Source of the DNA: Planctomycetota bacterium
Lineage (GTDB): Bacteria; Planctomycetota; Phycisphaerae; UBA1845
Length of the DNA: 63,285 bases
Assembly (NCBI GenBank): GCA_024276605.1
Contig: JAJRWX010000109.1
Coordinates: 1-63,285 of the forward strand
Direction of reading: 5' to 3'
Shown: in pieces, positions 1 to 63,285 of the stretch
Layout: the number at the start of each line of letters is the position of its first letter
Numbering within the stretch: the first letter of the stretch is position 1
Notes under the pieces: model-generated
What the model saw: the letters and a program-made list of their open reading frames with translations, nothing else
Database searches by the model: none
Told to the model about the DNA's origin: nothing
Program-made: the position numbers and the translations under genes

Positions 1-71
1 ACGTCAGACGTCTTCGGCAAGAGATCGTCAGGAATAACTATTAACTGTTTCTTCAAATCTGTGGAGGTGCG

Positions 72-140
72 TGGGCATGGCACTGAGTGCATATCATCGA
101 CTCCCCCATGTCCAAAAAGAAGGACATGGGCCACCCGACG
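72..140 (+). repeat. Family A palindromic intergenic repeat, copy 1
   Basis: A hairpin at 105-130 has a perfect 9-bp stem (CCCATGTCC / GGACATGGG) and an 8-nt A-rich loop. It is preceded by the block CATATCATCGACTCCCCC. The same block and hairpin recur at about 21575-21634 and, as an inverted pair, at 15143-15254. The copies keep the stem while changing its bases. It lies beyond the 3' end of the spoVR gene, so it could act in mRNA 3'-end processing, but no T-tract follows and the function is unknown. Confidence 0.7.
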
Positions 141-198
141 TGTGATGCTATAGTGCCAATCATGTGACGTCGGGTATTGGGTTTAATATCACGTTAAA

Positions 199-226
199 CA
201 TGCCCGCGCCTGGAAGCTTGGGCATG
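199..226 (+). repeat. Family C short palindrome, copy 1
   Basis: The inverted repeat CATGCCC / GGGCATG encloses a 14-nt spacer containing GCGC and AGCTT. A nearly identical unit in the opposite orientation occurs at 15108-15134. In both places it lies close to a family A hairpin, so the two families may travel or be maintained together. It sits just beyond the stop codon of the spoVR gene. Confidence 0.55.
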
Positions 227-256
227 GCACCCATAGCCATGCCATCCGCCCGTATA

Positions 257-1810
257 TCAAACCATGTTTGCGGGTTTATCGATGTTTTCGTCGATGTGTT
301 GTTGCGTGGATTGTTCACCGTCGAAGCTGAAGAGAATGTGGTCCTCATCGATGCGGGCGTGCAGATGGACGGGGCGTTTCCATAAGCGATGAAGTTCCTT
401 GAGTGTGGCTACGGCGTATTTGATCTCCAGGTCCGCGCCGGTGTGGCGATGGCCGAGATATAGTTCGCCTCGGTTACGATAGTTGCCGTCCAGCACATAC
501 AAGAAGGGCTGGGCGTGGTTGGTAAGCATGAAGAGTAACTGCTGTTTGATGGTATCGAAATCTCGATTGACCACGACCATACGACCTGTGGCAGGATCCT
601 GCTTGTAATGGTAAAGGTTTTGTTGTTCGACGAATTCGGGTGTGAGGAATTCATCGAGAAAATTTACGTCGTTGTATAACGCTCGTACCTGAAAGATTTT
701 TTGTCTTCCGGGTGAATCTTGACCGACGACGCGATGTTTCGGTGCTTTGCCTTTGCCCCACTTGCGCCGTGCCTGCATATCCTGACAAGCGTCGAACTCC
801 GGCCCGTAGCGGCCAGTGTTCCAGCGATATTCGATGTCACGAAGCAGTTCGATACCCAGCTTGTAGGGGTTAAGTTGCCCGGGAGAGGTGGCTAATGTGC
901 CGGAGTGGTGATCGCAATAATCGATCAGTTCATGTGCCTGCAACACATAGTTAGTCATGATGGTAGAATGCCAATAGCTCGCCCATCCTTCGTTCATGAT
1001 TTTGGTTTGCCCTTGCGGCGCGAAGTAATAGGCCTCCTCGCGAATCATGGCTAGTACGTCGGCTTCCCAATCCTCCAACGGGGCGTTATGCAGCAGGAAA
1101 AGCAGGATGTCGCGCATGGGGGAAGGGGGGAAGGCCACTTTTTGTTGGGCTTGCTGTTCCTGATTTTTTTCGCGTTCATTACTGAGTTGGCCCGGGGGGT
1201 TGATATAACGATCCATATAGCTTTTAGCCGGGTAGCGTGTCGGCGCTGAGGCGTCTTTGGCCGGTGCCTCGTCAGGCGGCGTGTTCATGTGATCGCGCTG
1301 CATGAACACGGAGTGAGGGTCGATGAGATTTTCTAGTGACAGTATTGTGTCAATATAACGTTCGACACGCTCCAGCCCGTGTCTTTCTCGAAAGCGTCGG
1401 ATGCGTGTGGCGTGGTTAGCCATCTCGTCCATCATGCGGCGGTTGGTTTGGCTGAACCAGTGATTGTTCTTGAAAAAATCGCCGTGGCCATACACATGGG
1501 CGATGACCGTTTTATGATCGACTAAAAGGTTATCGTTGAGCAGGTAAGCGTAGCACGGGTCGTTGTTAATAACCATTTCATAGATTTTACCTAATCCGTA
1601 TTTGTGCTGTTTGCGGAGTTTTTCATAGCCCATACCAAAACGCCAATGCGGGTATCGTTTGGGAAATCCGCCGTAGGCTGCGAACTCCGACATCTGTTCG
1701 GAGGTGAGCATTTCGAAGATGGTGGGATAAAAATCCAGCCCCTCCCGGCGCGCATGCTCGGCGATGATTTCGACTTGCTCGGCAATGGCTTTGGATAGCG
1801 GTTGGTTCAT
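257..1810 (-). CDS. spoVR: SpoVR family protein
   Basis: The 517-residue protein is a full-length SpoVR/YcgB family member (E. coli YcgB is about 510 residues). Family hallmarks are visible: the N-terminal FPKRYPHWRFGM segment, HVYGHGDFFKNNHWF near residue 105, and the C-terminal LYLGHRHTGADL near residue 450. SpoVR proteins have no settled biochemical activity. In Bacillus the name comes from a spore cortex phenotype, but the family is widespread in non-sporulating bacteria, where it accompanies PrkA and YeaH in starvation and stress operons. Here it is the last gene of that trio, 43 bp after yeaH, in the order prkA-yeaH-spoVR. No sporulation genes are present nearby, so a stress or stationary-phase role is more likely than sporulation. 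Family assignment is secure; the cellular role is inferred from the operon. Confidence 0.93.
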   Translation of the reverse strand: MNQPLSKAIAEQVEIIAEHARREGLDFYPTIFEMLTSEQMSEFAAYGGFPKRYPHWRFGMGYEKLRKQHKYGLGKIYEMVINNDPCYAYLLNDNLLVDHKTVIAHVYGHGDFFKNNHWFSQTNRRMMDEMANHATRIRRFRERHGLERVERYIDTILSLENLIDPHSVFMQRDHMNTPPDEAPAKDASAPTRYPAKSYMDRYINPPGQLSNEREKNQEQQAQQKVAFPPSPMRDILLFLLHNAPLEDWEADVLAMIREEAYYFAPQGQTKIMNEGWASYWHSTIMTNYVLQAHELIDYCDHHSGTLATSPGQLNPYKLGIELLRDIEYRWNTGRYGPEFDACQDMQARRKWGKGKAPKHRVVGQDSPGRQKIFQVRALYNDVNFLDEFLTPEFVEQQNLYHYKQDPATGRMVVVNRDFDTIKQQLLFMLTNHAQPFLYVLDGNYRNRGELYLGHRHTGADLEIKYAVATLKELHRLWKRPVHLHARIDEDHILFSFDGEQSTQQHIDENIDKPANMV

Positions 1811-1853
1811 CCCTTCTTCTCTTTGCGTTTGCCTCGTGCAAGGTTGATGACGA

Positions 1854-2951
1854 CTATCGCCCCGGGGTGAAGAAGGTCTTCAGGCTATCGTAGATGTCGT
1901 CCTTCACATTGACCCGCGAGGTAATCAGCGCTTCTTCATCGGCCATATGTTCGTGGAGGACATTGATAAAATTTCCACTACCGTAGGCACTGGCCACCTG
2001 GCAATAACCGAACATATTCAAGTTTGGTATAAGATGTTCTTTCAACAGCTCACAACATTCTCGGCTGTCTGATTCACTACTGTTGTCACCGTCGGAGAAG
2101 TGAAAAAGATAGATATTCCATTCACTAGGTGCGTAGGTCCGCGCGATGACATCGCGGGCGAGTTTGTAAGCGCTGCTAATACGCGTGCCGCCATCCTCAC
2201 GAATGTGGAAAAAGGTTTCACGATCTACCTCGCCCGCACGCACATCATGAACGATATAGCGGCTTTCGATACCCTGATAATTTCGTCGCAACCATGCATC
2301 GATCCAAAAGGCTTCGAGCCTGACCAACTCTTTCTGTTCATCACCCATCGAGCCGGATACGTCCATCATGTATATGATCACCGCGTTGGATTGTGGGCTT
2401 AGCACGGTTTTCCAGCTTCGATATATCTTGTCGCGTCGTTCGAAAAATATCTTGGGTCGATCCGGATTGTATAGACCGGACATAATCTGTCGGCGCAATG
2501 CGCGACGAAACGTGCGTTTGAAATGGCGTAAGGATTCCGGGCCTGTTTGGCGAATGCCGGTGTAGCGATCGCGCTGGCTGGTGATAAGATGTTTTCCCTT
2601 GGGTTTAATCCGTGGTAGTTGAAGGTCTTCTCCGAGAATATCAGCGAGTTCATCAAGGCTAATATCGACTTCGAGTATGTGTCTCCCTTCTTGCGTACCT
2701 CCCGGGCCGTCGTCGCCTGGTTGACCGACGGTATCACCGGGTTTGCCGTCGCCTTTACCAACGCCACCGTCGTTGTTGTCGCCGTAACGAAAGTGCGGTG
2801 TATCGATTCCGCTAACCGGGATGCTGATGTACTTTTTCCCTTCACGCCCGATCAACTCGCCGCGTGTCAGAAACTTTCGTAAATCGTCGCGAATTTTTCC
2901 CTTGACGATTTTGCGGAAGCGTTGATGGTCGTGGTTGATCGGCAATATCAT
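1854..2951 (-). CDS. yeaH: YeaH/YhbH family (DUF444) VWA-like protein
   Basis: The 365-residue protein is a DUF444 member, somewhat shorter than E. coli YeaH (about 427). The N-terminal half is basic and contains a Gly/Asp-rich low-complexity linker (about residues 57-88). The C-terminal half is a von Willebrand A-type fold with a MIDAS motif DVSGSMG at residues 197-203, suggesting divalent-metal-dependent protein binding. It is the middle gene of prkA-yeaH-spoVR, 67 bp after prkA. The family is functionally tied to the PrkA kinase, but its molecular activity is not established. The start chosen is an ATG with only a weak purine-rich stretch upstream; no better start is evident. Confidence 0.93.
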   Translation of the reverse strand: MILPINHDHQRFRKIVKGKIRDDLRKFLTRGELIGREGKKYISIPVSGIDTPHFRYGDNNDGGVGKGDGKPGDTVGQPGDDGPGGTQEGRHILEVDISLDELADILGEDLQLPRIKPKGKHLITSQRDRYTGIRQTGPESLRHFKRTFRRALRRQIMSGLYNPDRPKIFFERRDKIYRSWKTVLSPQSNAVIIYMMDVSGSMGDEQKELVRLEAFWIDAWLRRNYQGIESRYIVHDVRAGEVDRETFFHIREDGGTRISSAYKLARDVIARTYAPSEWNIYLFHFSDGDNSSESDSRECCELLKEHLIPNLNMFGYCQVASAYGSGNFINVLHEHMADEEALITSRVNVKDDIYDSLKTFFTPGR

Positions 2952-3018
2952 GGCTCTCGCATCACTGTTAGCTTGCTACGTACATGCTTGACGACTTCGG
3001 ATACGTGGCACGGTTGAA

Positions 3019-5082
3019 TTATGACTCAGACTCTTTCGTGTCTCCTCTGGCGAAAATACTAGCTACATAGTTGAGTACATCGGTGGCGGAAGTTTCGTTA
3101 TAGCCAAAGTGTTTAATCAATCGCTGCTTGACTACGTCGATTTTGGCTTGCGTCTCATCATCCACCACGCCCGACACGACATTCTTGAGTTTGATGGTAT
3201 CGCGTTGGTCTTCAAAGAGTTTGAGTTCCAGCGCTTTTTGGAGGCGGGCATTCGTATGATACTCGAACTTTTTCCCGTCCAGCGATAAGGCGCCGATGTA
3301 GTTCATGATCTCCTGGCGGAAGTCATCCTTGCGAGACTCTGGAATATCGATCTTTTCCTCGATCGATCGCATGAGTCGTTCGTCAGGTTCTTCATCTTTG
3401 CCCGTGTATTTGTTGCGTACTTTTTCATGTTGCGTATAGGCCCGCACGTTCTCAATATAGTTGGAGCACAGTCGGCTGATGGCATCTTCGTCTGCGCTGA
3501 TGGCCCGCTGCACCTCGGACTTGATGATGTCCTCGTATTCTTCACAGGCTACGGCTAGGAGTTCCTGGTAGCGCGTTTTCATATCTTTGTCGGTGAGCAA
3601 ACTGTGGTGTGATAAACCGTTTTCTAACTCGTTCATGACCATAAAGGGGTTGATGCATTTTTGCTGGACGGCATGGTCGGAGACCAGTGAGTTGGAAAGT
3701 TTATCCTGTACGTATCGCGGGCTGATGCCCTGCATACCCTCGCGCGGGGCTTCGTCGCGCAGCTCACGGACCGATTCTTCCGTAAAGTTGGGGATATTTT
3801 TCCCGTTATAGAGTTTGAGCTTTTGCAGCAACGTCAAACCAGCTTTTTTGGGCTGCTCCAATCGTGTCATCACAGCCCACATGGCCGCTACTTCGATCGT
3901 ATGCGGCGCGATGTGGATGCCGCGAATGCGTTCCTTATTGAAATCTTTCGTGTAGATAGCGATTTCGTCGTCGAGCCTGATATTGTATGGGATATCGATT
4001 TTGATCGTGCGATCACGAAAGGCTTCCATTAAATCGTTGGATTGTAACTTTTTATATTCCGGCTCGTTGGTGTGACCTAAGATGACTTCATCTATATGTG
4101 TCTGGGCGAATTTCTTCGGCTTAATGAGATGTTCCTGCGATGCGCCCAGCAAATCATAGAGAAAAGCTACGTCGAGTTTTAGCACTTCAATAAACTCAAC
4201 CATGCCTCGATTAGCCACGTTGAGTTCACCATCAAAATTAAACGCCCGGGGATCACTATCCGTGCCATACTCAGCTATTTTTCGATAGTTAATGTCACCG
4301 GTAAGTTCGGTGGAGTCCTGATTCTTTTCGTCCTTGGGCTGAAATGTGCCGATGCCGAGACGATCCTTTTCGCTGAGGTTAATACGACGCACACGTACAT
4401 GGTCGAGTACTTTCCGCCATTCACCGTCGTATCGAACCATCAGGTCTTCATAGAGGCGGCGGCAAAGCGGATCGAGCGGACCTTCAACGCGAATGCGCGA
4501 TAATTCACCTAAATCCTTATTGATCGAATCCAGTACTGAGTTGCGGGCTTCCATCGGAATGAGCTTTAGCGGCTCTTCGTGCATGGGGCAAGGACAAACA
4601 TTTGTTTTGCCGGAGTCTTCAGGCAAATGCCAGGAGAATGAGTACAATGCGCCTTCATCTAGTGCGGAATAATATTCCAACCCTTTTTTGAGTAGTCGAG
4701 CAATGGTACTTTTAGACGATCCGACAGGACCATGTAGTAATAGTATGCGTCGTTCCGTACCGTATGCATGGGCGGCAGATTTGAAAAAATCTACTAGGTG
4801 CATCAACGGTCGATCGAGTCCGAAGATACCATCTAAACCATTATTCAGTGGATCGTCGAAGAAATTATAATGTACCAGCTCTTCGCGCAGTTGCGTGTAT
4901 CGCTTGCATCCGAAGTGCATGATCATGTCGTACATGCGTTGAAACGCGTTACGAGCGATCTGGGGTTTCTTGGCTACGAGGTTAAGATAGTCCTCAAACG
5001 ATCCTTCCCAGTGTTGTTCACGAAATTGACTGGGATTCACGCATTGATCAACGACACCGAGAATATCTTTTGCATTCGCCAT
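3019..5082 (-). CDS. prkA: PrkA serine protein kinase / AAA+ protein
   Basis: With the start chosen here the protein has 687 residues (E. coli YeaG about 644). PrkA proteins couple an N-terminal AAA+ module to a C-terminal kinase-like domain and act in starvation, nitrogen stress and sporulation responses; AAA+ protease activity has also been reported for some members. The Walker A motif GPVGSSKS is at residues 118-125. A Cys-rich segment ([11 protein letters not shown]) near residue 165 is typical of the family. An upstream in-frame codon would add 22 residues, but the ATG at 5082 is preceded by GGGAG at good spacing and begins with the family-like MANAKDIL, so it was preferred. It is the first gene of the prkA-yeaH-spoVR operon, downstream of a 589-bp spacer that must hold the promoter. 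Confidence 0.93.
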
Positions 5083-5671
5083 CTCGATTACTCCCGTGGC
5101 CAGCGCCACAAATCCATTGTTCTCATCGCACGAAGCTATGAAACGCAAAACACACCATAGTTATAGTAGCGCTTCGCCATTTATTTATTTACTACACATC
5201 AGTGATGAATGTTCCACCATCCGATTGAAGCATCATGTAATCATAGGAATCCCGCGATCCCTGTGTCAACGTGGCAAGATCACAAGTCTTTACAAACAAA
5301 GGACTTGTGTATCAAGGTCTAGGCTACTCACGCCATGCGCACCTTACAGTGTACTATCGACCGATCTCGTCAGGGCGATTGGGAGAATTAGCCAACCCGC
5401 AGGATGATGGCGTATGCAATTGACGTAGGTCTCCCAAAGTCCCTACTCCCCAACAGTTTTGTGTATATTACGGGTACGTTCTCAGTTGCATGTTCCATAA
5501 AGTCATGTAGTACAGGAAGTTATCGGGATCGATTGTAAAATGATGCACCACGATGATTTCCTTGTTTATCGCACGGTATGTCACGGTAAATTTTGGTAAT
5601 GGCGACAATGCACGAAATGGAGAAGGCTTTGAGAAAAGGTGGTGAGATGACGCCCTATAAAATCCTGTGTG
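5083..5671. other. Intergenic spacer between the thiamine gene and prkA
   Basis: There is no convincing gene here: the ORFs are short, lack ribosome binding sites and resemble no family I know. The stretch must contain the 3' end of the thiD2-thiE transcript and the promoter of prkA-yeaH-spoVR, both read leftward. I see no strong intrinsic terminator and no clear sigma-70 promoter, so stress-type sigma control of prkA is possible but not shown. Confidence 0.4.
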
Positions 5672-6730
5672 TTAGGAAACAACAGGTGGGTGAAGATGGG
5701 CACAAAGCTCAGCCGCAGCAGTGGCAGGGTCAGCCGTGCTAATGACCGAACGGCATACACACACACAGGCGCGAGAGGCAGTATGTGTGATTGCGCTCAT
5801 GTTGGTATGATGAATACCACCGATAGCGACCAGGGGGAGAGACGTTTGTTGTGCAACCATGTTGAGTAGCGCCGGTCCGGGGATGTGATCCTGTGGTTTC
5901 GTGGACGACGCAAACATCGGACCAACCGCGATATAGTCCGGTGCTTGCTTGATGGCGCATTGCACCTGCTCAGGTGAATGGGTACTCAAGCCTACGATCA
6001 TGTGAGATGGTAGCAGGCGGCGGGCATCCATCATCGACATATCATCTTGCCCCAGATGAACCCCATGGGCATTCACCAGGCGAGCAATATCCGGTCGGTC
6101 GTTTAGAATAAACAGTGCGCCGTGTTCACGGCAGAGTGATGTCAAACGTCTGCCACGAATGATTAGCTCGCGATCGGATAGGTGTTTTTCCCTGAGTTGA
6201 ATCGCGTCGGCGCCACCCTGCATGACAGCCTGTGCCGTCTCGAACCAATCCCGTTTGCACAGGGCCTCTGTGATGAGTACATATAGACGAACGTGTCCAA
6301 ATCGTTCACCGGCCCAATGGGTTACATGCAGTTGACGCTGAATCTCGTACACTCGATAGCGTATGGATTCTGCGTGGCGGGCGAATTCGCCGGCAAAGGG
6401 TTTACTATATTCTTCGATGGTCCGAAGTGCCTGTGTGGCGCGTTGGCCATTGGCCTGGGCAACGTCCAGCGTGTGTTTACGTTGGTATTCCGAAGAAGTT
6501 TCAATGGTTCGGCCAATGTCGCCGATCGCGTCCCGGTGGTGTAGCATCGACGTTCGCAATTCATCAGGCACACTGGCTGACAGATCATGTCGAAGTTGCT
6601 TGATGCTTTCGTAAAGGCTAGGGTCTTCAAGCTGAAATCTAGCGTACTCCTCCCAGACGCGCAGCGCTTCGCCTGCACGGTTGAGGTTAGCGTCGAGGAT
6701 TCTCAAGCTTGTGAAATCAGGTTCGTTCAT
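5672..6730 (-). CDS. thiE: Bifunctional ThiD2-ThiE: HMP-phosphate kinase domain fused to thiamine-phosphate synthase
   Basis: The 352-residue protein is about 140 residues longer than ordinary ThiE. Residues 8-120 match the ThiD2 family (LRILDANLNRAGEALRVWEEYARF and RALRTIEEYSK-like segments), a monofunctional hydroxymethylpyrimidine-phosphate kinase unrelated to classical ThiD. Residues 146-345 are thiamine-phosphate synthase, a TIM barrel that condenses HMP-PP with thiazole phosphate: DAIQLREKHLSDREL, FILNDRPDIA, GVHLGQDDM, VGLSTHS, VGPMFASSTKP and AIGGI. The fusion channels two consecutive steps of thiamine biosynthesis. The C-terminal phosphate-binding region is slightly unusual (Cys-rich ACVCVCRSVIS in place of the usual GADGVAVVSAI). 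I could not find a TPP riboswitch upstream (no CTGAGA core). Confidence 0.92.
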   Translation of the reverse strand: MNEPDFTSLRILDANLNRAGEALRVWEEYARFQLEDPSLYESIKQLRHDLSASVPDELRTSMLHHRDAIGDIGRTIETSSEYQRKHTLDVAQANGQRATQALRTIEEYSKPFAGEFARHAESIRYRVYEIQRQLHVTHWAGERFGHVRLYVLITEALCKRDWFETAQAVMQGGADAIQLREKHLSDRELIIRGRRLTSLCREHGALFILNDRPDIARLVNAHGVHLGQDDMSMMDARRLLPSHMIVGLSTHSPEQVQCAIKQAPDYIAVGPMFASSTKPQDHIPGPALLNMVAQQTSLPLVAIGGIHHTNMSAITHTASRACVCVCRSVISTADPATAAAELCAHLHPPVVS

Positions 6731-6939
6731 ACAGGATGCCGCCTGGCATGGAGGTTCTTTTGGACGATGGGCCTACTTCCCGGAGCAAGCTCGATTTCAT
6801 GTAACCGTCTAAAACGCGTCATGTCCATCTTTTTCCATGTTTGCGATACTACACCATTGCGAGCGCATACCAATATTCCATAGTTGGGCGATGATAATCG
6901 CTTAAACCCCGGATTGCACCCTCTATGATCGAGGATCAA
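6727..6939 (-). CDS. Small ORF overlapping the thiD2-thiE start; doubtful
   Basis: A 70-residue frame ends in an ATGA overlap with the thiE start, an arrangement that often signals translational coupling. The sequence is basic and resembles nothing I recognise; a shorter form starting at MDMTRFRRL is possible. There is no convincing ribosome binding site. It may simply be the untranslated leader of thiD2-thiE. Listed because of the overlap, not because of a recognised domain. Confidence 0.18.
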   Translation of the reverse strand: MILDHRGCNPGFKRLSSPNYGILVCARNGVVSQTWKKMDMTRFRRLHEIELAPGSRPIVQKNLHARRHPV

Positions 6940-7004
6940 TGAAGCAAATTTTTGTATGATTCAGTTTTCGGTCTTGATCGTCGTGAGATTCCTGACAGTA
7001 TGGT

Positions 7005-7742
7005 GTGTCTATGGGTTTACAGCGAAGTGACAACAAGGCCCCGTCAGACCGTGGGATTCTCGCCCGGCCTTTGGATGCGCTGGTTTTTCTCATTCCTCTT
7101 ATGGCCTTCTATCAGATCGTGGCCATGATGCGACCGGCGGGATTGAGTGGTCGCAGTGACCATGTGATTGCGTTTGATTTGATTCTCCGTGTGCTCGAAC
7201 TGTTCGGGCCATTCGGCGCCTGGGCACCGCCTGCGATGGTTACGGTGATTTTGCTGGCTACGCAATCTGCTTCCGGTATGCGGTGGTCGATAAAATTCCG
7301 GCGGGTTGGGTGGTTGTATATCGAGGCTTTGTTACTAGCGCTACCACTGCTGGCACTCAATTGGGCGGTGCCCATGACCGGTGTGCTGGGGATTTCGACG
7401 ACGACAATCGATCAACTGGCACTGGGTGTTGGCGCGGGTGTGTATGAGGAGATGGTGTTTCGACTGATTTTCATTACGGTATTGATGATGGTCGGTGTTG
7501 ATATACTTCGCCTTAAGCCCAGCAGCGTAGCTATCGTTGCGGTGGTTGTTTCTGCATTGGTGTTCGCAGCCCATCACCACAAACCGATCGGCGTTGAAGT
7601 GTTTGATATGGGTAGATTTTCTTTCCGTACAGTGGCTGGACTATACTTGGCGGGTGTTTTTTGGTTTCGCGGATACGGATCAGCCGCCGGTTGTCATGCA
7701 GCCTATAACGTGGCGTTAGTTACATTGTTTAGAGCTTGGTGA
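7005..7742 (+). CDS. CPBP family intramembrane metalloprotease
   Basis: This 245-residue polytopic membrane protein has about six hydrophobic segments. It carries the CPBP (CAAX protease and bacteriocin processing, Abi) motifs: an EExxxR-type motif (VYEEMVFRL, about residues 146-154), an FAAHH segment about 40 residues later, and HAAYN near the C terminus, which together supply the metal-binding Glu and His residues. Members cleave within or near the membrane; substrates are unknown for most. The start is either GTG at 7005 or ATG at 7011. It is transcribed alone on the plus strand, divergent from the thiamine gene and convergent with the DUF3108-like gene, whose end lies only 3 bp from its own stop. 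Confidence 0.87.
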   Translation: MSMGLQRSDNKAPSDRGILARPLDALVFLIPLMAFYQIVAMMRPAGLSGRSDHVIAFDLILRVLELFGPFGAWAPPAMVTVILLATQSASGMRWSIKFRRVGWLYIEALLLALPLLALNWAVPMTGVLGISTTTIDQLALGVGAGVYEEMVFRLIFITVLMMVGVDILRLKPSSVAIVAVVVSALVFAAHHHKPIGVEVFDMGRFSFRTVAGLYLAGVFWFRGYGSAAGCHAAYNVALVTLFRAW

Positions 7743-7744
7743 TT

Positions 7745-8677
7745 TTACGGCGCTTGATTGATCTTGTGGAAACGACTGGGCCACTTACGGTCCCAATAGG
7801 CCCGTCGTTCGATCTGCTCTAATGTGCCTTTATTGCCACCGGTGCGGTATCGTATCAATCGGTAAGGAGGCATAGATTCTACGACAAAGCTCGTCGGCTG
7901 ACCTGACCATTGTACGTTGACACGCACAGTGCACATGGTTCCTATGGGCGTAGTCACGTGACTCCTATCTCCTATCGTTAGTGTGGCAGGTGTAACTTGC
8001 GGTTCGATACCATGCCTGGAACGCATCGGATTGAGAACGTTGAGCGTTCTTGATTGCCCGGATGCTACAACGTCCCGTGCAATGAGTAGAAGCGATTCAT
8101 AAGGAACGGCATCTGTATTGATCGTGGATGTCGTGTCACCTTCGTTTGGAATATAAGAGAAGTTTTTTACGGTTAGTTCGCCGTCTGACCAACGTAGGTG
8201 TTTGAAAGTCGTTCCGCACCATTCTTGAGAGGATGCGACCATTTTGAATGGTTTGAGATGATGGCGTTCAAGGAACATTGTGGTTTGATAGCGATAGTTA
8301 TAGTTTTCCGTAGGGATTTCCTCAACCATGTTAAGTTTGAATACCGGGACGGAGTCGCTGGTGATGAGATCTGTTTTGATGCCCGTTTGCGGATGCATCC
8401 ATTGGCGATTGACAAGTACGACGCGCGTGTATGGTCGAGGTTTTCCATAAATGGTGTCGATAGCTCGATAATAGGACATCTCGGCCAGACCGTCATCCCA
8501 TATACGCAGGGCACCAAGAGATGAGTTATGATGATCGGATGTTGCAGTCTCGTAGGTTGCCTCGTCGTCATTTCCATCGTTGGATTGTGCCACGGTAATG
8601 ACAGATAAAAATAATCCCACAAGTCCTATGAGCATCAAGTAAGAGAGATTGTTAGGTGTCGAAAAAAGTTTTGGCAT
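7745..8677 (-). CDS. Secreted DUF3108-like protein
   Basis: The 310-residue protein has an N-terminal signal or anchor segment (about residues 12-31, hydrophobic, ending near VAQS). The remainder is predicted to be beta-rich. Its layout resembles DUF3108-type periplasmic proteins: a region around residues 65-110 describing a tyrosine-rich strand set, and a C-terminal strand ending VESMPPYRLIRYR. I am not certain of the Pfam assignment. It is the last gene of a minus-strand operon and starts 3 bp after the FlgI-like lipoprotein gene, so a shared envelope role is plausible. No catalytic motif is evident. Confidence 0.7.
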   Translation of the reverse strand: MPKLFSTPNNLSYLMLIGLVGLFLSVITVAQSNDGNDDEATYETATSDHHNSSLGALRIWDDGLAEMSYYRAIDTIYGKPRPYTRVVLVNRQWMHPQTGIKTDLITSDSVPVFKLNMVEEIPTENYNYRYQTTMFLERHHLKPFKMVASSQEWCGTTFKHLRWSDGELTVKNFSYIPNEGDTTSTINTDAVPYESLLLIARDVVASGQSRTLNVLNPMRSRHGIEPQVTPATLTIGDRSHVTTPIGTMCTVRVNVQWSGQPTSFVVESMPPYRLIRYRTGGNKGTLEQIERRAYWDRKWPSRFHKINQAP

Positions 8678-8680
8678 GAT

Positions 8681-10561
8681 TTATAATTCCGATTCGGGTC
8701 GTCCTGTTGGTCGTCCTGGTCCAAAAAGTTCTGCGACATTGGGTTGTTCCCACATCAGGCGAGAGTCAATCGCACCATCTGCGCAGAGGTGATATAACGT
8801 TCTCACGATCGTGCTATAATCCAGCCCCAAACCGGTGACGTGGCCTTGGGCATCAGCACTGGCTTGCGATCCCATCAACTGGATGAGTTTCTTCACATCA
8901 CGCGACGACTTGATAGGAGGAGACATGTGTCCGCTTGTTGTTACTTGGCGAAGTAGTGTGAGTGTATCATCGTTGATCTGGGCGTTAATCGTGACTTTGC
9001 CATTGGGGGAGCGATAGAAGATTGGCGGTTTGCATTGCGTTTTTTCCCCGAACAGAACCAATGTTCTTGATCCGGTTCGTTTGGCGTAGATGAAAGTTGA
9101 ATGGGCATCGGGTACCAAGTCGAGAATGAAATTGTCGGCTCCGATGCGAAGTCGCGTGATGGATGCATCATCACGGTCCGACAGCGCTTCGTAGGCGGCG
9201 ATTTGTACGCGTGGGTCATCGTCATGTAATAAACGCCGAAGCGCGATACCGGCTACAGCCATTCCCTTCTCGCCGCCTAACGCACGGATGGCATTGAATC
9301 GACGTGGATCAAGGGGATCCTGCGCGATCAAAGCGACGGCATCTGCGGCAATATGATCACCCAGACGTAGTCCGGCTACGGCGGAATAAAAACGAACATG
9401 CGGCTTGGGATGTCCATAGAGTTGGCTAAGTTCGCCAACGGCGGTCTGTCCAATACCTTCCATCGCTAATGAGATTAAGGCATGCGGTGCATCTTCGTTG
9501 ACAAGTTCTTGTCGTAATTCTCGCGCGCGGATAGCTTCAAATCGTCGGTTCGATGATAAATACAGCGCGCGAACCAGCGATAGAAAGTGGCCCGTATCAT
9601 CTGCATAGGTATGGGGTACGTATAGTTTGATAAACGAAGGGGAGATCGCACTGGCAATGGGCGGATCGTTTGGAAATTTAGCGTTGATGCGATCCTGAAT
9701 TTTTCTGGCCCAAAGATAAGAGGGTGAGGATAAAACCAGGCGTAGTTGGCGTGGCTTTAAGGCTTTGCCGCCACCTAGAACGGTTCCCTGTAATGGGCTG
9801 ATCTTGGTGGCCGCGTCCCCGCCGGCGAATGGGTTTAGGAAAAGCGGGCCGCTCGCTCGGGCTAACACCTTTCCTGCGATGGTTGTGCCAGCTGTGTTTC
9901 GATAGATTTGTAGGTCCGTAGGTGCCAAAATACCACCCACGAGTGATTTGGTTTGCGTGCCGGGAAGTGCTGTGACGGTAACATCGAACGCTTGTCCCAT
10001 AGAGTTCGCCACGGAAATTGTACCCTGTACCACGACGACGGCTGTATTGCGTGAGTCGATAAGTTGTTCGGGTGTGGTGTGTTTTTGACCGATCTCGGTG
10101 AGGATACGAAATCGCTGTTTGTACAACATTTCCACAAGCTGTTCGCGCACGTGTTTAGGACATTCACGCGACCCGTTTTCCCCTAGACCAAGTACCAACC
10201 CATACCCACGCACGCGCATGCCGCCTACGCCGTCGTAAAAAGCAAGTGCACCGATCGTATCGCGAATGGCGGCAGATTTCGTCCACGGACTGAGTTGTGG
10301 AGCTACCCCCAGATCAACCTGTTTAGTTGACACTTTTTCCCAAATAAAAGGACCACAACCTGTAGCACAAAACATCACAGCGACCAAAAGCGCAACGGCC
10401 ATGATACGTGCATGCAAAGTTGGTCCGGCGGTTGTGGTTGAAAATAAAGAAACAAATATGACTCTAACTTGCCTAAGCATGCTGTGCCCCGTAGATGGCA
10501 TGGTTTTTATGCACGTCAATGGATAACGAAAATCTCTTCCCCCGCATGAGCATACTGACAT
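8681..10561 (-). CDS. FlgI-like (flagellar P-ring fold) lipoprotein with HEAT-type repeats
   Basis: The 626-residue frame contains a lipobox-like ATGC at residues 66-69 after a hydrophobic stretch, so the true start is probably an internal Met (residue 28, or 21) and the protein is a lipoprotein. Residues about 95-230 resemble the FlgI P-ring core: RGYGLVLGLGENGS, then VVVVQGTISVANSMGQAFDVTVTALPGTQTKSLVGG, in the same order as in FlgI. Residues about 375-480 are Ala/Leu-rich HEAT-like repeats (LRLGDHIAADAVALIAQ, LRRLLHDDDPRVQIAAYEAL). No other flagellar genes occur in the window and the neighbours are quinone genes, so this is unlikely to be a true P-ring. A structural role in the cell wall or outer membrane is an inference from the fold. 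Confidence 0.75.
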   Translation of the reverse strand: MSVCSCGGRDFRYPLTCIKTMPSTGHSMLRQVRVIFVSLFSTTTAGPTLHARIMAVALLVAVMFCATGCGPFIWEKVSTKQVDLGVAPQLSPWTKSAAIRDTIGALAFYDGVGGMRVRGYGLVLGLGENGSRECPKHVREQLVEMLYKQRFRILTEIGQKHTTPEQLIDSRNTAVVVVQGTISVANSMGQAFDVTVTALPGTQTKSLVGGILAPTDLQIYRNTAGTTIAGKVLARASGPLFLNPFAGGDAATKISPLQGTVLGGGKALKPRQLRLVLSSPSYLWARKIQDRINAKFPNDPPIASAISPSFIKLYVPHTYADDTGHFLSLVRALYLSSNRRFEAIRARELRQELVNEDAPHALISLAMEGIGQTAVGELSQLYGHPKPHVRFYSAVAGLRLGDHIAADAVALIAQDPLDPRRFNAIRALGGEKGMAVAGIALRRLLHDDDPRVQIAAYEALSDRDDASITRLRIGADNFILDLVPDAHSTFIYAKRTGSRTLVLFGEKTQCKPPIFYRSPNGKVTINAQINDDTLTLLRQVTTSGHMSPPIKSSRDVKKLIQLMGSQASADAQGHVTGLGLDYSTIVRTLYHLCADGAIDSRLMWEQPNVAELFGPGRPTGRPESEL

Positions 10562-10604
10562 AGGTGACTGATCGTCAAGTAAAGGTGTATCTTTACGACG
10601 TAAT

Positions 10605-11519
10605 TCAAGGAACCGGCCCGCGTGAAAGTAAAATATCTCCGATGGCTGCTATGGCAAACATTAAGCTCACAACTCCGTTTAGGGTGAAAAAAGCCAGGTT
10701 CACACGACTATAATTGCCAGGGTAAACGATGGCATTTTCAATGGCCAGCACTATGGCGGCACCCACCAAGCCGACGAAGTACAGCGTACCCAACTGGGCA
10801 GTGACACCCACGCCTATTAGTGCAAGTACGACGATGATATGCGCGATGCGAGCGATGAACAATGCGGCGGATGGTCCCAGGCGTGAGGGTAGACTATGAA
10901 GTTTTTCACATCGATCGATGTCTATATCTTGGCAAGCGTAGATGATGTCGAAACCGGCAATCCAACAGGCGACAGCTATGGTCAGTAGTCCTACTGTTGG
11001 ACCGATGGATGCAGGATGGACCGCCAGCCAGGCTGCACCTGGAGATAAAGCAATCGATAGGCCCAGGTAAAAGTGTGACCACTGAGTGAATCGCTTGGTG
11101 AATGAGTATCCACAAAGCAATGCCAGCATAGGCGTAGACAATACGATAGGCCAGTAGTTGCCGTAAACCAATGCGAAACCTAAGCAACCAAGGATGAAAA
11201 AAAACGTGGAAATACCTAACATGATCCATCCCATCGTCAGGCTTAATTGACCCGCAGGAAGCGGTCGCGAGGCTGTTCGTGGATTGCGTGCGTCGATCCC
11301 GGCGTCAACAATACGATTGAAAGTCATCGCGACACTGCGCGCGGTAATCATACACACTACGACAAGGCCAAGCTGTCCCAGGTGCGGGATGCCGCGACCT
11401 TCGATATTTCTCCCCGCAAGAAAAGCTGCCAACAGCGCAAACGGCAGCGCGAAGACGGAGTGCGATAACTTGACCATTTCAGCCCAGATGCGTAGGGAAG
11501 TCATCGCTTTGCTAATCAC
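10605..11519 (-). CDS. ubiA: UbiA-family aromatic polyprenyltransferase (quinone biosynthesis)
   Basis: This 304-residue integral membrane enzyme has about eight to nine hydrophobic helices. Both aspartate-rich motifs of the UbiA superfamily are present: NRIVDAGIDARNPRTASRPL around residues 68-87 and DIIYACQDIDIDR around residues 190-202. These bind the Mg-prenyl diphosphate while an aromatic acid is prenylated. The sequence style (FNRIVDAGIDARNPRTA) is that of the 4-hydroxybenzoate prenyltransferase-like proteins, including MqnP of the futalosine menaquinone route. It overlaps ubiX by 8 bp; the start is GTG at 11519 or ATG at 11504. The adjacency of ubiX and ubiE supports a menaquinone role, but which aromatic acid is prenylated cannot be decided from this window. 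Confidence 0.9.
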   Translation of the reverse strand: MISKAMTSLRIWAEMVKLSHSVFALPFALLAAFLAGRNIEGRGIPHLGQLGLVVVCMITARSVAMTFNRIVDAGIDARNPRTASRPLPAGQLSLTMGWIMLGISTFFFILGCLGFALVYGNYWPIVLSTPMLALLCGYSFTKRFTQWSHFYLGLSIALSPGAAWLAVHPASIGPTVGLLTIAVACWIAGFDIIYACQDIDIDRCEKLHSLPSRLGPSAALFIARIAHIIVVLALIGVGVTAQLGTLYFVGLVGAAIVLAIENAIVYPGNYSRVNLAFFTLNGVVSLMFAIAAIGDILLSRGPVP

Positions 11520-12150
11520 TCAATGGTTCCTTTTTCATCTGTGATGTTATTTCAAGTTGCGCCGCCCAACGCGTATTCAATGTATGTGGTACGGATACAA
11601 GATCCAATAACTTACCGACGACGAAATCGACCAAATCGTTGATGGACTGGGGCATCATGTAAAAACCAGGAGACGCAGGACAGATGATGGCCCCCACTTG
11701 ACTTAATCTCAATGCGTTTTGCAAGTCAATCTGACTCATGGGCATTTCTCGAGGGACGACGATAAGCGGGCGAGTTTCTTTTAATGTGACCGCTGCTGCG
11801 CGGCACAGCAAATTGTTAGCTAGGCCCGTCGCCACCGCAGCCAATGTATTACTACTGCATGGGCAGATGATCATAGCATTTATGGGATAGCTTCCACTCG
11901 CGATGATGGCGCCGACATCACGGCAGGAGTTAACAGTGATTTGATCCGACTCATGCCCTAGCAGGCCAAGCGCAGACACCTCAGTTATTGCCAACTCATC
12001 ATGGAGCAAGCGCTTCCCGTATTCCGTGGCTATCAGGTGAACATGTGCGCCGCCGTCAGTGAGGCATTCGATCAGCCGGCACGCGTATATCGCGCCACTG
12101 GCACCAGTGATGCCCAGAATGATGTGCTTGATGCTAGAAGGAGTATTCAT
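11512..12150 (-). CDS. ubiX: UbiX-like flavin prenyltransferase
   Basis: The 212-residue protein has the UbiX/Pad1 fold signatures: GITGASGAIYACRL at about residues 13-26 (FMN phosphate loop), CPCSSNTLAAVATGLANNLL at about 95-114, VVPREMPMS, and a C-terminal PASPGFYMMP. UbiX attaches dimethylallyl to FMN to give the prenylated flavin used by UbiD-type decarboxylases. No ubiD-like gene is in the window, so its partner must be elsewhere. The start codon overlaps the preceding gene in ATGA, and GAGG lies about 8 nt upstream, consistent with coupled translation. Confidence 0.92.
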   Translation of the reverse strand: MNTPSSIKHIILGITGASGAIYACRLIECLTDGGAHVHLIATEYGKRLLHDELAITEVSALGLLGHESDQITVNSCRDVGAIIASGSYPINAMIICPCSSNTLAAVATGLANNLLCRAAAVTLKETRPLIVVPREMPMSQIDLQNALRLSQVGAIICPASPGFYMMPQSINDLVDFVVGKLLDLVSVPHTLNTRWAAQLEITSQMKKEPLSD

Positions 12151-14063
12151 CGTCGAGCCTCAGTAAACTGTGTAGAGACCGGCCTGGGCATGAAACGCTG
12201 CGCTTCCTTGGCCCAAATGGAATTAGGGTATTCGCGGTATAAGCGGGCCATGGACTCATCACTTTTTCGTAATTGATCAGCCTGTTTATAAGCAACGCCC
12301 AAGCGAAAGAGCGTCTCAGCGACGATATCTCGGTTGTTGAATTTTTCGAGGCAGGTTTCAAGTCCTGTAATTTTCTCCTGCGAAGATGTTGCGCATTTAG
12401 CGATTTCCAAGGCGATGTTGTCTTGAATCTGAGAGTTGGGATAAGCCGCATCCAGGCGCCGTAGCTGATCCACATAGGTTGAGCTTCTGGGTATGATATC
12501 GAGTAAGCCGAACCAGATTGGCTCTTGACCACGACTTGGTCCGCTGATGGGGTCATAGTTGTAAATGGGATCTCGATTGTAGGCTAACAATTCGTACAGG
12601 CGCGTGGCCTGTAAAATAATCAAGTCGCGCGAGATGTTCAAACTTGTTTCCGTCGATTCCGGTGCCAGCACTATGCGAAGAGCGCTTTGGTTGAGATTGG
12701 GCGGGGTTTGACCTTCCGGTGGCTTGAAACCGCTATCGAGTTTGAATAACACTTGCAGCAGTTCGTCCCGTGCACGATCAACGTTGCCCATGCGTGCATC
12801 CAATTTGGCTAATTGCAACAGCGCGACCGCTGAAAGAATGGAGTCCGGGTAATTGGCCACCAGCAAACGCCAACTTTCACGTGAGGCGGCGTTGGGGAAA
12901 TCGTCGTAAAAGCGAATCCATTTACTTTGCTGGAATTCAACCGGGTCAACGCGACGATCATAGGCTTTGGCCTTGAGATACAGTACATTGCCCGCATAGG
13001 GGCTTCGTGGGAAATATTTTAGGAACCAATCGCAACGGGATATGATTTCTGACTGATGACGCACAAGAACGGTTTCTTCGCGTGATAGATCAGACGCCAA
13101 GCTAAACAGCCATCGTTGTTCGATCATCTCCCGCATAGACTCGACGCTTTGTCCGCGCATGGGACGCTGGGCCATTTCCTCGCGGATGGCTTGTTCAAGA
13201 CCCCGTGAGGCGTCAACATCTGAAAATGATACTCGATTATGTGAGGAGAGCAGGCGATAATACAATTCGTCTCGTCCTACATAATACTCGAAAAGCCCCA
13301 CTGGCAAGCCGAGCATGATAGCCAGCAACGGTGTGACGGCGCCAGGGCGATAGTCCACCAACTTGGCAATGAGCAATACGATAAAGAACACGGTAGTAGA
13401 AAACACAATAGCCAGTACCCAAGGTGCAATAAACTTGATGCGATCTGCCGGATTGATTTGTAATAATGGGCTGTCAAAACTACCCTGCCAGGCAAGTGCC
13501 AGATAGATAACCGCAGGAATCAATCCCCACAGCGCGGATACAAATCGAAATTTTGATCGAAACGGACGCACCGAAGAGAGAATGCATGACGCAATGAGAG
13601 TGATGCCCAGCCAAGGCATCACGGCAAAGAAAGAAACGACGGCAATAAAGGGCAAGCTAAACGCAAAGCCGTACAAAATACTGATCAGAATCGGGATGGC
13701 AATCATCGCCGACATTAAGAGTCCCAGAATGGGAATTTGCATGGGGATATATTGCACGCTGATAGGCTCTACCAATAGTGAGCCGAGTGAGACGGGGGTG
13801 TCCGACCAGAATCGAAAAGTTTGTATAAAATCATCCCAATAGGTCATCGAATAAGGCGCGAAAATTTCTCCGCTCCGTAGCCAAAAAGCGAAATTGCACA
13901 CGCCGGCGAAGAGTATCACATTGACGGCCAGTAAAACGAAAGCCCGCGTTCGATACTTTGAACCTGATCGTGACCAAACGTTCTTAAAGATGCTACTGGC
14001 ATAGGCAGTGCTATCCTGCGAAGTGGCTAAAGGTGAAGTCGATGTTTGCGTCGAGTGGTTCAT
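12147..14063 (-). CDS. Membrane protein with C-terminal TPR-like/outer-membrane-assembly-like repeats
   Basis: This 638-residue protein has no recognised name. The first 270 residues hold about six hydrophobic segments (for example around 43-63, 110-140, 142-165, 172-190, 212-236 and 244-264). The rest is soluble and helical, with tetratricopeptide-like units: SPYAGNVLYLKAKAY, YPDSILSAVALLQLAKLDA, YPNSQIQDNIALEIAK, DIVAETLFRLGVAYKQADQ and YPNSIWAKEAQRF. The spacing and the repeated YPxS motif resemble YbgF/BamD-type assembly factors. It sits between ubiE and ubiX in an overlapping operon, so it is co-expressed with quinone biosynthesis. Whether it takes part in that pathway or in envelope assembly is unknown. 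Confidence 0.75.
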   Translation of the reverse strand: MNHSTQTSTSPLATSQDSTAYASSIFKNVWSRSGSKYRTRAFVLLAVNVILFAGVCNFAFWLRSGEIFAPYSMTYWDDFIQTFRFWSDTPVSLGSLLVEPISVQYIPMQIPILGLLMSAMIAIPILISILYGFAFSLPFIAVVSFFAVMPWLGITLIASCILSSVRPFRSKFRFVSALWGLIPAVIYLALAWQGSFDSPLLQINPADRIKFIAPWVLAIVFSTTVFFIVLLIAKLVDYRPGAVTPLLAIMLGLPVGLFEYYVGRDELYYRLLSSHNRVSFSDVDASRGLEQAIREEMAQRPMRGQSVESMREMIEQRWLFSLASDLSREETVLVRHQSEIISRCDWFLKYFPRSPYAGNVLYLKAKAYDRRVDPVEFQQSKWIRFYDDFPNAASRESWRLLVANYPDSILSAVALLQLAKLDARMGNVDRARDELLQVLFKLDSGFKPPEGQTPPNLNQSALRIVLAPESTETSLNISRDLIILQATRLYELLAYNRDPIYNYDPISGPSRGQEPIWFGLLDIIPRSSTYVDQLRRLDAAYPNSQIQDNIALEIAKCATSSQEKITGLETCLEKFNNRDIVAETLFRLGVAYKQADQLRKSDESMARLYREYPNSIWAKEAQRFMPRPVSTQFTEARR

Positions 14064-14066
14064 ATC

Positions 14067-14834
14067 TTATTCATGCATCTGAGCCAAGTATATCGTTACG
14101 ACGCCCATGGTCAGATGCTTAGCTTGGCAGTTTGAAAACCCGGATTGATCTAAGCGATTCACCATTTCTTCAGCGTCTAGGAAGGAAACAACCGAGCGGG
14201 GAAGATAGCGATAAGCGCCGCTTCGATCTCGACTAATCCACGATGCCCCAATAGGCATGATGTAATTCGCGTAGAGTTCATAAGCGCGACGGAACATCAG
14301 ATTGGTGGGGCGGGTGAATTCAAGGATAATAGCCCGACCGCCCGGACGAAGGACGCGGGCCATTTCGGCTAAACCTTTGTCTAAATCGACGAAGTTGCGT
14401 ACGCCGAATGCGCACGACACAATAGAGAATGAATGATCGGCAAATGGTAAATGCAGTGCATCCGACTCTACCCAGCGGATGCGATTGTCACCGCGCCCCG
14501 CTGCGCGTGATAGCATCTCATGGGCAAAATCCGTGCCGATGATCGATCTTGGTGAGGCCGAAGCGAAAGTACGTGCAAAATCACCCGTACCGCAGGCGAT
14601 ATCCAGCACGTCGTCATCAGCTCGCACCCTGGCTAGGTTTACCGCTTGCCGGCGCCAATAAGCATCTCGCCCGCCGCTAAACAACCGATTGACCAACTCG
14701 TAACGCGGAGCAATTTCATTAAACATGCCGCGTACGCGCTGGGCCTTATCAGCTACTTTATGCGGGCTGCGGAGAAGCGGTTTCGACCAAGCAGGCTTAT
14801 CAGTGACCATACCCATGGATATATTGTACTTCAA
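14067..14834 (-). CDS. ubiE: UbiE/MenG demethylmenaquinone methyltransferase
   Basis: The 255-residue class I SAM-dependent methyltransferase has the full UbiE/MenG pattern: VRGMFNEIAPRYELVNRLFSGG near residues 34-55, the SAM loop VLDIACGTGDFA near 77-88, SDALHLPFADHSFSIVSCAFGVRN, and EMARVLRPGGRAIILEFTRP. It C-methylates the quinone ring late in menaquinone (or ubiquinone) synthesis. The frame begins at a TTG; ATG codons 6 and 8 codons further on (14816, 14810) are more likely starts. It is the first gene of the quinone/envelope operon, 3 bp from the membrane-TPR gene. Confidence 0.93.
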   Translation of the reverse strand: MKYNISMGMVTDKPAWSKPLLRSPHKVADKAQRVRGMFNEIAPRYELVNRLFSGGRDAYWRRQAVNLARVRADDDVLDIACGTGDFARTFASASPRSIIGTDFAHEMLSRAAGRGDNRIRWVESDALHLPFADHSFSIVSCAFGVRNFVDLDKGLAEMARVLRPGGRAIILEFTRPTNLMFRRAYELYANYIMPIGASWISRDRSGAYRYLPRSVVSFLDAEEMVNRLDQSGFSNCQAKHLTMGVVTIYLAQMHE

Positions 14835-14979
14835 AACCGCCGGGGTGGGCTATACCTGCGCCGAATGCACCTGTCGGTCCAAATGGACATGGGCCGGTCC
14901 CATGATACCCACATACGTCGTACCCGCGAAGGCGTGTATCCAGCCTTACCAGCTGAAGATGGGTGACATACCTTAGCGC

Positions 14980-15040
14980 GTAGGGCAGGTCAACCTTTCG
15001 CCAATGCTTATTGCATTGGCGAAAGAACGACCTGCCCTAC
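14980..15040. repeat. 61-bp imperfect palindrome
   Basis: Two 28-nt arms (14980-15007 and 15013-15040) are complementary except for a central 3-nt bubble, AAC opposite AAC, and are separated by the 5-nt loop TTATT. The arm ends read GTAGGGCAGGTC and its complement. No T-tract follows on either strand, so a simple intrinsic terminator is not indicated. Such a structure could form a cruciform or protect an mRNA 3' end. Confidence 0.75.
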
Positions 15041-15107
15041 CCCTACGTGTTGAAGACACGGGTCGCTGGCGCTTGCCGCTCGGATCAGTACGCGGCGCGG
15101 CGTGTGG

Positions 15108-15134
15108 CATGCCCAAGCTGAAAGCGCGGGCATG
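15108..15134 (-). repeat. Family C short palindrome, copy 2
   Basis: CATGCCC / GGGCATG flank a 13-nt centre containing AAGCTG and GCGC. Read on the minus strand it matches the unit at 199-226 almost base for base, apart from the loop. Confidence 0.5.
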
Positions 15135-15142
15135 TCGGCGGG

Positions 15143-15254
15143 TGTCCCATCTCGTTTTCGAGGTGGGGGAGTCGATGATGGCGGGTGAATCTCGTCATGA
15201 AAGAAAGAGAAACGTCGTCATCGACTCCCCCACGTCCAAAAGGAAGGACATGTG
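15143..15254. repeat. Inverted pair of family A hairpins
   Basis: The left unit is on the minus strand: stem 146-154 / 159-167 of this kilobase (CCCATCTCG with CGAGGTGGG, loop TTTT), followed by the reverse complement of CATCGACTCCCCC. The right unit is on the plus strand: CATCGACTCCCCC, then CACGTCC, an A-rich loop and GGACATGTG, with one stem mismatch. The two units face away from each other around a 36-bp centre, an arrangement like paired REP elements (BIMEs). Confidence 0.7.
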
Positions 15255-15294
15255 TCACCCAGTCATGCCAAACGTGGCGCATTATGCCACACAT

Positions 15295-15906
15295 CTATCG
15301 CGCTTTGGCGTATCGATCGGCTACGTCTGTCCAGTTGACGACATTCCACCAAGCGGCGATGTAATCCGGACGGCGGTTTTGATAGTTGAGATAGTAAGCG
15401 TGTTCCCAGACGTCGATGCCGAGGATGGGCTTTAAGCCTTCCGTTAATGGGCTGGTTTGGTTGGGGTAGGCTTTTACGACGAGATTTCCGTTACTTTCAA
15501 CGCAAAGCCACGCCCACCCGCTGCCAAACTGGGTGGCTGCGGCGCTGGCGAATTGCTCTTTGAATCCGTCAAAGCTGCTAAAGGCATTGGCGATACCATC
15601 GGCCAGCCCACCACTTGGTGTGCCGCCACCGTTGGGACACATGTTGTTCCAGAATATGGTGTGGTTGAGATGCCCGCCGCCATGATTGTTGACTGCACCT
15701 CGAATGTCTTCAGGTACGGCGGACAAATTACTTAGTAAGTCCTCAACGCTTTTGGATTCCAATTCAGGATGCTTGGACAGTGCTGCATTCAATTTGCTTA
15801 CATACGCGGCATGGTGTTTGTCATGATGGATTTCCATTGTTTTCGCATCGATGTGTGGTTCCAATGCAGAAAAATCGTATGGAAGAGCGGGTACTTCATG
15901 GGCCAT
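15295..15906 (-). CDS. sodA: Superoxide dismutase, Mn/Fe family (Mn-like)
   Basis: The 203-residue enzyme converts superoxide to oxygen and hydrogen peroxide in the cytoplasm. The four metal ligands are in place: His27 (EIHHDKHH), His82 ([11 protein letters not shown]), Asp165 and His169 (DVWEHAYYL). The GGGHLNH context and PNQTSPL near residue 148 are more typical of Mn or cambialistic enzymes than of strict Fe types, but metal choice cannot be settled by sequence alone. An upstream in-frame Met would add 15 residues. The ATG at 15906 was chosen because AGGAG lies 8 nt before it and the protein then begins in the standard way ([11 protein letters not shown]). Confidence 0.94.
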
Positions 15907-16248
15907 GGTCTGTTCTCCTAAGTTGTTTTTGCCAGCGCGGGCACCATGCACTAAAGCATCAAAACCACTCTAGCAAGATCAATGGATCGGCCAAGTCGAT
16001 AGGATTGCTCTCGCGTATGTGCCAGCAGTTACAATGAAAATTTATCTTTACCGAACGTGTTAAGAGCGTAGTACGCGTGAGCGAAACCGTCAAGATTTCA
16101 AGGTGAAAAATAATAGCCACACCTTCCGTCGTTCCCGTGCTATCAGGAAGCCAGTTTCATGACGTACATACGTTGGTGGCTGCTGGATTCCCGCCTTCGC
16201 GGGAATGACAAAGTGGTTCTACTGGACGGGCAGTCCAGTCCGTTTGAG
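15907..16248. other. Spacer upstream of the superoxide dismutase gene
   Basis: There are no supported genes. The interval carries the ribosome binding site and promoter of the dismutase gene on its left and the end of the Ig-like lipoprotein transcript on its right. It also holds an 8-bp perfect hairpin at 16187-16206. I see no recognisable Fur or SoxR site. Confidence 0.4.
16187..16206. repeat. REP-like palindrome (CCCGC-CTTC-GCGGG core)
   Basis: A perfect 8-bp stem (ATTCCCGC / GCGGGAAT) with a CTTC tetraloop lies about 40 bp beyond the stop of the Ig-like lipoprotein gene. A degenerate relative with the same CCCGCGAAGGCG core on the other strand lies around 14920-14945. The GGATTCCCGC-CTTC-GCGGGAATGAC type of palindrome is common in many bacterial genomes as a REP-like element. 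No T-tract follows. Confidence 0.6.
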
Positions 16249-16905
16249 CTACCGCCTTCCGCCGCCGGTATCGCCTGCTGTTTCATTGACTGTTAGTGTC
16301 AGCGTAGCAGGGTCGCTATCCTGGCCATCGTTGCTGCTACCAATGCATTGGAATTGCGGTGAGCCGGTGATGGCCGGCGTCAGTGTGACCATCCCGTTGC
16401 CATTTTGAATAAGCGAAATCGAAGGGCCGCTGATTTGTTCGATGACGAATGTTATCGCCGGTGTGACGCCGATGCTGCTGCAGGTCAGGGTGACTGTTTG
16501 GTCCACCCCAGCCGGATTTACGTTTGCCGTGATCGATACCGCTACCTGGTTTGGGCCGGAGACTATAGTCGTACATTGCGAGATGACCTGGAATAGACCA
16601 TCGCTTGCGGTCAAACGAATGACGGCACTGCCAGCTTGCAAGGCTGTAAAGGATGTAGTTGGGGATGTCGCGTTGGTGAACGTCCCAGCACCGCTGGGTA
16701 AGACTTCCCATAGGTAGGTGGGGATCGCGCCGGGGTCGATCTCGTTGGCAGCTACGCTACCGGATTCGCCCACAGCTAATTCGCTGGGACACGTTGGCTG
16801 AATGGAAATGGAAGCACAACCTACGGTACACATGGCGAACCATACGCTAATGGATGACCAAAGCCATATTCGATGCAAACAGTTTGTCACTATTATTGTT
16901 TCCAC
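16249..16905 (-). CDS. Lipoprotein with Ig/PKD-like beta domains
   Basis: The 218-residue protein has an N-terminal hydrophobic segment ending in a lipobox-like TVGC (about residues 27-30), so it is probably lipidated and anchored in an envelope membrane. The rest is composed of two Thr/Ser/Val-rich Ig or PKD-like units of about 90 residues each (ASISIQPTCP to VSGPN, and VAVSITANVNPAG to LTVNET). Each has strand patterns such as VIRLTASDG and ATLTLTVNE. The C terminus ends in a Gly-rich tail. It is monocistronic, 159 bp from the cytochrome gene. No enzyme motif is seen; a surface or adhesion role is only a guess. Confidence 0.7.
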   Translation of the reverse strand: METIIVTNCLHRIWLWSSISVWFAMCTVGCASISIQPTCPSELAVGESGSVAANEIDPGAIPTYLWEVLPSGAGTFTNATSPTTSFTALQAGSAVIRLTASDGLFQVISQCTTIVSGPNQVAVSITANVNPAGVDQTVTLTCSSIGVTPAITFVIEQISGPSISLIQNGNGMVTLTPAITGSPQFQCIGSSNDGQDSDPATLTLTVNETAGDTGGGRR

Positions 16906-17064
16906 GGTAACTAAGACTACGCTCCTATACTTATTGCACCTATCAAGGGATCAGCGGCAGAGCAATACATTTATACGCTACTTGAATGTACGTTAGCGCC
17001 GGTGGGTAGGCAATATGCGCCCCAAAGTGTTGCTGTCGGTGGATAGCCGTCGCCGTAAGATTAG

Positions 17065-18573
17065 CTACGGGGCTTGCGTTTGCATAAATCTGCCGATGTT
17101 GGCGATCATCTGTAAGTCGGCGTCGATACGCTCTAGCATGGGCATTGACGATCCCGGATGGCCGAATCGGGTTTTGTGGAAGAATTCCCATGGATTATCA
17201 AACGCGAGCGTGCCAAGATGTGCCGGTATGACCCCTTCTCCAAAATTACCCGAACCGTCTATATCGTGACAGGCGACGCATACTTCATTGTAACGAAATG
17301 ATCCTGTCGTACTATTACCGATGATTAGGCCTGGCACTGGACCGTCGGGAGGGAGGATATACGTATCCGTATCGATGGTCTTTTCGAGCACCATTTTGAC
17401 CACATCCCAGGCGTCGGACTCGGTTAGACCATAGGTTCCCATATCATGGCCATTGGATGCGGTGTCATTTGACATCAACAAATCGAATAGTGTCTGAGGA
17501 CTACGTATAGTACCTAGCACGCCACCGATGCCGGTGAAATGAGTTGTGGAGGCGATACCATAAGCTCCATCGACGCCTTTGTAATCCCAGCCATGACATT
17601 CCTTACAGCGATAGGTTGTGCTTCCTGAGCCTGCTCTGTCGCCGGTAATGGGATACAACGGGTGATCGTCCGTCTGACCTGGAGCGGCTACGCCACTTAC
17701 CACCCACCATTTGTCATATATTAATCCACCGCGTATGGCATCAGCCAGGACGTATCCAGCCGGGAGTCGAGAGGTAGGTCCGCTGACGGCATCGAGGTAT
17801 GCGGCTAAATCTGATTGCGATATGTCATTATCGCGGACTGAATCCGTAAACACGCATCCGGAAAGAAGCCCCGATACGTCCTGTGAAAAACATTGTTGAA
17901 GTGCCGCGTAGTCGGCTACGTCTATGTCCGTGTCTCCGTCGGCATCTCCTATAGTGGCGCTATCAATGGTTACCTGCGTGGCATAATAATGTGAGGTTGA
18001 AAAACCATCAGGGCAGGTCGAGGCTATCGCTGCCACAAAAAAAGTGATCGGTCCCACATCGCTGCTTGGCGCTTGCCATCGAACCGGATACTCATAAGAA
18101 AACCCGTTCGCGATCCAATTGTTAATCGAATCACCATAGCCCTTAGCCGTGCATTTTTCTCCGGGCGCTCCGCCTCCAGTATGGGTGATGTAAAAGGGTA
18201 CCCCGTCGGCGAATTGTGTTACGCCGGCATTGCCGTCGGCGTCAATGAGTGTGCCAACATGCCCTGTCTCATTTTCTACGCTAATTTGAAACCCTGCACC
18301 ATCGCGCTCCGGATCAAAAATATGCACACGTAAGTCATAGATTCTTAATGGTTCATAGCGTTCGGGTACATCAAGAAGGGTTACGCTGCCAATGCCCCGA
18401 TTAAACGGTGTATGACAGGCATGACAGGTCTGTCCGTTAAAAAGCAGTGTCGGACTATTGGTGGGGCCACTAGTATGGCCGGGTGCTGCGCCGTCGCGTC
18501 CGGCACGCACACCAGTGCTGATCAGACCGACCATGATTGTGATAAGTAACAAATGAGAAGTTAAACCGCGCAT
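17065..18573 (-). CDS. Secreted three-heme cytochrome c with Reeler-like and dockerin-like domains
   Basis: The 502-residue protein starts with a signal peptide (about residues 1-24, ending near VRA). Three CXXCH heme sites are visible: CHACH 50-54, CKECH 323-327 and CVACH 432-436. Residues about 55-205 resemble the Reeler/choice-of-anchor-V beta-sandwich that often follows an N-terminal CxxCH site. Residues 209-265 are dockerin-like, DADGDTDIDVADY, with a second calcium-type loop (DNDISQSDLAAYLD). Residues 290-500 form a class I cytochrome c-like half with two hemes; Met residues near 478-480 (SSMPML) could be axial ligands. It probably works outside the inner membrane in electron transfer. 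The combination of dockerin-like and heme modules is typical of planctomycetes. It is monocistronic. Confidence 0.85.
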   Translation of the reverse strand: MRGLTSHLLLITIMVGLISTGVRAGRDGAAPGHTSGPTNSPTLLFNGQTCHACHTPFNRGIGSVTLLDVPERYEPLRIYDLRVHIFDPERDGAGFQISVENETGHVGTLIDADGNAGVTQFADGVPFYITHTGGGAPGEKCTAKGYGDSINNWIANGFSYEYPVRWQAPSSDVGPITFFVAAIASTCPDGFSTSHYYATQVTIDSATIGDADGDTDIDVADYAALQQCFSQDVSGLLSGCVFTDSVRDNDISQSDLAAYLDAVSGPTSRLPAGYVLADAIRGGLIYDKWWVVSGVAAPGQTDDHPLYPITGDRAGSGSTTYRCKECHGWDYKGVDGAYGIASTTHFTGIGGVLGTIRSPQTLFDLLMSNDTASNGHDMGTYGLTESDAWDVVKMVLEKTIDTDTYILPPDGPVPGLIIGNSTTGSFRYNEVCVACHDIDGSGNFGEGVIPAHLGTLAFDNPWEFFHKTRFGHPGSSMPMLERIDADLQMIANIGRFMQTQAP

Positions 18574-18902
18574 CTATTCCCTCCCCCCTGTGCACAAACT
18601 ACATCGCTGCTTGCTCTAACTGCTAACTTTAGCTGCGGGCCGCAAAAAAATTCCGACTTGTCGGAAGCCTGCGTAGTTTCGGTGAATCAAAAACAGTTTC
18701 CTTACCGGTTCATCTGGTAGACTACTGCGGGTTTTACCCTAGCATCAGTAAACACTACGGCATATCTTGTGCCAATGACTACTCTACGCTGTATCATAGA
18801 AGTCCAGAGTGGTTGATTCCAGACAATCCAGCAACGATTACAAGGTCCGATAGTCGTGGAAACACCGGTTGGTGATACGTGGGTCTTTTATCCGGCGCCT
18901 GG
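18574..18902. other. Spacer between recG and the cytochrome gene
   Basis: Apart from the hairpin plus T-tract described separately at 18644-18666, I see no gene or repeat. The interval should contain the cytochrome promoter. Confidence 0.4.
18644..18666 (-). terminator. Probable intrinsic terminator after recG
   Basis: Read on the minus strand, TTCCGA-CAAG-TCGGAA forms a 6-bp stem and is followed at once by seven T residues. It lies about 240 bp downstream of the recG stop and about 70 bp before the cytochrome start, on the strand shared by both, so it would separate their transcripts. The stem is short. Confidence 0.5.
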
Positions 18903-20984
18903 TTATCCCACTCGTATGAGCGTTTGACTGGCGCTATGGCGTCGATTCAATTCTCGCTGAAGTTCTCGATTTTGAGATTTTTTCAGTTTGGGATCATCGC
19001 GGAGAATTTTTGCGGCGTCGTCTCGGGCCTGCTGGAGCAAATGAATATCACGGCAAAGATCAGCCACCTTGAATGTCGGCAGGCCATGTTGTCGTGTGCC
19101 CAGTAGTTCGCCCGGACCTCGTAAGAGTAAATCTTGCTCGGCGATATGAAAACCATCCGTAGACTGACAAAGGATGTTGAGACGTTCCTTGGATTTTGGG
19201 TTATTGGTATCGGAAAAAAGTAGGCAATAAGATTTTTTCGAGCCACGCCCAATCCGACCGCGTAATTGATGTAACTGACTAAGGCCGTATCGCTCGGCAT
19301 GTTGAATGACTATCACCGTGGCGTTAGGCACATCGAGGCCGACTTCGATCACTGTGGTAGCTACGAGCGCAGGCAATGCGCCGCTACGAAACTGCGCCAT
19401 GACCTGCTGTTTTTCAGCCGGTTTCATGCGACCATGTAGCAGACCTACCTTCACACCTGCCAGATGCTCACGTGCAAGTTGAGATACTTCCACCGTGGCG
19501 GCTTTAAGGGGTAGTACTTCGGATTCGTCTACCAGTGGGTAGACAATATACACTTGCTGACCGATGGCAATGAGGTCACGTATAAATTTCCACGCCCGTG
19601 TTTCTACATCCGCTGTGACCAGCGTGGTGACAATTGGCTGACGCCCTGGTGGCGCATCGTCAATAACGGAGGCGTCTAAGTCTCCGAATAACGTCATCGC
19701 CAGTGATCGCGGAATCGGCGTGGCTGTAAGCACCAACGTATGTGGACGGCGCCCTTTCGCACTCAAAGCGGCCCGTTGTGCGACACCGAATTTATGTTGC
19801 TCGTCGATAATGACCAAACCGAGGTCGCTAAAGTCAACACTTTGTTCAATAAGCGCATGGGTGCCGATGACGATATCGACTTGGCCACTGCGTATTTCAT
19901 CCAGGGCTGATGTTCGCTTTTGTTTTGATAATGATCCTGCTAAATATCCGATCTTAACTTTGCTGTCGCTTAGATAGGAAGTGAACTTTTGAAAATGTTG
20001 CGCGGCCAAAACTTCGGTCGGCGCCAGCATAGCCACTTGTTTACGGTTGGCTACGGCGACTAAGGAGGCGTATACCGCTACTGCCGTCTTTCCGGCACCG
20101 ACGTCGGCTTGGAGTAGTCGACTCATCGGTACGTCACGAGCCAAGTCCGTGCATATTTCTTCGATGACGTTGTCCTGCCCGGGGGTAAGTTTGAAGGGGA
20201 GGCGTTGGCGGATGCGGGCATCGACGGTTTCACTTCGCGGAAGGGGCACCGCCCCACGTGACTGGTGCGCTTGCGCTCGGCCCATTTGCACGGCTAATTG
20301 ACAAAGCAGGAGTTCATCGTATGCGAGTCTGCGGCGCGATACATTTACGTCTGACGGTGACAACGGTTTGTGGTATCGCAAGATGGCTAATCGGCGCGAG
20401 GGTAAGTTCCTACGATGGAGTAAGTCCGGCGGTAGGAATTCGGCGATGAGTTCGACAACGTCATCGATGACGTTGACGATGATACGCTTAATCTGCGCAC
20501 TGGTTAGCTGTTGATTAGCCGGATACACCGGGTTCCATACCTCTTCGTCGCCTTCGAGCGCATCACATTCATCATCCATCGCCTGCCATTTGGGATTAGT
20601 CAGCTTGGCTCGGTCTTCGAGCACGACGATTTTTCCGGTGAGTCGCACGACCTGACCTTCGTGCAACTTATCGAGCAAGTAGGGCGAGTGAAACCACTGG
20701 ATGTGACACTTCCCCGTGCCATCCTCGAGAGTGGCTGTAACGCGCTGTTTGGTTAATGATCCTCGACTTCGCAAACGTCGCAATTCGCCGACAATGGTAG
20801 CGACCTGACCTTCTTCAATGTCCTCGATGGGTATAGACTTGGGTGAGAGGTCGTATCGGCTGGGAAAATGCTCGATCAAATCTTCCACGGTGGTTACGCC
20901 GAGCTTGGCGAAGGCTTTGGCACGTCCCGGACCAACCCCCGGGACGAACTGAACCGCGTCATCCAAAGACATTCTAAAGGCCAA
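18903..20984 (-). CDS. recG: RecG ATP-dependent DNA helicase
   Basis: The 693-residue protein is exactly the usual RecG length. RecG is a superfamily 2 helicase that regresses stalled replication forks and migrates Holliday junctions. The N-terminal wedge domain begins with a helix-hairpin-helix-like FVPGVGPGRAKAFAKLGV and an OB fold. Helicase motifs follow: LQADVGAGKTAVA (motif I), APTEVLAAQHF (Ia), IIDEQHKFGVAQR (II, DEQH), LTATPIPRSLAMT (III), and VGLDVPNATVIVIQHAERYGLSQLHQLRGRIGRG (V-VI). The frame begins with TTG at 20984, preceded by GGAG at good spacing; an ATG four codons later (20972) is the alternative. It is monocistronic and flanked by repeat-bearing spacers. Confidence 0.96.
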   Translation of the reverse strand: MAFRMSLDDAVQFVPGVGPGRAKAFAKLGVTTVEDLIEHFPSRYDLSPKSIPIEDIEEGQVATIVGELRRLRSRGSLTKQRVTATLEDGTGKCHIQWFHSPYLLDKLHEGQVVRLTGKIVVLEDRAKLTNPKWQAMDDECDALEGDEEVWNPVYPANQQLTSAQIKRIIVNVIDDVVELIAEFLPPDLLHRRNLPSRRLAILRYHKPLSPSDVNVSRRRLAYDELLLCQLAVQMGRAQAHQSRGAVPLPRSETVDARIRQRLPFKLTPGQDNVIEEICTDLARDVPMSRLLQADVGAGKTAVAVYASLVAVANRKQVAMLAPTEVLAAQHFQKFTSYLSDSKVKIGYLAGSLSKQKRTSALDEIRSGQVDIVIGTHALIEQSVDFSDLGLVIIDEQHKFGVAQRAALSAKGRRPHTLVLTATPIPRSLAMTLFGDLDASVIDDAPPGRQPIVTTLVTADVETRAWKFIRDLIAIGQQVYIVYPLVDESEVLPLKAATVEVSQLAREHLAGVKVGLLHGRMKPAEKQQVMAQFRSGALPALVATTVIEVGLDVPNATVIVIQHAERYGLSQLHQLRGRIGRGSKKSYCLLFSDTNNPKSKERLNILCQSTDGFHIAEQDLLLRGPGELLGTRQHGLPTFKVADLCRDIHLLQQARDDAAKILRDDPKLKKSQNRELQRELNRRHSASQTLIRVG

Positions 20985-21100
20985 GGCACTACTCCCGCAA
21001 ATTCGGTAAGGTCATCTTTCGTGTAATAAACCCCGGACTCTATCGCATTCTCTCACCTTTATGAAGCATTGAATGCATGACAGTTTGTGCGCCTCTTGAG

Positions 21101-21206
21101 TGGGGTGTCCGTGTTTTTCCTCGATTGCGTTCGCACGGGTAAATGCAGCGGGTAGCATCCATCGGGCACTGGGAAGCCCAATTCCGTTGCGTTTGCCCAT
21201 GCGACC
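21101..21206 (+). repeat. Family B intergenic repeat, copy 1
   Basis: About 105 bp are clearly similar to 57988-58092 by eye, sharing TTTTCCTCGATTGCG, TCGCACGGG, GCATCCAT, GGGC and GCGTTTG blocks in the same order. Near the left end CCGTG pairs with CACGG across an 18-nt spacer. Both copies are intergenic, one between divergent genes and one between convergent genes. Confidence 0.7.
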
Positions 21207-21390
21207 ATCCGCCGATTCAGTTATACATGCCGTGGCATACCAGGCGATTCGTCTTCCAGTTAGGCCAACTTTCCTTTCGATAGTACTTGTACTTATAGCC
21301 GAGTATTACGGTTGATATGAAGGGCAAAGACACCGCAATAGCGACAGTGCCATTCGAGGTTGTCCCGAATGGCTACCCAGTCATGCCCGC

Positions 21391-21407
21391 TTAAGTCAAC
21401 AGCATTG
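21391..21407 (+). repeat. Solo terminal repeat of the 111-bp element
   Basis: TTAAGTCAACAGCATTG is identical to the right terminal repeat of the 56494-56604 element. No matching left end lies nearby, so this looks like a remnant or a solo end. Confidence 0.5.
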
Positions 21408-21574
21408 ACCCGAGAACGGGGCTGATGCCTTCTTGGTCTACGCGAATCAGGAGTCGATCACAGGCTGTGACAAAGCACTAGAGTACACGCCCGCGCCGCT
21501 GCGCGTGATCTCGCCGTCGGCAGGAAATCATCCAGAAGTGAGAATCACCCAGTTCGTCATATCTACGTAAGTGA

Positions 21575-21634
21575 GTGGGCATTACGTTGAGCGCATATCA
21601 TCGACTCCCCCAGGTCCCAAAAGAAGAACCTGGG
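21575..21634 (+). repeat. Family A palindromic intergenic repeat, copy 4
   Basis: GCATATCATCGACTCCCCC is followed by a hairpin at 21609-21634 (CCCAGGT / ACCTGGG). Relative to copy 1 the stem position T-A has become G-C on both sides, a compensatory change that preserves pairing. It lies about 90 bp upstream of dapF. Confidence 0.7.
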
Positions 21635-21708
21635 CCGTCCTTGGTGATACCTCTTGTTGCTACAGCATGGTTACCTTTTGCCGGATTTTATATGTGGCGT
21701 TTTTTTCG

Positions 21709-21714
21709 TACAAT
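21709..21714 (+). promoter_or_regulatory. Candidate -10 element of a leaderless dapF transcript
   Basis: TACAAT ends 7 nt before the dapF ATG, so the ATG itself would be the +1 position. There is no Shine-Dalgarno sequence in front of dapF, which fits leaderless translation. No good -35 hexamer is visible at 16-18 bp. Confidence 0.35.
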
Positions 21715-21720
21715 GGTGTC

Positions 21721-22551
21721 ATGCGATTTACTAAGATGCAAGGACTGGGGAACGATTACATATATGTTGACGGCCCGCTTACAAACGCAGCACGGGCGGG
21801 CGAATTGGCGCGAGCGGTGTCTGATCGTCATGTTGGCATCGGTGGTGATGGTCTGATCGTTGTTGAGCCGTCTTCGGTGGCTGATGTTCGCATGACGATT
21901 TACAACGCCGATGGTTCACGCGCGCAGATGTGTGGTAATGGATTGCGCTGTGTGGCCAAGTATGCTGTAGATCGACATCTTGTTTCTAGCACGACGATTA
22001 CGATTGAGACGGATGCCGGAATTCGCCATGCCGAGTATATACGATCAGATTCAGTCATGGCTATCGTCCGTGTGGATATGGGTGTTCCGTTGTTGGATGC
22101 CGAGGATGTACACGTTAAGATTGATTCTCCGCAGGTTGTAAATCACCCTATGGTCTTTCATGATGAGTCTTATGCCGTTACGTGTGTTTCTATGGGTAAT
22201 CCACACGCCGTGATATTCGTGCCTGATATTTCAGTTGTGCGATTGTCTCAACTTGGTCCTGCGGTGGAGATGGATCCCGCATTCCCGCAACGCATCAACG
22301 CTCATTTTGTACAAGTTGAGTCTCCCGGCCATTTGTTGGTGAAAACGTGGGAACGCGGTAGCGGAGCCACTCGGGCCTGTGGCACGGGTGCTTGTGCGGT
22401 GTGTGTAGCTGGTGCCATCACGGATCGGTGTAGCAGGGCCATTCGGGTATCGTTACCCGGTGGGGATCTGAGTGTTGAATGGGCCTCGGACGATCACGTC
22501 TATATGGAGGGACCAGCCGTTGAAGTATTTACCGGTGAATGGCCTGAATAA
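21721..22551 (+). CDS. dapF: Diaminopimelate epimerase
   Basis: The 276-residue enzyme interconverts LL- and meso-diaminopimelate in lysine and peptidoglycan synthesis. The catalytic cysteine pair is present: Cys71 in MCGNGLRC and Cys220 in ATRACGTGAC. The N-terminal KMQGLGNDYIYVD and VGIGGDGLI motifs are standard. The frame is open 50 codons further upstream, but conserved sequence begins at the ATG at 21721. It stands alone between a repeat-rich spacer and tRNA-Met. A functional dapF implies a DAP-type peptidoglycan or at least lysine synthesis. Confidence 0.95.
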   Translation: MRFTKMQGLGNDYIYVDGPLTNAARAGELARAVSDRHVGIGGDGLIVVEPSSVADVRMTIYNADGSRAQMCGNGLRCVAKYAVDRHLVSSTTITIETDAGIRHAEYIRSDSVMAIVRVDMGVPLLDAEDVHVKIDSPQVVNHPMVFHDESYAVTCVSMGNPHAVIFVPDISVVRLSQLGPAVEMDPAFPQRINAHFVQVESPGHLLVKTWERGSGATRACGTGACAVCVAGAITDRCSRAIRVSLPGGDLSVEWASDDHVYMEGPAVEVFTGEWPE

Positions 22552-22713
22552 CGTCATGCAGGCAGTACTGATATAGTGTGTGGCCATGAGTGGGGCAACG
22601 CTTGCCTATGTCATCCAACGCCGATTCTGTCTATCAACCATATAGTGTTGAGCAATGTGGTACACGTTTCGATTTTTTGCCAGATGATGTAGTATGGGAG
22701 GCGTTGTCATTTA

Positions 22714-22786
22714 GGGCCTGTAGCTCAGTGGTTAGAGCCGGCGACTCATAATCGCTTGGTCGGGGGTTCGAATCCCTCCAGGCCCA
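22714..22786 (+). tRNA. tRNA-Met (CAT anticodon, elongator type)
   Basis: A complete cloverleaf can be drawn. The acceptor stem GGGCCTG pairs with CAGGCCC (22714-22720 / 22779-22785). The D arm is GCTC/GAGC. The anticodon stem GGCGA/TCGCT carries loop CTCATAA, with anticodon CAT at 22747-22749. The T arm has loop TTCGAAT. The discriminator base is A and CCA is not encoded. The GGCGACTCATAATCGCT arm is characteristic of elongator Met rather than initiator; a tRNA-Ile2 (lysidine-modified CAT) is less likely. Confidence 0.95.
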
Positions 22787-22846
22787 GTAGTGAAACGATG
22801 GCGCTTTAGCTAAACAAGCGGAGAAGTTTCCGTAGAGGTTTTTGAA

Positions 22847-23761
22847 TTGAGACATTGGCTGTTTCTATTACCGGTGTTGATGCTGGTTGGCGGTGCGCAT
22901 GGTGAACAAGCTGGCGTAAAGCGTACGCGGATTGTGATGCTGGGCACTGGGACGCCCAATGCCGATCCCAACCGCTCAGGCCCGGCTGTCGCCGTCATCG
23001 TGGATGATTCACCTTATTTAATTGATTGTGGACCGGGCGTCGTGAGACGAGCGGCTGCGGCGTTTGCCAACTTGTCACCATCCCTAAATGTCACGAAGCT
23101 TTCGCATATCTTTGTGACCCACTTGCATTCGGACCATACGACCGGCCTGGCGGATTTCATTTTTACACCTTGGGTATTAGGGCGTTCGAAGCCCGTGCAA
23201 GCCTACGGGCCTCCCGGCTTGAAGCATATGGTTGATCATCTGCACCTGGCTTATACGGAAGATATCGAGATGCGTACGCTAGGGTTAGAACGTGCGAATC
23301 GTAAGGGGTATCTCTTGGATGTGCACGAAATTCAAGGCGGTGAAATCTATGCTGATCAACGCATTACAGTGCACGCACAGCAAGTTAATCATGGTTCATG
23401 GAAGCACGCACTGGCGTATAAATTCCAAACACCGGATGGGGTGATCGTGATTTCCGGTGATACCGCACCTTCACCTTCACTGCTTGAGTTTGCCAAGGGT
23501 TGTGATGTATTGGTGCATGAAGTGTATTCAGCCAAACAGTTTGCACGGCGGCCTCCGCGATGGCAGCGATATCATGCGAGTTATCATACGTCCACGACGC
23601 AGCTCGCGGCGATTGCCGGTAAGCTCAAGCCGAAGCTATTAGTGCTTTACCATCAACTATTTTGGGGTGCAAGTGATGAATCTCTCTTGGCCGAAGTACG
23701 CGCAGCCTATGCTGGAAAGGTTGTATCCGCTAACGATTTGGATGTGATAACGCTTCCGTAA
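22847..23761 (+). CDS. Secreted metallo-beta-lactamase-fold hydrolase
   Basis: The 304-residue protein begins at TTG (AGAGG about 9 nt upstream) and has a signal peptide (residues 1-19, RHWLFLLPVLMLVGGAHG). The MBL metal site is clear: HLHSDH at residues 92-97, then SGDTAPSPSL near 204-213 and a late His near 270. The VMLGTGTPNADPNRSGPA opening and overall order resemble arylsulfatase/RNase Z-like periplasmic hydrolases. The substrate is not deducible. It follows tRNA-Met by 60 bp and precedes the WaaP-like kinase gene by 59 bp. Confidence 0.85.
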   Translation: MRHWLFLLPVLMLVGGAHGEQAGVKRTRIVMLGTGTPNADPNRSGPAVAVIVDDSPYLIDCGPGVVRRAAAAFANLSPSLNVTKLSHIFVTHLHSDHTTGLADFIFTPWVLGRSKPVQAYGPPGLKHMVDHLHLAYTEDIEMRTLGLERANRKGYLLDVHEIQGGEIYADQRITVHAQQVNHGSWKHALAYKFQTPDGVIVISGDTAPSPSLLEFAKGCDVLVHEVYSAKQFARRPPRWQRYHASYHTSTTQLAAIAGKLKPKLLVLYHQLFWGASDESLLAEVRAAYAGKVVSANDLDVITLP

Positions 23762-23820
23762 TACGCTTACGCCAATACCGTATTGTCAGACAGAGCCTTT
23801 GGTTCCCCGCCGGTGATACC

Positions 23821-25173
23821 ATGTCCAAGTCAGCGCGTACGATATTACAGGATACATCGTCATCGCCGGATGATTCTACGTCGGAACGTGTGGTAACATG
23901 TCAAACTCAAATGCATGGACAAAGTTTGACGTGGCAAGTACGGACATCGTGGCTACAGCGTCTCACAGGTTTAGAAGCTCCTGACTGGTTACATCTGATA
24001 GAGTCGGACAAAGCACAGCGAGTCAAATGTGGTCGGGGACGCGAAGTTTGGCGTGTGAAGTTGGGGGAAGATATTGTCTACGCCAAGGTTGCCGGACCGA
24101 CACATTGGCTGGATACCTTAAAAACTTTTCTTGTTGGTACATCCGCAAAGCGGGAATGGCGCGCCATCAGAAAGGCGCTAGCTCATGGGGTGAGTGTTGT
24201 TGAGCCGTTGGCTGTGGGAGTGGAAAGGGGAGGCGGAAAACATTCCGTGCTAATTACGCATGCTTTCGAAAGGGGCACTGATCTGGGAAAGTGTTGGTCG
24301 GATTTGCAGAGTCTACGACGTGGAACCTCCGAATATTCATCAACTGTAGAAGTGCGGGTGTTGATCGACACTTTAGCGGGGTTTATCGCGGATAGTCATC
24401 AGAAAGGGTTTGTTCATCGCGATCTGCACCCGGCCAATATACTTGTACGCAAAGTGCATGATTGTGGCTACGAGTTTCGATTCGTCGATTTGTTAGGTAG
24501 TTGCGTTTGTCGTAGTGCGGTAGAGCGATCGGCTGCGATACGGTCGCTGTCACAATTGCATCAGTTTTTCGGGCGCGTATCCTCGAAAACGCACAGACTG
24601 CGTTTCTTGCGAGCCTATTTGTCTTATATTGGTCTGTTTGGGCAGGGGGGGGCTGCTAAACACTTGCGACGGGAGTGGGTTGGATCGATGCTAACCCAAG
24701 TAGCGCACGACGCTCAGTCTCTAGCGCGTCAGCGCGATCGACGGTTACATCGCAGCGGAAAATATTTTACCCAGTTGCGACGCCGTGGTGGCTGGGGAGG
24801 CGTGGTAACTTTGGCCTTGGAACGACGACATGTTTTTTCGGAACCGGCTGTGGAAGATCGCAATGAAAAGGAATGGTCTACGCTATTAAGCGAAGTGCTG
24901 CCAAAATTGGCCAGCTGCAAGGGAGGGGAAGGAAGTCTGGAATTTGAAGGGTTGCAGTGGAGGTATCAGCGGGCGGCGAGTTTGCTTGAACGATGGCGAT
25001 GGACATGGTTAGGTTCGCCCGCAAAACGCGCATTTCTGGATAGTCAGCGAAAGCGGCATCGTGGCCACAATGCACCTCTCATATTGGGGTACTTTCAGCG
25101 CGCTCAATTAGGGCTTGTTGACCTGAGTGTTTCCGTTCATCCAAATGAATTAGTCGATGACGACGGAATCTGA
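23821..25173 (+). CDS. Kdo/WaaP-like lipopolysaccharide-type kinase
   Basis: The 450-residue protein has a protein-kinase-like fold of the Kdo/WaaP family. The ATP-anchoring Lys lies in VYAKV (about residue 89), the catalytic loop HRDLHPANIL is at residues 199-208, and the metal-binding Asp is in VDLLG (222-226), replacing DFG. WaaP-family enzymes phosphorylate lipopolysaccharide core sugars at the inner membrane. The C-terminal 150 residues are Arg- and Trp-rich and contain a second, kinase N-lobe-like stretch (GGWGGVVTLALERRHVF) of unclear meaning. It is followed after 30 bp by the macrodomain gene. Confidence 0.78.
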   Translation: MSKSARTILQDTSSSPDDSTSERVVTCQTQMHGQSLTWQVRTSWLQRLTGLEAPDWLHLIESDKAQRVKCGRGREVWRVKLGEDIVYAKVAGPTHWLDTLKTFLVGTSAKREWRAIRKALAHGVSVVEPLAVGVERGGGKHSVLITHAFERGTDLGKCWSDLQSLRRGTSEYSSTVEVRVLIDTLAGFIADSHQKGFVHRDLHPANILVRKVHDCGYEFRFVDLLGSCVCRSAVERSAAIRSLSQLHQFFGRVSSKTHRLRFLRAYLSYIGLFGQGGAAKHLRREWVGSMLTQVAHDAQSLARQRDRRLHRSGKYFTQLRRRGGWGGVVTLALERRHVFSEPAVEDRNEKEWSTLLSEVLPKLASCKGGEGSLEFEGLQWRYQRAASLLERWRWTWLGSPAKRAFLDSQRKRHRGHNAPLILGYFQRAQLGLVDLSVSVHPNELVDDDGI

Positions 25174-25203
25174 TGTCTGGTATATCCCTTAGGTGGTGAT
25201 AGG

Positions 25204-25719
25204 ATGAGTATTGAGGTAATTCGCGGAGATATTACGAAGCAGACGGTGGATGCCATCGTCAATGCTGCGAATGAGACACTACTGGGTGGCGGCGGCGTGG
25301 ATGGCGCTATCCATCGGGCGGCGGGTCCGGAATTGCTGGCGCATTGCCGCAAGATGGGAGGATGTGCCACTGGCCATGCCTGCATTACGCCGGGTTTTCA
25401 GTTATCGGCGGATTATATTATCCATACTGTGGGGCCGGTTTGGCGAGGAGGGGAGGCTAACGAGTCGTCACAACTAGCATCGTGTTATCGTGAAAGTCTG
25501 ACTCTAGCGAAGCAGCATCATTGTAAAATCGTGGCATTTCCGGCAATCAGTTGTGGTGTATTCGGATATCCACTGGATACTGCCGCTAGCGTGTCCATAG
25601 CCGCTGTAATAGCGTATCAGCGAACCCATACAACACCACAGCATGTCCGGTGGGTGATGTTGGATCAAGAAGTGTTTGACATCTGGGAAGCGACAATTGG
25701 GATTATGGGGAAATTGTAA
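25204..25719 (+). CDS. Macrodomain O-acetyl-ADP-ribose deacetylase-like protein (YmdB type)
   Basis: This 171-residue stand-alone macrodomain belongs to the MacroD/YmdB group. The ADP-ribose-binding and catalytic loops are present: VDAIVNAANETLLGGGGVDGAIHRAAG (residues about 14-40, including the Asn and Asp of the active site), GCATGHACIT, HTVGPVW, and the phosphate loop SCGVFGYPLD. Enzymes of this group hydrolyse O-acetyl-ADP-ribose and remove ADP-ribose from acidic residues. It lies 30 bp downstream of the WaaP-like gene and probably shares its transcript; a functional link is not obvious. Confidence 0.92.
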   Translation: MSIEVIRGDITKQTVDAIVNAANETLLGGGGVDGAIHRAAGPELLAHCRKMGGCATGHACITPGFQLSADYIIHTVGPVWRGGEANESSQLASCYRESLTLAKQHHCKIVAFPAISCGVFGYPLDTAASVSIAAVIAYQRTHTTPQHVRWVMLDQEVFDIWEATIGIMGKL

Positions 25720-26039
25720 GGATACAATCCGTCGGAGGATACCGTTTACCCCCTGCAAATAGTGGTTTTGAAGCCGTCAACACGCTATGGTGAGCCAATC
25801 GTTAAAATTATCAAGCTTGACACCCTATTTAGCTATCCCAACAATGCTAACGTGGATTGTCAGCCAAGGGCTTGGTGTCCTGTATGTGAGCGGGAAGCCT
25901 GCATGAGGGGTCTGGGTACTTGTGACGGTTGGTTGAAGATGTAATCGGTGCGTTGAGAAGTGCGGGTGGATATGGTCATCCGCTCCTTCGGGGACTTGGG
26001 GAGTTTTGGACCGGTACTATAGCCGGCTAAGTGATAAGT
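25720..26039. other. Spacer with a hairpin upstream of the subtilase gene
   Basis: No gene is supported. A hairpin at 25962-25983 (GCGGGTG / CATCCGC, one G-T pair) lies about 60 bp upstream of the subtilase start, and a TACTAT hexamer lies at 26015-26020. The leader does not match any riboswitch consensus I know. Confidence 0.35.
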
Positions 26040-29000
26040 ATGCGATTGAGAAAGGTTAGCACGCCCATGACGTTTCAGTTTGAGTTGCGTTTTCACAAGA
26101 GTGCCGTGTGGATGGCGGTTTTGACCCTTGGTATCAGTGCCGTGTTAGCTATGCCTGCGTTTGCTGAGAAAGGGACAAGATGTATCGTTGCGCGTGATGG
26201 CAAGCGTGTGCCGTTAGTCAAATCTACGACACAATTAGGTCTCGTACTCAAAAGTAGTACCTCCTCCAAAGATTGTGCCGCCAGGTTAAAATCGGGCGGC
26301 TATGGTGTGCTTTCGGATTTTAGTGCCGACGCAGATGTGCGGACGAAATTGTTAAACGTTGCTGCCATGTCAACCAAGCAGCGTAAACTTATCCGACAGG
26401 ATATGGCTGTCGAGGAAGTCCGTGATGTATACTACTTTGAGGGGCACACGGTGCCTTTTGTTTCTACCGGTAAGATTACTGTTCGGGTGAAACCGGGATT
26501 AAGCGAAGCTCAGCGGGGCGAGCTATGGGATGACTATAGTGTTGACGTTGTGAAGCAGCGTGCGGCAGGATTGGCGGATGTGTATGTAGTCCGACCTCGA
26601 TATGGTGTCACCGATGAGGTGCTGCGAGCTGAAGTGTTAGCCGTTGATCGGCGGACGGTCTGGGCTCAGCCGGATTTCCAAACACGGGTGCAGAAATATC
26701 AGGTGAGCATCTCCGACCCTTTTTATTCCAAACAGTGGCATCTTGAAAATGAAGGCAATGAATTCGGGCAAGCCGATGCAGATATTGATGTGACAGAGGC
26801 GTGGCAAGTGACGCTTGGTGAGGACATCATTTTCGGTATGTTCGATGACTCATGTGATGTTCAGCATGAAGACTTACGTGCAAACTATGTAGGCGTGGGT
26901 GACGACATCACAATTCAGGGTGATTCTCCGGGCGCGGACGATCCAAGTCCCAAGTCTCTTGGTGATGCTCACGGTACCGCTGTGATGGGCTTGGCGGTGG
27001 CCAGTGCTAACTCGATTGGTGTTCGTGGGGTGGCCCCGGCATCACGGTTTACGGCTTCTCGCGGGCTTAATGCGGCGGTGACTTTCGAGCAGATTGCCGG
27101 AGCGTATACGTTTGCCAGGCAGCAAAACGTCGATGTGCATATTAATAGCTGGGGTATTGAAGGTCTGTCGCTTGTACCAGCGGTGCTTGAAGATGCCATC
27201 GAGACCGCCTTCAATGATGGTCGTGATTTGGATGGTCCTGACGGAGAACAGCGCCCACGCGGTATGGTGGTTGTCTTTGCAGCTGGCAACGGCGATTTTT
27301 TTGGCGAAGGACGAAATTTGGCCTTTCGTGAATTTCTCGCGACATTGCCAACGGTCATTGGCGTAGGGGCTAGTAGCTCATTGGATCAACTGACAACTTT
27401 TAGTGACTATGGTCCTGAAATTGACGTGATAGCGCCGGGGGGGCCTCCCATTACCACCACTGACAATGATGATGCCGCAGGTTACGTTGATCCTGGTTTT
27501 AACACAGGCGGATTCGATAGCATTAGCGGAGCGGTAGATATCGACCCATCTGGGCTATATCACGGGGGTTTTTCAGGTACATCCGCTTCATGTCCTATTA
27601 CTGCCGGTGTCGCCGCTTTGATTCTTTCGGTCAATCCTAACCTTACTGCAACTGACGTCAGACTTATCCTTGCACATACAACAGATAAAGTAAGCCCATC
27701 CGATGCCGTATACCATGGCGTAACCAGTCGTAGTCTGCGATATGGTTACGGTAGGATCAATGCGGGGGCAGCCGTTCGGGCCGCTCAAGACTCGCTGTCA
27801 AATGGTCGGCGAAGCTGGCCTGAACGGGTAGGCGATGTGCGTGTGTCAAACGGTCAATTATTATGGCGGCAAAATGGTGACCGTCTTGAATTTCGCGTGT
27901 TGGAAGAGCGTGCGAGTACGCAGGACGACCCGGAGACGATTTTGTCTGAATTACGCACGACGGATGAATTTTTGATTCTTGTTAGTGCTCAACCCTTTGA
28001 CATCGTTACGGATTTCCCAGTTGATGGCCAGTGTTACTCAAATATGCAACTTGGCTGTAGCGATGTTCCTTCCGACCAACTGGCTCCATTGCCGGATGGC
28101 GTGAGTATTCACAGCGATGCGAACCAAGCCGGCGTAGGGTGCGGTTTTTCCTGTTTGGCGGAAGGCACAGCAGCCTGTGAGGCCAATTCCGTTCACTGCA
28201 TGAACTTTGATGCATCATCCGGCAAGAAGTATTTCGCGATATACGCCAGAAGTAACATTGGACGTTATTCGTTTGGTGTAGCTATCGATTCAGACGGTAA
28301 TGTTACGGATGAAGCCTTTATACCCGGGGCCGCCTCTGGAACTACACCCGGTACGAATACAACCGATTTGGGACCGAAAATTAGTATTCGTGTTTCACCT
28401 AGATTAGGGACATCCCCTCTTACCGTACGCTTTATGGGTAATGCTACTAGTGAGTTGCCTATTAATGAAGATAAGACCACGTGGGATTTCGATATTGACG
28501 ACGATATAGCATTCAATACCAGTTCACGTATTGCGACATTTGAATATACGGCGGATGCGGGTGAAACGAAGACCTTTACAGCCAGGCTCACTATGTTCGA
28601 TGTGAACGATAATATTGGTTTTGCCCAGACGACGATTACGGTTACCGGGGCGGATGCTGACGATAAAACAGGGGTAACGACTGATGCAGGAGAAATATCA
28701 ATTAGCATACCTGGTGGTACCGGTTCTGACGTTGATACAGGGGTGTCGCCGTTTAGTGTTGAATTGAGCGTCAATACTAGCGGGTTGCCCGGGACGCTTC
28801 AGGCTATTCGCTGGGATCTGGGTGATGGGACGACTGCGGACAGTTTGTTTGTTACACATACCTATGTGAATGAAACAGGTGGCGATTTACGTTTGCCAAT
28901 TACCGCACGGATAACGACTTTGACATCTGGTACGACGGTCCTCACAACAACCATTTCACGAACGATTACGGTGCAGCCGGGCGAGGGTCTCAATAATGGT

Positions 29001-29138
29001 CCGGGTGAAATTCCGGTGCTAGATGGTGCCGGGGCGTCCGGTGCGGGTGGAAATGCTACACCTTGCGGTGTCGTGAATATGTTACCTGTGTTCCTGATAC
29101 TCTTTACATTGGCTGGTTACAGGCGATTTTGGTCGTAA
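26040..29138 (+). CDS. Secreted subtilisin-family (S8, kexin-like) protease with PKD-like domains
   Basis: The protein has 1032 residues from the ATG at 26040 (a GTG three codons earlier is possible). A signal peptide ends near AFA (residue 42), followed by a propeptide to about residue 220. The catalytic triad is intact: Asp269 (MFDDSCD), His311 (DAHGTAV) and Ser515 (GTSAS), with oxyanion Asn417 (AAGN). The DDSCDVQHEDL context and late NPNLTATDVR recall proprotein-convertase-like S8 proteases. Residues about 570-700 may be a beta-rich P-like domain. Two PKD-like domains follow (about 775-870 and 885-980; WDLGDGTTADSLFVTHTY). The C terminus has Cys-Gly, a hydrophobic helix and Arg-Arg, resembling CTERM-type sorting tails. 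It is transcribed alone. Confidence 0.9.
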   Translation: MRLRKVSTPMTFQFELRFHKSAVWMAVLTLGISAVLAMPAFAEKGTRCIVARDGKRVPLVKSTTQLGLVLKSSTSSKDCAARLKSGGYGVLSDFSADADVRTKLLNVAAMSTKQRKLIRQDMAVEEVRDVYYFEGHTVPFVSTGKITVRVKPGLSEAQRGELWDDYSVDVVKQRAAGLADVYVVRPRYGVTDEVLRAEVLAVDRRTVWAQPDFQTRVQKYQVSISDPFYSKQWHLENEGNEFGQADADIDVTEAWQVTLGEDIIFGMFDDSCDVQHEDLRANYVGVGDDITIQGDSPGADDPSPKSLGDAHGTAVMGLAVASANSIGVRGVAPASRFTASRGLNAAVTFEQIAGAYTFARQQNVDVHINSWGIEGLSLVPAVLEDAIETAFNDGRDLDGPDGEQRPRGMVVVFAAGNGDFFGEGRNLAFREFLATLPTVIGVGASSSLDQLTTFSDYGPEIDVIAPGGPPITTTDNDDAAGYVDPGFNTGGFDSISGAVDIDPSGLYHGGFSGTSASCPITAGVAALILSVNPNLTATDVRLILAHTTDKVSPSDAVYHGVTSRSLRYGYGRINAGAAVRAAQDSLSNGRRSWPERVGDVRVSNGQLLWRQNGDRLEFRVLEERASTQDDPETILSELRTTDEFLILVSAQPFDIVTDFPVDGQCYSNMQLGCSDVPSDQLAPLPDGVSIHSDANQAGVGCGFSCLAEGTAACEANSVHCMNFDASSGKKYFAIYARSNIGRYSFGVAIDSDGNVTDEAFIPGAASGTTPGTNTTDLGPKISIRVSPRLGTSPLTVRFMGNATSELPINEDKTTWDFDIDDDIAFNTSSRIATFEYTADAGETKTFTARLTMFDVNDNIGFAQTTITVTGADADDKTGVTTDAGEISISIPGGTGSDVDTGVSPFSVELSVNTSGLPGTLQAIRWDLGDGTTADSLFVTHTYVNETGGDLRLPITARITTLTSGTTVLTTTISRTITVQPGEGLNNGPGEIPVLDGAGASGAGGNATPCGVVNMLPVFLILFTLAGYRRFWS

Positions 29139-29167
29139 ACCAACCACGCGCAATGCTTACGATGTTT

Positions 29168-31759
29168 TCAATTTTCCTGTCCAGCAAGCAGGGGCATGAG
29201 GATCCACATAGCCCCGATCCAACTTGCCACGACGCCAATAGCCAACAAGAGACCGAGGGATTGAATGGCGGGCGTGCTGGTGAAGGCCAACGTACCGAAT
29301 GTGAGAACGGTTGTTAGACTGGTCATACCGATGGCGTGACAGCTAGCGCTAAAAGCATCTACCGTTTCTTCCGAACTGCGGCTACGTCGTTGTGCTCGCC
29401 GAGCCACCATGGTTAGGAAAATGCCGTCATCGACCCCAATACCTACGAGTAGCGGCAATGCAATCAGATTGAATGTGTTCAGTTTAATGTTAAACAAAAG
29501 CATGCAAGCTAGTAACACGACCATCCCGAATACTGCGGGTAATAGTGCCATCATAGTGGCCCACAGGCTACGGAATTGAATGAATAGCCAGCCCAAGACA
29601 ACGCAGGCCGCAATTCCGAGTAACTTGCCAAGTTCATGACGGATTGTTTTTTCGGTGTCATAACCTATGACCGTAATGCCTGTTAGTGTTGCGCCGTCCA
29701 AGTCAGCTAGCGCCGTTCGAACCGCTTCGATGGTCGTATTGCGCTGTGATCGCTGCCCCAATGCTTTTGGCGTAAAGATGACAGTCAGGGCCTCGGTGGG
29801 TAGCCCCATAGAATTGTCTCTCGTGATAGGTAACATCGAATCTGTAATACCGGGATAATTCAGTAATTCTCGTAGACCGATCCGTTGAGGCGAAAAGAGT
29901 TGTCTCAGAAAGCCGCGATAGGTATCAAACGCATCCGGATTGAACGGGCTATCGTCCAACGCATCATCGAAGTGATGTATGATTAGATCAACATCGAATG
30001 CTTTGATAGCTTCATGTTGTTGTTGGAAAGTTGTGGGGTCGGGAAGCAAAGAGGATAGTCCAAATACGCCTAATATGTGGTCGGCGCTGTGAGTTAATGG
30101 CTTGATACGCGCTTCGACTTGGTGAGCGAGTATGAGTAGGTCTTGCGGTGTCTGTGCTTCGAGATAAAGAAGAAGTGGGTCGGCAGCACCTGGAAAAAGC
30201 GTTTCGATACGACGCTGGGCTAACATGGCTTCATTGGGTCGCGGGTGCATGATGGTCAGGTCGTTCTCAAAGAGGGCACGCGTGTCATAGGTTAGAAACG
30301 ATATGATTATCGCTGTCACCGATACCATACCGCCCAGCATCAAGAAGATTCGACGATGTGACACGGCATGCACGAGCATACGACTCGTTATGGATCCAAC
30401 AGGCTTGTTAACTGATGTATGGGATGATTGAGGTCGAGTGGGGGATAAGGTTAATATCGCAGGAAGTAACATCACAGCCAAAACGAGACAGGCAACAAGT
30501 CCCATCACACCCAGTGCGCCAAATTCACGTAGGGCGGGCACGCTGGATTGAGAGATAGCGAAAAAACCGATGACCGTGGTTATGCAGGTTGCGACTAGTG
30601 CCGGTGTCAAATCGATGAGCGTATCAACGATGGCCTGTGTGTGAGCAATATGTAAAGCACGTTTGGCTTTGTAGTGAGAGATGATATGTATGCAATAATC
30701 TATTCCTAGTCCGGCGAGTATCGCCCCGATGACAGCGGTCATGGGAGATAAGTTCATACCGAGCATGGCGAACGTGCCGAAGCCGAATAGAATGCCGATG
30801 GCTACGGGGGCCAGCGCCGCAGGTAGCATCCAGATGTTTCGATAAACAAGCAGATATAGCATCTGAAGAAAAAGAATTGATAGGACGATACTACGGATCA
30901 TATCAGCGCGAATCGATTGGTGGGCAGTGGCTGCAATCGCATAAGCACCGGTGAACACGAGATCGAGATTGTCTTTGTTAATGCTGGTGGCAACCTTTCG
31001 AGCGGCACGCGTGAACGTGCCTGCGAAGTTGAGGTCCGATACGGGTGAAACGCCGCGTAGTCGGATGAGTAAGTGCTTACCATCCTTACTGAAAAAACCC
31101 TGGTCACTACTGAACAATCCAGTGTGCGCACCGAACGGGCGCGGCAATGCTGAGATAAGAAAGTCGCGTAGGCCTAGCGGATCCTTCATGGCTGAGCGTA
31201 ACATAATGCTTCCTGCACCGCCGGGAACGGATAACATGTCAGCCGTTTTGCGTAACTGCCGGCGCATCGAAGTTGGCGTTAATCGTTGAGCAAGATCTGT
31301 TATCGTTTCATCATTCAGATATAACAGAGCATTGGGAATGATATGAGTCTCAATGAATGAGCGCAAGTCGGAAGAAGGTTTCCATTGCACACTGTTACAC
31401 ATAGCTGAGAGTTCTGGTGAAGAAGCGAACGTGTCTGAGAGGCGTTGGGCAAATGAGACGAGGTAGTCCGTAGCATTAAGGTTTGAATCCTCATGGGCGA
31501 GGGTTTCGGGTGATGAAACGAGTATGATGAGTTCGTCCGCCGCAGCGAAATCGTGAGAGAGTCGTGCGAGTGCTTTGGCCGCCGGTTCATCGCTAGCGAC
31601 CATGGCGTCGATGGTAGCTACTGGCTGTAATCGCGAGGCACTAATTGCCGCAGCTACACTCAGTACCATGGCTAGGATGACTACCGTACCGGCGCGGCGT
31701 GTTAGCTTTTGGATCAGTCGTGACAGAAGCGAAGTAGGGGGGTGGGGGCTGTTGGTCAT
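29168..31759 (-). CDS. MMPL/RND-type exporter of the aryl polyene-like cluster
   Basis: This 863-residue inner-membrane protein has the two-fold RND arrangement. One transmembrane helix (about 26-46) and a large periplasmic loop precede five helices (about 270-430). A second helix (about 460-482), loop and five further helices (about 705-860) follow. The motif GIDYCIHIISHY near residue 350 and its repeat GVDDGIFLTMVARR near 785 carry the acidic residues of MMPL proton relay sites. MMPL proteins move lipids or lipid-linked products; homologues are regular members of aryl polyene and xanthomonadin clusters. It is the last gene of the ten-gene operon, overlapping the upstream lipoprotein gene by 4 bp. 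Confidence 0.88.
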   Translation of the reverse strand: MTNSPHPPTSLLSRLIQKLTRRAGTVVILAMVLSVAAAISASRLQPVATIDAMVASDEPAAKALARLSHDFAAADELIILVSSPETLAHEDSNLNATDYLVSFAQRLSDTFASSPELSAMCNSVQWKPSSDLRSFIETHIIPNALLYLNDETITDLAQRLTPTSMRRQLRKTADMLSVPGGAGSIMLRSAMKDPLGLRDFLISALPRPFGAHTGLFSSDQGFFSKDGKHLLIRLRGVSPVSDLNFAGTFTRAARKVATSINKDNLDLVFTGAYAIAATAHQSIRADMIRSIVLSILFLQMLYLLVYRNIWMLPAALAPVAIGILFGFGTFAMLGMNLSPMTAVIGAILAGLGIDYCIHIISHYKAKRALHIAHTQAIVDTLIDLTPALVATCITTVIGFFAISQSSVPALREFGALGVMGLVACLVLAVMLLPAILTLSPTRPQSSHTSVNKPVGSITSRMLVHAVSHRRIFLMLGGMVSVTAIIISFLTYDTRALFENDLTIMHPRPNEAMLAQRRIETLFPGAADPLLLYLEAQTPQDLLILAHQVEARIKPLTHSADHILGVFGLSSLLPDPTTFQQQHEAIKAFDVDLIIHHFDDALDDSPFNPDAFDTYRGFLRQLFSPQRIGLRELLNYPGITDSMLPITRDNSMGLPTEALTVIFTPKALGQRSQRNTTIEAVRTALADLDGATLTGITVIGYDTEKTIRHELGKLLGIAACVVLGWLFIQFRSLWATMMALLPAVFGMVVLLACMLLFNIKLNTFNLIALPLLVGIGVDDGIFLTMVARRAQRRSRSSEETVDAFSASCHAIGMTSLTTVLTFGTLAFTSTPAIQSLGLLLAIGVVASWIGAMWILMPLLAGQEN

Positions 31760-32493
31760 GGTTGTTTTTTCGCTCGACGTGACGGTACGAACGCACGCTT
31801 CGATAGTTCTTCATTTATGTCTACACGTGAAAAGTGTATCTCGAAATCTCCCCCGTCACCGCTTCCCTTGACATGCATCGGCCAGACGATGTTGTGGATT
31901 GGTCGGTAGGCATCGAGGGTGAGCACTTGGCGGACTTTGCTTTGCTCGTCGAAGTAAGTGCAAGTTGATGTGGTCAATGTGGATTTGTCAACGGTACAAG
32001 TAAGCGTGGCGTGGTCAAGACGCGTATTTTTATTGAGCGCAAAACCATGTTGATTCGTCGATGCGCCTATCTTCCATGTTGTCATGTCACCAAAACCCGG
32101 CAGCATCGATAATGCTTCGATGAGACGTTCGTGGGTTAGTTTATCCGTTGGTGACGCTGATTTATCTTTCCTGTCTGCGGTAAATACGAAAAGCCCATCT
32201 TTGTTTAGTGTAACATCCATGACGGTACGGGTAAGCTTCCACACGCGAAGTCGAAAATGGTTCGGCGGCCTGGCTACGATAGCGCCTTTCAATTCGATTT
32301 GTCCCTTACCGGATTGTAATAATAGTGAAAAGGTTGTTGAGATTGTTTGAATACGATTGTCGCGTGCAGTCATAGTAGATAAGGCTGTGTTTGTGTCGTG
32401 CCATGTGTAATGTGGAAGTGCGTGCATGCACCCGCCAGCCAACATGACTGTGAATGTAATACTCGACATGAATACTGTGATTCGGTAAGTCAT
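31756..32493 (-). CDS. LolB/DUF4292-like outer-membrane lipoprotein
   Basis: The 245-residue protein has a lipoprotein signal: a hydrophobic segment followed by LAGGC (Cys22). The mature part resembles the LolA/LolB half-barrel: FSLLLQSGKGQIELKGAIVARPPNHFRLRVWKL near residues 55-87 and repeated strand pairs after it, as in DUF4292/LolB proteins that accept hydrophobic cargo at the outer membrane. Together with the LolA-like gene and the MMPL gene it suggests a dedicated route carrying the pathway product to the outer membrane. It overlaps the ligase gene by 1 bp (TGATG) and the exporter gene by 4 bp. Confidence 0.7.
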   Translation of the reverse strand: MTYRITVFMSSITFTVMLAGGCMHALPHYTWHDTNTALSTMTARDNRIQTISTTFSLLLQSGKGQIELKGAIVARPPNHFRLRVWKLTRTVMDVTLNKDGLFVFTADRKDKSASPTDKLTHERLIEALSMLPGFGDMTTWKIGASTNQHGFALNKNTRLDHATLTCTVDKSTLTTSTCTYFDEQSKVRQVLTLDAYRPIHNIVWPMHVKGSGDGGDFEIHFSRVDINEELSKRAFVPSRRAKKQP

Positions 32494-33971
32494 CAGGCGA
32501 TTTGAAGTCGCAATAGTTTTCCGGTGGGAGATTTTGGTAGTGACGTCACAATGTCAAAAACGCGAGGCACCTTGTGAACGCTGAGACGCTCACGTGAGAA
32601 ATTCCGCAGTTCTTCGGCTGATGGTGGGTGATCCTTGTCAATAGGGACGATAACCGCTTTCACACGGGAAATAGTATCCGTAACCGGCAAGGCTAGGACT
32701 GCGCATTCTTTTACCAGAGGGTGTTCGCAGAGTACGGATTCAACTTCCAAAGGGTTTACCTTGAGGGCGCCGACATCGATCAGAATTTTGATACGACCGG
32801 TGATGGTCAATGAGCCATCCGTATCCAACCGTCCAAGATCGCCGGTTAGAAAATAACCGTCTTGCAACGATGTTTCGTTTTGGTTGATATAGTGAACAAG
32901 CATGGAAGGTGCGCAAATAGCCACTTCTCCTTCAACGCCGCATGGTAGTGGATGATCAATTTGTGGTTTGTCTGGATCAACAATGCGGATCGTCACACCC
33001 TCCATAGGTAAGCCCGCACTCTGCGGGTTGCGACCACTGATATTGGGATTATTGAACGTGATGGAGCCTACTTCGCTAGAACCATAAAGTTGGCCAACGG
33101 TTAGTTGCAATCGCTGTTGACAGCTATCAACCACGCTTTGGGGAAGTTGAGAGCCTGCGGAGTACGCACATCGTAGCGAGGGAAAAGCCTGTTGGCGGTT
33201 ATCGAGTTGTGCGAGCATCTCGAAGACGGATGGTACGCCCGGTAATACCGTGATAGCTCCATTACGCAGTTGATCCATGACCGTTTGTATGTCGAAACCT
33301 TGGCACAAATGTACGCAGCAACCGGCATACGCGGGTGCTAGGATGCCATGTTCCACACCGTAAGAATGGCATAATGGTACCATGCCAAGTATACGATCGT
33401 CATAACGTAGATTCGTAGCGGTCGCAATATTGTGCGCTACGGCATCAAGCGAAGGCCCGTCTCGAAAAACGATTTTCGGCGTACCCGTTGTGCCGCTGCT
33501 GAGTAACATGAGTCCACAGCCCTTTGTGTCAATGCTCATACTTGGTAGGTCTGTGTAGTGAATACCACCATCTATAGCTTTATCGTTGACTATGTGTTGA
33601 ATGTCTAGTCCGTCTAGTTTCTCTATGACACCTTCGGCTGCGATTAACGCCTTGGCTGAGGCAGATTTCGCAGCGCGACACAGTTCGCGATCTGAGACGT
33701 TGGGATTGATGAGGAAGCCGACCATTCCCGCTCGCAGGGTAGACAAGAAGGCAACTGTACAATCGATCTTGTTGGGAAAGCTAATGACTACAACACCGCT
33801 GGGTTTGAGCGTAGATGAGATAGTCGCAGCCAATGATTCAATTCTGTCGTTTAGTTGGGCATAGGTCACGCATCGCTCTTCTTGGCCTTCGCGAGAAATT
33901 TCACGAATGGCTATCGTATCACCGCGCTGTGTGGCGTGCTGTCTGAGGTGATGAAGGAGTAGGTTGGCCAT
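32493..33971 (-). CDS. AMP-dependent aryl/acyl ligase (likely hydroxybenzoate-ACP/CoA ligase)
   Basis: This 492-residue ANL-superfamily adenylating enzyme activates a carboxylic acid with ATP and transfers it to a thiol. Motifs are complete: LLSSGTTGTPKIVF at residues 157-170, YGSSEVGS, GYFLTGDLGRLD, GRIK and the catalytic Lys485 in SPTGKLLR. In xanthomonadin synthesis the comparable enzyme XanA2 loads 3-hydroxybenzoate onto the carrier protein. Since a chorismatase and an ACP are encoded in the same operon, the same substrate is the simplest inference, but sequence alone does not prove it. It lies 59 bp after the flavoprotein gene. Confidence 0.88.
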   Translation of the reverse strand: MANLLLHHLRQHATQRGDTIAIREISREGQEERCVTYAQLNDRIESLAATISSTLKPSGVVVISFPNKIDCTVAFLSTLRAGMVGFLINPNVSDRELCRAAKSASAKALIAAEGVIEKLDGLDIQHIVNDKAIDGGIHYTDLPSMSIDTKGCGLMLLSSGTTGTPKIVFRDGPSLDAVAHNIATATNLRYDDRILGMVPLCHSYGVEHGILAPAYAGCCVHLCQGFDIQTVMDQLRNGAITVLPGVPSVFEMLAQLDNRQQAFPSLRCAYSAGSQLPQSVVDSCQQRLQLTVGQLYGSSEVGSITFNNPNISGRNPQSAGLPMEGVTIRIVDPDKPQIDHPLPCGVEGEVAICAPSMLVHYINQNETSLQDGYFLTGDLGRLDTDGSLTITGRIKILIDVGALKVNPLEVESVLCEHPLVKECAVLALPVTDTISRVKAVIVPIDKDHPPSAEELRNFSRERLSVHKVPRVFDIVTSLPKSPTGKLLRLQIA

Positions 33972-34030
33972 GGTTGTCAGTCTTGGTAAAGCTACGGTAG
34001 CAAGTGCGCAATGCGCTACAGCCTGTCATT

Positions 34031-35383
34031 CTATGCGGACGTGGCCACCGCCTCAACCAAAGGCAAGGGGACAGGTTGCGTACTGCATAATGAGTGTGAG
34101 TCTCGTCGAGGAACCATGGCCACCCGAGCATGTATTTTGGTGAAGAGCTCCATAAGGTATAATCGCCATCTCAAAGGCCACGAAATTCTGGGGAAAATAT
34201 AGCCGCTGAGTATGGAGATGATCGCCGGTTGAATATTCACTGGGCCTTGTCCATGCAAGAAAAGTTCGCGAAAACTGTGATCGTAGAAAAGGTTGACTAA
34301 TGTGACGAACGGGGCGGATGATCGGTTGATATAGTTGATGTAATCTCGTCGAATACGGGCTGGTCTACGCGGTTTCTTACCGTTCGTTGTATGTGTACCG
34401 TCGAGATGTGCAAGTAACTCTTCGGCATCTGCGGCTGCTCTGACGGCCATCTCCATGCCAAGTCCCAGGCCGCTGGAGAAAATGGGATCCAGAAAAAAAG
34501 CTGCGTCACCAATGAGAAAATATCCCGGTCCGGCGAAGGGGCGACAGTAATAGCTGAAGTCGGCGATCGTGTGTGTTTGATCAGGGAATACGGCAGACGC
34601 CGTACGGTCTCGCACAAGTGGGCATCGCTGAATCCCCCAGTGAAGCATTTCGGAAGTGGGGCAATCGATCGATCGAGCTACATCACTATCCAAAACCATA
34701 CCAATGCTGGTACGCTTTTTGTCGATGTTGATGAGCCAGAACCACCCCTCGTCGCACATGGCTACCGTGGGATGACCTTCGGATTGTCCGGGTAGTCGTT
34801 GCACCTGTTCAAAGTGTCCGAAATAGGCGACTTTGCGGTGATGTTGCATGATTTTTTTGGAGCCAAGATGTCGTGCGAGGACGGTGCCTTGGCCGCTGGC
34901 ATCTAACAGGCACTTACCTTCGATGATGTTACCGTCGACTTCAACGGCGATGTCACCTTCATTGAGTTGGACGATTCGTCTGACAGGAGCTTCCGTTCGG
35001 ACATCTGCGCCGGCATCGGCTGCAGCTTCAAGCATCATGTCGTCGAAAATGGCACGTTCGATGTTGAAGGTTTCGTAGCCGTCATCGAATAGTGACTCAC
35101 TAAAATCGAAGCAACTGGTATCCTTGCCATGTCCAAAGCCGAACTCCGCACCAACTTTAGTCATGCGTGGCAACCGGGAGAGTTGCTCCTCTAAGCCTAG
35201 CTGTTTGAGTAGCTCGAAACCAGCGGGTAAAAATGACTCTCCCACGTGAAAACGGGGAAAAGCACTTTTTTCAAGTACGATCACGCGCTTTCCAGCCCGC
35301 GTAAGGAGCAGGGCAGCCGTCGCTCCGACTGGTCCACCGCCTATGATTACAACATCGTTTTTAGGATGATTGTCGTTTTCCAA
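34031..35383 (-). CDS. Halogenase-like FAD-dependent oxidoreductase
   Basis: The 450-residue flavoprotein has the Rossmann FAD motif GGGPVG (residues 15-20), the halogenase-group motif FPRFHVGESFLP (42-53) with a Lys at position 76 in a TKVGAEFGF context, GWFWLIN (213-219, close to the WxWxIP of flavin-dependent halogenases) and the FAD site GDAAFFLDPIFSSGLGLGM (292-310). Such proteins are halogenases, hydroxylases or reductases. Native xanthomonadins are halogenated and their cluster also carries a halogenase-like gene, so ring or chain modification is a reasonable guess; a hydroxylase or polyene-modifying role is equally open. It is in the same operon as the ligase and chorismatase genes. 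Confidence 0.85.
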   Translation of the reverse strand: MENDNHPKNDVVIIGGGPVGATAALLLTRAGKRVIVLEKSAFPRFHVGESFLPAGFELLKQLGLEEQLSRLPRMTKVGAEFGFGHGKDTSCFDFSESLFDDGYETFNIERAIFDDMMLEAAADAGADVRTEAPVRRIVQLNEGDIAVEVDGNIIEGKCLLDASGQGTVLARHLGSKKIMQHHRKVAYFGHFEQVQRLPGQSEGHPTVAMCDEGWFWLINIDKKRTSIGMVLDSDVARSIDCPTSEMLHWGIQRCPLVRDRTASAVFPDQTHTIADFSYYCRPFAGPGYFLIGDAAFFLDPIFSSGLGLGMEMAVRAAADAEELLAHLDGTHTTNGKKPRRPARIRRDYINYINRSSAPFVTLVNLFYDHSFRELFLHGQGPVNIQPAIISILSGYIFPRISWPLRWRLYLMELFTKIHARVAMVPRRDSHSLCSTQPVPLPLVEAVATSA

Positions 35384-35435
35384 CTGAAACCTTTCTTAGA
35401 AAGTATCCATTGAAATCAAGCTGTACATGCTTGCA

Positions 35436-36548
35436 TCATTGCGGTCGATCGAGCGAAGCGGTTCCTTCTATTTCTACAAGTAATTCGCGCCGGCAAATGT
35501 TTGCATGAACAACTTCAATCTGCGATGGATCAAGGTGATCGATATGTGGCCAGACGATGTCCATGATTGGGTTGAGATGACATTTGTCGCGATAGTAGAC
35601 TCTCATCGATTCAAATCGTCGTAGTTGAACGTCAACATCGACTGATTTATCTTTCAAGCCTGAATGGTTATCCAATTGAGCGGCGGCATGCACGAGATGT
35701 CCCAAGTTTATCAGCGTTTCCTTGGTTTGCGCTATGATGTCTTGGTCATGGATGGATCGTTCACCGCAGACGCTAGCCGTGCCTCCGATAAGCAGATCAG
35801 GCAACGTGGACTCCCGCTTGGAGGTTAAAGTGGCACGGGCGAAACATGGCGGCAACGGTCCGTATCGCGGTGAGTATCGGTACGATCGCACTTGGCGTGG
35901 GTTTTCAACGGGCTTACCCTGTTGCGTGCTTGCGAGTACCTGTACACACAGGTCTGATCCAGCGTAACCAATACCTGTGGCAGTAGCGATGGATGTTTCT
36001 AGTGTTTTGTCGCGTCCGTACCAGTCATAATAAGCGGCGAATCGACCCGCATTAAATATCATATATCGATCCAATCCATCCGGCAGCATAGTTTGAATAT
36101 TGGGTATATAATTCCAGATTCGTATTGCATGTCGAGATTGTTTTTCGTCAAGGAGATGATGGATAGCGCGGTAGGCTTCAACGGTACGTTGCTGCAACGC
36201 AAGCGGTTCCATCGAAGATGCATGACGCACGCATATTTCGATCAGTAACAGATCTGAGTTTTCAGCGATTCGGATCGTTACTTCATTGTCTTGCCCACAC
36301 AGTGACGGCTGTTTTATTTCCTGTCTTGAGCTGTTCTCGAATATACGCAGTGCCCATCCCGGTAGCGTGGCTTGAGCCGTGGGCTGAAACGATGGCCGGT
36401 TTTTTTCATGACGTACTTGAGCAAGCATAGTACGTGCAGGATAGTCGAAAGGTGGATAGAAAGTAAGAGACTGTGATTGAGTATCAAACCATGCCTGAGA
36501 CTTCATACAAAGGGGTGTAGCACCCGTATTCGCACATGGGGTGCTCAT
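35436..36548 (-). CDS. Chorismatase (FkbO/Hyg5/XanB2 family), hydroxybenzoate-forming
   Basis: The 370-residue protein matches the chorismatase family, a RidA-like fold that hydrolyses chorismate to pyruvate and an aromatic or dihydroaromatic acid. Family motifs occur in order: IWNYIP (144-149), GLDRY (158-162), FNAGR (165-169), ATGIGY (190-195), ENPRQV (215-220), YGPLPPCFARAT (229-240), GGTASV (255-260) and a C-terminal CRRELLVEIEG (352-362). Cys352 and Glu359, seven residues apart, resemble the active-site pair I recall from 3-hydroxybenzoate-forming enzymes such as Hyg5. In Xanthomonas the homologue XanB2 supplies the starter unit of xanthomonadin. It overlaps the KS-CLF gene by 4 bp. Product type should be tested. 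Confidence 0.9.
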   Translation of the reverse strand: MSTPCANTGATPLCMKSQAWFDTQSQSLTFYPPFDYPARTMLAQVRHEKNRPSFQPTAQATLPGWALRIFENSSRQEIKQPSLCGQDNEVTIRIAENSDLLLIEICVRHASSMEPLALQQRTVEAYRAIHHLLDEKQSRHAIRIWNYIPNIQTMLPDGLDRYMIFNAGRFAAYYDWYGRDKTLETSIATATGIGYAGSDLCVQVLASTQQGKPVENPRQVRSYRYSPRYGPLPPCFARATLTSKRESTLPDLLIGGTASVCGERSIHDQDIIAQTKETLINLGHLVHAAAQLDNHSGLKDKSVDVDVQLRRFESMRVYYRDKCHLNPIMDIVWPHIDHLDPSQIEVVHANICRRELLVEIEGTASLDRPQ

Positions 36549-38845
36549 TTATGGGCGGAAGTGGTCAGTTGGATTTTCGTACCGTACACACCGCCGTAAT
36601 AATCGGAACAGATGACGCCTGCACTGGGTAAGTACATCATCATGGCAGCGCTCAGTGAGGCCAGGGGGCCAACACTAAATCGCTCTGTAATCGCTGTATC
36701 AGCACCGACATATCGACAGACATCATGGGGGAAATGTCGAACAGCTGCCGCGTCGATGCGGTCGAGGTAGTGGCCATTACCGGAGGAGAACAGCGTATCG
36801 AGCTTTCCGAGTTCCCGGATGACACGTTGTGTGGTGCGTATACGAGCACTCGCACCTGGATTTGTCGCATACGATGCGGCGGTTTTTGCGAGCGTGGCTC
36901 GGATCGTCGCTTGGCGTTTCTTAGCTAGATCGCCTCTTTCTAAAATGAAAGTAATTGCGCCACTAGCAAACGAAAATTCTTCGGCGTGTCTATTACCGTA
37001 GAGTTTCTTAAACCGATCACAATAGGCTTGTGTGACAATGTCAGTAGTTTCTTCCACCGCGACCACGACCACTCGGTCCCACTGTTCTGCGCGGATGCGT
37101 GCGGCTGCAAGATGAAGGGCTTCCAACCCTGCGGTACGTGTGCCAATTAATGTTTGGCAGAACCCTTTGATTGAGAATGTTGTACTAAGATGCGCGCTGG
37201 CGACGTTGGGAACACCTTCCGCGAAGAGTATGGGATTGACTGAGTTAATACCTTCATCTATGAGTTGTTGATAGTAAGATTCACAGTAATGGGATGCCGC
37301 ATGTGTCGTGGCTACCAGGGCGGCGCAATGTGCGCCAAAATCAGGAACATCTTCAATACCGGCATCGCGATAAGCTTCTGACGTGGCGGCTAAACAAAGT
37401 TTGGCGTATTCACTCATACGGCGCGTGCGTCTGGCGTTGATAAGGTGTTCGTATTTTTCCGCAGGAATCGTGCCAACACCGCCATCATAAACTTGTCCGT
37501 CAACGTTGTTTATTTGTTTAACGAACGCATCGTTTCCAATGGCAGCGGGTAGAACGACGCCAATGCCAGTGATGACGACGTCATGGTTAAACTTGTTACC
37601 GTCAAGTTTATTGTCTGTCGCTGTAGATATGTGGTGGTGCGGGTCGGTTTTCGGCGCCGCCAGGATCATGCAGGAATTTGCCCCACCGAAACCCAGCGAG
37701 GTGTTGAGTACATATCGTATAGGTTGCGTTGCCGATCGCCCGCATGATACTTGTAGGTCTGAAAATTCCGAATCTTCAGTCGTGATGTTGGCACACGGCG
37801 GTACCATTTGGTCACGAATGGCTAGTGCGGCCAAGATCAGGTCAACCGCCCCGGCTGCCCCTAAAGAATGCCCGAGGTGACTCTTGAAGCCTACGATGGG
37901 TATATCCGGTAGGCACTTGCCGAAAACTTGGGCTAATGCGGCGTGTTCTGATGCGTCATTATCCGGCGTAGCGGTAGCGTGAGCGACTAGCAGGTCAATA
38001 TCTTCCGGATCGAGATGAGCAGCGCTGATGGCCTGACGCATGGCCTGGGCTGCGCCCGAGCCTTCGGGATGAGGCTTGGATAAATGGAAGGCATCGCACG
38101 ATTCACCGAAACCGATAATTCGGGCAAGTGGTTTGGCGTTTCGTGCCAACGCATGTTGCGCACGTTCCAATATTACTATCGCGTATGCCTCGGCTAGCTT
38201 CATGCCATTTCTTGTATGAGCAAACGGTCGAAGTGTCGTATCGCTAACGAGTCGCATCGAATTAAAGCCACCATAGGCGTATTCACTAATGGGGTCATAT
38301 CCACCGGCGATGACGATGTCCGCTTGATTTGTTTGCAGCAGTGTGCATCCCAACGAAATGCTGGCCAGACCGGAAGAACAGGCCGAACATGTCGTCGTGG
38401 TCATAGCGACATGGGATAAGTTTTTCACGATGTTTGGTACTACTGCACCAGCGAGGAATGATTGGAGGGCAGTGGTATCACGAGTTCGTAGAAATGCCCC
38501 GCCATTTCTCATCCCGTGTAGTGAGGTGCCAAGTACAACCGCATAGCGCATTGAAAGATCGGATTCCTGATTGTTCAGCCCTGCGGTCGTGCATGCTTCA
38601 TTGAAGGCGAGTTGTAACAGATGAGCTTCGCGCGGGTTAGCGAGATCAACACCTGCACCAAGGTCGGGATCGCGTACTTCTCCGCCTCCTAGGTTAGGGT
38701 CGAGTGGAGATTCGATCGCAGTCAGCGGCATGATACCACATTGCCCGCGTATAACCGCTTGCCACGTGGATTCGCGGTCTCGACCAAGACAAGTGACGAG
38801 TCCTGCACCGCTGATAACAATGTCATGATTATCTTTGTTCAACAT
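36545..38845 (-). CDS. Fused ketosynthase and chain-length-factor-like protein
   Basis: The 766-residue protein contains two thiolase-fold beta-ketoacyl synthase units. Unit 1 (residues 7-396) has a complete triad: Cys156 (SACSSG), His289 (VAHATATPDND) and His326 (KSHLGHSLGAAGA). Unit 2 (about 420-760) keeps the fold, but the nucleophile position is Arg570 (GFCQTLIGTRTAGLEAL) and the GH of the third motif reads GP (RFSVGPLASLSAAM), so it cannot condense. This matches a KS-CLF pair, as in ApeO-ApeC or type II polyketide synthases, but on one chain. It would extend the aryl starter with malonyl units and set chain length. Stop and start overlaps on both sides place it at the centre of the operon. 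Confidence 0.9.
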   Translation of the reverse strand: MLNKDNHDIVISGAGLVTCLGRDRESTWQAVIRGQCGIMPLTAIESPLDPNLGGGEVRDPDLGAGVDLANPREAHLLQLAFNEACTTAGLNNQESDLSMRYAVVLGTSLHGMRNGGAFLRTRDTTALQSFLAGAVVPNIVKNLSHVAMTTTTCSACSSGLASISLGCTLLQTNQADIVIAGGYDPISEYAYGGFNSMRLVSDTTLRPFAHTRNGMKLAEAYAIVILERAQHALARNAKPLARIIGFGESCDAFHLSKPHPEGSGAAQAMRQAISAAHLDPEDIDLLVAHATATPDNDASEHAALAQVFGKCLPDIPIVGFKSHLGHSLGAAGAVDLILAALAIRDQMVPPCANITTEDSEFSDLQVSCGRSATQPIRYVLNTSLGFGGANSCMILAAPKTDPHHHISTATDNKLDGNKFNHDVVITGIGVVLPAAIGNDAFVKQINNVDGQVYDGGVGTIPAEKYEHLINARRTRRMSEYAKLCLAATSEAYRDAGIEDVPDFGAHCAALVATTHAASHYCESYYQQLIDEGINSVNPILFAEGVPNVASAHLSTTFSIKGFCQTLIGTRTAGLEALHLAAARIRAEQWDRVVVVAVEETTDIVTQAYCDRFKKLYGNRHAEEFSFASGAITFILERGDLAKKRQATIRATLAKTAASYATNPGASARIRTTQRVIRELGKLDTLFSSGNGHYLDRIDAAAVRHFPHDVCRYVGADTAITERFSVGPLASLSAAMMMYLPSAGVICSDYYGGVYGTKIQLTTSAHK

Positions 38846-38846
38846 G

Positions 38847-39818
38847 CTATGTTTTGAAGGGGGCTGGATCGGAATTCATATCTTCCAACCATACTTTTTC
38901 ATACATAGCCCATTGCTCAGGATGGGCTTGGACAACCCGTGCTATGGCCGAGGTAATGTTACGCAAGGCTGGGTGGTCCCCATTTACCGGTCCCGGCTCG
39001 CGCGATACGAAGACGGGCTTATTGATAATGACGCGACAATGACCGACGCGCGTCCGTACTGAGAATATAGGTATAATCGGCGAACCACTAATCATCGCAA
39101 GTTTGATCGGTCCGGTCGGGAAAAGCACATGGCCGCCGAGAAAGGGGACAGGGACGCCGCGTTGTCCGGGCATGACTCGGTCTCCCTGAATGACGATGAT
39201 GTTGTCCGCCAAGAGCGCATCTCTCATGTGTGTCCAGATGGCCCACCCATCGTCGATAGCCTCTTCGATGATGCCGAGTTTGGCTCGGAGTTTAGATCGT
39301 AAGTGGTCAAATCCAGACCTGGCATCTCGCTGATAGATGACATGGATTTTTTTTTCTCGACTACGTAATGCGGAAAGGCTGACTTCAAAAGGACCAATAT
39401 GGGCGGTAACGATGATCGCCCCATTACCTGATTCTCGGGCTTGCTGGTAATACTCCAGGCCATCCACTTTCTCGATCCAATTGGATAGCACTGTTTCGGT
39501 TGCTCCGGCTGCTAGGCCGAGTTCATAAATGCTTGTGTAAGCACTTTGAATCATTTTGCGACGCAGGCGTTCTACCTCCACATCGCTAGCGCCGGGACTT
39601 AGAAGCCTGCGCGCGTTGGCTGTGGGTCCGTCGCGTAACGTCTTGGAGAATTTTAGCGCGAACCATAAAAAAAATGGACGCGTGATGAGTACGAACAAAG
39701 GGCAATGCTCTACGGACCAGTACATAAAATCTCGCCAGAAATTGGCTGTGGCCTCACGAATACGAGAGACGGGACTTGCTGGTGCGTGAATCTGACCTTG
39801 CAAGGTTGAATTGTTCAT
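38847..39818 (-). CDS. LpxL-like lysophospholipid acyltransferase
   Basis: The 323-residue protein belongs to the LpxL/HtrB acyltransferase group. The catalytic HX4E is His140-Glu145 (TAHIGPFE); the substrate-binding segments YQRDARSGFDHLRSKL and IQGDRVMPGQRGVPVPFLGG follow, with GSPIIPIFSVR after them. An amphipathic or hydrophobic stretch at 40-56 may dock it to the membrane. In aryl polyene and xanthomonadin clusters the comparable enzyme joins the polyene acid to a lipid or glycolipid. It lies 1 bp downstream of the LolA-like gene overlap and 1 bp before the KS-CLF gene. Confidence 0.9.
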   Translation of the reverse strand: MNNSTLQGQIHAPASPVSRIREATANFWRDFMYWSVEHCPLFVLITRPFFLWFALKFSKTLRDGPTANARRLLSPGASDVEVERLRRKMIQSAYTSIYELGLAAGATETVLSNWIEKVDGLEYYQQARESGNGAIIVTAHIGPFEVSLSALRSREKKIHVIYQRDARSGFDHLRSKLRAKLGIIEEAIDDGWAIWTHMRDALLADNIIVIQGDRVMPGQRGVPVPFLGGHVLFPTGPIKLAMISGSPIIPIFSVRTRVGHCRVIINKPVFVSREPGPVNGDHPALRNITSAIARVVQAHPEQWAMYEKVWLEDMNSDPAPFKT

Positions 39819-40552
39819 GGTTGACTCTTGGGCTTCGTTGAGTCGCTCTCCGTGCGATCTCCGAGAGGATACACTGTTGTCACATCGTCTGGAACATGTA
39901 GTTTAACCTGAGCATTTGTCACACCTACATTCGTGCGGATATTCGTAAAAGTGATAACCGTACGATCGCCGTCGGGGTCTATCATTTCTACATGGTTAGC
40001 TATACCTATTCTTTCATCAATCCGGACGAACAGTTCTTCGATGAAGTCGCCTACAGATTCATCTTTGGGTGTGAGGCGAAGTTGGAGCGAATCCGAAGGT
40101 GAATTGAGGTTGCGCGGATCAAGTTCGATTGTGAAGTAGCGTCGAAGCGTTATGAGTTTAGGCAGCGGAGAAATAGCCAATGAACGCAGGTGTCTGTCGA
40201 GCGTATATATCTCGACTGTTTTTCGAGCGGCGTAATAGATGGTGATGTTTTCATCACCCATAAAGAGACTAATGGCTGTCGGTTCGGTGGTTTTCCAGTG
40301 AGTTCGCTTACCCTTGATGAAGATGGTTCCCTTGGATAAGAGAGGTTTTTTCAACATCGCAGTGAAAACTTTTTCTTGAAAATTAGCCGTGACATCACGG
40401 ATGTGTTGGGTCTTCTCGTCGAGTTGTGAAAGGCGTACATCGAGATCATTAGCCCAGCTGTATGGGGCCGTAAGGACTATGAGTAGGACACTTGCGCGAT
40501 AAGAACAAGCTTTGCAAACTAACGTGACAGCGTGTTTTCTTGTGGCGTTCAT
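39815..40552 (-). CDS. LolA-like periplasmic lipid/lipoprotein carrier
   Basis: The 245-residue protein has a signal peptide (hydrophobic SVLLIVLTAPYSWA, about residues 20-34). The mature part shows the LolA half-barrel: LDEKTQHIRDVTANFQEKVFTAMLKKPLLSKGTIFIKGKRTHWK, then VEIYTLDRHLRSLAI and FTIELD strands. LolA-like genes are standard members of aryl polyene clusters, presumably to ferry the lipidated polyene through the periplasm. It overlaps the dehydratase gene by 4 bp upstream and the acyltransferase gene by 4 bp downstream. Confidence 0.87.
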   Translation of the reverse strand: MNATRKHAVTLVCKACSYRASVLLIVLTAPYSWANDLDVRLSQLDEKTQHIRDVTANFQEKVFTAMLKKPLLSKGTIFIKGKRTHWKTTEPTAISLFMGDENITIYYAARKTVEIYTLDRHLRSLAISPLPKLITLRRYFTIELDPRNLNSPSDSLQLRLTPKDESVGDFIEELFVRIDERIGIANHVEMIDPDGDRTVITFTNIRTNVGVTNAQVKLHVPDDVTTVYPLGDRTESDSTKPKSQP

Positions 40553-41028
40553 GTTGAGGTAGCGGCGCTGTTCGTGGTTAGAGACGGTAGAGAAAGAGTT
40601 AGGGTACCATGGGTGATGCGCTTATCGTTAACCGCCGCTTGCACGTCAAATTGAATCAGGTCGCCGAAGGTGCAACGGATGCGGCTCGAAAGATGTATCT
40701 TGGCAGGCGGTGTCACCGAATCACTAAATCGAAGGTCAATATGGGCGAGTTTGCCAAGCGGTGCTTCACGATCGGATGGAGGACGGTTCATGGCTTGGTA
40801 TTTTACAACGGCTACCATACCGGAAAGTTGTGCAAGCGCTTCACCGATCAACACGCCGGGCACGATAGGATGGTCAGGAAAATGGCCTGCAAAGAACGCC
40901 TCACTACCATCGACGCACCAGATAGCATGTCCCGATGAATCAGTGTCGACATGAACTTGTTCAGTGATAAATAGGAATGGTGGACGATGCGGTAAACAAT
41001 CTAAGATGTTCTCCGCTTGATGGTCCAT
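40549..41028 (-). CDS. FabZ/ApeI-like 3-hydroxyacyl-ACP dehydratase
   Basis: This 159-residue hot-dog-fold dehydratase has LPHRPPFLF (12-20) and the active-site helix GHFPDHPIVPGVLIGEALAQ, with catalytic His49 and Glu63. It removes water from 3-hydroxyacyl-ACP, producing the conjugated double bonds of a polyene. It lies 10 bp after the ACP gene. The extra residues before and after the core resemble pathway-specific (ApeI/ApeP) forms rather than a housekeeping FabZ, but this is a judgement by eye. Confidence 0.9.
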   Translation of the reverse strand: MDHQAENILDCLPHRPPFLFITEQVHVDTDSSGHAIWCVDGSEAFFAGHFPDHPIVPGVLIGEALAQLSGMVAVVKYQAMNRPPSDREAPLGKLAHIDLRFSDSVTPPAKIHLSSRIRCTFGDLIQFDVQAAVNDKRITHGTLTLSLPSLTTNSAATST

Positions 41029-41038
41029 ACTAAAATTC

Positions 41039-41311
41039 TCACAGGCCTTCCCGGATATTGCTCTGAGCCGCTACGAAATCACCTAGTGTTTGGGTAGTGG
41101 CAAAAATTTCAGGCCCCATGGCTTCGGAAGGAATCTTGATGTTAAATGCTTTTTCGATGCTTTGAGCTAACAGTAGTGCATCGAGGGAATCGAGATCGAG
41201 ATCCCCACCAAACAGGGCGGTATCCGGCGCGATGGTGATGTCAGGTCCGAGTTTGAGATCTCGTCGTAAAATCTCGACAATCCGACTGATTAGGTTTTGG
41301 TTGTTAGGCAT
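41039..41311 (-). CDS. Acyl carrier protein of the polyene-like cluster
   Basis: The 90-residue acyl carrier protein has the 4'-phosphopantetheine attachment site DLDLDSLDALLL with Ser42, followed by an acidic recognition helix. The isoelectric character is acidic, as usual. No phosphopantetheinyl transferase gene is present in the window. It is the first gene of the minus-strand operon; its start has only a weak purine-rich leader, and the promoter must lie in the 187-bp divergent region shared with the ABC transporter genes. Confidence 0.92.
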   Translation of the reverse strand: MPNNQNLISRIVEILRRDLKLGPDITIAPDTALFGGDLDLDSLDALLLAQSIEKAFNIKIPSEAMGPEIFATTQTLGDFVAAQSNIREGL

Positions 41312-41482
41312 GGTTAACTTCTACTTCAGGCCAAAAATGTCCTCACATATCCAATAAATCGTTGGTGCTGATACCGCTCACGATGGCGGATTTTCCTGGA
41401 ATTGTCAACCGGTCGAAACGACGGTGAGATTGTGCGATACGCTGCAAACCATGACGTCTTCGACGGTCGTCCTGTAAGCGAG

Positions 41483-41488
41483 TATACT
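41483..41488 (+). promoter_or_regulatory. Candidate -10 element of the ABC transporter operon
   Basis: TATACT ends 10 nt before the ATG of the ABC ATPase gene, giving a predicted leader of about 4 nt. A weak TTCGAC lies 18 bp upstream. This is in the 187-bp region between the two divergent halves of the cluster, which is where a shared regulator would bind; I see no obvious operator palindrome. Confidence 0.35.
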
Positions 41489-41498
41489 TCGCCGCACG

Positions 41499-42344
41499 AT
41501 GTTAAAGGTATGTCAACTTTGTAAGCGTTTTGGATCAATCCTCGCGGTGGATTCTCTATCGTTTGATGCACAGCCCGGGGAAATTCTAGGCCTGCTAGGA
41601 CCAAATGGTGCTGGGAAAACGACGAGCATCAACATGATTGCAGGGTTGCTTCATGCGGATGCCGGTGAGGTCGATGTGGGGGGGCTAGGTTCACCAACTC
41701 GATCCGAAGTCAGGCGAAAAATCGGGATAGCGCCGCAAGCGTTAGCGTTGTATGACGCACTTACAGGAGAGGAAAACCTGCGATTTTTCGGGCGATTGGC
41801 AGGGTTGTCCGGCAAGGCGCTGCGTGATCGTGTGTCTTGGTCACTTGATTTTGTGTTGTTGACGGATCGAAAGCACGATCGAGTTAAAACTTATTCAGGC
41901 GGCATGAAAAGGCGTATCAATTTAGCGGCGGCACTAGTACACGATCCGCCACTATTGCTTTTGGATGAACCTACCGTTGGCGTGGATCCACAATCACGGA
42001 ATGCCCTATTTGAAAATGTCCTGGCCATGAAGGCCCAAGGACGAACTGTGATTTATACCACACACTATATGGAAGAAGCTGAAAAACTTTGTGACCGCGT
42101 TGGCATCATGGATCATGGAGCGTTTCTTGCGTTTGATACGGTGGCCCGTCTTATCGAGGCATATGGTGGTCATAGCATGGTCACCGTCGAACGACAAAAC
42201 GGTCGGGTGCAAATCGAATCCGATGATCCATTGGCGGAGTGTGTGCGGTTGCAAAAGGAAGGTGAAATACTTTCTTTGCGCGTAGATCAACCAAACTTGG
42301 AACGCGTTTTTTTGAATCTGACAGGCCGGGCGATGAGGGATTAA
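41499..42344 (+). CDS. ABC transporter ATP-binding protein
   Basis: This 281-residue ABC ATPase is of the DrrA/CcmA-like exporter type. Walker A GPNGAGKT is at residues 34-41, followed by the Q-loop, signature YSGGMKRR, Walker B LLLLDEPTVGVD, and switch His in TTHYMEEAE. It pairs with the ABC-2 permease whose ATG overlaps its stop by 1 bp. Such pairs export polyketides, glycans or lipids. Position directly opposite the polyene operon suggests export of the product or of a glycan attached to it, but a separate role is possible. Confidence 0.93.
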   Translation: MLKVCQLCKRFGSILAVDSLSFDAQPGEILGLLGPNGAGKTTSINMIAGLLHADAGEVDVGGLGSPTRSEVRRKIGIAPQALALYDALTGEENLRFFGRLAGLSGKALRDRVSWSLDFVLLTDRKHDRVKTYSGGMKRRINLAAALVHDPPLLLLDEPTVGVDPQSRNALFENVLAMKAQGRTVIYTTHYMEEAEKLCDRVGIMDHGAFLAFDTVARLIEAYGGHSMVTVERQNGRVQIESDDPLAECVRLQKEGEILSLRVDQPNLERVFLNLTGRAMRD

Positions 42345-43507
42345 TGCGAAAAGTAGTCACAACCATAGCAGTCAATGACATACGTCTCCTGCTGAGAGAC
42401 AAGGGCGGCGCGTTTGTGACGTTTGTCTTTCCACTGGCTTATTGTATTTTCTTCGGGCTTATTTTCGCAACGCATAATACATCGCCTCGTGCGATCGATA
42501 TTGTGATAGTGGACGAAGATCATAATCAACAGTCTGAGGAGTTTGTTGAATTACTCAAGCAAAGCGGCGCTGTTGAATTAAAGATGGCTTCGCGTGAACA
42601 GGCGATGGAGCAGGTACGTCGTGGTAATCATGCTGCATACGTAGTGATTACTGAAGGGTTCGGTAAGGCATCACAAAACGTACGAACAGATGATCGACCG
42701 AAAATAGAGATTGGTCTCGATCCCTCCCGTAAGGCTGAATCAGAAGTAGTCAAGGGTCTTATCTCAAAGTACGCCTTTGAATTTTTCTATTCCCATATAA
42801 ATAAACGCCTAGTGGGCGATGTGCCTGACAATCAGCACGAAGCGTGGTCTGGTTTTACGCCTGTCGAGATCGAGACTACCGAGATCGTGCAGACGAGAAC
42901 CGGGCCGTCAAGCAGCTATGATATATCATTTCCTCAAGGCATTATTTGGGGCGTGCTCGGTTGTTGTGCTTCCTTTGGTATTTCATTAGTCAACGAACGC
43001 ACGACAGGTACACTCTCCAGGCTTCTCGTAGCCCCAATCACCCGCACGGATATTCTCGCTGGTAAAGCGCTAGCTTGTTTTAGTTCCACACTATTGCTTG
43101 GCACTGTGCTGTTCGTTGTAGGTATGGTTGCGTTTAACGTGAATCCACAAGCCCCTTTCCATTTAGCCATTTCCTTATTGGCCATTTCTACGGCGTTCGT
43201 AGGGATTATGATGTTTATCTCAATCCTGGGTAAAACAGAACGCGCCGTCAGTGGAATTGGTTGGGCGGTGTTGTTGTCGATGGCCATGCTCGGCGGAGGG
43301 ATGGTGCCGCGATTTTTTATGCCGCATTGGATGCAAACACTCAGTACGATAAGTCCTGTAAGTTGGGCGATTCTTGCGATGGAAGGTGCTGTTTGGCGTG
43401 GCTTTTCTACGAGTGAGATGTTGCTTCCGTGGAGCGTGCTGGCTGGAGTAGGACTTCTTTTTTTCGTGATCGGTGTCCGAGGATTCTCCTGGCCGGATAA
43501 AGGTTAG
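42344..43507 (+). CDS. ABC-2 type permease
   Basis: The 387-residue membrane protein has one N-terminal helix (about 22-44), a large extracytoplasmic domain (45-190), then five helices (about 200-385). The first helix-proximal segment VNDIRLLLRDKGGAFVTFVFPL and the ERTTGTLSRLLVAPITRTDILAGK motif are typical of ABC-2 exporters. It forms the membrane partner of the preceding ATPase gene, with which it overlaps by 1 bp. Confidence 0.92.
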   Translation: MRKVVTTIAVNDIRLLLRDKGGAFVTFVFPLAYCIFFGLIFATHNTSPRAIDIVIVDEDHNQQSEEFVELLKQSGAVELKMASREQAMEQVRRGNHAAYVVITEGFGKASQNVRTDDRPKIEIGLDPSRKAESEVVKGLISKYAFEFFYSHINKRLVGDVPDNQHEAWSGFTPVEIETTEIVQTRTGPSSSYDISFPQGIIWGVLGCCASFGISLVNERTTGTLSRLLVAPITRTDILAGKALACFSSTLLLGTVLFVVGMVAFNVNPQAPFHLAISLLAISTAFVGIMMFISILGKTERAVSGIGWAVLLSMAMLGGGMVPRFFMPHWMQTLSTISPVSWAILAMEGAVWRGFSTSEMLLPWSVLAGVGLLFFVIGVRGFSWPDKG

Positions 43508-43534
43508 GTTCCAGTGCAGTAGTTGGAGCAAGAA

Positions 43535-44788
43535 GTGAAATCGGAGGCGGCAAGTGATTTTAATGCGGTAGTTGTTGTTCCGACCTACAACAATGCTGCG
43601 ACACTTACTGACATTCTGGATCGAATCGAGTGTATCGGTGTTGCGATGATCGTCATTGATGACGGCGCTTCGGACGACACGCCTTCCATATTAAAGCAAT
43701 GGGTCGGTCAGAAACATTCAGTATATGTCAAAGTTCTGACACATCAGAAAAATCAAGGCAAGGCTGCAGCATTAATGACGGGATTTTCGGGGGCGCGGCG
43801 CTTGGGCTATACACATGCGGTGACGATGGACACGGACGGGCAACTGTCACCGGAAGATATTCCCGCGATGTTAGCCGCAGCTAAGTCGTCCCCGGATGCG
43901 TTAGTCCTCGGACGACGAAGTACGACAACGCCGGGTTTACCGCAATCAAATCTGATCGGGTGGTATACGTCAGGATTGGGCATTTGGGTGGAGACAGGGG
44001 TTGCCTTGATTGACAGTCAATGTGGGTTGCGCATCTACCCGTTACGATTGTTTGACCACGTTCAATGTCGTGTGGGTCGGTTTGGCTTCGAGGCGGAGAT
44101 TATTGCCCGTGCGCTTTGGGCTGGGTTTTCCATTATTGAGGTTCCGGTTGCCTGCGAATATCCTCCGCAGGATCAAAGCGTCTCGCATTTTCGGCCAGTC
44201 AAAGATGGGATCAAAGGATTTTTCATGCACTGGGCGCTGGCCATACGAAGGCTGATCCCCTGGCCAATGCCTCAGGTTATCACAACTGATTCTAACAACA
44301 AGGTCGAAAAATCTGTGCTCACCGGGAGGGAGTCTTGGTTGCATTGGATAAGCCCGTTGACGTGGTGGCGACAGATACGAGATAGTCGTTTGTCACAATT
44401 AATCATGGCTTCCGATGTGGGTTTAGGTGCATTCATGGCTTGCATGCCGTTGGGATGGTGGATTATACCGGCTGTGTTGTATAGCTCTAAACGATTACAT
44501 CATAATCTATGGGTCACAGCCCTCGGTGCTACATTGGCTTTACCACCGATGGGTGACGAACTAGCCAAGGTATCTATTACGATTGGTCATCTGTTGACAC
44601 ATCTAGGGCTACCGGATTTTTCTTTAGCCATGCCGGGTACGCATACGCTGAGCCAAGTCTTGCTAACCTTTCCTGTTTCGTGGTGTGTAGGCGGTGTCGT
44701 GCTTGGATGTGCATTACATTGGACGGCTATTGGCGGATTGATGTACCTGTTTCGTCATGCACCTCTGATTATGACCAAGCCGTTATAG
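43535..44788 (+). CDS. GT2 glycosyltransferase with C-terminal DUF2062-like membrane domain
   Basis: With GTG at 43535 as start (GGAG 6 nt upstream) the protein has 417 residues; TTG at 43523 is the alternative. The N-terminal 230 residues are a family 2 glycosyltransferase: VVVVPTYNNAATL, VIDDGASDDT, and a DXD motif in MDTDGQL. The C-terminal part has hydrophobic helices and ASDVGLGAFMACMPLGWW, typical of DUF2062. Fusions of GT2 and DUF2062 occur in aryl polyene-type clusters. It probably glycosylates the lipid-linked product at the inner membrane. It follows the permease gene by 27 bp in the same operon. Confidence 0.88.
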   Translation: MKSEAASDFNAVVVVPTYNNAATLTDILDRIECIGVAMIVIDDGASDDTPSILKQWVGQKHSVYVKVLTHQKNQGKAAALMTGFSGARRLGYTHAVTMDTDGQLSPEDIPAMLAAAKSSPDALVLGRRSTTTPGLPQSNLIGWYTSGLGIWVETGVALIDSQCGLRIYPLRLFDHVQCRVGRFGFEAEIIARALWAGFSIIEVPVACEYPPQDQSVSHFRPVKDGIKGFFMHWALAIRRLIPWPMPQVITTDSNNKVEKSVLTGRESWLHWISPLTWWRQIRDSRLSQLIMASDVGLGAFMACMPLGWWIIPAVLYSSKRLHHNLWVTALGATLALPPMGDELAKVSITIGHLLTHLGLPDFSLAMPGTHTLSQVLLTFPVSWCVGGVVLGCALHWTAIGGLMYLFRHAPLIMTKPL

Positions 44789-44916
44789 TTGCCGGTGTAG
44801 ACTCGGTTGTAGATAATCTTCACAGCCGGAATGAAAATAGATCGAGTGTAACATACCATGAAAGAAGTCTGGGAAGATTCCGTTTTGCAAGAATAGCAAC
44901 TAGGGAGAATCGATTG

Positions 44917-46653
44917 ATGACAAAGACCATCTTTACGATGTTTATCATACTTATGCTGTCAGTAGCTGAGGCGCCTGTCAGCGGAGAAGCACATGCAACA
45001 TTGACAATGGCGGTTACATTACCGGCATCCGCATCCTCAACTCCGTTGGACGGTCGTATGCTATTGATGATTTCCAACAACAATAAAACCGAGCCACGGT
45101 TTCAGATACGTGATGGTGTGCGTACGCAGCAAATATTCGGCATGGATGTGGACGGTATGGTTCCGGGTGAGGATGTGGTATTCGACGCATCGATATTAGG
45201 CTATCCGCGCGAAAGTTTAGCCGACATTCCCAAAGGCGAGTATTGGGTACAGGCTCTGCTCCACAAGTATGAAACCTTTCATCGCGCAGATGGTCACGTC
45301 ATCAAATTACCCATGGATCGAGGTGAGGGGCAACACTGGAATCTCGCACCCGGTAATCTGTATAGTACACCAAGGAAAATGCTGCTAGATCCAGCCAAGG
45401 AACAGTCATTGCGCATTACATTGGATCAACAGATTCCCCCCATCACACCACCGGCTGATACAAAATACATCAAGCATATCAAAATCAAAAGCGAGTTACT
45501 GTCAAAATTCTGGGGGCGCCCCATGCACCTAGGGGCAGCCGTGCTGCTCCCTGAAGGATTCGACGAGCACCCCGAGGCACGCTACCCCTTAATTATCAAT
45601 CACGGACACTTTCCACATACCTTCGGAGGGTTTCGCGAGACGCCACCGGACCCTGATCTTAAGCCGGTTCATAGCGAACGGTTTAATCTACCTGGCTACA
45701 ATCGTATCGTGCAGCAATACGCCTATGATTTTTACAAGCAGTGGATCGGGCATGACATGCCCAGGTTTATCATTATTGAAATTCAGCACGCCAATCCCTA
45801 TTACGACGATTCTTACGCAGTGAATTCTCAAAACCTAGGCCCTTACGGTGATGCCATCATGCACGAACTGGTACCGCAAATAGAAAAGAAATATCGCGGT
45901 ATAGGACAGGGCTGGGCACGTTTCACGTATGGCGGATCTACCGGGGGATGGGAGGCGCTGGCTGTGCAAATATTTTATCCGGACGATTTCAATGGATGTT
46001 TTGCCGCTTGTCCCGACCCGATCGATTTTCGGGCATATACGGTCGTAAATATCTACGAAGATGAAAATGCCTATTACGAAAAAGGCGATTGGTCTCAAAC
46101 GCCGAGACCAGGTCAGCGAAATTACCTTGGCCAAGTGCACGCAACGCTGGAACAAATTAACCAACGAGAGATTGTACTAGGTACGCATTCTCGTTCAGGA
46201 GACCAGTGGGATATTTGGGAGGCGGTGTATAGTCCTGTTGGTGAGGGTGGTTATCCGAAACGTATTTGGAATAAGCGTACGGGCGAGATAAACAAAGATG
46301 TTGCAGCATTCTGGCGGGAAAACTACGATTTGCGTTATATCCTCAAGCGCGATTGGGATAAACTCGGCTCAAAATTACAGGGGAAGATCCACATCTACTG
46401 CGGGACGATGGATAATTACTACCTCAACAATGCGGTATACCTGATGGAGGAATTTCTGGAATCTACGAAAAATCCCCACTACGATGGCCAAGTCGACTAT
46501 GGCGAACGGGCAGAGCATTGTTGGAACGGTGACCATCAACGACCCAATGCGCTCTCGCGCCTTCGTTATCATGTCATGTATGTGGATAAAATAATCCAAC
46601 GAATGGAGATGACTGCCCCCAAGGGTGCAGACCTGACGAGTTGGCGATATTGA
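44917..46653 (+). CDS. Secreted alpha/beta-hydrolase (putative esterase family)
   Basis: The frame is open further upstream inside the glycosyltransferase gene, but GGGAG precedes the ATG at 44917 and a signal peptide starts there (MTKTIFTMFIILMLSVAEA), so the protein has 578 residues. A beta-rich N-terminal domain (residues 25-190) is followed by an alpha/beta-hydrolase core: YPLIINHGHFPH, the nucleophile elbow YGGSTGGWE, and a late acid/base region ending AEHCWNGDH. The layout matches large secreted putative esterases found in planctomycetes and Bacteroidetes. The substrate is unknown. It lies 128 bp after the polyene cluster and ends 12 bp from the convergent response regulator gene, so it may be a separate unit. 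Confidence 0.82.
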   Translation: MTKTIFTMFIILMLSVAEAPVSGEAHATLTMAVTLPASASSTPLDGRMLLMISNNNKTEPRFQIRDGVRTQQIFGMDVDGMVPGEDVVFDASILGYPRESLADIPKGEYWVQALLHKYETFHRADGHVIKLPMDRGEGQHWNLAPGNLYSTPRKMLLDPAKEQSLRITLDQQIPPITPPADTKYIKHIKIKSELLSKFWGRPMHLGAAVLLPEGFDEHPEARYPLIINHGHFPHTFGGFRETPPDPDLKPVHSERFNLPGYNRIVQQYAYDFYKQWIGHDMPRFIIIEIQHANPYYDDSYAVNSQNLGPYGDAIMHELVPQIEKKYRGIGQGWARFTYGGSTGGWEALAVQIFYPDDFNGCFAACPDPIDFRAYTVVNIYEDENAYYEKGDWSQTPRPGQRNYLGQVHATLEQINQREIVLGTHSRSGDQWDIWEAVYSPVGEGGYPKRIWNKRTGEINKDVAAFWRENYDLRYILKRDWDKLGSKLQGKIHIYCGTMDNYYLNNAVYLMEEFLESTKNPHYDGQVDYGERAEHCWNGDHQRPNALSRLRYHVMYVDKIIQRMEMTAPKGADLTSWRY

Positions 46654-46665
46654 CAGATACGACGC

Positions 46666-49323
46666 TTACGACCTTTTTTTGATATCACTGGTTGGGTAAT
46701 GGCCGTCAGTCGGGTTAGCGATTTTACGCGGTGTTGTTTTGTTACTGCTTTTATTTGCAGCGGTAATGATGTCAGCCATATACTCGGCTAAATGAGCAAA
46801 ACTTGCTTCTCGTCGTAGGAAGGATGTCACGATGACTTCATCGAATTGTTTTCCCGACAGTTCTTTGATGATAGCCACGGCCTTTTCGTGAGAGAAGGCA
46901 TCCTTGTACACGCGCTTCGTCGTCAAAGCGTCGTACACGTCTACTAGCGCTACGATACGCCCAGATAGCGGTATTGATTGGCCACGAAGACCTTTCGGGT
47001 AACCTGAACCATCATACCACTCGTGGTGAGTTCTTATGATATCAATCGCCATTTGCAGGAATTTGGAATCCGGCGCACGCTCGATTATGGGTTGCAGTGT
47101 AGCCGCACCTATATCTGCGTGTGTTCTCATAATAGCCATTTCTTCGACAGTGAGTTTTCCCGGTTTACGCAAAATAGAATCGGGAATGGCCACTTTGCCA
47201 ATATCATGTAATGGAACCGCTCGCTCCAGACAACGAATAAAATTTTCGTCAATAGAGTCGCCATACGGTGAGTGCTCTAGGTCTTCGGCAAGTAAACGCG
47301 AGTATATAGTTACCCTGTCAACATGTTGGGCAGTATCATCATCCCGATGCTCAGCCAATTTAGCCAACGAAACCAGGATGAGATCTCGGGCTTCTTCTTT
47401 GGCGATCCGATAGCGAAAGCCGTGTAAAGATGTGGCCACCAGACCGGTAATGATTTCTATATATTCTAAATCACAAACTTCAAATGGTCGCTGCAAAACG
47501 CGATCAGAAATGTTCATGACACCTATCACTTCACCGGCCATGATGAGTGAAACGGAAACCAGTGGGGATCCGGAAAACAGATACTCGTCGTCTACGCTCC
47601 ACTTTGCACATCGTTGTTTTTCCGTATTGCATACGATGGGCGTGCGCATCAGGAATGCCATACCAGTAATACCCTTGCCGATTTCCACTTTTCTCACGCT
47701 GGCATCGTCAGGGTTTTTACCGTGGAATTTGGCCAAGGTTAACTGTTCTCGTTTCTCATCGGGTACTAAAATAGCGACCTGACGCGATGATAAAATATGG
47801 GTTACAGCATCGACGGTCATGGACAATATTTCAGCGTCATCGTTAGCCTGAGCCAGCGCTCGGCAGAAATCGAGCAGTTCGGTAAGGACACGAATCTGGT
47901 CGGCTCGCATCTGATAACTTGTTAATAAATCGATACGTTCGCGATGAAGCAGAGCCATCGAGCGAACACGAACAATCAACTCGGGCGTGTGTATGGGTTT
48001 GAGTAGATATTCATCAGCACCTGCTTCAAGTCCGGCCAGGATATCCGGTGACTCAACACGGGCACTCATAAGGATGATCGGTACCCTACCCGTTTCCGGG
48101 TTGGCTCTTATGGCCCTAGCACAAGCCAGACCGTCCATTTGGGGCATCACAACATCCATGACGATGACGTGAGGCGCTGCCTGGTGGATCATCTCCAGTG
48201 CTTGAACACCACAATCAGCGGTACGAACGTGGTATCCTTCCTTCTCCAAACTTTTTTGACATAGCAAGCGGCTGGTGATGTCGTCATCTACAATCAATAC
48301 GGAAAATACATCCCTTGAATTGTTATGGGGTGCACCGGTAGTGTCGGGAGCGGCAATGTAGATTTCATCGCTACTATACGCGCATACGGCATTACGACCA
48401 CTGGCTTTAGCTTTATATAGTGCTTGATCTGCATAGGTGATGACTTCATCGAGCGTTTCGTCTGAATTGATCGCAAGGCCAATGCTAACGGTGACGCGAC
48501 CAGCCGGACTAGCCGGATGGTTCACGCCCAAATCCCAAACGGCCTGTCGTATGCGTTCTGCTAGATGTTTGGCACCCAATAAATCGGTCCCTGATAGCAG
48601 TACGACAAATTCTTCTCCACCATACCGACCGATCAGGTCGATCGATCGACATGCGGAGGACATGGCTTGAGCCATGTTAAGCAGACAGTTATCCCCGGCA
48701 GGATGACCAAGTGTATCATTAAAAGACTTAAAATGGTCGACATCGATCATTAAAACAGCATAGGGGTTATTGGTGCGTTTCGATCTTGAATGTTCAACAT
48801 TAGCACCTTGTTTCCATGCGCGACGTGTCAACACTTTGGTTAGGGAGTCATACCGAGCTTGCTGGCTTAGGTCTTTGTTCATCTTCCGGAGGTGTTGTGC
48901 CGTGGATTCCGCGTGCTGCTTTTGACCTATGAGTTTTCGTCGTTCAGTCAGCAGTACGAGTTGTACTGAAACGCGTGCTAGAATCTCTTCGATCCGAAAT
49001 GGTTTTGTGATGTAATCACATCCACCTGCGGCAAATGCGTGCGCGAGTTTTTGGGTATCGGTGATCGCCGTGACAAAAATCACAGGAATTATGGCTGTGG
49101 TTTCGTTGGCTTTGAGTTCACGACAGATATCGATACCATCACGACCGGGAAGCATGAGGTCAAGCAGGATGATGTCTATGGGTGAGTTTCGGGCATGCGC
49201 TAGGGCTTGATCCCCGTCGACGGCTTCGATGACCTCGTATCCTTCCTGGCGTAATGCAGTAGCCAGGATGAGCATATTCGTGGGATCGTCATCAACGATG
49301 ATAATTTTTGCTTTGGCTTTCAT
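46666..49323 (-). CDS. Response regulator with two REC, GGDEF, GAF and HD-GYP domains
   Basis: The 885-residue cytoplasmic protein is built as REC1 (residues 6-120, phospho-acceptor Asp55), GGDEF (about 155-315, GGEEF at 235-239, I-site RSID at 226-229), REC2 (340-460, Asp390), GAF (about 485-635) and HD-GYP (about 645-850, HD at 706-707 and HHEWYDGSGYP near 753). GGDEF domains make c-di-GMP and HD-GYP domains degrade it, so the protein could do both, with product inhibition through the I-site and two phosphorylation inputs. It lies 12 bp downstream of the hybrid kinase gene and is probably its target. Confidence 0.95.
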   Translation of the reverse strand: MKAKAKIIIVDDDPTNMLILATALRQEGYEVIEAVDGDQALAHARNSPIDIILLDLMLPGRDGIDICRELKANETTAIIPVIFVTAITDTQKLAHAFAAGGCDYITKPFRIEEILARVSVQLVLLTERRKLIGQKQHAESTAQHLRKMNKDLSQQARYDSLTKVLTRRAWKQGANVEHSRSKRTNNPYAVLMIDVDHFKSFNDTLGHPAGDNCLLNMAQAMSSACRSIDLIGRYGGEEFVVLLSGTDLLGAKHLAERIRQAVWDLGVNHPASPAGRVTVSIGLAINSDETLDEVITYADQALYKAKASGRNAVCAYSSDEIYIAAPDTTGAPHNNSRDVFSVLIVDDDITSRLLCQKSLEKEGYHVRTADCGVQALEMIHQAAPHVIVMDVVMPQMDGLACARAIRANPETGRVPIILMSARVESPDILAGLEAGADEYLLKPIHTPELIVRVRSMALLHRERIDLLTSYQMRADQIRVLTELLDFCRALAQANDDAEILSMTVDAVTHILSSRQVAILVPDEKREQLTLAKFHGKNPDDASVRKVEIGKGITGMAFLMRTPIVCNTEKQRCAKWSVDDEYLFSGSPLVSVSLIMAGEVIGVMNISDRVLQRPFEVCDLEYIEIITGLVATSLHGFRYRIAKEEARDLILVSLAKLAEHRDDDTAQHVDRVTIYSRLLAEDLEHSPYGDSIDENFIRCLERAVPLHDIGKVAIPDSILRKPGKLTVEEMAIMRTHADIGAATLQPIIERAPDSKFLQMAIDIIRTHHEWYDGSGYPKGLRGQSIPLSGRIVALVDVYDALTTKRVYKDAFSHEKAVAIIKELSGKQFDEVIVTSFLRREASFAHLAEYMADIITAANKSSNKTTPRKIANPTDGHYPTSDIKKRS

Positions 49324-49335
49324 CGCGTTGATCGC

Positions 49336-52300
49336 TTAACACAAAATCGAATGGGATAATTCACGTAACCGTTGTAATTCACGCTGTGCTTGTCGGACGG
49401 CTAATCGTAGTTCACTGTCTTGATGTTCAGCCACTAGGGATTCCATTTTTTCTGCAAGACATCGTATGGGTTCGGCTCCGATGTTGCTGGCGGCCCCTTT
49501 CAGGCTATGTGCATCTAATGACAGTTGTTCCCACGCACGGTCATCTATGGCTTTTGCGAGTCTGTTAATGGTGTCCGGCATATGGCTTAGAAACATATTG
49601 ACTACGGTAGCATATAATTCACGGTTCCCCCCTAAGCGATCCAGTGCTTCCTCAACGTTTAACGGGAATAATTCACTTGTATCACTATCAGGCTTAGTTG
49701 CGCTCTGATCCATTAGACGCCGCTTATGCTCTTCGCTGATGCGCTGCCCGAGCCATGCGTCTATCATATTACACAATATGTTGCCGTTAATTGGCTTGGC
49801 GATGTAATCACTCATGCCGGCCTCAAGGCACTTCTCTTTATCTCCTTTCATGGCGTGGGCTGTCATGGCTATAATCGGCAGTTTTTCGTATTGAGGCTGC
49901 GATCTGATACGTCGTGTTGCTTCCAGTCCATCCAATACAGGCATCTGAATATCCATTAGGACGATATCGAATGTATCACTCTCTAAAGCTCTGAGCGCTT
50001 CCATACCGTTTGTCGCAGAAACGACGTCATGACCTGCACGTTTCAACAGCCCGATCGCCACTGTACGGTTAACTTTATTGTCCTCGACTAATAAAACTTT
50101 GACGGGCTGGCGATGGTCATGCGTTGTCAACGTATTTGATTCTTCTGCGCAGATGGTAGGGGTTGGATCATTTGCTTCGCTAGGTGGTTGTTCAGCCAGT
50201 GATAACATGATGGAAAACGAAAATGTACTACCAATGCCGGGCTTACTTTTGACATTAATATGCCCACCCATGATCTCTATTAGTTGCTTGGAAATGGCTA
50301 AACCCAGCCCCGTTCCGCCGAACTGTCGTGTCGTAGCACCGTCAGCCTGAGTAAAACTCTCAAAGATTTTTTCGAGATGAGACTTTTCAATGCCAATGCC
50401 GGTATCTCTAATTTCGAAAGTGAATTCTGCTTCTTGTGAACTTTGTTGACGCATAGCTACTGAAACGTTCACTTCGCCCTCGTTGGTAAATTTGAGGCCG
50501 TTACCCACAAGATTGATTAAAACTTGGCGCAGGCGATGCGCGTCCCCCTTTACTTGTGGAAAGGCTTGCTTGTCCTGCTTTGAAATCAGACGAAGACCTT
50601 TACGTGCGGCTTCAACGGAGAACAATTTTATCATGTCATTGATCACGCAACCGAGGTCGAATTCTCGATTTTCGAGCTCGAGTTTCCCAGCTTCGATTTT
50701 TGAAAAATCCAAAATATCATTGATGATACTGAGCAGTGATTCAGAGCATGACATCACCGTTTGTAAGCTATCCATTTGATCAGGTGTGAGGTCTGTCTGT
50801 AAAACCAGTTCGGTCATACCTAGAATGCCATTCATGGGTGTTCTGATCTCATGACTCATATTGGCTAGAAATTCACTCTTAGCACGATTACCCTCCTCCG
50901 CATGTTTGCGTGCTTCATGCAACTTTTGCTCCGAATGAACGCGATTGATGGCTTCCGCCAGGATGTTCGCTACAGCATTGAAAAAGTGAATGTCGTCTGC
51001 CGTAAAATGGTGGTGCTGCAAACTATGAGCGCCTAGTACGCCGAAAGGCGTGTCTTTACCGGAGATCGTCACACTGATACCGGCAACCACACCGTGTTCT
51101 TCTAAAAGTGCCGGCCCGGTAAACCTAGTTTCCGAACGTAGATCATTGACGACGACAGGAACGTCCTGCATGAGTGTATATCCGGCCTGGGAATTTTCCC
51201 CGGCTAATACGCTGGCTGTCCCGACGATACCCTCTCGCCATCCAACACCGCTGCGAAGTAGCAAACTTTCTCCATCCTTTGAAAGCTCTAATACTTTGCA
51301 CAATGGCACTTGCAGCGTTTCAGCTACGCGGTGAACCGTAGCCTTGAATAGTTCTGACAAATCGGTATTTGATAAAGCCAAGCGTCCGAGTGCTGCCACG
51401 GCCTCCTGTTGTTGTGTATGAACACGAATTTGTTCATCCGCCAGACTGCGTTCTATGGCAATACCTGCCACACGCGTAGCACTTAATATAGTGGCTATAT
51501 CCATTTCACTTGGTGCACGAGGCTCATTGAAATACATGGCAAACGTACCTAGCACTTCGCCACTGCTTGACATGATCGGTTCGGACCAACAGGCACGTAC
51601 ACCCAAATTTTTTGCAAGATCTAGAAAGTCCAGCCAAAAGGGATGTATTTCCACATCCTCAACGATAACTCGACTTGCTCTATACGCGGCTGTACCGCAA
51701 CTGCCTACACCTTCTTTAATTGGTATCCCATCGACGGCATCAATGTAATAGATAGGTAGTGATGGAGCTGCACAATGCCGCAGGCATTTTTCGTGTGGAT
51801 CGACCAACAGAATCGAGCATTGCATTGTTGGATGTATTGATTCGATCGACTGAATGAGTTCGTTCATGGCTTCCGGCAGAGATGCTCCGGACGTCATGAT
51901 CTCAAGCACACGATTGCGCCCACGCTCTATACTTTGTGCTAGTTTTCGTTCTCGAACTTCAATTTCAAGTTCGCAGCGCCGGCTCTCTAACTCTGAAGTG
52001 CGTTGTTGAACTTGCTGTTCAAGATTTCCGGTATAGTTGGCTAGCGATCGAGCCATGCGATTGAACATGCGTGCCAATGCTCCGATCTCACCGATGGCGT
52101 TTTCTGAAGCTATTTTTTTGAAATTGCCTTGTTCGATTTCAGAGGCCACAAAGGCGAGTTCTGTGATGGGATGCAATAAACGCCGGACCATCAAAATAGT
52201 GACGGTGATGCCAACGATCAAAAAAAAGAACAATATGAGTAGGCTCTCCTGTGCGCGCCCGCGGAAATCAGCATAGACTTTGTCTGTATTGTAATCGATG

Positions 52301-52869
52301 GCGATCAAACCGAGCGTATCGTTTTGTTCCGTCGACTGGTCTTCCCCAAGTAGTCCGATATCCAAATTATTCGAAGTCCGACGAATCGGCACGCTGACCC
52401 TAAAATGCCCTTCGCTGCCGTGTTCCATCCGGGTGACCGTTTGATGTTGTAATTGTAGTGGAGAATAGTGTTGTGCTGTTTGGTTTATATGAAATTTTCT
52501 ATCGCGGTTGAAACGCGCTAATACCTTACCTTTGAGGTTGATAATTTGCGTGGAATCAATGGCTTCGTTATGTGCCGTGCCGGCCACCAAATGCTCTATA
52601 ACCTTTACATCGTTGATCAACATACCGATCTCAGCATCGTTAGCGATCGCTTCTGCGTAGAGCAACGCGCCCTGTCGCTCGGATGACAGTGCGGCATAAT
52701 AAGATCTATAAATGAGGGTGGTGGAGAGTAGTACTGAGGTTACTATGAGTAGTGTAACGCAGTATGCAATGGACCGTGCCTGTATCCCCCAGCGTTTTGA
52801 GCCGGTTCGATCTTTTTGCTGAAACTTATGGTCCGATGTTTCATTCATACGATGCGCGTACTCCCACAC
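49336..52869 (-). CDS. Hybrid histidine kinase with two GAF domains, receiver and HPt
   Basis: The 1177-residue sensor has transmembrane helices near 33-54 and 205-226 bounding a periplasmic sensing domain, then HAMP (about 226-280), a coiled coil, GAF1 (about 315-480), GAF2 (about 500-650), HisKA with phospho-acceptor His673 ([11 protein letters not shown]), HATPase_c, a receiver with Asp973 ([11 protein letters not shown]) and an HPt domain with His1121 ([10 protein letters not shown]). The chain H673-D973-H1121 is a complete phosphorelay that could end on the two receivers of the next gene. It is divergent from the substrate-binding/TonB receptor operon, whose ligand it may sense. Confidence 0.95.
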
Positions 52870-53236
52870 GAGAACCTACGTTTCATTAGCTATGGCACGC
52901 TCAACGCAGATCAGACACATCAACATGTGCTTGGCATGAATAGATCGGCTTTCAATCAGTCGTTATGTTGCCGCATGTTTGTCCGATAAAAGCGCAACCT
53001 TGGTTGGTCGCCTTCTATTCACGGTCATTCGGCATGACCACCAAAAAAATACCCACATACCTTTAACTCACCGATATAACCCTTACGGCCATCTCCGCAG
53101 GTCAGCTAGGTTTAACGCCCGGCATGTAACTAATAGGCATGGTGAATCCTTTGTGACTGCTTTGGTTGTAGGTCATCCTGAAAATAGGTTACGCAGTGTG
53201 GTAGATGTACGCCGTGACGGTACGCGACCTGTCCGC
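52870..53236. other. Divergent region between the kinase and the substrate-binding protein genes
   Basis: The substrate-binding protein frame is open from 52979, but that N-terminal extension (86 residues, basic, no signal) looks non-coding; the recognisable signal peptide begins at 53237. The interval should hold the promoters of both divergent operons. I do not see a cobalamin or other riboswitch upstream of the TonB receptor operon. Confidence 0.4.
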
Positions 53237-54196
53237 ATGATTTTCGGACTTGTGTGTTACATAGTTATATTTTTCTGTTACGCAGGCCCATCGGTTTTGC
53301 ATGCGCAGCCTGCCCGTGGCGCCTACGTAGCCATCGTAAGAGGATCGCTCTCTATTTATCAGCAAGCAGCAGAGGCTTGTTGCAACATGCTGATGATCAG
53401 TGGGCATCATTGCGAAATATATACGCTGCCCAAGAAAGCAAATCGCGAAGCACTCACGCGATGGACTGCTACTGTACTGAAGAACAATCCCAAACTGATT
53501 GTGACGGTAGGGGCTAAAAGCACCAAACACATCCTCGCTGCAACCCCAAACACGCCTATTGTTTTTACGATGGTGCCCAACGTGTTAGATGCCTCTTTCA
53601 TAAAAACAGGTAATCAGCGACATCGTATAACCGGCATCAGCTCAGATGCATCACCGCAACGTCGTATACGTTGGGTTACCCGTACAGGGAACGCGTTACG
53701 CCGCGTGGTTATTCTTTATAGTGATGCGACAAAGCGAACGGTAGCTTCGTTGCAGGTGGTTGCTAGTCAATTTGGCATTGAGATTGTCGACATCAAGGCG
53801 ACGAAAGACACATTTATGGAAGCACTTTCATCCGTGGAACGCGCCGACTGCGACGGTGTGTTAATGATATTGGATGCGAATGTCTATAATTCACCCACCA
53901 TTCGAGCACTATTGGTTTGGGGGGCGCGGAATCGTAAGCCTGTTTGGTCGTTTTCAAAGAATTTCGTCAAAGCCGGTGCATTCGCCGGACAGTTTTTTAA
54001 TCCTGATGGCCTTGGCCGACAGACGGCCCGGGTTGTCTTGAAGATTTTACAGGGGCAGTCGCCCGGGGATATTGATATTCAATATGTCGAAGCGTTGGAT
54101 ACCGCGATCAATCTACACACATCCTCCATGATCGATCTGCAAGTACCCTTGGCTACCCTTCCGCCAAATACCGTTCGTTACGGAGATAATCAATGA
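53237..54196 (+). CDS. ABC-type substrate-binding protein (PF04392/COG2984 family)
   Basis: The 319-residue protein begins with a signal peptide (MIFGLVCYIVIFFCYAGPSVLHA). The mature part is a type I periplasmic-binding fold of the ABC_sub_bind family: NPKLIVTVGAKSTKHILAATPNTPIVFTMV, RVVILYSDATKR, GVLMILDANVYNSPTIRALLVWGARNRKPVWSF. No cognate permease or ATPase gene is adjacent. Instead its stop overlaps the TonB receptor start, so it probably delivers a ligand from the receptor or presents it to the divergent sensor kinase. The ligand is unknown; some family members bind aromatic amino acids. Confidence 0.85.
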   Translation: MIFGLVCYIVIFFCYAGPSVLHAQPARGAYVAIVRGSLSIYQQAAEACCNMLMISGHHCEIYTLPKKANREALTRWTATVLKNNPKLIVTVGAKSTKHILAATPNTPIVFTMVPNVLDASFIKTGNQRHRITGISSDASPQRRIRWVTRTGNALRRVVILYSDATKRTVASLQVVASQFGIEIVDIKATKDTFMEALSSVERADCDGVLMILDANVYNSPTIRALLVWGARNRKPVWSFSKNFVKAGAFAGQFFNPDGLGRQTARVVLKILQGQSPGDIDIQYVEALDTAINLHTSSMIDLQVPLATLPPNTVRYGDNQ

Positions 54197-56310
54197 TTGA
54201 CAGTAGGAGATTTCAGCGCATGCCACATACGTTTAGCCGCTGGATAGACAAGTTGTTAACTTTAACAGGTGTAGTGCGCGATATAAAGTGGGGTGTTTTC
54301 ATTTCCCTTTCTGTCATATTGACAGCTACCGTATCTGCGCAAGAGATACCTGTTACAGATGAGCGGGAAGAGGGCAACACGGTCGTTGAGACGCTGGACC
54401 AAGAGGGAGCATGGGATGAGGAGTCCGAGTTCGATGAGATGGCCTTGCTGGAGTTGGATATCCCCATGGTTGTGACGGCGTCTCGACATGAGCAAAAGCT
54501 GTCAACAGTCCCCTATGCAATGAGCATCATCACAGCGGAAGATATTCGTCGCTCAGGCGCACGCACCATACCCGATGCGTTACGACTTGCACCGGGCGTG
54601 GATGTGGCGGATTTGTCATTTGGAAACTCAGCCGTATCTCCACGAGGCTTTCATGGTTTTTTATCTAGTCAAGTACTCGTCCTGGTTGACGGACGACAAA
54701 TTTTCGATTCTTTATTTGCAGGGACGCTCTGGGGGAGTTGGCCGTTTCAGCTTGAAGACATTGCACGGATCGAAGTCATTCGTGGTCCGGGTGGGGTGAC
54801 GTGGGGCGCCAATGCCGTAAATGGCGTCATCAACATCATCACAAAGAGTCCGAAAGACCAGCAAGGTTGGACGATTCTATCTCGGGCAGGTTCGCGCGGG
54901 GAGGTGAAACAACATATCGGATACGGCTTTACAGAAGGTGATCTGAGTCTACGGATTTCAGTCGAGTATGACGGTAGTGATGGATTCCGCAAAGGGGGTT
55001 CCTTTATGCGGAAGCTTGATGATGGGCAAATAGGTGGAAAAATCGGCATCCACGGCGTCTACGAGAAAGATGCTGATAATGTATGGACTTTTTCTGCCGG
55101 TAGTGCTGTCGTGGATGGCTTATTTCCACCGACACCGGGAGCGGGCCTATTCAATCGACGCAATTCTGGGTCTCAAGCATCGTTTTTATTAACCAACTGG
55201 TCTCATCGTATAGACGATAAACGCAGTTTTGAGATGACAGCGTATATCAACGATTTTTTCGCTTCGCCGGGTGTTCCGTCCATCGATTATCGTTACCAGC
55301 AGTTTGGTTTACTCCTTTCATATCTAGATAAAAAGAGCGAGACGCGAACGCAAACCTACGGATTGGATACGCGCTTTGAAATTTTTGATGCTTCGAATGC
55401 AGATCCGTTCATGCTAACCAAAGATCACGTTAATGCCGTTCTGATTGGTGCCTATTTACAGGAAGAATTACGCCTATCTCCCAAGTGGTCACTCAATTTG
55501 GGTGGAAGGCTTGATTACGAATCTTATGGTGGATTTCAGCCCAGTGCCCGTGCATCATTGACTTATCAATTGTCGGAGAATTCGATTATTTATGGTTCCG
55601 TATCTCGGGCCTTCTATTTGGGGACATCGGCTGGCGGATATCTCAACATGCCGCTATTCAATGGTCTCGTCCGAGTTACATCGAACAGAGATTTTGATCC
55701 GACGACACTCATTGCCTACGAAGTAGGCTATCGAGGTGTCCTGGCTGACAAGCTCCAGACCAGTCTGAACTTTTTCTGGCATGATTATGACGAATTGACA
55801 ACCTTACGTCCCGAATTGGGGGGGCAGTCTTTATTAACCATTGATTTTGATAACCGCAGTGGCAACGCTGCGCTTTACGGCGTGGAGTTTGAAACAAAAT
55901 GGTCAGCTACATCAAAACTAGACATACTGGCGAACTACACTTATCAGCAAATAAATTGGGATTTGGATGAACCGTTCACGCAGCGGGATTTCATCTCACC
56001 GCCTAAACATAAAATTATGTTAGGCACTCGATACGCAGCCAGCGATAAATTATCTCTCTCTGCGCATATGTATTATGTCGATGCCGTACATTCACCGGAT
56101 CCGGTGAATCCATTTGGAAAATTGCATATCGACCCCTATATTCGCTTGGATATTCGCGCTGAACAACAGCTTTGGGATGACGGTGCCTATTTTGCCGTGG
56201 GTGTACGTAACCTGCTCGACCGTGACCATCTCGAAGGGGCGACAGCCTTTCTCAATAGTGCCGAGGTACCCAGAACCTATTTTGCCGAATTGCGTATTGC
56301 TATACGATAG
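54193..56310 (+). CDS. TonB-dependent outer-membrane receptor
   Basis: The 705-residue protein has a signal peptide after a basic leader (hydrophobic WGVFISLSVILTATVSA, about residues 34-51), an acidic linker, a TonB-box-like MVVTASR (about 91-97), the plug domain (about 100-215; YAMSIITAEDIRRSGARTIPDALRLAPGV, VLVDGRQIFD, IARIEVIRGPGGVTWGANAVNGVINIITK) and a 22-strand-type barrel ending with an aromatic-residue C-terminal strand (ELRIAIR). It actively imports a ligand across the outer membrane. Start and stop overlap by 4 bp with the preceding substrate-binding gene. No iron- or cobalamin-specific marker is evident. Confidence 0.95.
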   Translation: MIDSRRFQRMPHTFSRWIDKLLTLTGVVRDIKWGVFISLSVILTATVSAQEIPVTDEREEGNTVVETLDQEGAWDEESEFDEMALLELDIPMVVTASRHEQKLSTVPYAMSIITAEDIRRSGARTIPDALRLAPGVDVADLSFGNSAVSPRGFHGFLSSQVLVLVDGRQIFDSLFAGTLWGSWPFQLEDIARIEVIRGPGGVTWGANAVNGVINIITKSPKDQQGWTILSRAGSRGEVKQHIGYGFTEGDLSLRISVEYDGSDGFRKGGSFMRKLDDGQIGGKIGIHGVYEKDADNVWTFSAGSAVVDGLFPPTPGAGLFNRRNSGSQASFLLTNWSHRIDDKRSFEMTAYINDFFASPGVPSIDYRYQQFGLLLSYLDKKSETRTQTYGLDTRFEIFDASNADPFMLTKDHVNAVLIGAYLQEELRLSPKWSLNLGGRLDYESYGGFQPSARASLTYQLSENSIIYGSVSRAFYLGTSAGGYLNMPLFNGLVRVTSNRDFDPTTLIAYEVGYRGVLADKLQTSLNFFWHDYDELTTLRPELGGQSLLTIDFDNRSGNAALYGVEFETKWSATSKLDILANYTYQQINWDLDEPFTQRDFISPPKHKIMLGTRYAASDKLSLSAHMYYVDAVHSPDPVNPFGKLHIDPYIRLDIRAEQQLWDDGAYFAVGVRNLLDRDHLEGATAFLNSAEVPRTYFAELRIAIR

Positions 56311-56493
56311 GACCAGACGACAGTTTTTTTCGCAAGGTCATATACAATGCCGCGTTGGAATGATGCGTTGGGTGGCATGGGTAAGCGAAAGCTTACCCGT
56401 GTCTTTCGAAACTTTAGGCACATGGGCAAATCCCGATGTGACCCGAAGCCGGTTCGGAGTATCCCGACTTTACGTGGGGGTACATTGGGATTC

Positions 56494-56604
56494 CAATGCT
56501 GTTGACTTAGGTTTGTACCGCAGGCATCTTGCCTGCTCAGTCTGCGATCAAAAAGCAGGCTAGAAGCCTGCGCTACGATCCACCGCGTTAAGTCAACAGC
56601 ATTG
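56494..56604. mobile_element. 111-bp element bounded by 16-bp perfect inverted repeats (MITE-like or REP-like)
   Basis: The ends CAATGCTGTTGACTTA (56494-56509) and TAAGTCAACAGCATTG (56589-56604) are perfect inverted repeats. Inside are two more hairpins: GCAGGC/GCCTGC with a 5-nt loop (56520-56536) and GCAGGCT/AGCCTGC with a 3-nt loop (56555-56571). The right end also occurs alone at 21391-21407. Such nested palindromes with no coding capacity fit a non-autonomous MITE or a REP-type unit; no transposase is in the window and no target duplication is clear. Confidence 0.55.
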
Positions 56605-56762
56605 CATTGGGATCCAGGCTATACACAAAACTACCTGCGACAAAGCAGCGGGGGCGCGTACTTCCCGTGAACAATTCACCCTTGTTATAAATGATTAACG
56701 GCATGCATAGGGAATCTACGCCCAGGCATCGTAGTAACCTGTTCACTTCGTGCATTCGCAAT

Positions 56763-56768
56763 TATACT
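56763..56768 (+). promoter_or_regulatory. Candidate -10 element of aroC (near-leaderless)
   Basis: TATACT ends 8 nt before the aroC ATG, so the predicted transcript would begin about 2 nt upstream of the start codon. There is no Shine-Dalgarno sequence in front of aroC. No clear -35 hexamer is seen. Confidence 0.35.
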
Positions 56769-56776
56769 GTCAATCT

Positions 56777-57943
56777 ATGACACAGTTAGATTATCGAACA
56801 GCCGGCGAATCTCACGGACGCGCTCTCCTTGCATTGGTCGAGGGCTTGCCTGCTGGGATGAACATTGATGTGGATTTTATCAATGCAGAGTTAAAGCGAC
56901 GGCAGGGTGGCTATGGTCGTGGCGCTCGTATGAAGATCGAGCACGACGAGGTCAACATTCTCTCCGGTGTATGTCGAGGTGTAACCATCGGATCGCCCAT
57001 CACACTTCAAATTGATAATAAAGATTTTCGTATTGATGATGCACCACCAGTGCCTAACCCGCGCCCCGGTCATGCTGATCTAGCTGGTAGTCTGAAATGG
57101 CTCACGACCGATAGTCGCACTATCCTAGAGCGTGCGTCTGCACGTGAGACGGCTGCACGGGTAGCGGCGGGTGCGTTGGTACGATCGTTGTTGCAGCTAT
57201 TTTGTGTCGATGTAGTTGGCTATGTCGTGCGCATTGGCGGCGTTGAGGCGAAGCATAACGAAAACCTCACGCTTAGTGAATTACGACAATTACGCGATAA
57301 CAATGAGGCCTACTGTCCGGATGATAAAGCCGCGACGGATATGATCGCGGCGATAAAGCAAGCCAAGATTGATAAGGATACACTCGGTGGCATCGTTGAG
57401 GTGCAGGTGCATGGCCATCCCCCGGGTTTGGGTAGTTGCATGAGATGGCAGGATAAGTTGGATGGCCGTTTGTTGCAGGCTGTCGGGTCGATCCAAGCGT
57501 TTAAGGGTGTTGAAATTGGTCTCGGCTTTGGTTGCGCCTCGCGGCCTGGTAGCAAGGTTCACGATGAGATTGACTACGACGTTAATCAACGAGATAGCCC
57601 TAACCTTGGATATGTGCGTCGCAGTAACCGAGCCGGCGGGTTGGAGGGTGGTATGACCAACGGTCAACCGATCATCCTGCGTGGGGTGATGAAGCCTATC
57701 AGTACGCTACTGCGCGGGTTGGACAGTGTGAATCTCGAAACGAAAGCGCCTCAGCGCTCCGATTACGAAAGAAGCGATATTGCTGCGGTCGCCGCGGCGA
57801 GTGTCGTAGCTGAAAATGTGGTAGCCTTTGAATTAGCCCGTGCTTTTCTGGAAAAGTTTGCCGGCGATACGATAGAGGAAGTCCGCTACGCATACGATAG
57901 CTTTCTCGACGCCGCAAGAAAACTGGGTACCCGCCCCGATTGA
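56777..57943 (+). CDS. aroC: Chorismate synthase
   Basis: The 388-residue enzyme performs the last step of the shikimate pathway, converting EPSP to chorismate with reduced FMN. The opening LDYRTAGESHGRALLALVEGLP, RRQGGYGRGARMKIE, RPGHADLAGSLKW, RASARETAARVAAGAL, and the late RSNRAGGLEGGMTNGQPI with KPISTL are standard motifs. The frame is open nine codons upstream, but the conserved sequence begins at the ATG at 56777. Chorismate is also the substrate expected for the chorismatase at 35436-36548, although the two genes are not linked in an operon. Confidence 0.96.
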   Translation: MTQLDYRTAGESHGRALLALVEGLPAGMNIDVDFINAELKRRQGGYGRGARMKIEHDEVNILSGVCRGVTIGSPITLQIDNKDFRIDDAPPVPNPRPGHADLAGSLKWLTTDSRTILERASARETAARVAAGALVRSLLQLFCVDVVGYVVRIGGVEAKHNENLTLSELRQLRDNNEAYCPDDKAATDMIAAIKQAKIDKDTLGGIVEVQVHGHPPGLGSCMRWQDKLDGRLLQAVGSIQAFKGVEIGLGFGCASRPGSKVHDEIDYDVNQRDSPNLGYVRRSNRAGGLEGGMTNGQPIILRGVMKPISTLLRGLDSVNLETKAPQRSDYERSDIAAVAAASVVAENVVAFELARAFLEKFAGDTIEEVRYAYDSFLDAARKLGTRPD

Positions 57944-57987
57944 CCTAATTCCTAATTTCATTGTTCCGAGTCGTGCGGGGTCTGTGG

Positions 57988-58092
57988 TGGGATGCCCGTG
58001 CTTTTCCTCGATTGCGCTCGCACGGGCAAACACCGCAGGTTGCATCCATTGGGCTTCGACAGCCCGATACCGCGGCGTTTGTCCATGCCACC
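57988..58092 (+). repeat. Family B intergenic repeat, copy 2
   Basis: Similar to 21101-21206 over about 105 bp. Here the internal palindrome is better formed: GCCCGTGC (57994-58001) pairs perfectly with GCACGGGC (58020-58027). It lies between the convergent ends of aroC and the secreted protease gene. Confidence 0.7.
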
Positions 58093-58168
58093 CAACTGCC
58101 AATGTTATCTTGCACCACACGCCGCCATGTCAAAGATGTACGGCTCATCTACATGGGATCATCAACAC

Positions 58169-60484
58169 TTACTCACACACACCGGCTTGCGGTGGGATAC
58201 AGGTTCCCGTGCTGCAACCCGTCACGCCACTGCCAAAGGCTTGACCTGCGAAGCCGGTTACCGACCGAAGGATGTCACTGGATGACATTACGGCATTGGG
58301 GACTCCGCCATCGGTATCCAATCGCGCGAGTATCGCAGCTTCTGTGTCCAAACTAAACTTCTTGACGGCTGCAACAATATCGTTGGTTGTAACGAGACCA
58401 TCCTGCGCCGTCCAGACACCGGCTACAAATGATCCCACCGTATCACCATATTCACGAGGCAGAGGCACTGGCGTGGTTAGGATTGACAAATCAACCGAGA
58501 AAGACGAACCGTTGGTGGTCATAGCTACGTCATAGGTGTTACCCGGAACCACACTGCATCCTCTCACGTGCAATCCGGTGGTCACACCACCAAGATCGCA
58601 GTAGTAGGTTGTGTCACCTGGCGCAGGTAGAGGACCATCGATTAATGTCGCAACCCAACCATCGGATCCAAGATCGGTTAGTGATGAGCAGTCTACGTAC
58701 TTGTCGGTGCCACCGACACGGGTGACGCGCGTGGCTATTAGTTCGCTGCCGTTCGTAGTGGGATCGAAGGAAACATAACTATCCTTACTAAACCCAGGTT
58801 CACCGGCCAAAGTAGCCGGAGAGATCACGGCAAACGAGCCGCAACTATCATTAGAAATGGTTAGAACGATGCTGCCACCACTAGGAGGGGGGTCAGTGGG
58901 GTACGCGAAAACATTTAGGCGGTAGGTTGTTCCAGGTGTTGTTGATAGACATAGGCACGAGGTAAGCTCAGAACCACCATAGCATGAAGCGCTCGGATTG
59001 CCATTAGCACCAAACGAGCCGTCGTTACAGTCGTCATTCGCGACAATCAACACGGAGCACGCATCGTTGTATGCGTCCATGACGGTGTCGAAACTGGAGC
59101 CGCAAAGTTCGATGGAAGTCCGTGTCGAAGTGGCCACAAAATCAAACCATCCGCTATGATCTACGTAGCTCGCACTGGATGGTACGGAAACGGTTTGCGT
59201 GTTGGCGCAGATGTCGACGCAATTGCCACCGTCACATACTTGGCCGGCAGGGCAGTTGATGGGATCGTTCGAGCAGATGTCAGCTGTGCAAATATCCGTC
59301 GTACAAGGATTATTGTCGTCACAGTCCGCGTTCACGATACAAGGGCCTAGCTTGCTGCAAATCTCCGTGCATATCAGATCAATCGGGACACCACGATTGG
59401 GGCAGTTTGCGCAATGGTGCAAGGCGATAACCTCGTGACTCGATCGTGCCAGCACCGGCGATCCCGAGCTTCCGCCCTCCGTATCGCACTGATAGCCCAC
59501 GTCACTAAAGCCGGATCCGGAACACGGGGCGTCAAAGGTTGTCACATGACAGATTCCGCCGGTATCAGCGGGATCAGAGCTATTGATACCAAGCTCTTTA
59601 GCTCGCCCGCCGGGGTGTTGAGGAATATATATCTCTTCGCCTACGACCGCAGTGCGGTTGTCGATGTTCAGAAATCCATACGTTCCAGCCGGGTTGCCCG
59701 TCGTAATCTGAACCAGTGCATAGTCTAATCCAGCGTTATCCTGGATAAATGTGGCACCGGAAAACACCGTTCCAGCATAGCACAATTGGCAGTTAGCATC
59801 GGTGCAATTGGGCGCTTCCGCCATGAATTCATAGTCGGTGTTAAGCGCGTCCGAGGCGGTCGTGATGCAATGCTCATTAGTGATGAAATGATTGAACGCC
59901 GACGCCAGCCAGCCAGTGCATAAGCCGCTGCCTTGAATCAACAGGCGTGCCACAGCGCGACTACGATCATACTCGGTTGGGTGAGAGGATTGGTAACATA
60001 CGGCATTCAATTTGTCATCTGCACCGCAGATGGCCCGGGACATACGACCGCCGAACGCGGCGTTGCCGGCGACGTATTCGTCTATCTCGAATCCCTTGCC
60101 GAGTTTGCGATCCTTCGTGAAGTATTCGATAACCGCCGTATCACCTTTGATGTGGCGTGCCCAGAATGTGCCCGCATCCATTTTGCCGCGACCACGTAGC
60201 GTGTACTTCTGCTTGCCATAAGCGTCAGAGATGGTCACGTATTCCCCAGTCGCCAATGCGAAATCAGCGAAGTGTATCGCGATGTAGGATGCCCCTTCGT
60301 GATGGAGTTCGAAGACGCGACTGCTGTCGGTGCTGTAGCCCTCGTTATCTGAACGCCAATTCGATTCGATAGTGATCGGAAAATGATCGCCAACCTTTAA
60401 TGGGGACTGTGCCCGGACGGGAATGGCCAACCCGGCTAACAGAACAGTTGCCATGAGGAGTAAAAGATAGTGACGTTTGGACAT
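58169..60484 (-). CDS. Secreted trypsin-like serine protease with dockerin-like C terminus
   Basis: The 771-residue protein has a signal peptide (residues 1-25, ending VRA) and GGAAGGAG 5-6 nt before its ATG. A beta-rich N-terminal domain (30-140) is followed by a trypsin-like core with His205 (TNEHC), Asp254 (LDYALVQI) and Ser340 (GGSSGSP). A Cys-rich segment (about 385-430; DADCDDNNPCTTDIC-like) and pre-peptidase-like beta modules follow (about 430-660). The end (about 680-745) is a dockerin-like repeat (TTNDIVAAVKKF, MSSSDILRSVTGF) of the planctomycete type. It probably acts at the cell surface or outside the cell. Transcription is independent of the cytochrome gene, 401 bp upstream. Confidence 0.88.
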   Translation of the reverse strand: MSKRHYLLLLMATVLLAGLAIPVRAQSPLKVGDHFPITIESNWRSDNEGYSTDSSRVFELHHEGASYIAIHFADFALATGEYVTISDAYGKQKYTLRGRGKMDAGTFWARHIKGDTAVIEYFTKDRKLGKGFEIDEYVAGNAAFGGRMSRAICGADDKLNAVCYQSSHPTEYDRSRAVARLLIQGSGLCTGWLASAFNHFITNEHCITTASDALNTDYEFMAEAPNCTDANCQLCYAGTVFSGATFIQDNAGLDYALVQITTGNPAGTYGFLNIDNRTAVVGEEIYIPQHPGGRAKELGINSSDPADTGGICHVTTFDAPCSGSGFSDVGYQCDTEGGSSGSPVLARSSHEVIALHHCANCPNRGVPIDLICTEICSKLGPCIVNADCDDNNPCTTDICTADICSNDPINCPAGQVCDGGNCVDICANTQTVSVPSSASYVDHSGWFDFVATSTRTSIELCGSSFDTVMDAYNDACSVLIVANDDCNDGSFGANGNPSASCYGGSELTSCLCLSTTPGTTYRLNVFAYPTDPPPSGGSIVLTISNDSCGSFAVISPATLAGEPGFSKDSYVSFDPTTNGSELIATRVTRVGGTDKYVDCSSLTDLGSDGWVATLIDGPLPAPGDTTYYCDLGGVTTGLHVRGCSVVPGNTYDVAMTTNGSSFSVDLSILTTPVPLPREYGDTVGSFVAGVWTAQDGLVTTNDIVAAVKKFSLDTEAAILARLDTDGGVPNAVMSSSDILRSVTGFAGQAFGSGVTGCSTGTCIPPQAGVCE

Positions 60485-60885
60485 AATGGCTCCTTCCGAG
60501 CTGGCAATCGCTACCGTTAAAACGCTTCATGTCCGACCAATCACTGAACGTGAATTACGAAGATCGAACCCAAGATTTGACTATAGCAAAACGAGGAACC
60601 CGATACAAGGAAAATTGTCCACGGGGCGGACCTGCCGATTCTCGTTTCCTCTTTTGCACTGACCGACCACCTCAGACAGTTGGTCTGCGCTGGTTTGCCG
60701 TGCTGGCGTCAGTACCGTTGATACAATTGAAATTGTACCCGTGCTCAATCGGATAGGACAAATCAATCTAGCCAGGCTCACCAACATCAAAGGAATTGTT
60801 CGCGTTATAACATGGGAAATCATCAGCTTGCCCGTGCTGTTCCGGAGGCCCGTCGGCAGTCTACCTGATGATCGCCCGTATGACC
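60485..60885. other. Spacer between the multiheme cytochrome and protease genes
   Basis: No gene or repeat is supported. The short frames here have no recognisable product. It should contain the protease promoter. I see no clear terminator hairpin with T-tract after the cytochrome stop. Confidence 0.35.
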
Positions 60886-63285
60886 CTACGGTGGTGTGAC
60901 GTGACAGACGCTACAATCCACTATCGGGTTCGGCGCACGACTGTAATTTTTCGGCAAGTGGTTCTTACCGTGGCACGTTAGGAGGCAGTTTCCTAGATTT
61001 CCAGCGCCATTGAGGAAGAACGAAGTGCTGGCATCGTTATTATTGATGTACTGGATGTCATAGCCATTGTTGACCGGGAAATCGAAATTGATCAGACCCG
61101 GCTCGTTGGCGTCGGTGCCCCCATGCACATCGTGACAGAGTATACAAGGTGAGTTTTTTTTCTGAACATGCTTCCTATGACGATCGTCAAATGCGTTTGT
61201 CTGCATGACTGTTTCGTCCTCACTGTGGCACAGCCAGCAGGCTTCATAATCACCGTCTCCCGCAGTCCATTTATTGTTGTCAGCCATGACATAATTACGC
61301 CGTAGAATCGAAACATATTGCGAGCCGTGCTGATCGTGACAGTGCGTACAGCTAGCTGGACCAAGTTGCGTCGCGTGTGTCGTACCCGCAAACATCGATT
61401 TGTTGTACCCCGTTCCCGCAGAAGTCGTCGGGAACGTTACACCTGCCGGCGGTGTACCGTCGTGACAAACCACGCAGAAGTCGGCCTTTGTACCGGCCCA
61501 CGCGGTAAGACTACCCGCGTCAGGATCGGCTAGCAGATTTGTCGCGCTGGCTATATGCGGGTTGTGACAGTGCGTACACTCCACCTTCGATCCATCGGTC
61601 TGCTCCAACGAACTCACATTATGATGCGTCGAGAGATTGAACGCGGCCATGACATCAGTCCCAGCCGGACCGTCAGCATCGTGGCACGTATAGCACATAC
61701 CCTCTTCCTCACGCAGCGCATCACCGGCGATCGGCGTCTGTGAGGCATCCGCCGGAGCCAGCATCTTGCGCTTGGCTGAACCGTGACCGGAACTATGACA
61801 ACCAAACGTCTCCCCGTCGCCGTAGCAGCTCATCGGCGTCATCCGATGCGACGACAGTGTCCACGCCGTGCCGTCGATCGGTGCTGGCGTCATTCCGTCC
61901 GTGAATGGCGTGGCCCCACCCGCTGCATCCGTGTCATGACACGCCATACAGAATACATCCAACTTCGCCGCCTCGACCGAACTGGTCTTCGGATCGCCTG
62001 CCAGTACCACTACGGCTGCCGGATTCGTCGGGTCGTCGACGTTTTTGAGTCGTACCTGACCCTGTTGGTGCTGACTCATATCGTGACATACCACACAATC
62101 AGCGTCGTCAAGCACGCTCTGCAAGTGATGGCTCGCCAACGCGAACTCCCCAATCACAGGTCGGCGCGGTCCTTGGGCCACCTGATGGCAATCCTGACAC
62201 GAAGTGTTCGTCGGTAGGAACCCGTCCTTGTGCGAGTGACAGGTCGTGCAATCAGTGGCATCGTTGTGAGCGATACCAGATCCGTCTTGCAAGTGGTAAG
62301 TTGTAGCCGTGTGGCAAACCTGACAAATGCCGTCATTAACCGCCGGGTCGCCGTCATCGAAGCTGTTCGGTCCGGTCAGTGCCGAGAACACCACCGGCTT
62401 GTCCACCGCCAGCGTCTCGTTGCGGACGAGGTTGTTCACCAGGAACAAGTTGGCGTTGGCCGGGTCATGTAATTCGTGACATTGCAAGCAAGTCGGCTCC
62501 CAAGCGGCGCCTGTCGTGTGAATGATGGGATGGTCTACGCCGCTATGACAGTTGGTGCAGAACGTCTCCACTTCCGCCGGATTACCGGTTAACGGTAATG
62601 GTGTCACGGGGTTGTTGGGATCGGTCCATAGACGCACGGTACCCAACTGGTGTTGCGTCATTTCGTGACAAGTCGTGCAGTCCGTATCCGTCATGACCGC
62701 ACCGGCTAAGTGATGACCGCCGCTGCCGTCCGCGTTAACCACCAACTGGCGACCGCCGACCGGAATCCCGTCACCGTTGTCCTGCGGATTGCTGTGACAT
62801 GTGATGCACGATGAACCACCGGTGGGTATATACCCTGCGCTGTGTAGGTGGCACGTCGTGCAGTTTTGTCCGTTGTTGTGTACGACGCCACTACCGTCTT
62901 GTCGGTGGTACGCGGTTGCCGTATGGCAAACCTGACATAGGCCGTCGTTGACCGTCGGGTTACCGTCATCGAAGCTGTTCGGTCCGGTCAGTGCCGTAAA
63001 CACCACAGGCTTGTCTATCGCTAACGTCTCATTACGGACGATGTTGTTCACCAGGAACAGGTTGGCGTTGGCCGGATCATGCAATTCGTGACATTGCAAG
63101 CAAGTCGGCTCCCAAGCGGCGCCTGTCGTGTGAATGATGGGATGGTCTACGCCGCTATGACAGTTGGTGCAGAATGTCTCCACTTCCGCCGGATTACCGG
63201 TGAGCGGTAGTGGTGTCACCGGGTTGTTGGGATCGGTCCATAGACGCACGGTACCCAACTGGTGTTGCGTCATTTCGTGACAAGT
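60886..63285 (-). CDS. Large multiheme c-type cytochrome, partial (C-terminal part)
   Basis: The frame is open through the right edge of the window, so the N terminus and signal peptide are missing; at least 799 residues are visible. I count 20 canonical CXXCH heme motifs after the Met at 63273, plus one at the window edge, one CX3CH (CLLTCHGK) and one CX7CH (CYGDGETFGCH). Many are doubled as in cytochromes of the OmcA/doubled-CXXCH and NapC/NrfA-like superfamilies (CTTCH, CLQCHELH, CVVCHDM). Two nearly identical 204-residue units, each starting MTQHQLGTVRL and holding up to six hemes, lie head to tail at the right edge. It is probably a periplasmic or surface electron conduit. Confidence 0.9.
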   Translation of the reverse strand, partial: TCHEMTQHQLGTVRLWTDPNNPVTPLPLTGNPAEVETFCTNCHSGVDHPIIHTTGAAWEPTCLQCHELHDPANANLFLVNNIVRNETLAIDKPVVFTALTGPNSFDDGNPTVNDGLCQVCHTATAYHRQDGSGVVHNNGQNCTTCHLHSAGYIPTGGSSCITCHSNPQDNGDGIPVGGRQLVVNADGSGGHHLAGAVMTDTDCTTCHEMTQHQLGTVRLWTDPNNPVTPLPLTGNPAEVETFCTNCHSGVDHPIIHTTGAAWEPTCLQCHELHDPANANLFLVNNLVRNETLAVDKPVVFSALTGPNSFDDGDPAVNDGICQVCHTATTYHLQDGSGIAHNDATDCTTCHSHKDGFLPTNTSCQDCHQVAQGPRRPVIGEFALASHHLQSVLDDADCVVCHDMSQHQQGQVRLKNVDDPTNPAAVVVLAGDPKTSSVEAAKLDVFCMACHDTDAAGGATPFTDGMTPAPIDGTAWTLSSHRMTPMSCYGDGETFGCHSSGHGSAKRKMLAPADASQTPIAGDALREEEGMCYTCHDADGPAGTDVMAAFNLSTHHNVSSLEQTDGSKVECTHCHNPHIASATNLLADPDAGSLTAWAGTKADFCVVCHDGTPPAGVTFPTTSAGTGYNKSMFAGTTHATQLGPASCTHCHDQHGSQYVSILRRNYVMADNNKWTAGDGDYEACWLCHSEDETVMQTNAFDDRHRKHVQKKNSPCILCHDVHGGTDANEPGLINFDFPVNNGYDIQYINNNDASTSFFLNGAGNLGNCLLTCHGKNHLPKNYSRAPNPIVDCSVCHVTPP
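62250..63285 (-). repeat. Tandem repeat of 612-bp period inside the multiheme gene
   Basis: Text such as ACCCAACTGGTGTTGCGTCA recurs exactly 612 bp apart (62641 and 63253), equal to 204 codons. Similarity between the units extends for at least 410 bp (about 62250-62664 versus 62862-63276), with mostly synonymous or conservative changes. Further units may lie beyond the window. Confidence 0.85.

Follow-up and report, generated by a model that had tools for sequence, protein, structure and literature searches.

The locus described here was read, with a probability of about 75%, as a planctomycete variant of the xanthomonadin/aryl polyene type: a type II polyketide system, primed by a chorismatase, for the synthesis and export of an aryl polyene lipid. 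The window (the whole stretch of DNA that was analysed) is 63,285 nucleotides long, and the host genome is that of a Phycisphaerae planctomycete, in line with the host proposed in the first-pass annotation: the four named relatives of the ketosynthase-chain length factor (KS-CLF) are MAGs of Phycisphaerae, Phycisphaerales or Planctomycetota. The xanthomonadin/aryl polyene assignment made in that annotation is well supported by the parts and their active sites, the correspondence of GT2 and LpxL to the N- and C-terminal halves of ApeJ, the rejection of a FabF/FabB placement and a more canonical unfused cluster elsewhere (L118/L130). Features that did not fit it are the fusion of KS and CLF, a CLF half not recognised as ApeC-type and the failure to find a ketoreductase gene in the locus. 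The features are as follows.

29168..31759, minus strand: MMPL/RND-type inner-membrane exporter, predicted ApeM-like role (PF03176, E 1.2e-33; ApeM 22%, E 2.5e-11)
31756..32493, minus strand: LolB-like putative outer-membrane lipoprotein (LolA/LolB fold in the model, invariant Cys-22)
32493..33971, minus strand: AMP-dependent ligase, predicted to load an aryl starter on the ACP (PF00501, E 1.7e-54; PF13193)
34031..35383, minus strand: flavin-dependent halogenase-type flavoprotein (PF04820, E 1.9e-20; Trp_halogenase/FAD Pfam support)
35436..36548, minus strand: FkbO/Hyg5-family chorismatase (PF21168, E 3.2e-20)
36545..38845, minus strand: fused ketosynthase-chain length factor, 766 aa (PF00109/PF02801 in the N half, PF00109 in the C half)
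38847..39818, minus strand: LpxL-type acyltransferase (PF03279, Lip_A_acyltrans, E 1.8e-23; matches the ApeJ C-terminal half)
39815..40552, minus strand: LolA-type periplasmic carrier (PF03548, E 6.1e-10)
40549..41028, minus strand: FabZ-type hotdog dehydratase (PF07977, E 1.5e-15)
41039..41311, minus strand: acyl carrier protein, ACP (PF00550, PP-binding, E 1.3e-10)
41312..41498, no strand: divergent intergenic region of 187 bases separating the two gene sets, putative site of both promoters
41499..42344, plus strand: ABC transporter ATPase (PF00005, E 4.3e-31)
42344..43507, plus strand: ABC-2 permease (PF12698, E 3.2e-40)
43523..44788, plus strand: GT2-DUF2062 glycosyltransferase (PF00535, E 3.4e-19; matches the ApeJ N-terminal half)

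All 13 genes are open frames at these positions, ten on the minus strand and three on the plus strand, facing apart. The open frames and Pfam matches bore out the parts list claimed for the minus strand, apart from the LolB-like protein, which has the fold but no family match, and the divergent ABC and GT2-DUF2062 genes; the DUF2062 part of the last gene had a weak Pfam score (16.3 bits, cut-off 27.4). Overlaps of 1-4 bp were found at five of the nine minus-strand junctions and gaps of 1, 10, 52 and 59 bp at the other four, so that the description "mostly 1-4 bp overlaps" was slightly generous.

The chorismatase scored above the PF21168 cut-off, and alignment to 5ag3 and 4bps placed its Gly-192, Gly-256, Cys-352 and Glu-359 on Gly-173, Gly-240, Cys-327 and Glu-334 of Hyg5. 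Like Hyg5, which forms 3-hydroxybenzoate (3-HBA), it thus has the acid Glu, and the Cys/Gly pair where FkbO has Ala. The score against NCBIfam TIGR04444 was 141 bits, below the cut-off of 325. The residues that mark 3-HBA formation are present, in support of the chorismatase named in the first-pass annotation; sequence alone does not separate a XanB2-type product (3-HBA plus 4-HBA) from a Hyg5-type one (PMC3949708). The solved structures nearest to the ligase include oxalyl-, malonyl-, 4-coumarate- and chlorobenzoate-CoA ligases, and because of this mixture its substrate could not be read from structure. A dedicated ACP, a dehydratase and an AMP ligase of predicted aryl specificity accompany the chorismatase.

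The motif DLDSL in the ACP translation is presumably the phosphopantetheine site, and the dehydratase carries HFPxxPxxPG and GEALAQ, which we take to be FabZ-type dehydratase motifs. The PDB matches of the flavoprotein include the halogenases 8zop, 3e1t and CmlS. Its Lys-76, Trp-214, Trp-216 and Ile-218 were present in 9/9 aligned sequences, while the Pro of WxWxIP was kept in three, replaced by Asn in five (including the window) and by Ala in one. A catalytic Lys and WxWxI(P) mark flavin-dependent halogenases, and with these motifs the protein is a putative halogenase.

Both halves of the KS-CLF named in the first-pass annotation were found, fused into a single polypeptide; its CLF half could not be recognised as ApeC-type. 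Cys-156, His-289, Lys-321 and His-326 of the KS half were present in 22/22 aligned sequences (20 planctomycete sequences including the window and two plasmid references; L078 and L086 were not included), and the CLF site has no Cys. This is the Cys-His-His and Cys-less CLF pattern of type II PKS KS-CLF proteins, and the fold agrees: the best full-length match of the moderately sure model (pLDDT 74.7, worst of five 41.6) was the PfaC KS-CLF, 6riw. The CLF half matched PF00109 at 60.6 bits. PF13723, against which E. coli ApeC scores 225 bits, gave no match to it at E 0.1, and a two-sequence ApeC profile gave the window only 20 bits. An ApeC/ORF16-type CLF (PF13723) was accordingly not recognised.

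In the KS tree, the 20 fused KS formed one clade (100/97) on a long stem outside the ApeO clade. Their union with the ApeO clade was weak in one tree (82/58), and the tree that included L118 did not resolve it. The first-pass annotation had set a fatty acid placement of the KS in advance as an outcome that would tell against it, and grouping with FabF/FabB was rejected (p-AU 0.00013). Six rows, long or uncertain, were kept out of both the p-AU tree and the L118 tree; the former also omitted eight and the latter ten of the 20 fused KS, and L118, L086 and L129 were added to the latter. One wrongly chosen frame, own_C23_KS, was left out of all KS trees. A Variovorax KS (L101) was set aside, having no cluster around it. 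These results bear on the suggestion that the locus is a duplicated fatty acid synthase module for an ordinary membrane lipid. FabZ, ACP, a FabF-like KS and an LpxL-like acyltransferase would suit such a module, and most of the top single-chain PDB matches of the KS were FabF. It was nevertheless judged very improbable, given the chorismatase and ligase in the operon, the rejected FabF/FabB grouping, the CLF half without the active-site Cys, and the fact that no FabH, FabD, FabG or FabI was recognised in the locus.

The GT2 protein matched ApeJ (34%, E 1.5e-36) and the LpxL-type protein matched ApeJ residues 298-549 (23%, E 6.6e-7), so that between them they match both parts of the E. coli protein. 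The LolA protein scored below the cut-offs of NCBIfam lolA (60.9 bits) and flexirubin LolA2 (50.4 bits), and its match to ApeL was weak (E 0.004). The LolB-like protein gave no match to ApeN by sequence comparison and no Pfam or NCBIfam family above cut-off. Its predicted structure (pLDDT 83) has the fold common to LolA and LolB and so does not decide between the two (first match 3bk5, E 6e-10; P. gingivalis LolB 9tpm, TM 0.63), and Cys-22 was invariant in 9/9 aligned sequences. The transport set of aryl polyene clusters, an ApeJ-type glycosyltransferase and acyltransferase with LolA and MMPL, is represented.

The order of all thirteen genes was preserved in two further genomes of the genus (L029, L030) and the core recurred across the class Phycisphaerae, including a nearly complete two-contig genome (G192), so the grouping is not due to chance. 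Relatives were taken from matches above 30 bits, and four C-terminal matches with E >1e-6 were left aside. Three pairs of records (L012/L034, L013/L037, L010/G189:C245) are the same contigs and were each counted once; L011 ends before any chorismatase. The fused KS-CLF was near the chorismatase in 22 of the 30 scored chorismatase loci, in families f1, f8, f11, f20 and f22, and in one more when the contig was followed further. The FabZ-type dehydratase was present in 20/30, the other ten being cut or short on that side or having no KS nearby. Exporter and halogenase genes differed between families, and the ligase, halogenase, LolB or MMPL was absent from the fetched stretch in some relatives. 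The ABC ATPase was retained within the genus and in family f22 loci; its weak matches (70-78 bits) in L033 and L086 are probably unrelated. L033 is a second chorismatase of genome G022, with no PKS nearby. No KS-CLF match lay within the fetched stretch of eight chorismatase-like loci outside the class (L119-L126), no annotated PKS was found around chorismatase matches in four plasmid neighbourhoods (Caballeronia, two Aureibacter and Parabacteroides; of 11 records), and a viral scan for the chorismatase found no relative. L093 and L094 were rejected as chorismatase loci (12 bits).

The linkage of chorismatase and KS-CLF in five families largely refutes the idea that the chorismatase and ligase belong to a pathway for a siderophore or another product of peptide type, next to which the fatty-acid-like genes just happen to lie. 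FkbO/Hyg5 chorismatases do initiate other natural products (PMC7170507), but Pfam showed no NRPS condensation domain in the locus, and this explanation is exceedingly improbable. Cispentacin-type synthesis was also set aside, the AmcF, AmcE and AmcB matches all being below cut-off.

A dedicated in-cluster ketoreductase, as in aryl polyene and xanthomonadin clusters, was not found. ApeQ gave no ketoreductase by tblastn in the window and 34 loci, and a KR profile matched 0/33 stretches, although the same profile does find the unlinked FabG-like enzymes L095 and L096. None was found in 38 kb around the unfused locus L118/L130. According to PMC8041823, FabG was unable to substitute for ApeQ in vitro; four FabG-like enzymes of the host genome (of 12 matches) do not have the ApeQ Leu, with Phe in three and Val in one. 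The empty ketoreductase scans, the in vitro failure of FabG and a CLF of another lineage would speak for a 3-hydroxybenzoyl-primed type II polyketide other than a classical polyene, such as a short, partly reduced or cyclised hydroxyphenyl lipid handled by the same acylation, glycosylation and export machinery. Against it stands the retained FabZ-type dehydratase: such an enzyme works only on a substrate that has been reduced, which calls for a ketoreductase of some kind, and we consider the non-polyene product unlikely. It is conceivable, though rather doubtful, that the locus represents a class-wide Phycisphaerae lineage of aryl polyketide lipid synthases with a single-chain KS-CLF, its own CLF type and no dedicated ketoreductase, making an aryl chain unlike xanthomonadins and aryl polyenes (e.g. 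halogenated, differently reduced or cyclised).

For the preferred reading, an aryl polyene lipid, the parts, active sites and conservation described above are observed at the sequence level, and from them we infer the starter, product, halogenation, anchor and route. The chorismatase would convert chorismate to 3-hydroxybenzoate, which the AMP ligase would load onto the dedicated ACP. The fused KS-CLF would extend it with malonyl units, with the CLF half setting the length. An unlinked ketoreductase would reduce each keto group and the FabZ-type enzyme would dehydrate it; as an enoyl reductase gene was not recognised in the locus, the double bonds would be retained. Halogenation or oxidation of the ring may be the task of the flavoprotein, and the LpxL-type acyltransferase together with GT2 would join the chain to a glycolipid-like anchor. 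Transfer to the outer membrane would fall to the MMPL, LolA and LolB-like proteins, whether or not the ABC pair takes part. The probable product would then be a polyene held in the membrane and capped by a phenol, similar to the yellow Xanthomonas pigments.

Such a locus in this type of organism had been presented as worth describing. A literature search, mostly outside subscription journals, listed no paper on planctomycete aryl polyene loci that are primed by a chorismatase or have KS and CLF fused. The aryl polyene kind as such is less new than supposed, since antiSMASH arylpolyene calls are already published: one in Phycisphaera mikurensis (PMC8882080), so that the kind is not unheard of in the class, and one in another planctomycete strain (PMC11588811). 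The locus widens the range of chorismatase-primed loci of aryl polyene type to a large class of which little is in culture, and presents the pathway in a minimal form, its KS and CLF covalently held one to one. Two questions become testable through it: which ketoreductase serves a pathway that encodes none beside it, when FabG fails for ApeQ in vitro, and what sets the chain length once KS and CLF are fused.

Several known systems resemble the locus. The xanthomonadin/arcuflavin clusters of Xanthomonas, Lysobacter and Azoarcus share the chorismatase, AMP ligase, ACP, dehydratase, KS and partner, acyltransferase, glycosyltransferase, LolA and exporter, a likeness taken from published gene lists, not from direct sequence comparison (PMC3949708, PMC3691225; PMC8253772 was also used as pathway reference). 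A halogenase gene is listed there for Xanthomonas and Azoarcus, not for Lysobacter (PMC3949708 Table 1; PMC3691225). The planctomycete locus differs in being smaller, with a fused KS-CLF, one dehydratase and an ABC pair, and with neither a ketoreductase nor a methyltransferase recognised; a thioesterase was not recognised either. The E. coli CFT073 Ape cluster (L070) shares the KS, ACP, dehydratase, ligase, MMPL, LolA and ApeJ-type GT2 and acyltransferase. It lacks a chorismatase or halogenase gene and has in addition the ApeQ ketoreductase, ApeC-type CLF, a second KS, a thioesterase, a methyltransferase and ApeG.

Natural KS-CLF fusions also occur in PfaC of PUFA synthase (6riw) and in Priestia and Streptomyces plasmid genes, which share 15-29% identity with it and stand in other gene contexts; the annotated plasmid stretches that were read contain no chorismatase. 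The cluster L118/L130, from another planctomycete class (genome G489), has the chorismatase, halogenase type, ligase, ACP, KS, CLF, MMPL, LolA, LpxL and GT2. Unlike the window, it has separate KS and CLF, a CLF matching PF13723, an ApeG-like gene and two small frames with weak ApeI/ApeP matches. In the tree its KS was sister to the fused KS at 89/87, short of the starred level. The flexirubin-like cluster of Aureispira anguillae (L103, classed from its genes) shares GT2-DUF2062 (33%, E 8.6e-46), a separate Lip_A_acyltrans, LolA, ACP and KS; it is unfused and has an aromatic amino acid ammonia-lyase in place of the chorismatase, a ketoreductase and a PF13723 CLF. A Pseudoalteromonas cluster, of aryl polyene type by its genes, likewise has a separate GT2, Lip_A_acyltrans and halogenase-type genes.

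The window, contig C99, belongs to a 4.5 Mb genome that is 96% complete. The earlier call of a probable planctomycete host is correct, as the four named KS-CLF relatives are Phycisphaerae, Phycisphaerales or Planctomycetota MAGs. All thirteen genes of the cluster described in the first-pass annotation were located as open frames in the stated region, and the original observation stands.

Genes of the locus (window coordinates, strand, type)
29168-31759, minus, MMPL
31756-32493, minus, LolB-like
32493-33971, minus, ligase
34031-35383, minus, halogenase-type flavoprotein
35436-36548, minus, chorismatase
36545-38845, minus, KS-CLF
38847-39818, minus, LpxL-type
39815-40552, minus, LolA
40549-41028, minus, DH
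41039-41311, minus, ACP
41499-42344, plus, ABC ATPase
42344-43507, plus, ABC-2 permease
43523-44788, plus, GT2-DUF2062

On the minus strand, neighbouring genes overlap by 1-4 bp at five of nine junctions, and the widest gap is 59 bp. At 23821-25719, upstream of the subtilase flanking the locus, a Kdo/WaaP-type kinase adjoins a macro-domain protein.

The proposed xanthomonadin/aryl polyene pathway type is likely right, and we put the probability of an aryl polyene-type product at about 0.75. The locus works like an Ape-type cluster; family membership is not claimed, because two usual features, an ApeC-type CLF and a dedicated ketoreductase, were looked for and not found and the placement of the KS is open. 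An antiSMASH arylpolyene call for Phycisphaera mikurensis appears in a passage of PMC8882080. Genome G192 (stretches L086, L127 and L128) carries chorismatase, fused KS-CLF, LpxL, LolA, DH-ACP and GT2, with no match to ligase, halogenase type, LolB or MMPL within the 50 kb covered.

The 766-residue synthase was aligned with 19 relatives, one Priestia plasmid sequence and one Streptomyces plasmid sequence (n = 22). Cys-156, His-289, Lys-321 and His-326 of the KS half were kept in 22/22, while the CLF position matching the KS Cys was Cys in 0/22 (among the 20 from planctomycetes, 17 have Arg and 3 Val). The predicted structure (pLDDT 74.7, with five models spanning 41.6 to 74.7; pTM 0.84) matches the PfaC KS-CLF didomain over its full length (TM 0.74). 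The CLF half matched PF00109 and had no match to PF13723, the family into which the ApeC of E. coli and the CLF of Aureispira fall. Fused KS halves formed one clade, with support of 100/97 in one tree and 100/100 in two others. They joined the ApeO clade at 82/58 in one tree, with no resolved union in the tree including L118, a stretch from genome G489. Grouping with two other fused KS-CLF proteins was not rejected (p-AU 0.143); grouping with FabF/FabB was rejected (p-AU 0.00013). On Priestia megaterium plasmid pBM500 (L099, 6794-16654), a fused KS-CLF lies in a type II PKS-like locus beside FabZ, ACP, FabG, malonyltransferase, PPTase, thioesterase and a GcvT-like gene.

An unfused cluster was found in G489, from another class of the phylum (L118, L130). 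It comprises a chorismatase, KS and CLF as distinct genes with a four-base overlap, ACP, halogenase type, ligase, MMPL, LolA, LpxL and GT2. An ApeG-like gene (E 3e-13) is also present, as are two small frames weakly matching ApeI (E 3e-6) and ApeP (E 4e-5); the one frame of this pair that was scanned had no Pfam match. Its CLF matches both PF00109 and PF13723. Its KS is 37% identical to ApeO over 310 residues and sister to the fused KS at 89/87, under the starred support level. In our reading this cluster is the more canonical of the two, and we infer that the fused form departed from it.

Chorismatase Cys-352 and Gly-256 align with Cys-327 and Gly-240 of Hyg5 (5ag3), where FkbO (4bps) has Ala at both sites, and Glu-359 aligns with the essential Glu-334 of Hyg5. 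The three residues were invariant in all ten aligned rows covering these sites, and Gly-192 was kept in 10/11. These Hyg5-type residues point to 3-hydroxybenzoate as the probable product, but a passage of PMC3949708 warns that sequence alone does not fix a chorismatase product. In the flavoprotein, Lys-76 and WxWxI were kept in 9/9 (the motif's Pro is Asn in the window), which makes it a putative halogenase. The halogenase type was not detected in the fetched stretches of KS-CLF loci L078, L082, L086 and L090, nor in that of L037, a short contig with KS-CLF. GT2 and LpxL of the window each match one half of ApeJ from E. coli; Pseudoalteromonas and Aureispira clusters likewise have Lip_A_acyltrans and GT2 as separate genes.

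Of all features of the locus, the missing ketoreductase is the one least well explained. This enzyme is encoded in aryl polyene and xanthomonadin-type clusters according to Table 1 of PMC8253772, Table 1 of PMC3949708 and the abstract of PMC3691225. None was found at the locus by tblastn or profile, nor by profile scoring in any of the 30 chorismatase stretches; the same profile does detect unlinked enzymes on contigs C29 and C3 of the window's genome. The simplest reading is that a housekeeping or unlinked reductase would perform the keto reduction. PMC8041823 reports that in Acinetobacter the in vitro role of ApeQ could not be taken over by FabG (ApeQ Leu-185 versus FabG Phe-183), and four FabG-like enzymes among 12 matches in the window's genome have Phe, Phe, Phe and Val there. 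The Leu signature is not universal, since Phe likewise occupies this position in the ketoreductase of Aureispira.

The family search matched the chorismatase in 14/51 genomes, four of them by a weak C-terminal match alone (E 9e-6 to 4e-4). PF21168 was matched in 53/397 genomes of the class (37 above the family cut-off) and 13/392 of the phylum sample (11 above). Among 33 fetched stretches scored with locus-derived profiles, 30 had chorismatase above 100 bits and served as denominator: KS-CLF, LpxL and halogenase type were each found in 22, ligase in 21, ACP and DH in 20, LolA in 15, GT2 and LolB in 13, MMPL in 12, ABC ATPase in 10 (two weak, probably unrelated) and ABC-2 in 8. Eight lacked KS-CLF; in L079 it lies farther along the contig (L129), L035, L019, L075 and L092 are very short or break off at the chorismatase or close to it, and in L033, L076 and L077 the contig end alone does not account for its absence. 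Two genomes of the genus (L029, L030) had all thirteen genes in identical order. Profile scoring of the five loci of family f22 recognised no LolA, LolB or MMPL; ABC genes were present. DH and ACP form a single open frame in several relatives, and a further fusion, a 558-residue frame with LolA-like and LpxL-like parts, occurs at L013/L037 685-2361.

Genome G022, which holds locus copy L032, also has a second, divergent chorismatase (L033, 10248-11213), and the 20 kb fetched around this gene shows no PKS genes. Plasmids of the Bacteroidota genera Aureibacter and Parabacteroides (L072, L073 and L074) encode "hypothetical proteins" that resemble chorismatases. A gene for a c-type cytochrome or a YncE-like protein precedes them, with SUMF1-type genes nearby and, in two of the three, dhaK, dhaL/DAK2 and lsrF. 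The window's genome has a second type II PKS-like locus on contig C76 (L038, 6067-15303), with a DUF1702 protein, an ACP, three KS-like genes and an MMPL transporter.
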